A stretch of DNA of 34,197 nt from Candidatus Saccharimonadota bacterium (lineage in GTDB: Bacteria; Patescibacteriota; Saccharimonadia; Saccharimonadales; UBA4665), in the NCBI GenBank assembly GCA_014378615.1, contig JACMNI010000032.1:1-34197 (forward strand), read 5' to 3'. A model generated the notes under the pieces. It was not told where the DNA came from and made no database searches. It was given only the letters and a program-made list of their open reading frames with translations. A program made the translations under genes and the position numbers. This document shows, piece after piece, positions 1-34,197 of the stretch. Numbering within the stretch: position 1 is the first letter of the stretch; every line of letters begins with the position of its first letter.

Positions 1-70
1 CGACGACTCGGATGGCTGTGGTACCGATGTCCAAGCCAAAGAAGTCTGATACCCCACTCAGTATATTCAT
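1..70 (-). CDS. pilM: Type IV pilus assembly protein PilM, N-terminal fragment (runs off window)
   Basis: Reverse complement from 70 reads MNILSGVSDFFGLDIGTTAIRVV; the FGLDIGTTAIRVV motif is typical of the PilM actin-like ATPase N-terminus. Not in the ORF track because it is truncated. Confidence 0.8.
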   Translation of the reverse strand, partial: MNILSGVSDFFGLDIGTTAIRVV

Positions 71-108
71 ATTAGTTTCAAGTATACCATAAGCGTTTCA
101 GGAACTGC

Positions 109-2394
109 CTACAAAGTTGGCGGCAAACTTTTAATACTGTCCGGCTTATTGGCCTTGGTTTTAAATACTGGCTTGCCCAAGAAAAATTCTGGGGTGTAAT
201 TAACCTCTTCGGCTACATTGGCGCTGCCCTTGCCTTCTGTAAGTGCGGCGTCTTTTAGTGTTCCAGTTGTTCGCTGCAAAACTATGCGTTGCGCTATAAG
301 GGCACCGCGCACAGTGAGTTTGTCTTTACATTTATCGACTACATCCAGTGTTATCGGGTTGCCGTTAGCGCTTTTGCGACAAGTATAAATCCTTCCGCTG
401 TCGGCAATTAGAGTTCCTGTGCTGTCATAACGAGGCTGAGCAATATACAAGCCGTCCATCTGTTTTACATTATCGCCAACATAAATATTGCCTCGGACAA
501 TGATGGACAAGTAAGGAATAGTGTTAAGGCTGCCCCAGCCGGTACTGTACTCAATGTTGTCGGTTATTATGACATCTCCATCTACAAATAGCGTGCTGCG
601 ATTAGAAATAAGACCACCGGGTTTAACTTTCACCGAAGCGCCACCTGGATTTCGGCGCAGCTGGGTGCCATTTGGAATATCGTTGTTTAGGTCTACGATA
701 CCGTTACTTGTATTGATTGCAATTTTGCTGCTGTTAGCGGCGTCATATTGCATATCGGTAAAGTAGTCTGGGGCACAATAGCCTTTAGCGTCGTCAGTAC
801 TAAAATTACTTTTCCCGCCAAAATCAGTGCCCGCTACTGGAGCAGTATTGGCGAATGTGAGGCCTGATGGTTGCACAGGGCTTGGACCGGGCAAAGTGCG
901 TAAATCGGCTGAAGCCACACCATCGACATTCATCATGGCAATGGCGGCCAGTTGAGTGCCTGCTCCACCTTTGCCAAGCTTGAAGTTTCCAAGTAGGCGG
1001 CCCTTACTAATACCCACGTCTGCATCGTCACACGTACCATCGAGTCGCTTAAAGCTGCCACCAGTGAAGATATCGCCTCCGTAAGCTTTGAAATATGGTT
1101 TGCGGCCTACAACTAAAGTTTCTGTACACGTTATTGGCGCACTAAAATCTGGTCCCGACAAGGTATAGGTAACTGAATAGGGACCGTACGGCAGTGGACT
1201 TGCGTTTATCTGAGACGAGGTTATTGTACCGCCGCTGGCAGTAAAAGGAACGTTATTAGCGGTCACAGGTCCCGGACCGACAACATTAATTGAATCTACA
1301 GCCGGGCTTGGAGTTATTAAGCCCGTGTAGCCAAAATTGACGTTGAAAGTAAATGGCTCACTTTCATCGGGTGCGCCTGAAGTGTTAAGCCCCCCGCAGG
1401 TTCGTCTTGCCCGACAGGTACCGTCACCGGGTAAGTCCATATCAGTGGGTGCAGGATACTGCGTACCAGGTATATTGCTGCAAAGATCAGGTATTTCTGG
1501 TACAAGTTCCAGACTAAGATCATAATATTGTTCTTCGCACTCCCCGTACGACACGCTATTTAAACCCGCCCTTTGTACTAATGCGCCCGACGGCGCATAG
1601 CAGCTTTCGCGGCGAGCAGAGCCAGAAAGAGCGTGGTAACTAGCAATACCCTGAAAGTACATCCTTACGTTTATTGTAGTAGGAGTGATTATCGGTGGAG
1701 TAGTGTACGTTACCGGAACTGCACCAGCAAACCAGTAACGGCTAGTATTGTCTCGATATATCCTTAGTTCGCGGTTACTACTAGCAAAATTAATGGTGCC
1801 TGAACCACCTGTAACATCAAATCGCGTAATTAAAGTGCGTACATCTACCAAGGCCGGTCGCATATTAGTAGATCCAATGGCATTTGGAAATCGGTCATTG
1901 GCATCTGTCGGCGTTACCCAGCGGCTGTTATCGTCTGCAATTACTCCAGCGGCAGATGCGGGAGCGGCTCCGGCAGTCGTAGTGGATGGGTATAAGTCAG
2001 CAGCTACTAGGCTAGCGCATAAAAAACTCATTGAATTTACTTGCATATCGACTGAGGTAGAGCCATACGCAACCGTAGTAGGAGTGATGTTATTTGGCCT
2101 TCCCGCTGCAGACAACCAGGTCTGGCCATTATAAGACGCTCCGCCCCCACCGGGAGCTCCATTAATAATCTGCCTCAATTTATAGCTACTGGAACGATAG
2201 CTCGACAGATAATTGCGGCACTCATTATCCATCTCGAAGGCCCGTCCAACACCTGCATCTAAATTTGAGTTAATATAAGCTGTGGAGTATAGAGCGTGGG
2301 CGTTACCACTCGAGAAAATAGCCGTCCAAACTAAGGCTGCAAAAATGATCTTTAACGACCCCACTACTAGCGAGTTTTTACGTATTTCGTTCAC
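109..2394 (-). CDS. Large secreted/pilus-associated protein of unknown function (761 aa), N-terminal hydrophobic segment
   Basis: Long ORF, GTG start overlapping the upstream stop (GTGA at 2391-2394), immediately upstream of pilM; N-terminal signal/TM segment, Ser/Thr/Gly-rich ectodomain with scattered Cys. Confidence 0.8.
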   Translation of the reverse strand: MNEIRKNSLVVGSLKIIFAALVWTAIFSSGNAHALYSTAYINSNLDAGVGRAFEMDNECRNYLSSYRSSSYKLRQIINGAPGGGGASYNGQTWLSAAGRPNNITPTTVAYGSTSVDMQVNSMSFLCASLVAADLYPSTTTAGAAPASAAGVIADDNSRWVTPTDANDRFPNAIGSTNMRPALVDVRTLITRFDVTGGSGTINFASSNRELRIYRDNTSRYWFAGAVPVTYTTPPIITPTTINVRMYFQGIASYHALSGSARRESCYAPSGALVQRAGLNSVSYGECEEQYYDLSLELVPEIPDLCSNIPGTQYPAPTDMDLPGDGTCRARRTCGGLNTSGAPDESEPFTFNVNFGYTGLITPSPAVDSINVVGPGPVTANNVPFTASGGTITSSQINASPLPYGPYSVTYTLSGPDFSAPITCTETLVVGRKPYFKAYGGDIFTGGSFKRLDGTCDDADVGISKGRLLGNFKLGKGGAGTQLAAIAMMNVDGVASADLRTLPGPSPVQPSGLTFANTAPVAGTDFGGKSNFSTDDAKGYCAPDYFTDMQYDAANSSKIAINTSNGIVDLNNDIPNGTQLRRNPGGASVKVKPGGLISNRSTLFVDGDVIITDNIEYSTGWGSLNTIPYLSIIVRGNIYVGDNVKQMDGLYIAQPRYDSTGTLIADSGRIYTCRKSANGNPITLDVVDKCKDKLTVRGALIAQRIVLQRTTGTLKDAALTEGKGSANVAEEVNYTPEFFLGKPVFKTKANKPDSIKSLPPTL

Positions 2395-2975
2395 GGCTGC
2401 CCTTTTTCTACCGCGGCATCAGCGGCCTGATTTAAATAACTGCTTTTCTTATTGGCAGCTTTTCGTTGTTCGGTAACACCTTTTTCGCGCTCTGTTACAA
2501 AGGTCACAATCTTTTTTAGCGTACTTGGGTCGTACGTCTGTATTGTGAAATTAGTACTATAACCAATCTTTGGGTCATACACTTTATTTAAAGCCTCTAA
2601 GTAACGTTGAGCAGCCGCTTCGTCGCCCGTAGCGGCGGCAGAACGCGTAAGTATAAACAGGCAGTTGGGGTCTAATTCGTAGTTCTTTGTTTTAGTAATT
2701 TGGCTTTCTAGTTGTGATAGTGCTGTTAAGTCGTTTTTATTAAGTGCCCCGCTCGCATCTTTTATTACCTCAACACTGCATATTCCAACCCTAGCCTTTA
2801 TACCAGAATCAGCCACATAAGATTCTTGAGCCTTCATGTATAAAATAGCTGCGACAGCGCCCACGATCAAAAGCAGGATAAAAATAAGCTTTTTCCTAGC
2901 CAATAACACTCTGAATCGACCGAAGTTACGCGGTCCGTTAGAATTATCACCTCCACCTACGAACGTTTCAGACAC
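2391..2975 (-). CDS. Small single-TM protein (194 aa) in the pilM-associated operon
   Basis: TM segment KLIFILLLIVGAVAAILYM; GTG start with upstream GGAG; 4-nt overlap with the downstream 761-aa gene. Confidence 0.75.
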   Translation of the reverse strand: MSETFVGGGDNSNGPRNFGRFRVLLARKKLIFILLLIVGAVAAILYMKAQESYVADSGIKARVGICSVEVIKDASGALNKNDLTALSQLESQITKTKNYELDPNCLFILTRSAAATGDEAAAQRYLEALNKVYDPKIGYSTNFTIQTYDPSTLKKIVTFVTEREKGVTEQRKAANKKSSYLNQAADAAVEKGQP

Positions 2976-3164
2976 CTATATCTCCACCGCTCTACTCGAT
3001 TGATCCTTTTTGAAAGTATAGCAAAGTGCTTGTGATTATTAAACATGCAGGTCAGCGACATCAATTTTACGATTTGTAAAATTTCTCATAGTTATTTGTT
3101 AATTACTTCGCTTAACTGATGGAGTAACAATATCTAACTACCGCCATAAATCAAAGGAGAAATC

Positions 3165-3908
3165 ATGAGTCAATTTAATATTGAACGCTCGCTGCAAACA
3201 TCGGCCGACAAAGTATTTGCATTCCTTCCCGCCTTGCTAGGAGCCATACTATTTTTAGTAATCGGCTACTTTGTAGCTAAAACTATTCAGAAAGTAGTGC
3301 AAAAAGCTCTCGGCAAAGCCCGCTTCGACCGCGCCCTACACACTTCCCCAGCCGGCAAGCTGCTCGACAGACTGTTCGAAAGCCCAACAGCGGTAGTTGG
3401 TAAGCTAGTTTTCTACACAATATTCCTATTGTTTATATCATTTGCCGTCTCGGCCCTCAATATTCCTACGTTAAATGCCATCATGACGGGAATCTTCACC
3501 TACATTCCTAAAATTATTGCTTCAGTAATCATCTTCCTAGTTGCCAGTGCAATTACGGGCGGGGCTGAAGTATTTATTAGGCGTGTACTCGGCAAGAGCC
3601 CTATGGCCAAGATTGTAGGCGCCGTACTGCCAGTAATTACTATGTCAATTGCCATCTTCATGATTTTAAACCAGCTCGAGATTGCCCCAGCTATCGTCAA
3701 CATAACTTACACCGCTATCTTGGGCGCCATGTCACTTGGGCTAGCCCTGGCCTTTGGTCTAGGTGGCCGTGACGTCGCTTCGCAGATTCTAAGCCAAGCC
3801 TACGAGAGTGCTCAAGCCAACGCACCGATGGTAAAAGATGAAGCCCGCCGCGCCAAAGAAAACACTACGAAGCTTGCCCAGCAAGCCCGCGACAAAGCCC
3901 AACAATAA
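3165..3908 (+). CDS. Mechanosensitive-channel-like membrane protein with conserved TM helix repeats (MscS-related TM_helix family)
   Basis: LPALLGAILFLVIGYFVAKTIQKVVQKALGKARFDRAL motif; AAAGGAG RBS before ATG. Confidence 0.8.
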   Translation: MSQFNIERSLQTSADKVFAFLPALLGAILFLVIGYFVAKTIQKVVQKALGKARFDRALHTSPAGKLLDRLFESPTAVVGKLVFYTIFLLFISFAVSALNIPTLNAIMTGIFTYIPKIIASVIIFLVASAITGGAEVFIRRVLGKSPMAKIVGAVLPVITMSIAIFMILNQLEIAPAIVNITYTAILGAMSLGLALAFGLGGRDVASQILSQAYESAQANAPMVKDEARRAKENTTKLAQQARDKAQQ

Positions 3909-4000
3909 CTTGCAACTGTCCCCCACCTGTTCAATAACTTTTCTAACTGCAAGACCAACCATTACCGAGCATACTTACACAGGTAATTAAGGAGGACACT

Positions 4001-4138
4001 ATGAGTTTAATGGATGACGCCAGTAAAGAAATAAAAGACCACAAAGACGAGGCAATGTCGCTCGAAGAAAAAATGAAGCATCGACGCGAACAGCAAAGCG
4101 ACCAGCAGACTAATACGCAAAAAGACAGCCAAGAGTAA
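4001..4138 (+). CDS. Small hydrophilic charged protein (45 aa)
   Basis: ORF MSLMDDASKEIKDHKDEAMSLEEKMKHRREQQSDQQTNTQKDSQE preceded by strong RBS AAGGAGG; below the ORF-track length cutoff. Confidence 0.65.
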   Translation: MSLMDDASKEIKDHKDEAMSLEEKMKHRREQQSDQQTNTQKDSQE

Positions 4139-4482
4139 GCTTTGGTACGAATTATAAAATAGCCCCTTGAACTCTAGAATTACCTAGAAGTACTGAACCC
4201 TGTTGAAATGGGTGCGTTATAAATTTATCTATAGGTATAAAAAAGACGCAACCATACCTTTCAAACCGACCTTTTCCATGCCGCCACTAGATAAAAGAAC
4301 CCTTGGTTACACTCCTCGATACATAAAGGAGCTTCAAAGATCCATTAGTAGTAACTGACGACTTACCTCAGCCAAGTACTTCAAACAGTCTCATTAGTCT
4401 TTTGCACACAAAGTCTGTGGGAATCATTACTCTGGGTATCAATCCACAGGTATATACTTATTGCGTAAACAAAGAGCCTTCC

Positions 4483-5622
4483 ATGATAAAAAAATTTACA
4501 GTCAAGATTGACCAATCCGCACTTGATGACCTTAATGAGCGCCTTAATCGTACCCGCTGGCCAGATGAGCCAGCCCACATGGACTGGAATATGGGTACAA
4601 GTACAAGTTACCTCAAAGAATTAGTGGCATATTGGAAAAACCACTACGACTGGCGCAAGCACGAAGCTGAGATAAATAAGTTTCCACAGTTTATGACGTC
4701 TATTGATGGCCATAACATTCATTTCATACATGTTAAAGGTAAGAACAAATCAGCTAAGCCTCTTCTGCTATTACATGGTTGGCCGGATAGTTTTTATCGA
4801 TTCCATAAAATAATATCGCTACTTACAGAACCCGAGAAACATGGAGGAAATGCTGACAGCGCCTATGATGTTGTCATTCCTTCGTTCCCTGGATATGGTT
4901 TTTCGTCACACGATACAGTTAGTAGTAGCAAAGCAGCAGAGCTTATTGTGGAACTTATGACCAAAGAACTTGGTTACGATGCATATATGGTAGCGGGTGG
5001 AGATATGGGAACTCGTATTGCAAAAGCTATGGCGATTGCACACCCTGAGGCCATGCTAGCCCTGCACTTAACCGATGCCGATTACCCTACTGGACAGGAA
5101 AATCCTGAAACCATGACAAAGAATGAACAAGAATTTGCTAAATATATTCAAGGTTGGTGGATGATGAATGGAATTTATGCCATGATGCACAGTACTAAAC
5201 CTCAAACTTTGGCTCCGGCGTTGAATGACTCGCCAGTAGGCCTGGCGTCATGGATGATTAGCTTTATTGATATTGGGGCTAAAGACCATGATGTTGAGGG
5301 AGCAGTTGGTGGTCGCGATGAGCTTCTCACGCTTATTATGATAAATTGGCTTACTCAAAATTCAGGCCCTGCGATTCGGATGTATGCCCTCGATGCCTTT
5401 GAAAAATACCAAAAGCCAGGTGGCCCAAGCCCAGAACCAAAGAGTAAAGTTCCTGCAGCGCTTGCGATATTCCCACGAGAAGCTCCAACACCGGAAGATT
5501 GGGGCAAGCGTTCACTAAATCTTCAAAGCTTTACTAAAATGGAAAAAGGAGGTCATTTTGCCGCTCTTGAGCTACCTGAGGAATATACTAAAGAACTGCG
5601 CAAATTCTTTGCTGACTACTGA
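4483..5622 (+). CDS. Epoxide hydrolase-like alpha/beta hydrolase (EHN domain plus alpha/beta fold)
   Basis: N-terminal MIKKFTVKIDQSALDDLNERLNRTRWPDEP is typical of the epoxide hydrolase N-terminal domain; LLLLHGWPDSFYRF and PSFPGYGFS motifs. Start at 4483 preferred over the 4402 start in the track. Confidence 0.85.
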   Translation: MIKKFTVKIDQSALDDLNERLNRTRWPDEPAHMDWNMGTSTSYLKELVAYWKNHYDWRKHEAEINKFPQFMTSIDGHNIHFIHVKGKNKSAKPLLLLHGWPDSFYRFHKIISLLTEPEKHGGNADSAYDVVIPSFPGYGFSSHDTVSSSKAAELIVELMTKELGYDAYMVAGGDMGTRIAKAMAIAHPEAMLALHLTDADYPTGQENPETMTKNEQEFAKYIQGWWMMNGIYAMMHSTKPQTLAPALNDSPVGLASWMISFIDIGAKDHDVEGAVGGRDELLTLIMINWLTQNSGPAIRMYALDAFEKYQKPGGPSPEPKSKVPAALAIFPREAPTPEDWGKRSLNLQSFTKMEKGGHFAALELPEEYTKELRKFFADY

Positions 5623-5684
5623 ACAAATAACACTTCACCTCAAAAAAACCTTACTGCCATTTTCGTCGGAACTATTACCTCTGT

Positions 5685-5690
5685 TACAAT
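5685..5690 (+). promoter_or_regulatory. Extended -10-like element (TGtTACAAT) 8 nt before ychF ATG
   Basis: TGTTACAAT-aagtatct-ATG. Confidence 0.55.
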
Positions 5691-5698
5691 AAGTATCT

Positions 5699-6784
5699 AT
5701 GAGCAATATTTCATGTGGCATTGTTGGCCTACCAAATGTGGGCAAATCAACCCTTTTTAATGCCCTGACGGGTAGTAATATTTTGGCGGCTAATTATCCG
5801 TTCGCTACTATTGACCCCAATACCGGTATCGTCCCTGTTCCAGATCATCGGCTTGGCAAATTAGAGGCGCTGTATAGCGCTAAAAAAGTGGTGCCCGCGA
5901 CGGTTACTTTCGTGGACATTGCCGGCCTGGTAGCCGGGGCTAGTCAGGGCGAGGGCTTGGGAAACCAATTCCTCGGACACATTCGTAGCACCAACGCCAT
6001 TGTTCAGGTGGTGCGGGCCTTTAGTGACGACAATGTTATTCATGTCGACACCGAGCATGATCCCAAGAAAGATATTGACGTTATTAATACCGAACTGGTT
6101 ATTGCCGATCTGCAGACCGTTCAGAAGCGCCTGCCCCGAATAGAAAAGGAAGCCCGGGCCAACCCTAAACTTAAGCCGTTAGCCGATGTGTACCAGCAAG
6201 TACACAATTTACTTGATGCCGGCACGCCGGTATGGGCTGACCCCTCAATTGACCGCGAACTTATAGCCGACCTACAACTGCTTACAGCTAAGCCAGTTAT
6301 TTATTTATTCAACCTCGATGAAGCCGGTCTGGGTGACGCTGCCAAGCAGCAGGAACTGCGCGATCTTGTAGCGCCGTCGACGGCCCTGTTTGTCTGCGCT
6401 AAATTAGAAAGCGAATTAAAAGATTTAGACGTCGGCGACGCTAAAGAACTGCTAGAGAGTTACGGCCAAAGCGAATCGGGCTTGCTACAACTTATTCACG
6501 CTACCTACACTACCCTTGGTCTGCAAAGCTACTTAACGGCTGGCGAACAGGAAGTCCGGGCCTGGACTATTGCCGCGGGAGCCACTGCCCCGCAAGCGGC
6601 TGGCGTTATTCACGGTGACTTTGAGCGCGGCTTTATTGCGGCAGAAGTGGTTGCAGCCACCGATTTACTGAGTGCCGGATCTCTCGCCGCCGCTAAAGCT
6701 GCTGGCAAGGTGCGTACCGAAGGTAAAACCTACGTTATGCAGCCCGACGACGTTGTTGAGTTCCGTTTTAACGTATCTAAATAG
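5699..6784 (+). CDS. ychF: Redox-regulated ATPase/GTPase YchF
   Basis: GIVGLPNVGKSTLFNALT P-loop, DIAGLVAGASQGEGLGNQFL, C-terminal TGS-like FERGFIAAEV...YVMQPDDVVEFRFNV. Confidence 0.95.
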   Translation: MSNISCGIVGLPNVGKSTLFNALTGSNILAANYPFATIDPNTGIVPVPDHRLGKLEALYSAKKVVPATVTFVDIAGLVAGASQGEGLGNQFLGHIRSTNAIVQVVRAFSDDNVIHVDTEHDPKKDIDVINTELVIADLQTVQKRLPRIEKEARANPKLKPLADVYQQVHNLLDAGTPVWADPSIDRELIADLQLLTAKPVIYLFNLDEAGLGDAAKQQELRDLVAPSTALFVCAKLESELKDLDVGDAKELLESYGQSESGLLQLIHATYTTLGLQSYLTAGEQEVRAWTIAAGATAPQAAGVIHGDFERGFIAAEVVAATDLLSAGSLAAAKAAGKVRTEGKTYVMQPDDVVEFRFNVSK

Positions 6785-6787
6785 GGT

Positions 6788-7882
6788 TTAGGCGCCGGCT
6801 ATTTGGGTGGTATTCGGCACGATGGTGGCAGCGGTTTTTAGAGTTGCCTGTTTAGGTAGGCCGTTGAATTTCCTGGTTCGTAGTAAAGCGGGTAGCTTGG
6901 CGTAAGCAATCCGCAACGGGTGGACTTCCATGTTTAGTAAGTTACGTGGTGTTTGCAAAGGCTTAATGGCAGCCCGCGCTTTCACACCCGCCCCAAAGAT
7001 TTCGCGGCGACCGGCTTCTACTAGGCTGGCAATGTCGTCTAAGGGCTTGTGAGCCACGGCTGGGCCTGGGGTGGTGGTAGGTTGCGGTGTCATAGTCGCG
7101 GCGGCCGGGGCCGGTGGCAACGGCACCATCTGCAAGGCTAACGAGGTGACGGTTGGCGCGACAGACGGTGCTGACGAAGCTATAGGTGCGGGTACAGCCG
7201 GTGTGGGCACTAATGGATCCATTGTATTCGCCGCCGCACTAGTGGGCTGCGATGCCTGGTATTGTTGCATGAGACTTTGGGCGTATAAAAAATCGGCCAG
7301 TTCAGGAGTGGGCTTTACGGGGGTTATCGCTTCGATAGCTGTAGGCTGGTTACCTTTACCAACTTTGGCTTCTTCTAGCTTACGCTGTAAATCTTCTTGT
7401 TGTTGGTGTTGGGCTAAGAGATAGGTTTGCAGTTGCTGATTAATACGTTCAAGGTGCTGCTGCTGGTTCTCGGCTGAGTTGGATTGCTCACGCTTTAGGT
7501 CGGCCATCTGGTGCTGAATATGATTAATCAGTTTACGTAATCGCTGTTGGTTAAAGCTAGTGAACTTCAAGTTCTTATTACCGGTACTAACATTTATACG
7601 GGCTCCCATTAAGCGGTGGCTGTAGTCTATCTGGTTAATCATATCGAAACGGAGATCTTCGACGGTTAAGAATTTGAGCGGTTTTTTATCAATGAGCAGT
7701 AAGCGGATGTTGGTGGCGCACAGCAGTGCAAAGCCACCTTCGTAGGTACCGTTAACGCATTCAAAAATCTTTTCGTCATCCATTAGGATGTTAGGGAGTT
7801 CGCTAATCTCGGCTTTACCCCACGAATGCGTGTTAAAGCGGATGTTTTTGAGCTGTTTCTCTACGGACTTCAAGCTGACCAT
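6788..7882 (-). CDS. PH-like (YokE-type bacterial PH) domain protein with Gln-rich coiled coil and Pro/Ala-rich region
   Basis: GTYEGGFALLCATNIRLLLIDKKPLKFLTVEDLRFDMINQIDYS resembles bacterial PH domains. Start moved to 7882 (GGGAGG upstream); a TACAAT -10-like box overlaps the ATG at 7912. Confidence 0.65.
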   Translation of the reverse strand: MVSLKSVEKQLKNIRFNTHSWGKAEISELPNILMDDEKIFECVNGTYEGGFALLCATNIRLLLIDKKPLKFLTVEDLRFDMINQIDYSHRLMGARINVSTGNKNLKFTSFNQQRLRKLINHIQHQMADLKREQSNSAENQQQHLERINQQLQTYLLAQHQQQEDLQRKLEEAKVGKGNQPTAIEAITPVKPTPELADFLYAQSLMQQYQASQPTSAAANTMDPLVPTPAVPAPIASSAPSVAPTVTSLALQMVPLPPAPAAATMTPQPTTTPGPAVAHKPLDDIASLVEAGRREIFGAGVKARAAIKPLQTPRNLLNMEVHPLRIAYAKLPALLRTRKFNGLPKQATLKTAATIVPNTTQIAGA

Positions 7883-7955
7883 GTGCGAGCACCTCCCGTT
7901 ATGTGAAGGCATTGTACCCTGTTTTGGGCGAGCACACCGTGAATTTGCTCACTAA

Positions 7956-7981
7956 ACATTTGTCAGTTTGATCACAAATGT
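7956..7981. promoter_or_regulatory. CRP-box-like inverted repeat in the divergent intergenic region upstream of the crp/fnr gene
   Basis: acatttgt-N10-acaaatgt, perfect 8-bp arms; core TGTCA-GTTTGA-TCACA differs from TGTGA-N6-TCACA at one position. Confidence 0.6.
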
Positions 7982-8027
7982 CATTTTTACAGATACGGAT
8001 AGCTGTAATAACAGATAATACCCAGAT

Positions 8028-8717
8028 ATGGACATTTCATCAAAACACACTCATACTGAATATATGTTGGCTACCCTCAAGCAAATGGCTGAGCTGGTGG
8101 AGGTCTTCCGATCTCGAGGAGTAAAACAGACGTACCGAAAAGGTGACTTTATTATCCGACCAGGCGAAGCCCCGTCTGGAGTGCACTACGTTTATTCGGG
8201 CTTAGTTAAAGCCTACGACATCACGAAGTACAACGAAGAAAACTTACTTATTATCCGAAAAGAAGACGAGGTCTTCCCCCTTATTTGGGCCCTGACTGGT
8301 CAAGAGCGGCAGGTGATTTATCAAGCCTTGGCGCCAACTGTTACGCTTTGCCTAAGCCGTGAAAACTTTCTGAAATACATTAATGAAAGTCCGCAGGCCA
8401 TGGCGCCACTCGTCGATATGACTATAGAAATGTATCGTCTCCACAGCGAACGAATCCTCAATTTAGAGTACCGCTCTGTGCGTGAGCGCATTATTTCATT
8501 TTTACTAACCATGAGCCAACGATTTGGCAAACAGACTCCAGACGGATTACTTATAGAAGCGCCCTTACGCCACCAGGATATCGCTAGCTCTGTTAACGCT
8601 ACCCGCGAGACCACCAGCCGCGAACTGTCGGCCCTTGAGCGTAAAGGCCTACTTACCAATAAGCAATCACTTATTCTCCTTAAAGACGTCGACGCCCTGC
8701 GGCACTACCTCAGTTAA
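8028..8717 (+). CDS. Crp/Fnr family transcriptional regulator
   Basis: cNMP-binding-like beta-roll region and C-terminal HTH RHQDIASSVNATRETTSRELSALERKGLL. Confidence 0.92.
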   Translation: MDISSKHTHTEYMLATLKQMAELVEVFRSRGVKQTYRKGDFIIRPGEAPSGVHYVYSGLVKAYDITKYNEENLLIIRKEDEVFPLIWALTGQERQVIYQALAPTVTLCLSRENFLKYINESPQAMAPLVDMTIEMYRLHSERILNLEYRSVRERIISFLLTMSQRFGKQTPDGLLIEAPLRHQDIASSVNATRETTSRELSALERKGLLTNKQSLILLKDVDALRHYLS

Positions 8718-8718
8718 C

Positions 8719-9375
8719 TTATTGCCACTGTAGTACTATTTTTTCTATCGTTTCCATTATGGTCTGATGGTCAGGCATTTCGTTGTCGTCATAATAATGA
8801 TTGGTGTCCATGTATTCTTCCACAACGCTGAGACAATTTATTTCGTCGGCCGTTATATGCATGCGGTCAATTGCTCGAACGCTGGCTAGCGGTGTTGCCA
8901 CGATTAGCTTTTCTATCCGAATAGGCTTTAGAAATTGCAGGGCCATTTCCAGACCGAAGCTGTCTTTGAACCCGTCGGAAGCTAAGATAATATTATGGCC
9001 CCGCAGTAATTCGCGGTTAATATGGCCGCCACTGCCCAAAAGGCCATTCATTTTGTGAAAGGTGCTAAGTTTTTCTTGTTCGATCGTGCTGTGGAACTCG
9101 CTGGTTAGCTCGTCGAGTTCCCCGTCCGACATGCTTTTATTGTAGCTAAACGTCCCGTCTTCCAGCATGGCACCGATGGCGACGGGCTCGCGCGGCAGTT
9201 TGATCTCTTCGATCATGAGCATCGTTAGCACGCAGTGCAGCTGGGAAGCAATTTGCGCGCCAATGAGCACGCCGCCGTCACCTATGCCTATGACGGCGCA
9301 GTTTTCGTAACGATACTTAGGAACAAGTTGTGCAGCCAGCATGCGACCGGCTTGCACCCGAGAGGCAAAATACAT
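8719..9375 (-). CDS. Phosphoribosyltransferase-fold protein, degenerate PRPP loop
   Basis: YENCAVIGIGDGGVLIGAQIASQL and EEIKLPREPVAIGAMLEDG match the PRTase-like family; loop position reads IILASDGFKDSFGLEMAL. Confidence 0.65.
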   Translation of the reverse strand: MYFASRVQAGRMLAAQLVPKYRYENCAVIGIGDGGVLIGAQIASQLHCVLTMLMIEEIKLPREPVAIGAMLEDGTFSYNKSMSDGELDELTSEFHSTIEQEKLSTFHKMNGLLGSGGHINRELLRGHNIILASDGFKDSFGLEMALQFLKPIRIEKLIVATPLASVRAIDRMHITADEINCLSVVEEYMDTNHYYDDNEMPDHQTIMETIEKIVLQWQ

Positions 9376-9381
9376 ACCAGT

Positions 9382-9387
9382 AGTGTA
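9382..9387 (-). promoter_or_regulatory. -10-like TACACT 6 nt before start of PRTase-like gene
   Basis: TACACT-actggt-ATG on minus strand. Confidence 0.5.
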
Positions 9388-9416
9388 GCGGAATTGCTAG
9401 TGCTTTGCACTGTTAC

Positions 9417-10136
9417 TTACAATTTGCGGAGTAGATAAAAACGTTCGCGGTTGCCTTTAGCCCCCGCCACTTCGGAATCGGCTTTATCTATAATACTAAA
9501 GCTGTGCAGCGCCCAATCTTCAAAATCTTTAAGAATCTGACGGCGGATTTTGTCGTTTTTAATAACGCCTTTGTGCTTCAGATTACTCGCTCCTGCTTCG
9601 AATTGGGGCTTAACCATAAGCGCCAACTGAGTCGCTGGCGTGATCTGCTGCAGAATGCTGGGGAGTAATTCGCGCAGGCTTATAAATGACACATCGGCAA
9701 CGACAATATCAATGTTCTCAGTGGTCTTGAAGTTTCGGATATCGGTTTTTTCATGAAGCTCTATGCGCGGGTCACCCTGCAGGCTTGGATGAAGCTGATT
9801 AGAGCCGACCTCGACCGCAAAGACTTTACGGGCACCGTGCTGGAGGGCGTAATCCGTAAAACCACCAGTACTGCTACCGACGTCTAAAACTGTTTTGTCA
9901 CGAAAATCGAGTTTAAGGACTTGGGCAATTGACGCCAGCTTAAGACCGGCGCGGCTAACATATTGCTCGGTGGCTGTGAGTTTGAGAACGGCTACTTCCC
10001 CGACCATGGTTCCGGCTTTAGTCTCCACGCGGCCATTTACGGTCACTTTGCCGAGCTTAACATAACTCTCTGCTTGGCTACGAGTGGTAACAAGTCCGCG
10101 TTGGACCAAGGCTTGGTCGAGGCGTGATTTGGGCAT
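9417..10136 (-). CDS. tlyA: TlyA family rRNA (cytidine-2'-O)-methyltransferase
   Basis: S4 domain RLDQALVQRGLVTTRSQAESYVKLGKVTVNG; VLDVGSSTGGFTDYALQHGA SAM motif. Confidence 0.93.
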   Translation of the reverse strand: MPKSRLDQALVQRGLVTTRSQAESYVKLGKVTVNGRVETKAGTMVGEVAVLKLTATEQYVSRAGLKLASIAQVLKLDFRDKTVLDVGSSTGGFTDYALQHGARKVFAVEVGSNQLHPSLQGDPRIELHEKTDIRNFKTTENIDIVVADVSFISLRELLPSILQQITPATQLALMVKPQFEAGASNLKHKGVIKNDKIRRQILKDFEDWALHSFSIIDKADSEVAGAKGNRERFYLLRKL

Positions 10137-10703
10137 TTATTCCTTCACGCGTTCGCGGTAAGCGCCGGTGGCGGTATCGACGGACAAGATGTCGCCTTGC
10201 TTTATGAAAGCTGGGACCTTGATGGTGATTCCGGTTTCCAGCGTGGCCTCTTTAGTAATAGAGCTGCTAGTGTCACCCTTGACGGCGTCTTCAGTATAGG
10301 TAACTCGCAATGGAACATTTTTTGGTAGTTCAACGTTGATGGCGATGTTGTTAAAGAATTGAAGACTAACTTTGTCGCCCTCTTTTAAGTAACCTGCCCC
10401 GTCACCAAGCAAATCGGCGGCGATTTCGAATTGTTCGAAGCTGTCTTCGTTCATAAAGTAGAACTTAGATCCATCGGTGTAGAGGTATTGGACGTTTTGG
10501 TTAGAAACATCAGCGCGGTCGAGTTGTTCGTTGCCCTTGAAAGTCTTCTCCAGTACTTTGCCATCGAGTAAACTCTTTATGCGTACATTAACAATCGAAC
10601 CACCGCGGCCCATAACTTTCTGGTTGTAATCGACAACGCGAAAAGGCTCGCCTTCCCACTGGAAAAGCGTGCCTTTTTTTAGCTCAGTAATACTTAAAGC
10701 CAT
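10137..10703 (-). CDS. efp: Elongation factor P
   Basis: KKGTLFQWEGEPFRVVDYNQKVMGRGGSIVNVRIKSLLDGKVLEKTF; C-terminal GITIKVPAFIKQGDILSVDTATGAYRERV. Confidence 0.95.
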   Translation of the reverse strand: MALSITELKKGTLFQWEGEPFRVVDYNQKVMGRGGSIVNVRIKSLLDGKVLEKTFKGNEQLDRADVSNQNVQYLYTDGSKFYFMNEDSFEQFEIAADLLGDGAGYLKEGDKVSLQFFNNIAINVELPKNVPLRVTYTEDAVKGDTSSSITKEATLETGITIKVPAFIKQGDILSVDTATGAYRERVKE

Positions 10704-10711
10704 GCAGCCTC

Positions 10712-10915
10712 CTAGTTACTAGCTACGAATGGTAGTAGAGCGATGTGGCGTGCACGCTTGATAGCGGTGCTGAGGCGGCGCTGTTGGCTTTCAGTCAGTC
10801 CAGTTTTCTTGCGAGACTCGATCTGTCCGTACATGTTTACGTAGCGTTGTAGGGTCTTGAAATCTTTGTAGTCAAAAAAGGCTACGTCAGTTCGGTGTTT
10901 AAAAATCTTGGCCAT
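10712..10915 (-). CDS. rpsR: 30S ribosomal protein S18
   Basis: FFDYKDFKTLQRYVNMYGQIESRKKTGLTESQQRRLSTAIKRARHIALLPF. Confidence 0.96.
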   Translation of the reverse strand: MAKIFKHRTDVAFFDYKDFKTLQRYVNMYGQIESRKKTGLTESQQRRLSTAIKRARHIALLPFVASN

Positions 10916-10959
10916 ATTTATCCTTTAGGTTAAGTGTGGGCCGCCTACGCGGCCCGTCA

Positions 10960-11445
10960 TTAGAATGGAATGTCGTCGAGGTTGATGGGTTCGTCGCCGA
11001 TGTCTTCGATGACGACGTCATCTTTTTTCTGAGATGGAGCTGGCTTACTGCTACCGGCGTTGGAATTACCGCCACCGTGGCTGTTGCCGCCTTCGCTACC
11101 TTCGTTGCCTTCGCCGCGAGCGTCTAAGAATGTGACGTCGCTAGCGAGGACTTCTACTTTGTTGCGCTTAACGCCGTCTTGTTCCCAAGAGCGACTTTGC
11201 AGCCGACCCTGTACAAGGCAGCGGCGGCCCTTACTTAAGTACTGGGCGACGCGCTCAGCCAGTGGACCCCACGACGTAATGTCGATGTAGTCGGTGGCTT
11301 CTTGCCAGGCGCCGCTCTGGTCTTTGTAACTGCGGTTTAGGGCCAGACTAAAACTGGTGACGTTTTGGCCGGTTGGCGTTTGACGCAGTTCGGGGTCACG
11401 GGTTAGGTTTCCCATTAGAGTTACTTGATTTAAGCTTCGTGCCAT
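10960..11445 (-). CDS. ssb: Single-stranded DNA-binding protein
   Basis: MARSLNQVTLMGNLTRDPELRQTPTGQNVTSFSLALNR OB fold; acidic tail ending LDDIPF. Confidence 0.96.
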   Translation of the reverse strand: MARSLNQVTLMGNLTRDPELRQTPTGQNVTSFSLALNRSYKDQSGAWQEATDYIDITSWGPLAERVAQYLSKGRRCLVQGRLQSRSWEQDGVKRNKVEVLASDVTFLDARGEGNEGSEGGNSHGGGNSNAGSSKPAPSQKKDDVVIEDIGDEPINLDDIPF

Positions 11446-11561
11446 TACTGACTCCTTTTCTTATAAGACATATGTCTTGCTTAGTTGATGTATTCCTACC
11501 CTACTCTTCCGCCACTCAAGTCGTCAAGAAACGGGTAAAATATTTAAGCGTTAGTTAAGAA

Positions 11562-11966
11562 TTACTCTTCTGAATCTTCTTTGTCGCCGTCGTCACCACG
11601 GTCACCGCGCTTAGCGGCTTGATTGGCCTTAACCTGCTTGGCAGCTTCGGCTTTGGCGATAGCGGCTAGATCTGGCTTAGTGATGAGGAAACGGATAACC
11701 TCGTCGGTAATGTTGAGGGTGCTTTCCACCTTCATAACACCTTCGCCGGGCATTTCTACGGTGTAAAAAACGTACACAGCGTAGTCGTTACCTTTAATGC
11801 TGTAGTTAAGCTTGCGCTTACCCCAGTTATCAGTAGCGGTTATTTTGCCACCGTTATCGGTAACAATCTTTGTAACGCGGTCCTCAGCCTTGCTCAGGTC
11901 GACTTCCAGGTCTGGGTGATATAACACCGCAATTTCGTATTGATTTGTCAAAAAAGACCCCTTCAT
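11562..11966 (-). CDS. rpsF: 30S ribosomal protein S6 (start uncertain: ATG 11966 or TTG 11951)
   Basis: YEIAVLYHPDLEVDLSKAEDRVTKIV...NWGKRKLNYSIKGNDYAVYVFYTVE; canonical rpsF-ssb-rpsR order. Confidence 0.93.
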   Translation of the reverse strand: MKGSFLTNQYEIAVLYHPDLEVDLSKAEDRVTKIVTDNGGKITATDNWGKRKLNYSIKGNDYAVYVFYTVEMPGEGVMKVESTLNITDEVIRFLITKPDLAAIAKAEAAKQVKANQAAKRGDRGDDGDKEDSEE

Positions 11967-12061
11967 ACGGTTACCATACCACTAGTGTATGGACAGCCCA
12001 TGTGCACGAGTGGCCATGAGCTGAAGTTGATAGTGACCTAATTATATCCTATTTCAATCTG

Positions 12062-12970
12062 TTAAGCAACACGCGCCAGACGCACTTCACGGGTGCGATT
12101 GAGGTAGCCCTTGGTCAATACCTGACCGACCTGGCCGGCTGCAATTTGGACTTTAATATCGGGACGAAAGGGCCAGTAATCTTCGGGGATATTCTGTAAG
12201 GCGTCCAAGTGCATCAGAATGCCGCCTAATTCACGTAGCAGGGCTTCTCGTACCATTTCCTGCTGTTCCTCGTTATAACCACCCCGACGAAGTTCTTCTC
12301 TAGCAAATAGCCTTTGGTGACTAACAGTCTGGCGGGCTGCCATGAAGAAATCACCAACTACTTCCCACGCCCTGAGTGTATAGCGCATGACTTCGGGGTC
12401 TGGCATTGGCGGCGTTTCTGATACCGCGTGGATCCAGTTATGAAAAACTCGCTGTACTCGTATTACATTGCTGCCGTGTTCACGAAAAATGTAGGCCGGT
12501 ACACCCGATGATTTTTGGGCTTCCACATAGTTTGCCCGTGGCCAGCATAAATGGTGTCTATCAGGCTTTCCAAGCCAGTGGAAGGATGGGTCTATAGTCT
12601 CTAAAACCTGGGCTATAAATGCTTTGTCGTCTATCAAACCCTTACCGTTAAGAACGGGTATAATCTTATGCTTTCTAGGGTCGATTAGCCGAAACTGAGC
12701 CGCCGGTAGGCCATCTAGATGCGCCCGCACTACTTCTTCTGCCGAGCCGCGAGGTGCTTCCAGTGTCGTATCGATTAGTTCTTGTGAAGTTATTTCAGCA
12801 GGAGATAAAGCGCCTATTGCAATAAATTCCGGTTCATCTGATTCAAGCAGACTGGCTGCTATAGAGCGAATCAAAAAGCCCCTGTCGTGTTCGACAGGGG
12901 CTGGTGTAAGCGCAGCGAGTTCAGCGTTCGTTCCTGGTGGAGTTAGACGCTGAATACTCACTACGCTCAT
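12062..12970 (-). CDS. Uncharacterised protein (302 aa), possible divergent HNH-like motif
   Basis: Long ORF with AAGGAG upstream; HHLCWPRANY...HGSNVIRVQRVFHNWIH resembles an HNH-like arrangement. GTG at 12961 gives better SD spacing than ATG 12970. Confidence 0.55.
   Translation of the reverse strand: MSVVSIQRLTPPGTNAELAALTPAPVEHDRGFLIRSIAASLLESDEPEFIAIGALSPAEITSQELIDTTLEAPRGSAEEVVRAHLDGLPAAQFRLIDPRKHKIIPVLNGKGLIDDKAFIAQVLETIDPSFHWLGKPDRHHLCWPRANYVEAQKSSGVPAYIFREHGSNVIRVQRVFHNWIHAVSETPPMPDPEVMRYTLRAWEVVGDFFMAARQTVSHQRLFAREELRRGGYNEEQQEMVREALLRELGGILMHLDALQNIPEDYWPFRPDIKVQIAAGQVGQVLTKGYLNRTREVRLARVA
12873..12902 (-). terminator. Intrinsic-terminator-like hairpin located within coding sequence
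   Basis: Minus-strand AGCCCCTGTCG-AACA-CGACAGGGGCT followed directly by TTTTT; perfect 11-bp stem. Confidence 0.5.
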
Positions 12971-13036
12971 CTCCTTTAGCAGTTTTTGTTCTTATGCTTA
13001 TAGTAGTCCTCGCCACTGCTTTTTGGCAAGCACGAT

Positions 13037-15286
13037 TTAGCGAGTCAGATATTCGTCTTCGTCGGACTGTTCTAAGTCGTCTACTGCCGCTCCTGGTGCG
13101 CCGCCACCAAAGACGTCATCGAGCGAGCTCACCAGCACTTCACGCGGTTTGTTGCCGGTTGCGGAGCTGACAATGCCTTGTTCTTCCATGGTGTCGATAA
13201 GCTTGGCGGCGCGGCCATAACCAATGCCGAGGCGTCGTTGTAGTAAGCTGGTACTGGCTTTACCACCGTCAATCACCACTCGTACGGCGTCGCGGTACAT
13301 GGGCTCTTCGCTGCCACTATTGCCGTTTGCGCTGTAGTCGGCCACAATCCCGCCCTTGCCGTTGAGTTGAACCGGTTGACTGACGACTTCGTCGTCGTAT
13401 TGTGGTGGGCGCTGCATCTTTAAGAATTCGGTGACCTTAGCGGTCTCTTCGTCTTCAATTAAAGCGGCCTGGACACGCTTTGGCTTCGGCATGTCGCTGG
13501 TAAGCAATAACATGTCACCACGGCCGAGCAGCTTTTCGGCGCCCATCTGGTCGATAATGGTTCGAGAATCAATCTGACTGGCCACAGTAAAAGCAATACG
13601 GGCCGGCACGTTGGCTTTAATAAGACCGGTTATGACGTCGACCGACGGACGCTGCGTAGCCAGGACCAGGTGAATACCAGCGGCGCGGGCCTTCTGGGCT
13701 AAGCGGACAATTAAAGCTTCAACGTCACGAGCGGCCATCATCATCAGGTCGGCCAACTCATCTATTACAATCACGATGTAGGGCATGCCCTCTTCTTGTT
13801 TGAGGTTGTTATATTCACTAATATTGCGTTTGCCCACCTCGGCCATGGCACGCAGTCGGCGCTCCATTTCGGCCACAGCCCACTTGAGCGCGCTTATACA
13901 CTTCTCGGGTTCGTTAATAACTGGTGTCAGCAAGTGCGGGATATCGTTGTAGGGCGCCATTTCCACCTGCTTCGGGTCAACTAAAATTAGCTTTAGGTCA
14001 GATGGCGAGTTGCGGTAGAGCAGACTCGTTAAGAACGTGTTGATCATGACTGACTTACCGGAACCGGTCTGACCAGCTACCAACAAGTGGGGCATTTTAG
14101 CGAGGTCAGCGACCACTGGCTTGCCGGCAATATCTTTACCGATAACAAAGGTTAGTGTACCTTCAATGTCGCCCCACTCTTTTGAGGTAAGCAAAGACGC
14201 CATGCGAACGGTAGCAGCTTTTTTATTCGGCACTTCTATACCGACGGCGCGCTTGCCCGGAATTGGTGCTTCCATCCGGATGGAATGGGCGGCTAGGTCG
14301 AGCGCCAAATTATTTTCAAGAGCGGTGATTTTTGTTAGCTTTACGCCGGTTGGTGGCTTCATGGTGTACTGGGTAACGCGCGGACCTATATTAGCGCCTT
14401 CCATCTCGACTTCTATATTGAAGTTAGCGAACGTGTCGTGGATAATCTGAGCGTTACCGTTGACATCCCCGGCGTCGGCTTTGTCTTGCTTTTGGTTTAG
14501 CAACGATAAAGCTGGGAACTGCCAGTTAGGGTCGCTGGCGATAGTAAGGGCGTCGTGGTTCTCATTAATAGTCAACTTCGCAGCAGTGTTACGCATGCTG
14601 CTCAGGCGCGGCGACTCTTTCTCTTTCTCAGCAGCCGCGGTTTCGGCGCTATGATGTACGACTGGGACTCCCTCATTAGTCTTAAAGCTACTGGCGACGG
14701 CACGGGTTTTGAGCGCCACTAAATCGGTCTCACCTGAGGCTTCACGTTCCGGGCGCTTTAATAAGGCAGCGGCGCTGGCCAACACGTGTAATGAGATACC
14801 AAGTGCAAAGAACAGCGTTAAAAGCGTCAGGACAATAAATAATAAGCTGGCTGGGAATTTATCGAGCGCGCTCAGCACCGCATTGCCAAGAATTCGACCA
14901 ACGCTGCCGCCGTGACCCCCAGTAACTTGGCCTAAACTATCTTTGTGGCTAAAAGCAACGTGTGCCCAAGCCGAAGAAAAGACCAGGACACCGAGCATAC
15001 TGGTAAATTTGCCGAATGGCATACGGTGGTCCTCATCTGTAAACTTAACGACACCCCAGTAGGCTAAGGCCGCCGGAACTAGGTAAGCCATCCAGCCAAA
15101 GGACCAATAAGCGGCTTGAAAGAGCCCTTTCGGTAGGCTGCCGCCGGTGCCGAAGCCGCCGAGTAATGCGAAAATTCCAAATAAAATTAATAGGATGGCG
15201 CCGCTATACGCCAAGAACGGTGAACGCTCGCGTTCTATTGGTGCTTCGACTTTGCGTTTTCTAGTTTGTGTTTTCTTTTTTGCCAT
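13037..15286 (-). CDS. ftsK: DNA translocase FtsK/SpoIIIE
   Basis: N-terminal TM helices; MPHLLVAGQTGSGKSVMINTFLTSLL Walker A; C-terminal gamma domain ASTSLLQRRLGIGYGRAAKLIDTMEEQGIV. Confidence 0.96.
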   Translation of the reverse strand: MAKKKTQTRKRKVEAPIERERSPFLAYSGAILLILFGIFALLGGFGTGGSLPKGLFQAAYWSFGWMAYLVPAALAYWGVVKFTDEDHRMPFGKFTSMLGVLVFSSAWAHVAFSHKDSLGQVTGGHGGSVGRILGNAVLSALDKFPASLLFIVLTLLTLFFALGISLHVLASAAALLKRPEREASGETDLVALKTRAVASSFKTNEGVPVVHHSAETAAAEKEKESPRLSSMRNTAAKLTINENHDALTIASDPNWQFPALSLLNQKQDKADAGDVNGNAQIIHDTFANFNIEVEMEGANIGPRVTQYTMKPPTGVKLTKITALENNLALDLAAHSIRMEAPIPGKRAVGIEVPNKKAATVRMASLLTSKEWGDIEGTLTFVIGKDIAGKPVVADLAKMPHLLVAGQTGSGKSVMINTFLTSLLYRNSPSDLKLILVDPKQVEMAPYNDIPHLLTPVINEPEKCISALKWAVAEMERRLRAMAEVGKRNISEYNNLKQEEGMPYIVIVIDELADLMMMAARDVEALIVRLAQKARAAGIHLVLATQRPSVDVITGLIKANVPARIAFTVASQIDSRTIIDQMGAEKLLGRGDMLLLTSDMPKPKRVQAALIEDEETAKVTEFLKMQRPPQYDDEVVSQPVQLNGKGGIVADYSANGNSGSEEPMYRDAVRVVIDGGKASTSLLQRRLGIGYGRAAKLIDTMEEQGIVSSATGNKPREVLVSSLDDVFGGGAPGAAVDDLEQSDEDEYLTR

Positions 15287-15323
15287 CGATTTTGTTTATT
15301 ATACCCTGTTAACTGCTTATGGT

Positions 15324-15578
15324 CTAGCCGTTTTCTGACGGCGGTTGTTGCCCTCTTGCCTGTATCAGCCTACCTGTTTCCACGGCCTTTTCGAGTAAGG
15401 CGATTTGCTCAATCTGTATAGCTGTGGAGATTCCAGGGTCGACGCTGCTGCGGGCAACATCTAATCTATCAACTAACATATCCAGTACTTTGCTACCAGT
15501 GCTCTGGTGGCGTAATGCGGGGTCAACTAAAGAGTCTTGGAAGGGTGTGCGTTCTTCCGGCGATGATGAGCTGGTCAT
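15324..15578 (-). CDS. Small uncharacterised protein (84 aa)
   Basis: ORF with TATAGT 6 nt upstream of ATG. Confidence 0.5.
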   Translation of the reverse strand: MTSSSSPEERTPFQDSLVDPALRHQSTGSKVLDMLVDRLDVARSSVDPGISTAIQIEQIALLEKAVETGRLIQARGQQPPSENG

Positions 15579-15584
15579 TGGTAT

Positions 15585-15590
15585 ACTATA
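15585..15590 (-). promoter_or_regulatory. -10-like TATAGT 6 nt before 84-aa ORF
   Basis: TATAGT-atacca-ATG on minus strand. Confidence 0.45.
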
Positions 15591-15666
15591 GCAATTTTTA
15601 CATCTATTGTCAACGAGCTAATGCTTTTTATGTATAGATAGCTAGGACTGTTTCGACCGAGCGTGA

Positions 15667-18219
15667 CTAGTATTTAGTAACAGTCTTTGACGTTTGGCTA
15701 ACGTTGCCAGCTGCGTCCTTGGCTTTGGCCAAAATAGTGTGTGTGCCTCGACTAACTTTGCTACCGTTGGTATTCCAGGACGTAGATAGGGTGTTTCCCT
15801 GTCCGCTGGCATACAGGCGACCGTCTATGTAAATTTCTAGGTTAGATAGTGCGACGTTATCTGACGCATTGGTGGAGATTGTTACGTTGCCCTTAACGGT
15901 GGCGCCGTTTGAAGGTGCGGTTAGGTTTACCACGGGTGGTATTGTGTCGGCGGTAGGTGCTGTAACTGGCGCGGGTGGCTGTACTGGCGCTGGGGTCGCG
16001 AAGGCGATCCAGTTTATGTCGCCAAGGTATCCCGAGGCGGCGGCTTTCTCAATGTACAAGCGTACAATGTGCGGTCCGGCGGTGAGGTTAACTGCGTCTT
16101 TAGTAATCGTTGTAAAGGTGTCGTACGATCCAGTCACTGGCACGGCTACTGCGCCGGTAACGTTGACCCCGTCTACTTCAGCATGAAGACTAGCACCGCT
16201 TGCAACGGCGGCCACCCGGGCCTGGAATTGGTAGGTGCCGGCTGTTGGCACGGTTACGGAGTATTCTACCCATTCATCTTGCTGGACCCAGCCGAGTTTG
16301 AAGCCGCCTTCAGCGCTTTGACTGACGTCCACAGCATCGGTTCGATACAGTCCACCGTTATTGGCGGGGTCGAGATCGTGGAAAGCGACTCCTTCTCCGC
16401 CCTGGTCATAGTTTTCGGCTTCAATGCGCCCCGGTAGCGACACTGCACTGTTGTACGGCGCTTGCGTGACTGGAGTAGGCGTCGGTGTCGGTGTTGGAGA
16501 TGGCGTAGGTGTCGGTGTAGGCGTAGGGCTGGTGCTACCGCCGGGATTAGCAGCGTCCAATAGCGGTGGCACGGGTGGGGCGTCGGTACTTACTGTTCCA
16601 GTGGCGTCCTGACCTTGGGCCTGCCAGTTCGTGAAATTAAATGTAGTGGTGTTGTTGCCACTAGCGCCGTACCAGGCGAAAGCTGCTGTACCGGTACCAA
16701 CAGATGTTGGAAAGAAATATTTGTTATTTGCAAATCGGTTATTGCCGCCGCTAAAGTATCGAGTACAGGGGGTTGGTACGCCATTGCAGTCGACCATGAT
16801 CCCGTTTAATTGCCCGTTGGGGTTCGGGTAATAGACGTTGCCGCTGGTCGCTCGGGACATGATAATAGTGTTGTCGTGGATGTTCAAATTGGTCAATTCC
16901 CAACTACCGATGGTACTGTTGCTGGCTATTCGGCCATCTTGGTAGGCTACGATACCACCGCCGTAATTGCCGCTAATGTAATTGTTGTACATCTCTACAT
17001 CGCGGGAGTTAGTCGTAACGATACCGGTCCTTCCGAGGTACCAGCCGTAGCCAGTATTACCATTATTGCGAATAATATTGTTACGAATGGTGGCTTTATA
17101 GCTTATTTCCCATGACAATCCGCTGAAAGCGTTATCTTCCGAGATATTATTTTCGATAAGCGCGTTATTGTTGTTAATGTCGTACCAGATTCCGGCACCA
17201 TAGTTATGGTGAAACCAGTTGTTAGACATGGTACTACTTCCAGAGTAGGCAAACTTCATGGCGCCACCTTCGAAGCCAGGATCGGTGTGTTCGGCGTTGT
17301 TATATGACAATTCGTTGTTATCGGTAATATTTACTCCGCCGCCAATACCGAGCTGCCCATTTTTAGTAATTATGCTATTGCGGAGTTCACCGCCGTACAT
17401 CATCATTCCCTGCCCGTGGTTGAGGCGAATTACGCTATTAATGATCTGAGCGTTACCTTGGAAGCGTAGAGCTGGAGTTTGGATAGGGTTGCCGAACTTT
17501 TCTATCGTTACGTTCTTTATGACGTTATTGCTATAGCCTAGGAGAGCAGCAGCTTGATTAGCCCCGGCTGGATCAGCGGTAGCGGCAGATGTTTCTACCG
17601 TTACACCGTTTGGATTGTCGCCAATGTAAATGCGGCTGGCGCCGTAATCAAAGAAGAACTTTCCAGGAGCAACTTTGGCTAAGCTATCAACTTGTACCAA
17701 GCTGGTTTGACCAATAAATACGTCCTCGGCTTTGTTGCACATATTGTATTCAGCTTCCGGACATAAGTTGTAGCCGCTAGCTATTTTTTCTGGGAAGCGT
17801 TGGGTTTGACCATCTATGTACCAAGTCGTACCAGATTGCTGCCAACCGGTTAGCACTTTAGAGCCATTAATAGAAGCGCCCGGAAAACCTAAGAGTTGTT
17901 GCCCTGTCTTTAGCGTCACATTGTTAGTTAAACGATGAGCGCCTGTAGCCAGCCCAAATTTAGTACCGTCTGGCTTGGAGTCCACTAAGGCCTGGTTGAA
18001 CTGACCCGGTTGCACTAACACGTCATATAACGGCGTATAACTGGTATCAATTCCCCGAGCCGGCAAGCCAGTAGCGCCGGCAAATAGCAGCGTACTTATT
18101 CCAAGCAAGCCGAACAGGCCTACAACTATCAGTAATGATTTTTTAGTTTTGAGTTTACTGTTAACAAAATTTCCGGTGCCTCCGGTTACTACTTCTGATT
18201 TCCCACTAGTTTCAGACAT
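15667..18219 (-). CDS. Large membrane-anchored/secreted protein: right-handed parallel beta-helix + PT-rich linker + CBM6-like domain + bacterial Ig-like domain
   Basis: N-terminal TM SLLIVVGLFGLLGISTLLFAGA; repeated NN..I..N motifs of beta-helix; IEAENYDQGG...DEWVEYSVTVPTAGTYQFQARVA CBM6-like; C-terminal DTIPPVVNLTAPSNGATVKGNVTISTNASDNVALSNLEIYIDG Ig-like. RBS AAGGAAG. Confidence 0.85.
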   Translation of the reverse strand: MSETSGKSEVVTGGTGNFVNSKLKTKKSLLIVVGLFGLLGISTLLFAGATGLPARGIDTSYTPLYDVLVQPGQFNQALVDSKPDGTKFGLATGAHRLTNNVTLKTGQQLLGFPGASINGSKVLTGWQQSGTTWYIDGQTQRFPEKIASGYNLCPEAEYNMCNKAEDVFIGQTSLVQVDSLAKVAPGKFFFDYGASRIYIGDNPNGVTVETSAATADPAGANQAAALLGYSNNVIKNVTIEKFGNPIQTPALRFQGNAQIINSVIRLNHGQGMMMYGGELRNSIITKNGQLGIGGGVNITDNNELSYNNAEHTDPGFEGGAMKFAYSGSSTMSNNWFHHNYGAGIWYDINNNNALIENNISEDNAFSGLSWEISYKATIRNNIIRNNGNTGYGWYLGRTGIVTTNSRDVEMYNNYISGNYGGGIVAYQDGRIASNSTIGSWELTNLNIHDNTIIMSRATSGNVYYPNPNGQLNGIMVDCNGVPTPCTRYFSGGNNRFANNKYFFPTSVGTGTAAFAWYGASGNNTTTFNFTNWQAQGQDATGTVSTDAPPVPPLLDAANPGGSTSPTPTPTPTPSPTPTPTPTPVTQAPYNSAVSLPGRIEAENYDQGGEGVAFHDLDPANNGGLYRTDAVDVSQSAEGGFKLGWVQQDEWVEYSVTVPTAGTYQFQARVAAVASGASLHAEVDGVNVTGAVAVPVTGSYDTFTTITKDAVNLTAGPHIVRLYIEKAAASGYLGDINWIAFATPAPVQPPAPVTAPTADTIPPVVNLTAPSNGATVKGNVTISTNASDNVALSNLEIYIDGRLYASGQGNTLSTSWNTNGSKVSRGTHTILAKAKDAAGNVSQTSKTVTKY
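16473..16530 (-). repeat. Low-complexity repeat encoding PTPTPTPTPSPTPTPTPTP linker
   Basis: Tandem ggcgtaggtgtcggtgta-type hexamers encoding Pro-Thr dipeptides. Confidence 0.85.
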
Positions 18220-18318
18220 TGGTGCTTCCTTGCTATTATTCCTTACCCTAAAAATAGCACGGCCTTAGCATAAGCACAATGATGCCTCTGTTTCGAGGCT
18301 TCTGTGGCGAGATCAGAA

Positions 18319-20550
18319 TTAGTCGGTGCGGGCGTCTTGGGTTAGCAAACGGGCGCGCATCTCTTGGAAGCGTTTCTGCTGGTCGGCGGCTAGCTCTTCT
18401 GGAGACTTGACCTTCTCGGCCGGTTGCTCTGGCTGGCCGGGTTGGGCTGGTTGGCCGTTCTGACCATTCTGCTGGCGGCCATCGGGCCGATTACCGCCCC
18501 CGCCACTAATGACATTGATGACCGGGATAACAATTGGGCTACGCTGGGTCTGTTCAAACAAGTAATGGGTGATGTGGTCTTTGAGTTCCACCTTGAAGCG
18601 GTCGAGGTCGACGCGCTTGAAGCGCTGTTGGACGGCTCGTTTTAGTTCTACCCGGAGGCCATTCATGATCTCTTCGTTGTCTCGCATGTAGATGAAGCCG
18701 CGACTAATGATGTCGGGGCTAGTCATGAGGTTGCCCGATTTTTTATCGATGGTTAGGATGATGGCCACCAGTCCCTCTTCGCTGAGCAGTACGCGGTCTT
18801 TAACGACGACGTTGCTAACGAGCGCCCCAGTTTGGTCGACTAAGATTGTCCCGTGCGGCACTTCGCCGATAGTCTCCATTTTGTCGGGAGTAAAGGCTAG
18901 CACTTGGCCGTTCTCGGCGTTGACGGTATTAGCCCGCGGTATCCCCTGCTCAACGGCAAGATCAATGTGGCGTTGTTTGACGCGATAAGCGCCGTAGATT
19001 GGTACAAAGAATTTAGGCTGGGTAAGCTGGATCATTTCGGCGTACTCGTCGCGGCTGGCGTGGCCAGATACGTGGAGCGGTCCCACGCCGTCAAGTTCGT
19101 GGTTACGGTGTTCGAAGACATGGACGTGCTTGCGCACGAGGCCGTCGACCATGTCACCAATGAGGGAGTCGTTGCCACTTTCTGGAATTGGCGTACTGGA
19201 AAGGACGACGGTGTCTTGTTCCTTTAGTTTCACGTGACGGTGTTCACCGTTGGCCATACGCTGCAGCGCCGAGCTTGGCTCGCCCTGACTACCAGTACAG
19301 ACCACGACGACATCGGTGTCGTTCATAGTAGCCACGCTGGCGATAGGTACGAAAGTTCCCTTCGGAACGCGCACAAAGCCGTGGCGAATAGCCATTTCTA
19401 ACGTGCTGACCATGCTGCGGCCGTCCATGGCAACCTTGCGACCATTGTGCACGGCGGCGTTGATAATCATCTGAACCCGGTTCATGTTGGTACTAAAGAG
19501 TCCAACAAAGATACGGCCGGGAGCCTGATTGATAATATCGATAAAGCTTTGTTCGATGGTCGATTCACTTGGCGTTCGGCCGGAGCGCTCAACAGTAGTA
19601 CTTTCACTAAGAAGTGCTAGTACACCTTCGTCACCTAGGGCTTTAAGGCGATCGTAATCACTGCGCTCGTGGTCGAGCGGATTAGGGTCAAAGCGGAAGT
19701 CACCGGTGTTAATGATGCGGCCAACGGGCGTGTCTAGAACAATACAGGTCGAGCCCGGGATAGAGTGGGTAATGCGCACTAGTTCCACGAAGAATTCACC
19801 TATCTTTAGGCGTTCGTGAGTATTCTCGTTCATCATGACGGTCTTGAGCTCAAAGCCGTCGGGCATTGGCAGGCCGAAGTTATTGAAGATTTCTTCAACG
19901 CGACCGATAGTAAAGTTACTGCCATAAATTGGCGCTGGATACAGCGGCACGATGTGCGGCAAGCCGCCGATGTGGTCTAAGTGTCCGTGCGTAATAATGT
20001 AGGCGCGGATTTTGTGCTTGATCTGATCTAGGTAGGCCGTGTCGACAATACCATAGTTGATTCCTGGTAGGTCTACCCCGAGGTCATTGCCACAGTCAAG
20101 GATGACGGCGTCATTAATGTATTCAACCAAAATCATGTTCTTAGAACCACCGCCGTCCATGCCACCGAGTCCGATGATCTTAAGGCGTGGGGTATCATCT
20201 ATTTGATTGGCGCGTTGCGGTTTGACGGCGTCGGCTGTCTGGTACTTGGTAGCAATGCGCTGGGCATCCATCTGCGAACGCTTCTGGGCTCGGACGGCTT
20301 GACCTCGCGAGGTGCTGAGCGAGCCGCTAAGGGGTGGCTTTCCGCCGCCTTGGCCGTTGCCGCCGCCGTTACCGCCACGACCGCGTCCACCGCGGCTGCG
20401 ATTTTGACCGCTTTGGCCGCCGCCAGTACCCTGGCCGGCACTGCTGCCGTCAGATCGAGGACCACGCGGCGGTCGGCTACGATTATCGTTGTTAGTTGGC
20501 TGGTCGCTTGATGCGCCGCCGTTGTTGGTGTTATTAGTTTCTGGTTCCAT
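18319..20550 (-). CDS. rnj: Ribonuclease J with Gly/Arg/Asn-rich N-terminal extension
   Basis: ITHGHLDHIGG metallo-beta-lactamase motif, NTGDFRFDPNPLD, HVSGHASRDEYAEMIQLTQPKFFVPIYGAYR; RBS AAAGGAG. Confidence 0.95.
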   Translation of the reverse strand: MEPETNNTNNGGASSDQPTNNDNRSRPPRGPRSDGSSAGQGTGGGQSGQNRSRGGRGRGGNGGGNGQGGGKPPLSGSLSTSRGQAVRAQKRSQMDAQRIATKYQTADAVKPQRANQIDDTPRLKIIGLGGMDGGGSKNMILVEYINDAVILDCGNDLGVDLPGINYGIVDTAYLDQIKHKIRAYIITHGHLDHIGGLPHIVPLYPAPIYGSNFTIGRVEEIFNNFGLPMPDGFELKTVMMNENTHERLKIGEFFVELVRITHSIPGSTCIVLDTPVGRIINTGDFRFDPNPLDHERSDYDRLKALGDEGVLALLSESTTVERSGRTPSESTIEQSFIDIINQAPGRIFVGLFSTNMNRVQMIINAAVHNGRKVAMDGRSMVSTLEMAIRHGFVRVPKGTFVPIASVATMNDTDVVVVCTGSQGEPSSALQRMANGEHRHVKLKEQDTVVLSSTPIPESGNDSLIGDMVDGLVRKHVHVFEHRNHELDGVGPLHVSGHASRDEYAEMIQLTQPKFFVPIYGAYRVKQRHIDLAVEQGIPRANTVNAENGQVLAFTPDKMETIGEVPHGTILVDQTGALVSNVVVKDRVLLSEEGLVAIILTIDKKSGNLMTSPDIISRGFIYMRDNEEIMNGLRVELKRAVQQRFKRVDLDRFKVELKDHITHYLFEQTQRSPIVIPVINVISGGGGNRPDGRQQNGQNGQPAQPGQPEQPAEKVKSPEELAADQQKRFQEMRARLLTQDARTD

Positions 20551-20592
20551 TGTTTCTCCTTTTCGAGTTCAATGTTTGTGTCTTGGCTATTG

Positions 20593-21204
20593 CTAGCTAG
20601 ACTTAATTTTATTCATAATTATGGGGATCACTGCAAAGTCATCTATCAGGGTTTGGCGCTGCGCCGGGTTGTACAAGGCAGCGGCTGGGTGAAAGAGAGG
20701 CAAAATGATTACCTCAAGTATATCACCCTTGTTCTCCTTTAAGCTCAGTTTGACCCGTTTGGGTTCCCCGTGGACTTTACTGATTTGCAGGTCCGGTAAG
20801 AAGCAGTTCATGCTGTGGCGCCCGAGGGTAACCACAATCTTTGGCTGAATCACTTCTAACTGGCTCTGTAAATACGGCAGAAAAGCCTTCTTTTCGTCTG
20901 GTTTCGGGTCGCGGTTATCTGGTGGACGGTACTTAACAATATTGGTTATGTAGATGTCTTCGCGCTGCAAGCCAATCATTTCCAGCATCTGGTTGAGGAA
21001 CTTCCCGCTAGCGCCGACAAAAGGTTTACCCAGTTCATCTTCTTTCTTGCCCGGAGCCTCACCGATGATAACGATGTTGGCGTTGGGGTTACCCTCCCCA
21101 AAGACTAGCTGCGTAGCCTGTTCTTTTAACTCTGGCGTTATGCCGTCATCTAAAATGCGTTGTTTGACGGCCTCGAGCCGGTCTTGCTTATCGGTGTTTG
21201 GCAC
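20593..21204 (-). CDS. Uracil-DNA glycosylase, family 4-like (lacks expected Fe-S cysteines)
   Basis: FGEGNPNANIVIIGEAPGKKEDELGKPFVGASGKFLNQML; NIVKYRPPDNRDPKPDE; HPAAALYNP. Confidence 0.88.
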   Translation of the reverse strand: MPNTDKQDRLEAVKQRILDDGITPELKEQATQLVFGEGNPNANIVIIGEAPGKKEDELGKPFVGASGKFLNQMLEMIGLQREDIYITNIVKYRPPDNRDPKPDEKKAFLPYLQSQLEVIQPKIVVTLGRHSMNCFLPDLQISKVHGEPKRVKLSLKENKGDILEVIILPLFHPAAALYNPAQRQTLIDDFAVIPIIMNKIKSS

Positions 21205-21412
21205 GGACTGGCCTTTTGCTGAATGCTAGCTTCAAAAATTTGAATGCGTTTTGTAAAAAGCCGACCAAAAATACGAGGGTTAACAGATACCACCACAAAT
21301 TTCCGCTGTCGATTGCTAGGCTGGCAAAGCCGTAACAGATGGCCAGCTCGAGCACCGCAAAAACTAACAGCCCAATTTTAGTTTTGTGCCAGGCGTCGAG
21401 CTGCCGGATCAT
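21188..21412 (-). CDS. Small two-TM membrane protein (74 aa)
   Basis: Two hydrophobic segments; lies between pnp and udg with a 17-nt overlap with udg. Confidence 0.65.
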   Translation of the reverse strand: MIRQLDAWHKTKIGLLVFAVLELAICYGFASLAIDSGNLWWYLLTLVFLVGFLQNAFKFLKLAFSKRPVRAKHR

Positions 21413-21416
21413 CTAG

Positions 21417-23558
21417 TTATTCAGTTCCCTGCGCTTCAGGCAAGGCAGCGCGCATGGAGAGCTGGAGGCGGCCACGCTCGTCGATGCCGAGTAATTTAAC
21501 GCTTACTAGGTCGCCTTCTTTGACGACGTCGCTCGGGTGGCCGACGCGTTCATTGCTCATTTCTGAAACGTGCACCAGGCCGTCTTTGCCCGGCATGATT
21601 TCTACGAAAGCACCAAAGTCCATGACGGTCTTAACGGGGCGATCGGTGTAGATCTTACCGACTTCCGGGTCTTCGGTAATGCCGAGTATCCAGGCTTTGG
21701 CGGCGGCAATGCTCTCGCCGTCGGGGCTGGCGATCATGACGGTACCGTCGTCTTTGATGTCAATTTGGGTGTTAGTTTCGGCGGTGATGCGCTGGATAGT
21801 CTCACCGCCCTTACCGATGATTTCGCGAATCTTATCAGGGTTAATCTGGATAGATTCAACGCGTGGTGCATATGGGCTCATGGCCTTTGGCGTGTTAATG
21901 GTGGCTTCCATGTGCTCAAGAATGTGGAATCGCCCCTCTTTGCCCTGTACTAGAGCTTTTTTGAGCGTTTCAACTGGCAGCCCGTGCACCTTCATGTCCA
22001 TCTGCAGCGCCGTTATACCTTTACGGGTTCCGGTAACCTTAAAGTCCATGTCGCCGGCGAAGTCTTCGGCATCGGCGATGTCGCTGAGTACGATGGCTTT
22101 GTCGCCTTCGACCATAAGGCCCATGGCAATACCACTAACAAGCGCCTTCAGTGGCACACCAGCATCGAGTAACGCGAGGACGCTCGAACAGGTAGCGGCC
22201 ATACTTGTCGAACCGTTTTGGCTCATAATTTCAGTTACGGAACGGATGGCGTACGGGAATTCGGCTTCTGATGGCAAAACGGCAGTAACGGCACGCTCGG
22301 CGAGGTAGCCGTGGCCGATTTCGCGGCGGCCCGGTGAACCAAGGCGGCGGACTTCACCGACGGTGTAGCCAGGAGCGTTGTAGTGGTGGAAGTAGCGGCG
22401 TTCGCCTTCTTTTTCCATGGTATCTACTACTTGGTTGAAGCTGAGTGGTGCCAAGGTAACAATGTTGAGGGCTTGGGTCATACCGCGAGTAAACAGGCTG
22501 GAGCCGTGAGCACGTGGCAGTAAGCCAACTTCGCTGCTGAGGGTACGGATTTCGGTAAAGCCACGGCCATCGGGACGGACATTGTGGTTCAAAATGCCAT
22601 CACGTACATCTTTATGCACGGCTGTCTGAAAGGCTTCGGCGTAGGTATTGGCGTTGGCGGCGTAGTCTTCGTGCTTCTCGGCCATGGCGAGTTGCAGCTC
22701 ATCTTTAAGGTTGCTGACCAAAACGTTACGCTCGGGGTACGGCTTGCGAAGGTCTTCGCCGAGGCGACCCTCTATCCAGTCGTTAACTTCAGTTTGGATG
22801 GTGGCGTCTGGAAGGTCGAGGGTGTATTCCTGCTTGGAAACGCCAACTTTGGCGGCCAGTTCCTGCTGCAGGGCAATGGCGGGTTGCATAGCTTCGAAGG
22901 CGTAAGCGATGGCTTCAGCCACCTGCTCTTCGGTCACTTCTGAGGCTCCGGCCTCTACCATCATGACGCCGTCTTTGGTACCAGCTACTACTAGGTCGAG
23001 GTCGCCGTCATCAAGCTGAGCTGGCGTGGCAAAGGCAGTGTACTTACCATCAACTAGGCCAACCCGGAGGCCGGCAACGGGGCCGTTAAACGGCGCACCG
23101 GTCAGCATAAACGCGGCGCTGAGGGCAATCATGGCAATCATGTCGGGGCGGAAGCTTGGATCCATACTGAGGACGCTGGCGACACCCTGGGCTTCGTGGC
23201 GGTAACCTTTGGGCCACAGCGGGCGTATTGGTCGGTCAATTAAACGGCCAATTAAGATTGCGTCGTCACTCGGGCGACCTTCCCTTTTAATAAATCGGCT
23301 ACCAGAAATTTTACCAGCGGCATACATTTTTTCTTCATAATCGATGCTCAGCGGAAAGTAGTCGAAGCCGCTCAGGCTCTTGTTACTGACCATGGCAGTA
23401 CCGAGAACGACTGTGTCGCCGTAGCGGGCCAAAACTGAAGCCGAAGTACGGAAGCCAACACGGCCGACTTCTAAGCTAAGGGTTTTGCCACATAGCTCGG
23501 TAGTAACGGTAATAATGTCTTTACCGAGGGGGTTAATAGTTTGTCCATTATTAGGCAT
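21417..23558 (-). CDS. pnp: Polyribonucleotide nucleotidyltransferase (PNPase)
   Basis: RNase PH repeats, KH (IIGKGGETIQRITAETNTQIDI) and S1 (DFGAFVEIMPGKDGLVHVSEMS) domains. ATG 23558 has AGAAGG RBS; preferred over 23603. Confidence 0.96.
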   Translation of the reverse strand: MPNNGQTINPLGKDIITVTTELCGKTLSLEVGRVGFRTSASVLARYGDTVVLGTAMVSNKSLSGFDYFPLSIDYEEKMYAAGKISGSRFIKREGRPSDDAILIGRLIDRPIRPLWPKGYRHEAQGVASVLSMDPSFRPDMIAMIALSAAFMLTGAPFNGPVAGLRVGLVDGKYTAFATPAQLDDGDLDLVVAGTKDGVMMVEAGASEVTEEQVAEAIAYAFEAMQPAIALQQELAAKVGVSKQEYTLDLPDATIQTEVNDWIEGRLGEDLRKPYPERNVLVSNLKDELQLAMAEKHEDYAANANTYAEAFQTAVHKDVRDGILNHNVRPDGRGFTEIRTLSSEVGLLPRAHGSSLFTRGMTQALNIVTLAPLSFNQVVDTMEKEGERRYFHHYNAPGYTVGEVRRLGSPGRREIGHGYLAERAVTAVLPSEAEFPYAIRSVTEIMSQNGSTSMAATCSSVLALLDAGVPLKALVSGIAMGLMVEGDKAIVLSDIADAEDFAGDMDFKVTGTRKGITALQMDMKVHGLPVETLKKALVQGKEGRFHILEHMEATINTPKAMSPYAPRVESIQINPDKIREIIGKGGETIQRITAETNTQIDIKDDGTVMIASPDGESIAAAKAWILGITEDPEVGKIYTDRPVKTVMDFGAFVEIMPGKDGLVHVSEMSNERVGHPSDVVKEGDLVSVKLLGIDERGRLQLSMRAALPEAQGTE

Positions 23559-23684
23559 AGTGGAACCTTCTTTCTTTGTTAGAGCATCTTCGGCAGTGTT
23601 CAAATATACAGCGCGTCTTGTGCTATAGCACTAGGTATATCTGTGGCACTACCGGAGAGCTTGAACGTTAATGTGCACAAGTTG

Positions 23685-23707
23685 GTCGCCTCGAGATTCG
23701 AGACGAC
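23685..23707 (-). promoter_or_regulatory. RNA hairpin in rpsO-pnp intergenic region
   Basis: Minus-strand GUCGUCUCGA-AUC-UCGAGGCGAC: 10-bp stem with one U-G wobble, between rpsO stop and pnp start; no following U-tract. Confidence 0.5.
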
Positions 23708-23721
23708 TAGCTATGCATTAA

Positions 23722-23988
23722 CTAGCGACGGATGCCGAGCTTAGCGATCAGGTCTAGGTAGGCCTGGCTATCGCGAGCGGCGATGTAGCGCAGCATACGG
23801 CGGCGCTTACCGACCATCTGCAGTAGACCACGGCGAGCCATGAAGTCGTGCTTGTTGACCTTTAAGTGCTCGGTGATTTCCTTGATGCGCTCAGTGAGAA
23901 CACCGACCTGCGCGCTCGAACCACCAGTGTCCTTAGCGTGCACTTGCACGTCTTTGATAATGGCTTGTTTCTTTTCAGTTGTAATCAT
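23722..23988 (-). CDS. rpsO: 30S ribosomal protein S15
   Basis: DTGGSSAQVGVLTERIKEITEHLKVNKHDFMARRGLLQMVGKRRRMLRYI. Confidence 0.96.
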   Translation of the reverse strand: MITTEKKQAIIKDVQVHAKDTGGSSAQVGVLTERIKEITEHLKVNKHDFMARRGLLQMVGKRRRMLRYIAARDSQAYLDLIAKLGIRR

Positions 23989-24032
23989 ATAGACCCTATA
24001 TTACCAGATGATGGCCCCTGGCGCAAGACGGT

Positions 24033-24680
24033 CTACTTCATACCAAGTGATTGGCCAGGAAGCAGTGGCATGGAGTCAGGGTTGCTTAGCGTTTGGCTGC
24101 TACCAGCCTCATAGGCGTATAGAGTATTTCCTTCTTTACCCGCATTGGTATAGCCGATAAGGCTTAACTCAGGTCGTTCAGGGTCAAACGGTATAAATTC
24201 TAAATTGGTAGAAGAATATGGCACCGCTGTTATTTGAACATCGCCGTTGGCGTCAGAGCCAGCAATACCGATGAAAGCGCCATCTAGAATATTACCTTTA
24301 GTGGGTAGGACTCCGTCTTCGCTATACTGCGTTAAGATGATCGGATCCCGGTAAACAACCCTGGGCTCGGTGCGGCCAGACCTGTCGATGACTTCCCCAT
24401 GAGCAACCCTCATTGTTAGGCTGTTTAAAGGGCCTTTATTTAACTTTAGATCTTCGGTGTATTGGGCGGCTAACTTAGTTGCATAGACAGCATTGTAGGC
24501 CTCGATTTGAGCAATATTAATCTGCTCTTTTTTGGAGGGTCCATCATAACTGGTAGCCTTGCCGACAGCTATGCCTGAGCCGAAAAGAGCGGCAGCTGCT
24601 AAGCCAGTAGCAAGCGCTTTCTTAGCTAACTTATTTTTACTGGTTAGTTGTATTTCGTGTGGTTGTTTTGTGGTCATCAA
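24033..24680 (-). CDS. Uncharacterised membrane-anchored/secreted protein (215 aa)
   Basis: N-terminal hydrophobic helix KKALATGLAAAALFGSGIAVG; located between truB and rpsO. Confidence 0.65.
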   Translation of the reverse strand: MMTTKQPHEIQLTSKNKLAKKALATGLAAAALFGSGIAVGKATSYDGPSKKEQINIAQIEAYNAVYATKLAAQYTEDLKLNKGPLNSLTMRVAHGEVIDRSGRTEPRVVYRDPIILTQYSEDGVLPTKGNILDGAFIGIAGSDANGDVQITAVPYSSTNLEFIPFDPERPELSLIGYTNAGKEGNTLYAYEAGSSQTLSNPDSMPLLPGQSLGMK

Positions 24681-24686
24681 TATATA

Positions 24687-25391
24687 TTAATCTTTAATTG
24701 TGTATTTGTCAATAGCTGGATCGAGTGTTTCATCTGTTAGGTCGGTAGCTGTAACGGCACCTTCGACTAGTTTGCTGGCGATAGCCGTGCGACGTAACTG
24801 GGTAGTGTAAGCGCCTGTTTCTAGCGCAGCGCCCAGGTCTTCTACTAGGGTGCGAATGTAGGTGCCCGACGACACGTCGGTTACAAGTTTTACTTCGGGG
24901 TAATTGTAGTCGACTAGTTCTAAACGATGGATTGTGACTGGTCGAGCCTCAATGATTACCTCTTTACCATCGCGGGCTAGTTTATAGGCGCGGACGCCAT
25001 TTATCTTTATAGCCGAAAAGGCGGGTGGTATTTGTTGGATTTCGCCGCGGAACTGTTCTAGAGCCGCTGCTATTTCCTCCCGCGTCGGTACGCGGTCTGA
25101 GACATCGGTTATATCCCCTTCCGGGTCGCCGGTGGTACTGGTTTGGCCGAGGCGCATCGTCATTTCGTACGTTTTGTCGAGCTTGCTGAATTCACTGGCG
25201 CGCCGGGTGTATTCTTTGCCAATAAGTAAAATCAGTAAGCCGGTGGCGAATGGGTCGAGTGTACCCGAGTGGCCGACTTTGCAGTTTTTGGGTTTTTTGC
25301 CTTCCACGGTAGCAACGATCCGGCGTACGTAATTAACCACGTCAAACGACGTCCAGCCGGCGGGCTTATCGACTAGAAGAATTCCTTGCAT
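24687..25391 (-). CDS. truB: tRNA pseudouridine(55) synthase TruB
   Basis: GILLVDKPAGWTSFDVVNYVRR; KVGHSGTLDPFATGLL; CSSGTYIRTL-like DVSSGTYIRTLVEDLG. Confidence 0.95.
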   Translation of the reverse strand: MQGILLVDKPAGWTSFDVVNYVRRIVATVEGKKPKNCKVGHSGTLDPFATGLLILLIGKEYTRRASEFSKLDKTYEMTMRLGQTSTTGDPEGDITDVSDRVPTREEIAAALEQFRGEIQQIPPAFSAIKINGVRAYKLARDGKEVIIEARPVTIHRLELVDYNYPEVKLVTDVSSGTYIRTLVEDLGAALETGAYTTQLRRTAIASKLVEGAVTATDLTDETLDPAIDKYTIKD

Positions 25392-25399
25392 TAGGCCTT

Positions 25400-25405
25400 A
25401 GTGTA
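25400..25405 (-). promoter_or_regulatory. -10-like TACACT 8 nt before truB
   Basis: TACACT-aaggccta-ATG on minus strand. Confidence 0.5.
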
Positions 25406-25430
25406 CTCGAAGACGGCTTGAGGCAACAAC

Positions 25431-27179
25431 TTACTGCTGTGGAGGGGTGCCGAAGTTGAACGGAATTGGCGGTGGCACTGGCGGTGGCGCGTTGGGGTCA
25501 TTAACCTGCGGCTGCGGCGTAGGTAACGGCGTTGCGGGTGGTATGGGCATGGTGCTGTCGGTTGGAGCAGGCGGGATAACTTGGTTTAGCACGTCGCTGA
25601 AAGAGCTAGTAGGCACAGAAGCGGTCTCCACGGTGTCGATTGGGCGTAATGGATCGCCAAGTGGCTGCGCGCCGAGGGCCTGGACTGGCTCGGGCGGCAG
25701 CGGCTGACTACTAAGGGCGCGCATTACTTCGTCGCGCGCAGTGTCTAATGACTCGGGCGCCTCTGCTTCTACGTGTGGGCTATGAACTTCGGCTTCTAGT
25801 TCGGCTAAGGTTTTCTCGACCGCGTCGGGCTCGGGTTGTGGTTGCGGGGCATTAAACTGATTACCAGCATCTTGCATAGCGGCTACCAAAGACGGGGGCG
25901 GCGGCGTAAAGCCGGTCAATAATGGTTCCGGGCGACTGGCTGGAGCGGGCGGAGTCGGTGCTGCGATGTGCTCCTCAGCTTTTGGCTCAATTACCGTCAT
26001 CGGTTCTGGAGTTGGGTCGGGTGTTCGGCTTAATAGCGCCGGTGGCGGCGTGTCTGAAACACCTAGAATGTCGTTACCAGGGTCTAACTGTTCTGGTTGA
26101 CTGTTGGCGGTCAATGTCCCGCCGAGTGTTGGCGGTTCAATAATAAGACGCGATGATTTGTTGGAAGGCTCGTTACCCGCTGGAGCTGGTTCGGCCACAG
26201 GATTGACTGGCGCCGGCAATTCACTTTCTTGCGCGGCTGGCTCATCTGTCTCAGCAACTTCCGGTAATTCGGTTTCGTTCTCAGTAGCTTTCAAATCCTC
26301 TAGAACTGCTTCTATGCTGTCGTGATCAATTTCTAAGGTTCCGTCGGCTGAAGTTTTAGCTGGTGCGGGCGTGTCAGTTTGATGGCTATCGGCGCTGCTT
26401 GCCACAGGCTGATTATTTGCCGAAACTGGCGTAGTTTCTGGCTCTTCTAATTTAGTAGCGACGAGCTGTTGATTAGCGCCCGCGGCCATCAGCTCGGCAC
26501 TGATGCTCATTGTTTGTGGGGTGGTTTTTTCGTTACTGAAGCGGTGGGTCTCAGAGACGATACCGGTTAACAAGGCGGTCGCAACCTGGGCGTCGAGTAA
26601 ATTATCGCCGAGCGAGTGAGCAAGCCCAACAACCAATTCTGATAGGCTGCTGGCATTTGGTTCTGACCAGTTGATACTTCCAAGTTGTGCTCCTGAAGTG
26701 GTAGCAATCCCTATAACGACAGCATCGTGGAGAATACGGCCGTGGGCAATAACAGCGGCGTCAAAATCTTCCTGTTGGTTCACGCCGAGCGCAATAACGG
26801 CGTCGACGTTAAAGTCGCCCTGGCTGAATTCTAGGTCTTTATCGCTAAGCGATATGCGGTACGGAGTAATAAAGATGCGTACCATCTCGTCTTCGACTTT
26901 ATAGCGCAGCTTGTCGGCTTTGCTCTTGTCGAGGGCAATTATGAAGTCGCGGAGGCTGTCGGTGTTTTTTTCGAGCGTTTGTTCGGGCTGTAAGAACTCG
27001 AGCGTTGAGGGCACTTCCCCACTGAAGACGGCTGTCGCATGCTTACCAAACTTGTTGAGCAGCAAGGTTAAGCCTACACAGGCCGCTAATTGGTCGACGC
27101 TTGGGTTGCGGCTAACCGTCACTAATATATTAGTAGACGACTGTAGCTTCTCGACGAGTTGGTTTTTAGCGTTGTCCAT
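25431..27179 (-). CDS. DHH/NrnA-like N-terminal domain (catalytically degenerate) with long Pro-rich disordered C-terminus
   Basis: N-terminal SRNPSVDQLAACVGLTLLLNKFGKHATAVFSGEVPSTLEFL and ATALLTGIVSETHRFSNEKTTPQTMSISAELMAAGAN follow DHH-family layout; remaining ~330 aa Pro/Ala/Glu-rich. Confidence 0.65.
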   Translation of the reverse strand: MDNAKNQLVEKLQSSTNILVTVSRNPSVDQLAACVGLTLLLNKFGKHATAVFSGEVPSTLEFLQPEQTLEKNTDSLRDFIIALDKSKADKLRYKVEDEMVRIFITPYRISLSDKDLEFSQGDFNVDAVIALGVNQQEDFDAAVIAHGRILHDAVVIGIATTSGAQLGSINWSEPNASSLSELVVGLAHSLGDNLLDAQVATALLTGIVSETHRFSNEKTTPQTMSISAELMAAGANQQLVATKLEEPETTPVSANNQPVASSADSHQTDTPAPAKTSADGTLEIDHDSIEAVLEDLKATENETELPEVAETDEPAAQESELPAPVNPVAEPAPAGNEPSNKSSRLIIEPPTLGGTLTANSQPEQLDPGNDILGVSDTPPPALLSRTPDPTPEPMTVIEPKAEEHIAAPTPPAPASRPEPLLTGFTPPPPSLVAAMQDAGNQFNAPQPQPEPDAVEKTLAELEAEVHSPHVEAEAPESLDTARDEVMRALSSQPLPPEPVQALGAQPLGDPLRPIDTVETASVPTSSFSDVLNQVIPPAPTDSTMPIPPATPLPTPQPQVNDPNAPPPVPPPIPFNFGTPPQQ

Positions 27180-27373
27180 ATTATTTTGTATAGTACTTTT
27201 GTTTTTGAGTTTTGATTATTAGAATTTCTACTGTCAGCGTAGCACAAGCAGCTTGTGGTTGTCGAGCAAAATGCTAATGTATTCTTTACAAAGGGGCGAC
27301 TCCTGTATATAGTCAATTATTGAAAGATAATTAAACTTACGCGTTCAACGACGTAACAAAAAGGAACCCCGCA

Positions 27374-27772
27374 ATGCCAATCATCAAGTCCGCAAAAAAG
27401 CGCGTTAAAACCGCTAACAAAGCCGCCGTCCGCAATAGCAAGACTAAGCGCACTCTAAAGACAGCCCTTAAAAGCTTCCACGCCGCTGTTACAGGCAAGT
27501 CCAAGGACGCCGGTGACAAACACGCGAAGGCCCAAAGCGCCATCGACAAGACTGTTAAAAAAGGCCTAGTACACAAGAACAAAGCTGCTCGTTTGAAGAA
27601 GCAAGCTAGCGCAAAAGCCAAGGCCGCCGGCGTTAAGCCAGTTGCCCGCACCAAGAAAGCTGCACCAGTTAAAAAAGCAGCCGCTCCAAAGAAGACCGTT
27701 GCCAAGAAGCCTGCGGCCAAGCCAGTAACCAAAAAAGCCCCTGCTAAAAAGCCCGTTGCTAAGAAAAAATAG
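27374..27772 (+). CDS. rpsT: 30S ribosomal protein S20 with Lys/Ala/Pro-rich C-terminal extension
   Basis: MPIIKSAKKRVKTANKAAVRNSKTKRTLKTALK core; HKNKAARLKKQ; RBS AAGGAA. Confidence 0.93.
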   Translation: MPIIKSAKKRVKTANKAAVRNSKTKRTLKTALKSFHAAVTGKSKDAGDKHAKAQSAIDKTVKKGLVHKNKAARLKKQASAKAKAAGVKPVARTKKAAPVKKAAAPKKTVAKKPAAKPVTKKAPAKKPVAKKK

Positions 27773-27792
27773 TTTTTTCTGTCAGCCTTTTG

Positions 27793-27816
27793 AACCGCCC
27801 TTCGGGGCGGTTTTTT
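27793..27816 (+). terminator. Rho-independent terminator downstream of rpsT
   Basis: aaccgccc-ttcg-gggcggtt perfect 8-bp stem with UUCG tetraloop followed by T-run. Confidence 0.92.
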
Positions 27817-28744
27817 AGTGTTTTGTAAGCGCTACCTGCAAAAAGTAGTTTTGTAAGGCTTCATCTACGTCCAGATTGCTGCGCTTACTTTTTAGGTCAA
27901 TATCGAGTAGGTCATTAATGAGTTGCTTGAGTTCGGCCATACTTAGTTGCTTAGCAATAGCGGTGCTCTTCTGCACTACGTATGGGCTTAACTTAGCGGC
28001 GGCGGCGATGTCTGCGGCCGATCGATTACCGGCGGCTTTTATAACGGCGAGTATATGAAGCTGCCAAGCCAGCATGGCTATAATCTGCGACGCCTCGACT
28101 TTAAGCGCCCGCTGTTCCTGATACAGCTTGAGGGCGCGTTCGGCCTGCCCCGCAAAGGCCGCTTCTAATAACTGAAATATGGTGCTTTGCGGCGTTGGAT
28201 CGGTGAGTAAATCTATGGTTTCGCGCGTTATTACATTGTCACGCAGCAGTAATTTTTCGAGTTCATTGGATAACATTTGTTGGTTGAGCCCGACCCGATC
28301 AATTAAATAGCGCGCGTCATTACTACGCAGCGTGCCGCCTTTGTCTTTGGCGGCTCGCACTAACCATGCGGCTAGACCGTTTACATCTAGCTCAGCGTAC
28401 TCTGTAAAGGTAGTGTTTTTCTTAAGAAATTTATAATAAGCCGAGCGTTTGTCGAGCTTGGGCTCAACAATAATAACGTCTGTCGTGTCGGAGACTTCCT
28501 GCAATAAAATTTCGGCCTGTTCTATGAACTGTTTGTTGCTGCTGGGCGCGCGCAGGACTACTAATTTTTTGTTCGCCAGAAATGGCAGGCTCGTAATTGC
28601 CTCCCGCAAGCGCGATAGTTCAATCGTTTCGCCGTCAATTCGCTCTAGGGCTAGATCGCCGTGCTCGGCCACAAACCGATTGACCTGCGCGGTCAAATCG
28701 TAACCGAGTAAAAAGCTATTGGGGCCGGTAAGCGTCGTAATCAT
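27815..28744 (-). CDS. holA: DNA polymerase III subunit delta
   Basis: MITTLTGPNSFLLGYDLTAQVNRFVAEHGDLALERIDGE; LRAPSSNKQF; Lacks-ATPase clamp-loader-like domain architecture; LLDIDLKSKRSNLDVDEALQNYFLQV. Confidence 0.88.
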   Translation of the reverse strand: MITTLTGPNSFLLGYDLTAQVNRFVAEHGDLALERIDGETIELSRLREAITSLPFLANKKLVVLRAPSSNKQFIEQAEILLQEVSDTTDVIIVEPKLDKRSAYYKFLKKNTTFTEYAELDVNGLAAWLVRAAKDKGGTLRSNDARYLIDRVGLNQQMLSNELEKLLLRDNVITRETIDLLTDPTPQSTIFQLLEAAFAGQAERALKLYQEQRALKVEASQIIAMLAWQLHILAVIKAAGNRSAADIAAAAKLSPYVVQKSTAIAKQLSMAELKQLINDLLDIDLKSKRSNLDVDEALQNYFLQVALTKH

Positions 28745-28844
28745 GTCTCCTTATTCTAGCAATTTGTCGCGTATTTATAGCCAGACTGTAAAATTTATCG
28801 TTTTAATATTGTTACTGTCGTGGTAAAACTAACAGAACAGACTT

Positions 28845-31031
28845 ATGCCGCAAATTCTTATTGTTTCTAATCGACTGCCCGTGACCGTCAAAAAAGTAGA
28901 CGGCAAACTCAGCTTTGAAATGAGTATGGGTGGCGTTGCCACTGGCCTCGCGTCGTATGTAAATAGTCGTAAAAATAAGTGGATCGGCTGGCCCGGGATT
29001 GCTTCCGAAGAGCTAACCGACACCGATAAGCAGAAAATTACTGCTGAACTGGCCAAGCGTAACTGTGTGCCGGTCTTCTTAACCAAGAAACAAGTGACAG
29101 ACTTTTATAATGGCTACAGTAACAGCCTGCTCTGGCCGTTGTTCCATAACTTGCCAATGGATAGCGCCGACGAGCGGTGGTGGAAAGCCTACAAGGCCGT
29201 TAACAAAGCTTTCCATCAAGCAGTTCTGAATACGACAGTCGGTAAAAGTAGCGTTTGGATTCAGGATTATCAGCTTATGCTGCTGCCCGAAATGGTGAAA
29301 CTCGAGCGACCAGAACTCCACGTTGGGTTCTTTTTACATATTCCCTTCCCAGACGCCAAGACATTCGCCAAATTACCAGAAGCCGAGCGCTTGCTACGCG
29401 GGATGCTCGGCGCCGATTTAATTGGCTTTCACACTAAAAATTATGTCTCTAATTTCGCCAAAACGGTCCAATCGTTCGACCTTGGATTAATAGCCGACGA
29501 CCAGCTGATTCTACCCGATCGGACTGTCCGGGTTACTAATTTTCCTATGGGCATCGACTATGAAAAGTTTACGGCGGCCCGTAAGATCCCGGCAGTGAAA
29601 GCCGAAGTCAAACGCCTTAAAAAGCAGTACAAAGGGCAAAAAATTATCGCCGGCGTCGATCGACTCGATATCACAAAAGGTTTTGTCGAACGTTTAATTG
29701 CCTTCCGCGATTTTTTGCGCCAGTATCCCCGAGAGCACGGTAAAATTGTTTTCGTGTTAGTCGGTGCGCCGTCACGTGGTGAAATTGCCGCCTACCAGAA
29801 ACTAAGCCGTAAAGTCGAAGCATTGGTGCACGACATCAACAACGAATTCAGGACCCCCAAATGGCAGCCGGTCGACTACAATAATCAAGGCTTGAATTTC
29901 GAAGCTATGACCGCCCTGTTTCAAATTGCCGACATTGCTTTTATTGCACCCCTTCGCGATGGCATGAATTTAGTAGCCAAAGAATATATTGCCAGCAAAA
30001 AGAAGAACGGCGTCTTGATTCTCAGCGAAACTGCCGGAGCCGCCCAAGAATTAGAAGATGCTCTAATAGTAAATCATAAAAAGCCGGCTACTTTAGTAGC
30101 AGCAATCGATCAAGCCCTGCATATGCGCCGCCGCGAAGTACGCAGCCGTTTTAAGCGTATGAAACGGCATTTGGCGAGTCATACAGTCCACACCTGGGCG
30201 GGTGATTTTATGGCTACCTTACAAAAGCCCGTACCGGGGACGCCGCAACTGATTTCGCGGACGCTAACGCCAAAGTCGCAGACCATGATCCACGCCCGCT
30301 ACCTGCAAGCCGATAAGCGCTTATTACTGCTCGATTACGATGGCACGTTAGTGCCCTTTAGCGGCGATTATTCAACCAGCCGAGCGCCAAAAACCCTCGT
30401 TAATTTACTCAACAAATTAACTTCCGACCCAGCCAATACCGTAGTCGTCGTTAGTGGCCGCTCGGCCGATGACCTCGATGCCCGTTTTAGTGGGCTGTCG
30501 CTCAATCTTGTAGCCGAACACGGTGCCATGACTAAACCTGCCGGACAGGCGCACTGGAAGACTCTGGCGCGCGCCGAGAGCAAATGGAAAAAGCAGATTC
30601 TACCCATTTTGCGTAAATACGCTTCACTGACGCCGCTCGCTCGCGTAGAAGAAAAACCACATTCGCTGGTGTGGCACTACCGTCAGTCACCGCCCTATTA
30701 CGCCCAGAAGAACGTCGTGATATTAAAGCGGGTTCTGAAACCGATTTTAAAAACATTTAACTTGGCGACATTTCAGGGCAATAAGATTTTAGAAATTAAA
30801 GACCCATCTATCAATAAAGGTGCGGCCGTTAAGCGTTGGCTCAATAAAGACTATAGCTTTGTTTTAGCCATTGGCGATGATTACACCGATGAGGACATGT
30901 TTACCACCCTGCCTGCTACCAGTTACACCATCAAGGCGCGGAGTGGACGCACGGCCGCCCGTTACCGCCTGCAAAACGACAAAGCCGTCGTAGAGTTCCT
31001 GCGCGTGCTAACTAATAAATCAATTAACTAG
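28845..31031 (+). CDS. Bifunctional trehalose-6-phosphate synthase / trehalose-6-phosphate phosphatase fusion
   Basis: GT20 motifs (VSNRLPVTV, GGVATGLASYV, IWIQDYQLMLLP-like VWIQDYQLMLLP, GVDRLDITKGF, APLRDGMNLVAKEYIAS) followed by HAD phosphatase motifs (LLLDYDGTLVPF, VVVSGRSADDL, AIGDDYTDEDMF). Confidence 0.95.
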   Translation: MPQILIVSNRLPVTVKKVDGKLSFEMSMGGVATGLASYVNSRKNKWIGWPGIASEELTDTDKQKITAELAKRNCVPVFLTKKQVTDFYNGYSNSLLWPLFHNLPMDSADERWWKAYKAVNKAFHQAVLNTTVGKSSVWIQDYQLMLLPEMVKLERPELHVGFFLHIPFPDAKTFAKLPEAERLLRGMLGADLIGFHTKNYVSNFAKTVQSFDLGLIADDQLILPDRTVRVTNFPMGIDYEKFTAARKIPAVKAEVKRLKKQYKGQKIIAGVDRLDITKGFVERLIAFRDFLRQYPREHGKIVFVLVGAPSRGEIAAYQKLSRKVEALVHDINNEFRTPKWQPVDYNNQGLNFEAMTALFQIADIAFIAPLRDGMNLVAKEYIASKKKNGVLILSETAGAAQELEDALIVNHKKPATLVAAIDQALHMRRREVRSRFKRMKRHLASHTVHTWAGDFMATLQKPVPGTPQLISRTLTPKSQTMIHARYLQADKRLLLLDYDGTLVPFSGDYSTSRAPKTLVNLLNKLTSDPANTVVVVSGRSADDLDARFSGLSLNLVAEHGAMTKPAGQAHWKTLARAESKWKKQILPILRKYASLTPLARVEEKPHSLVWHYRQSPPYYAQKNVVILKRVLKPILKTFNLATFQGNKILEIKDPSINKGAAVKRWLNKDYSFVLAIGDDYTDEDMFTTLPATSYTIKARSGRTAARYRLQNDKAVVEFLRVLTNKSIN

Positions 31032-31895
31032 CTTCTGACATTTTGGGCAGGTGTGGGTGCCCCGCCCGGCAACGCGAGTTTTTACTATGAGAGTATTACA
31101 GCGCGGACACGGTCGGCCCTCTCTCCGAAATACGGCAGCAAAGTTAAGGTATCGGCCCCGACTCCCCTCGGCGTCTACGTAATTTCTGTCACTACTACCG
31201 CCTTCGGCAATCGACTGCGTCAAAACGGCCTGCATGGCCGTGTACAGCGGCTTATACTTAGCGGCTGGCACGTTTTTAACAAGCGTTGTCGGGTGTAGCT
31301 TGGCGCCCCAAAGGCTCTCATCGGCATAGATATTACCAATACCGGCAACGACTGTCTGGTCTAAAAGCGCCGCTTTGATGTTGGTGTTCTTGCGCCGCTG
31401 CAAACGCGCTTGTAAGTTTTGCCAGCTAAAATCGGCGCTCAGAGGCTCGGGTCCGACCTTTTTAAAAAAATCTAAGTTTACAATTTCGGGCGTTGGCAGT
31501 AAGCGCATCCAGCCAAACTTTCGCTGATCGTTAAAATAAAGTCGACTGCCATCGCTAAACGTCAGTGTGACGCGAGTTGATTTATCTGGTAGTTGGCCAA
31601 TTAAAGAAGCGTTTGGGTGTCCGGCGCCGAAGCGCTCTTTGTCGCCCACAAATACTAACTGTCCGGTCATTTTTAGATGAATTACCAACGAATAGTTAGT
31701 AGACAGCCCAATTAGCAGCACTTTTGCTCGACGGTGCACTGCAACGACCGAGCTTCCAGCCAAAAATGACGCAACATCGGCTTCGGCATTCGGAAAGCTT
31801 TTGGGCGTGTCAAACTGAGCGCTGGCGATAGTTTTACCAACTATTAAGCGTTCTAAGCCGCGTTTTACGGTTTCAACCTCTGGTAGTTCTGGCAT
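31020..31895 (-). CDS. mutM: Formamidopyrimidine-DNA glycosylase
   Basis: MPELPEVETVKRGL N-terminus; C-terminal zinc finger CPRCNTLIVKTRVAGRGTHTCPKCQ. Confidence 0.96.
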   Translation of the reverse strand: MPELPEVETVKRGLERLIVGKTIASAQFDTPKSFPNAEADVASFLAGSSVVAVHRRAKVLLIGLSTNYSLVIHLKMTGQLVFVGDKERFGAGHPNASLIGQLPDKSTRVTLTFSDGSRLYFNDQRKFGWMRLLPTPEIVNLDFFKKVGPEPLSADFSWQNLQARLQRRKNTNIKAALLDQTVVAGIGNIYADESLWGAKLHPTTLVKNVPAAKYKPLYTAMQAVLTQSIAEGGSSDRNYVDAEGSRGRYLNFAAVFRREGRPCPRCNTLIVKTRVAGRGTHTCPKCQKLVN

Positions 31896-31901
31896 ACGGT
31901 A

Positions 31902-31907
31902 AGTATG
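31902..31907 (-). promoter_or_regulatory. -10-like CATACT (with upstream TGt) 6 nt before mutM
   Basis: TGtCATACT-taccgt-ATG on minus strand. Confidence 0.55.
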
Positions 31908-31935
31908 ACAGATGAATAAAAAGGCTGTCTAGCGA

Positions 31936-31941
31936 TATACT
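31936..31941 (+). promoter_or_regulatory. -10-like TATACT 6 nt before 78-aa ORF
   Basis: TATACT-aggggt-ATG. Confidence 0.6.
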
Positions 31942-31947
31942 AGGGGT

Positions 31948-32184
31948 ATGGACTCCCTATTTAGTATTCTTGGACAGAAAAATTTTGACGAGCCTCCCGA
32001 AGCGGTGAGTATTAAAAAATTTGTTTGGGACGAATATAAAACTGCCGTGACGGTTTTGGTACGGGACAAAGATATCAGCGTCCAGGTGCCTGGTGCGGCG
32101 CTAGCTAATACCCTTCGCCTCCGGGCGCCCGAACTAAAACGCCGCTGCCAGATCGACAAAAAAATAAATTTCAGAATTACGTAA
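31948..32184 (+). CDS. Small uncharacterised protein (78 aa)
   Basis: ORF MDSLFSILGQKNFDEPPEAVSIKKFVWDEY...; TATACT exactly 6 nt upstream of ATG supports expression. Confidence 0.65.
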   Translation: MDSLFSILGQKNFDEPPEAVSIKKFVWDEYKTAVTVLVRDKDISVQVPGAALANTLRLRAPELKRRCQIDKKINFRIT

Positions 32185-32734
32185 GCAGCATATTTATCGC
32201 TGCTTTGGCTTGATTAAATGATATGTAGTGTACGGTCTGCATCCCCGCCGCTCGCGCGCCATCGCAATTTGCTTCAAGATCGTCGACCATAAGGCAGTCT
32301 TGCGGTGCTACACCGAGCTCGTCCGCCATACGCTTAAATACCTGTGGATCTGGTTTTACGAGCCCAACAGTGTGGGAATACATCATGGCGTCAAACAACT
32401 GCTGTTCTGCTGGCGACAAAAACTTTTCGGTTATCCAATTGGTGGCAATATTGCTGAGTAGGCCAATTTTATACGTGGGTTTTAACTCGCCAATATAGTC
32501 GAGCATGACTATATTTTTAATTGCCGTCCCACTCCCCGACTCAACAAGATTGGGCCGGGTGCCGCAGACGGCTTCCACCTCTGTTATGTACTCGAGTTCT
32601 GTTAAATGACCAGTGTCATAGGCTTTGTTCAGATCGGCGAGCGCCGGTCGGACAGACGCTGGCATAGTCGATACAAATTCGTGCCAATAACCGGTCGTTA
32701 AAACACCAAAACAGTCAAAGATAATTGCTTGCAT
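32177..32734 (-). CDS. HAD superfamily hydrolase
   Basis: IIFDCFGVLT, GLLSNIATNW, VGLVKPDPQVFKRM, CLMVDDLEANCDGARAAGM motifs. Confidence 0.9.
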   Translation of the reverse strand: MQAIIFDCFGVLTTGYWHEFVSTMPASVRPALADLNKAYDTGHLTELEYITEVEAVCGTRPNLVESGSGTAIKNIVMLDYIGELKPTYKIGLLSNIATNWITEKFLSPAEQQLFDAMMYSHTVGLVKPDPQVFKRMADELGVAPQDCLMVDDLEANCDGARAAGMQTVHYISFNQAKAAINMLLT

Positions 32735-32742
32735 ACCGCCTT

Positions 32743-32748
32743 AGTATA
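32743..32748 (-). promoter_or_regulatory. -10-like TATACT 8 nt before HAD hydrolase
   Basis: TATACT-aaggcggt-ATG on minus strand. Confidence 0.55.
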
Positions 32749-32768
32749 CCTAACGCGGATTTGCGGGA

Positions 32769-33344
32769 CTACAGGTTAAAGCTGAGCCCGTTTGGAGTAC
32801 GGACTTTTTCGATATTGGGGACTTGCTTCTTGAAGAGCGTAACGTTAAGGCTGGTTTTGCCTTGAAAACTTTTGACTCCCGAGCAGCTGGTAGACCAAAA
32901 TCGTTCGAGTTGTTTGCCGCTATCTTCTAGTTCAAAAATGTAGCGCGTGCCGAGTGGACAGTAGCCGCGGTCGTTCTTGAGGGCAGCCGAGGTGTCACCC
33001 TTCGTAAAGCCGGCAATTTCAAGTGATCGCAAGAAGGAGGTGTAGCTGGTTTGCGTATTAGGGTAGGTTTCAAGTTTAGTAACCTGACCATCGTAGCCCT
33101 GTAGTTCTTCATACGTCGTACTGTCCTTGCCCACCGTTATGCGGGTAGCGCGGTGATTTTCTGGAGCAGTAATAGGCCCATCTATAGTTAAACGGACGGT
33201 AGCCGCGGTGCTGGCGTACGATTCAAGCGTTTTAGAAGTGCTGGGGACTTTAGTCTTAGTGCTGTCACCACCGCCTGCAACAAGCAAGACTATCAATAAA
33301 ATGATGAGCCCGACCGTTATAAAAAATCCAAGTATATACTTCAT
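32769..33344 (-). CDS. Uncharacterised single-TM extracytoplasmic protein
   Basis: MKYILGFFITVGLIILLIVLLVAGGG N-terminus; AGGAG-N5-ATG RBS at 33344, so the 33377 start is likely an over-extension. Confidence 0.7.
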   Translation of the reverse strand: MKYILGFFITVGLIILLIVLLVAGGGDSTKTKVPSTSKTLESYASTAATVRLTIDGPITAPENHRATRITVGKDSTTYEELQGYDGQVTKLETYPNTQTSYTSFLRSLEIAGFTKGDTSAALKNDRGYCPLGTRYIFELEDSGKQLERFWSTSCSGVKSFQGKTSLNVTLFKKQVPNIEKVRTPNGLSFNL

Positions 33345-33441
33345 AAAAACTCCTGATGGATATTTATATACTAACACTATTATCTTATTTTTGCAATAGC
33401 CATTATGGTTATTGTGTCGTGCCTATACGTCGAGAAAGCCG

Positions 33442-33447
33442 TATACT
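33442..33447 (+). promoter_or_regulatory. -10-like TATACT 6 nt before membrane protein gene
   Basis: TATACT-aaagac-ATG. Confidence 0.6.
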
Positions 33448-33453
33448 AAAGAC

Positions 33454-33903
33454 ATGCTTTTACACTACCGGACTGGGCTGGCTACGCTAATACAATTCAT
33501 TACTCTTTCATTACTAGGAATAGCTAACGGATTAGATTCGGTTATTACTACCTGCGGCAATAACCGGAATAACTGTGTCAGCAATTTATTAGTCTCGACA
33601 GTGTTCTTTTTACTGACGGTTGGCTGGTTTGCCGGTATTTGGCTTGTAGGCTACGCAGCCCAAGATCGGCGTAGCCGCAAGCTGGCCCTCATCTTAATTG
33701 CGATGGAGCTAGTGGTGCTGCTGGTAGCCACTTTCAACGCCCGGCACCATACCAATCTTATAAGCTTCATAACTAGTGTAACCGATGCCCTGCTGGCCGT
33801 ATGGGTCATACTAGTAGCTTGGCGACTGCGTCGGGCCAAAGGTGGTCGTATCGTTACTAGCGAACGGGCACGGCAGCGCCGCAATCCTCCGACAGCGCTC
33901 TAA
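33454..33903 (+). CDS. Uncharacterised multi-TM membrane protein
   Basis: Several hydrophobic helices; TATACT 6 nt upstream of ATG 33454. Confidence 0.65.
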   Translation: MLLHYRTGLATLIQFITLSLLGIANGLDSVITTCGNNRNNCVSNLLVSTVFFLLTVGWFAGIWLVGYAAQDRRSRKLALILIAMELVVLLVATFNARHHTNLISFITSVTDALLAVWVILVAWRLRRAKGGRIVTSERARQRRNPPTAL

Positions 33904-34167
33904 TTACTTGCAGACGTCGGATTTAGACCCAAGTAACGAACTGACGCTGGTGTTATTGCACAGATCGTCTTTAACATTTAGCGTTTTGACTGTTTGCTGT
34001 TGAAAATTCTCTAACTTTTTAACGGAGTTATTGGCCGAAACGACTACTTTATATAAGGCAAACGAGCCGAGCATAAAGGCAATGATAATTATCGTGCCGA
34101 AGAGCGTGACCCAAAACGTTAAAAATTTCAACTGTCGCAATATTTGTTTAAGTACTACTTCGTCCAT
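33904..34167 (-). CDS. Small single-TM protein (87 aa)
   Basis: TM helix FWVTLFGTIIIIAFMLGSFALY; TATACT 6 nt upstream of ATG. Confidence 0.65.
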   Translation of the reverse strand: MDEVVLKQILRQLKFLTFWVTLFGTIIIIAFMLGSFALYKVVVSANNSVKKLENFQQQTVKTLNVKDDLCNNTSVSSLLGSKSDVCK

Positions 34168-34173
34168 ACAGGC

Positions 34174-34179
34174 AGTATA
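34174..34179 (-). promoter_or_regulatory. -10-like TATACT 6 nt before 87-aa membrane protein gene
   Basis: TATACT-gcctgt-ATG on minus strand. Confidence 0.6.
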
Positions 34180-34197
34180 TCGTATTCTTGATAACTA

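Follow-up and report, generated by a model that had tools for sequence, protein, structure and literature searches.

The window, the whole 34,197-nucleotide stretch of DNA that was analysed, is one contig (C11) of a 787-kb genome, 74% complete, from the order Saccharimonadales. The genes around the sequence elements described here include ychF, a CRP-family regulator, efp, ssb, rpsF, ftsK, RNase J, PNPase, rpsO, truB and mutM, and the nearest relatives of the MutM protein are found in named Candidatus Saccharibacteria MAGs (72-63%). An Rfam scan of the whole window yielded no match. The original prediction for this DNA was that -10 boxes abut many of its start codons, leaving no room for a Shine-Dalgarno (SD) sequence, and that other genes carry conventional SD sites. 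When the sequence was re-checked, every box listed was found at the position and spacing given. Six nucleotides separate the box from the ATG at CATACT 31902-31907 (minus strand), which precedes the mutM (fpg) ATG at 31895, and the coding sequence that follows (31020-31895, minus strand; MPELPEVE...; Pfam PF01149, PF06831, PF06827) is a candidate for leaderless expression. The same spacing occurs at TATACT 31936-31941 (plus strand; ATG 31948, a 78-aa ORF with a codon score of 8.5), TATACT 34174-34179 (minus strand; ATG 34167, an 87-aa ORF with a hydrophobic stretch), TACACT 9382-9387 (minus strand; ATG 9375, a phosphoribosyltransferase gene) and TATAGT 15585-15590 (minus strand; ATG 15578, an 84-aa ORF). 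The weakest site of the set is the -10-like TATACT at 33442-33447 (plus strand), 6 nt before ATG 33454; coding signal is absent from this ORF (log-likelihood -1.4), and the site may be a chance occurrence or the ORF a poorly adapted gene. No Pfam family matched the ORFs at 31948, 33454 and 34167, which follow three of the nine close-spaced sites.

At a spacing of 8 nt lie TACAAT 5685-5690 (plus strand; ychF ATG 5699), TACACT 25400-25405 (minus strand; truB ATG 25391) and TATACT 32743-32748 (minus strand; ATG 32734, a HAD hydrolase gene), the spacers of the latter two including AAGG. A -10-like GATAAT at 8014-8019 (plus strand), 8 nt before the ATG of the CRP-family regulator (8028), is an additional site absent from the earlier listing. 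Two wider spacings were likewise confirmed on the minus strand: TATAAT at 15303-15298, 11 nt before the ftsK ATG (15286), where a leader of a few nucleotides would result, and TATACT at 86-81, with 10 nt to ATG 70, the start of the gene that had been called a pilM fragment and is cut by the contig end.

Clear SD sequences had been claimed before seven other genes of the window; those at 3165, 4001, 10703, 11445, 20550 and 33344 were upheld, and at 23558 only GAAGGTTCC is present. The SD-led class is exemplified by efp (AGGAGG, 10704-10715, minus strand) and ssb (AAAAGGAG, 11446-11456, minus strand). It also includes rpsF, which is promoter-proximal yet SD-led, with its own promoter and a structured leader. 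The 5'-most ATG of rpsF (11966) is spurious; judged by its orthologs, the gene begins at TTG 11951, preceded by AAGGGG. A leaderless mini-ORF overlapping rpsF (TACACT 11989, ATG 11977) was considered and rejected, since the ortholog comparison gives rpsF this TTG start and puts a conserved, SD-bearing leader in front of it.

The arrangement extends well beyond the window. Gene-level statistics were drawn from 532 kb of the organism's own genome, in which 427 genes were called by codon usage and assigned the 5'-most ATG as start, a convention that is wrong for some genes, such as rpsF. A plain TANNNT histogram was discarded: a hexamer at gap 6 shares the reading frame of the ATG, and TAA or TAG stops lying before the first ATG inflate the count. 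The pattern TA[TC]A[AC]T, chosen to drop TAA and TAG for this reason, was found at gap 6 before 34 of the 427 genes, against 1.33 expected from the local upstream background (Poisson, 1.5e-35), and at gaps 6-9 before 78, against 5.3 expected (1.5e-61); the counts at gaps 6, 7, 8 and 9 were 34, 17, 18 and 9. Before in-frame internal ATGs the box occurred about 0.2 times per position, and the identical pipeline applied to 219 genes of Escherichia coli returned zero boxes at gaps 5-9 together with a normal SD peak. An EM motif fit in which spacing was not preset converged on T.94 A.98 T.57 A.74 A.50 T.95, with gap 6 carrying 43% of the weight; motif and spacing were used from this fit, and its class fractions were discarded, as controls gave 30-40% spurious classes. 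Thus the genome-wide positional peak on which the original prediction was staked is present, with its summit at 6 nt and a shoulder over 7-9.

The excess of boxes over background amounts to 73-92 of the 427 genes (~17-21%). SD-like tetramers and the AGGAG-type motif, in turn, peak at gaps 5-9 before the starts of other genes. In a stricter classification, 97 genes fell into the box class, 113 into the SD class, 2 into both and 215 into neither; this last group, about half of the genes, is bound to hold genes with weak boxes or weak SDs and others whose start is misassigned. The two proposed classes are therefore nearly exclusive, as only 2 of the 99 box genes also match the SD pattern (2 of all 427 genes). 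They also differ in genomic context. Box genes make up 34 of 114 divergent starts (~30%) and only 6 of 97 tight co-directional starts with gaps of 20 nt or less (p = 8e-6), as is predicted if the box is a promoter from which transcription begins at the ATG; at co-directional gaps of 21-60 nt they account for 28 of 69 (~40%). SD genes show the reverse context and dominate tight gene pairs (box versus SD class, OR 8, p = 3e-5). The idea that promoter-proximal genes are the leaderless ones is borne out in that the classes segregate by operon position, but it describes a tendency, with boxes at about 30% of divergent starts and about 40% of the 21-60-nt co-directional ones.

Several properties of the box are those expected of promoters. 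A G at -14, the extended -10 position, occurs in ~55% of gap-6 genes, and a TTGACA-like -35 element at 17-bp spacing is in weak excess (11 of 97 box genes versus ~4). The codon found at +6 from TAYAMT is ATG in 50 cases, GTG in 9 and TTG in 16; the ATG counts at +6, +7 and +8 are 50, 42 and 31 versus ~13, and GTG and TTG show no enrichment at +6. In this respect the organism differs from mycobacteria, whose leaderless genes use GUG too. A T at -1 was not accepted as evidence for where transcription begins, the baseline being almost as high: pyrimidines occupy -1 at a frequency of 0.70 in the organism's own genome, against a baseline of 0.68-0.69, and reach 0.88-0.94 in three relatives. The exact +1 in this genome is accordingly uncertain, and at gaps 7-9 the predicted leaders may be of 1-3 nt rather than zero.

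The mutM gene offers a start codon that is fixed independently of any gene caller. In Fpg/MutM enzymes the residue after the initiator methionine is the catalytic proline, so that the ATG before a CCN codon must be the start. Across the order, 30 mutM genes were compared, and 27 carry a -10 box 6-9 nt 5' of this ATG (14 at exactly 6), which places the predicted leaderless-type spacing at a secure start; of the remaining three genes, two have an SD and one has neither. Other 4-nt bins upstream of mutM hold 0-3 boxes, and the upstream flanks have a mean identity of 0.26 across the order. The box has therefore been kept while its surroundings have not. Among 60 mutM orthologs from outside CPR, 2 have a box at 6-9 nt and 31 have an SD. 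The ychF gene, which has a conserved N-terminus, carries the box at 6-9 nt in 18 of 27 scored orthologs, and most of those without it show a different, box-free arrangement.

Breadth was assessed by comparing TAYAMT-N6-ATG with a TAYAMT-N13-ATG control in the same genomes, with statistics covering 174 of 287 genomes. N6 exceeded N13 in all 22 genomes of the order (ratio 2.19) and in 112 of 149 other Patescibacteria (ratio 1.42), and in named Bacillota the ratio was 0.78. Individually, 73 of the 174 genomes were significant, and 3 were significant in the opposite direction. Gene-level profiles showed a gap-6 peak in three genomes of the order (G253, G109, G219) and in two other CPR genomes (G276, G234), and these comparisons show that other CPR lineages share the spacing of the putative promoter box. 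The exact TAYAMTN6ATG pattern is in little excess in the two same-family genomes G149 and G219, but their gene-level profiles do peak, that of G149 at 7-9 rather than 6. The profile of G048 (29% GC, few genes) has no clear peak. Outside CPR, one Coriobacteriales, one Anaerolineales and one Terriglobia MAG rose above the N13 control.

Taken together, these observations make it very probable that two architectures coexist in this organism, with leaderless mRNAs or mRNAs bearing leaders of 1-3 nt beside SD-led ones, the transcription starts being inferred from box position. About one fifth of genes, mostly those presumed to follow a promoter, have a -10 box of the housekeeping-sigma type, TA[TC]A[CA]T, 6-9 nt before the ATG, often with the extended -10 G two bases 5' and with a weak -35 element. 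Transcription would then begin on the A of the ATG or 1-3 nt before it, and the resulting mRNA would lack an SD, the ribosome presumably binding the 5'-terminal AUG. Operon-internal genes and some leadered genes would instead use AGGAG sites that pair with an intact anti-SD.

Of the competing explanations, the one to be taken most seriously, though still unlikely, is that the boxes are real but secondary, with the main promoters lying further 5', so that most mRNA is leadered and the leaderless form is minor. Tandem promoters are possible at some genes, and the weak -35 elements suggest that some of the promoters are weak. Were leadered mRNA the main product, however, box genes would be expected to keep an SD in that leader; it is missing from them, both signals occurring in just 2 of 99, and at mutM the box is conserved and the other upstream DNA is not. 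Still less probable, and indeed very improbable, is that the boxes are promoters but the ATGs are placed too early, with translation beginning at a downstream codon that has its own ribosome-binding site. The window itself holds such a case in rpsF, with its spurious ATG at 11966 and true start at TTG 11951. As a general account this fails at mutM, where the catalytic Pro2 forbids a later start and the box is present in 27 of 30 orthologs, and likewise at ychF, where the box stands before a conserved N-terminus; moreover, ATG alone is enriched at +6, not GTG or TTG. That the boxes reflect chance or AT-rich upstream DNA devoid of promoter function has already been refuted by the positional controls. 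The upstream DNA is somewhat AT-rich, and in-frame stops do inflate the plain TANNNT count, but the peak is specific to its spacing (1e-35 against the local upstream background), is absent from E. coli, and is accompanied by an excess of N6 over the N13 control and by conservation at mutM.

The two-class organization favoured here has counterparts in other phyla. A TANNNT -10 signal ~12 bp before the start marks leaderless genes in Actinobacteria, Deinococcus-Thermus, Aquificae, Chloroflexi and Lactococcus (Zheng et al. 2011, PMC3160421). The present genome resembles that set in the signal, in its distance to the start codon, in the coexisting SD class and in the extended -10 TG seen in some low-GC genomes, and differs in frequently having C as the fifth -10 base (TATACT); TM7, Saccharibacteria and candidate divisions are unmentioned in the text of that study. 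In Deinococcus-Thermus, experiments showed that an ORF-adjacent -10 motif serves as the promoter for leaderless mRNAs (Zhong et al. 2025, PMC12340547; Patescibacteria and CPR unmentioned in the main text). There too the -10 is tightly spaced to the ORF, at about one third of genes versus about one fifth here, and the -35 is optional; function rests on experiment there and is read from sequence here. Mycobacterium tuberculosis and M. smegmatis (PMC3898074, PMC4633059) similarly combine a large leaderless class with SD-led genes. Searches of the open-licence literature returned no description of leaderless genes from Saccharibacteria or any other CPR group, and the genomes treated with GeneMarkS-2 (Lomsadze 2018) may include some from CPR; the leaderless mode, known in some bacteria, is thus apparently unreported for Saccharibacteria and Patescibacteria. 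Its presence would extend a known mode of initiation to a bacterial radiation that is very large and for the most part uncultured, and gene finders that rely on SD sequences alone would misplace starts and miss promoters in such genomes.

A reduced symbiont ribosome would, in addition, have two kinds of mRNA to handle. The organism's own MAG contains no 16S gene. Complete 16S 3' ends that could be assigned to relatives in the order have the anti-SD ACCTCC; they end in GGATTACCTCCTTT and carry ACCTCCTTT, and SD pairing is therefore intact, which answers for these relatives the question of the anti-SD raised with the original prediction. IF3 is present, as is a short S1 (~366 aa). In other bacteria, the established route for leaderless mRNA is the binding of 70S ribosomes to the 5'-terminal AUG, and we infer that the same route would serve here. 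A bolder proposal, which we regard as possible but rather doubtful, is that leaderless expression is major and perhaps ancestral across Patescibacteria and is tied to their reduced ribosomes: mutM and ychF would be held leaderless order-wide while other genes keep structured SD leaders, and expression might move from one class to the other with the state of the ribosome or through YchF. According to PMC12641178, CPR bacteria retain YchF and the protein promotes translation of leaderless mRNA; ychF is itself a box-class gene here, which is no more than suggestive.

The rpsF gene is preceded by a structured leader (11946-12040, minus strand), and its upstream region, compared between the window and loci L210-L238, follows a layout that is conserved across the order Saccharimonadales: a promoter, a hairpin (GCTCACGGC...GCGTGGGC), the motif TTAACC and a Shine-Dalgarno sequence. 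RNAalifold predicts a fold of nine pairs, six of which display compensatory changes, and Rfam yielded no match anywhere in the window, this leader included. The rpsF leader looks like a Saccharibacteria version of the S6:S18 autoregulatory leader. The true start codon of rpsF is TTG 11951 rather than ATG 11966.

Between mutM and ORF 31948, which are divergently oriented (31895-31948, both strands), each gene possesses one -10 box, and the two boxes lie face-to-face. Because both are contained within 52 bp, the two promoters overlap each other. A different upstream arrangement is found at ychF in part of the order (L248, L253, L254, L258, L260, L261, L263 and L269), where there is neither a -10 box nor a clear Shine-Dalgarno sequence and where conserved DNA approximating TTGGGTTAG lies ahead of ATGCTAAGC; this box-free ychF is perhaps coupled to the gene upstream.

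In G149, a genome of the same family (L151-L160), the distance from box to ATG peaks at 7-9 nt, not 6, which suggests leaders of 1-3 nt, or another choice of start site, in this close relative. Outside the CPR, TAYAMT-N6-ATG exceeded the TAYAMT-N13-ATG control in the Coriobacteriales (39 vs 11), Anaerolineales (190 vs 98) and Terriglobia (59 vs 40) genomes of L077, L120 and L115, respectively, pointing to leaderless genes there too.

The 16S rRNA of E. coli reads GGATCACCTCCTTA near its 3' end. Across the order (L041-L056) this end is GGATTACCTCCTTTCT, a single change immediately 5' of the anti-Shine-Dalgarno sequence. In genome G315, the SSU of L069 has a 3' end like that of eukaryotic 18S rRNA (GTAGGTGAACCTGCGGAAGGATCATT) and the 3' end of L063 is also odd; this MAG likely includes foreign contigs.
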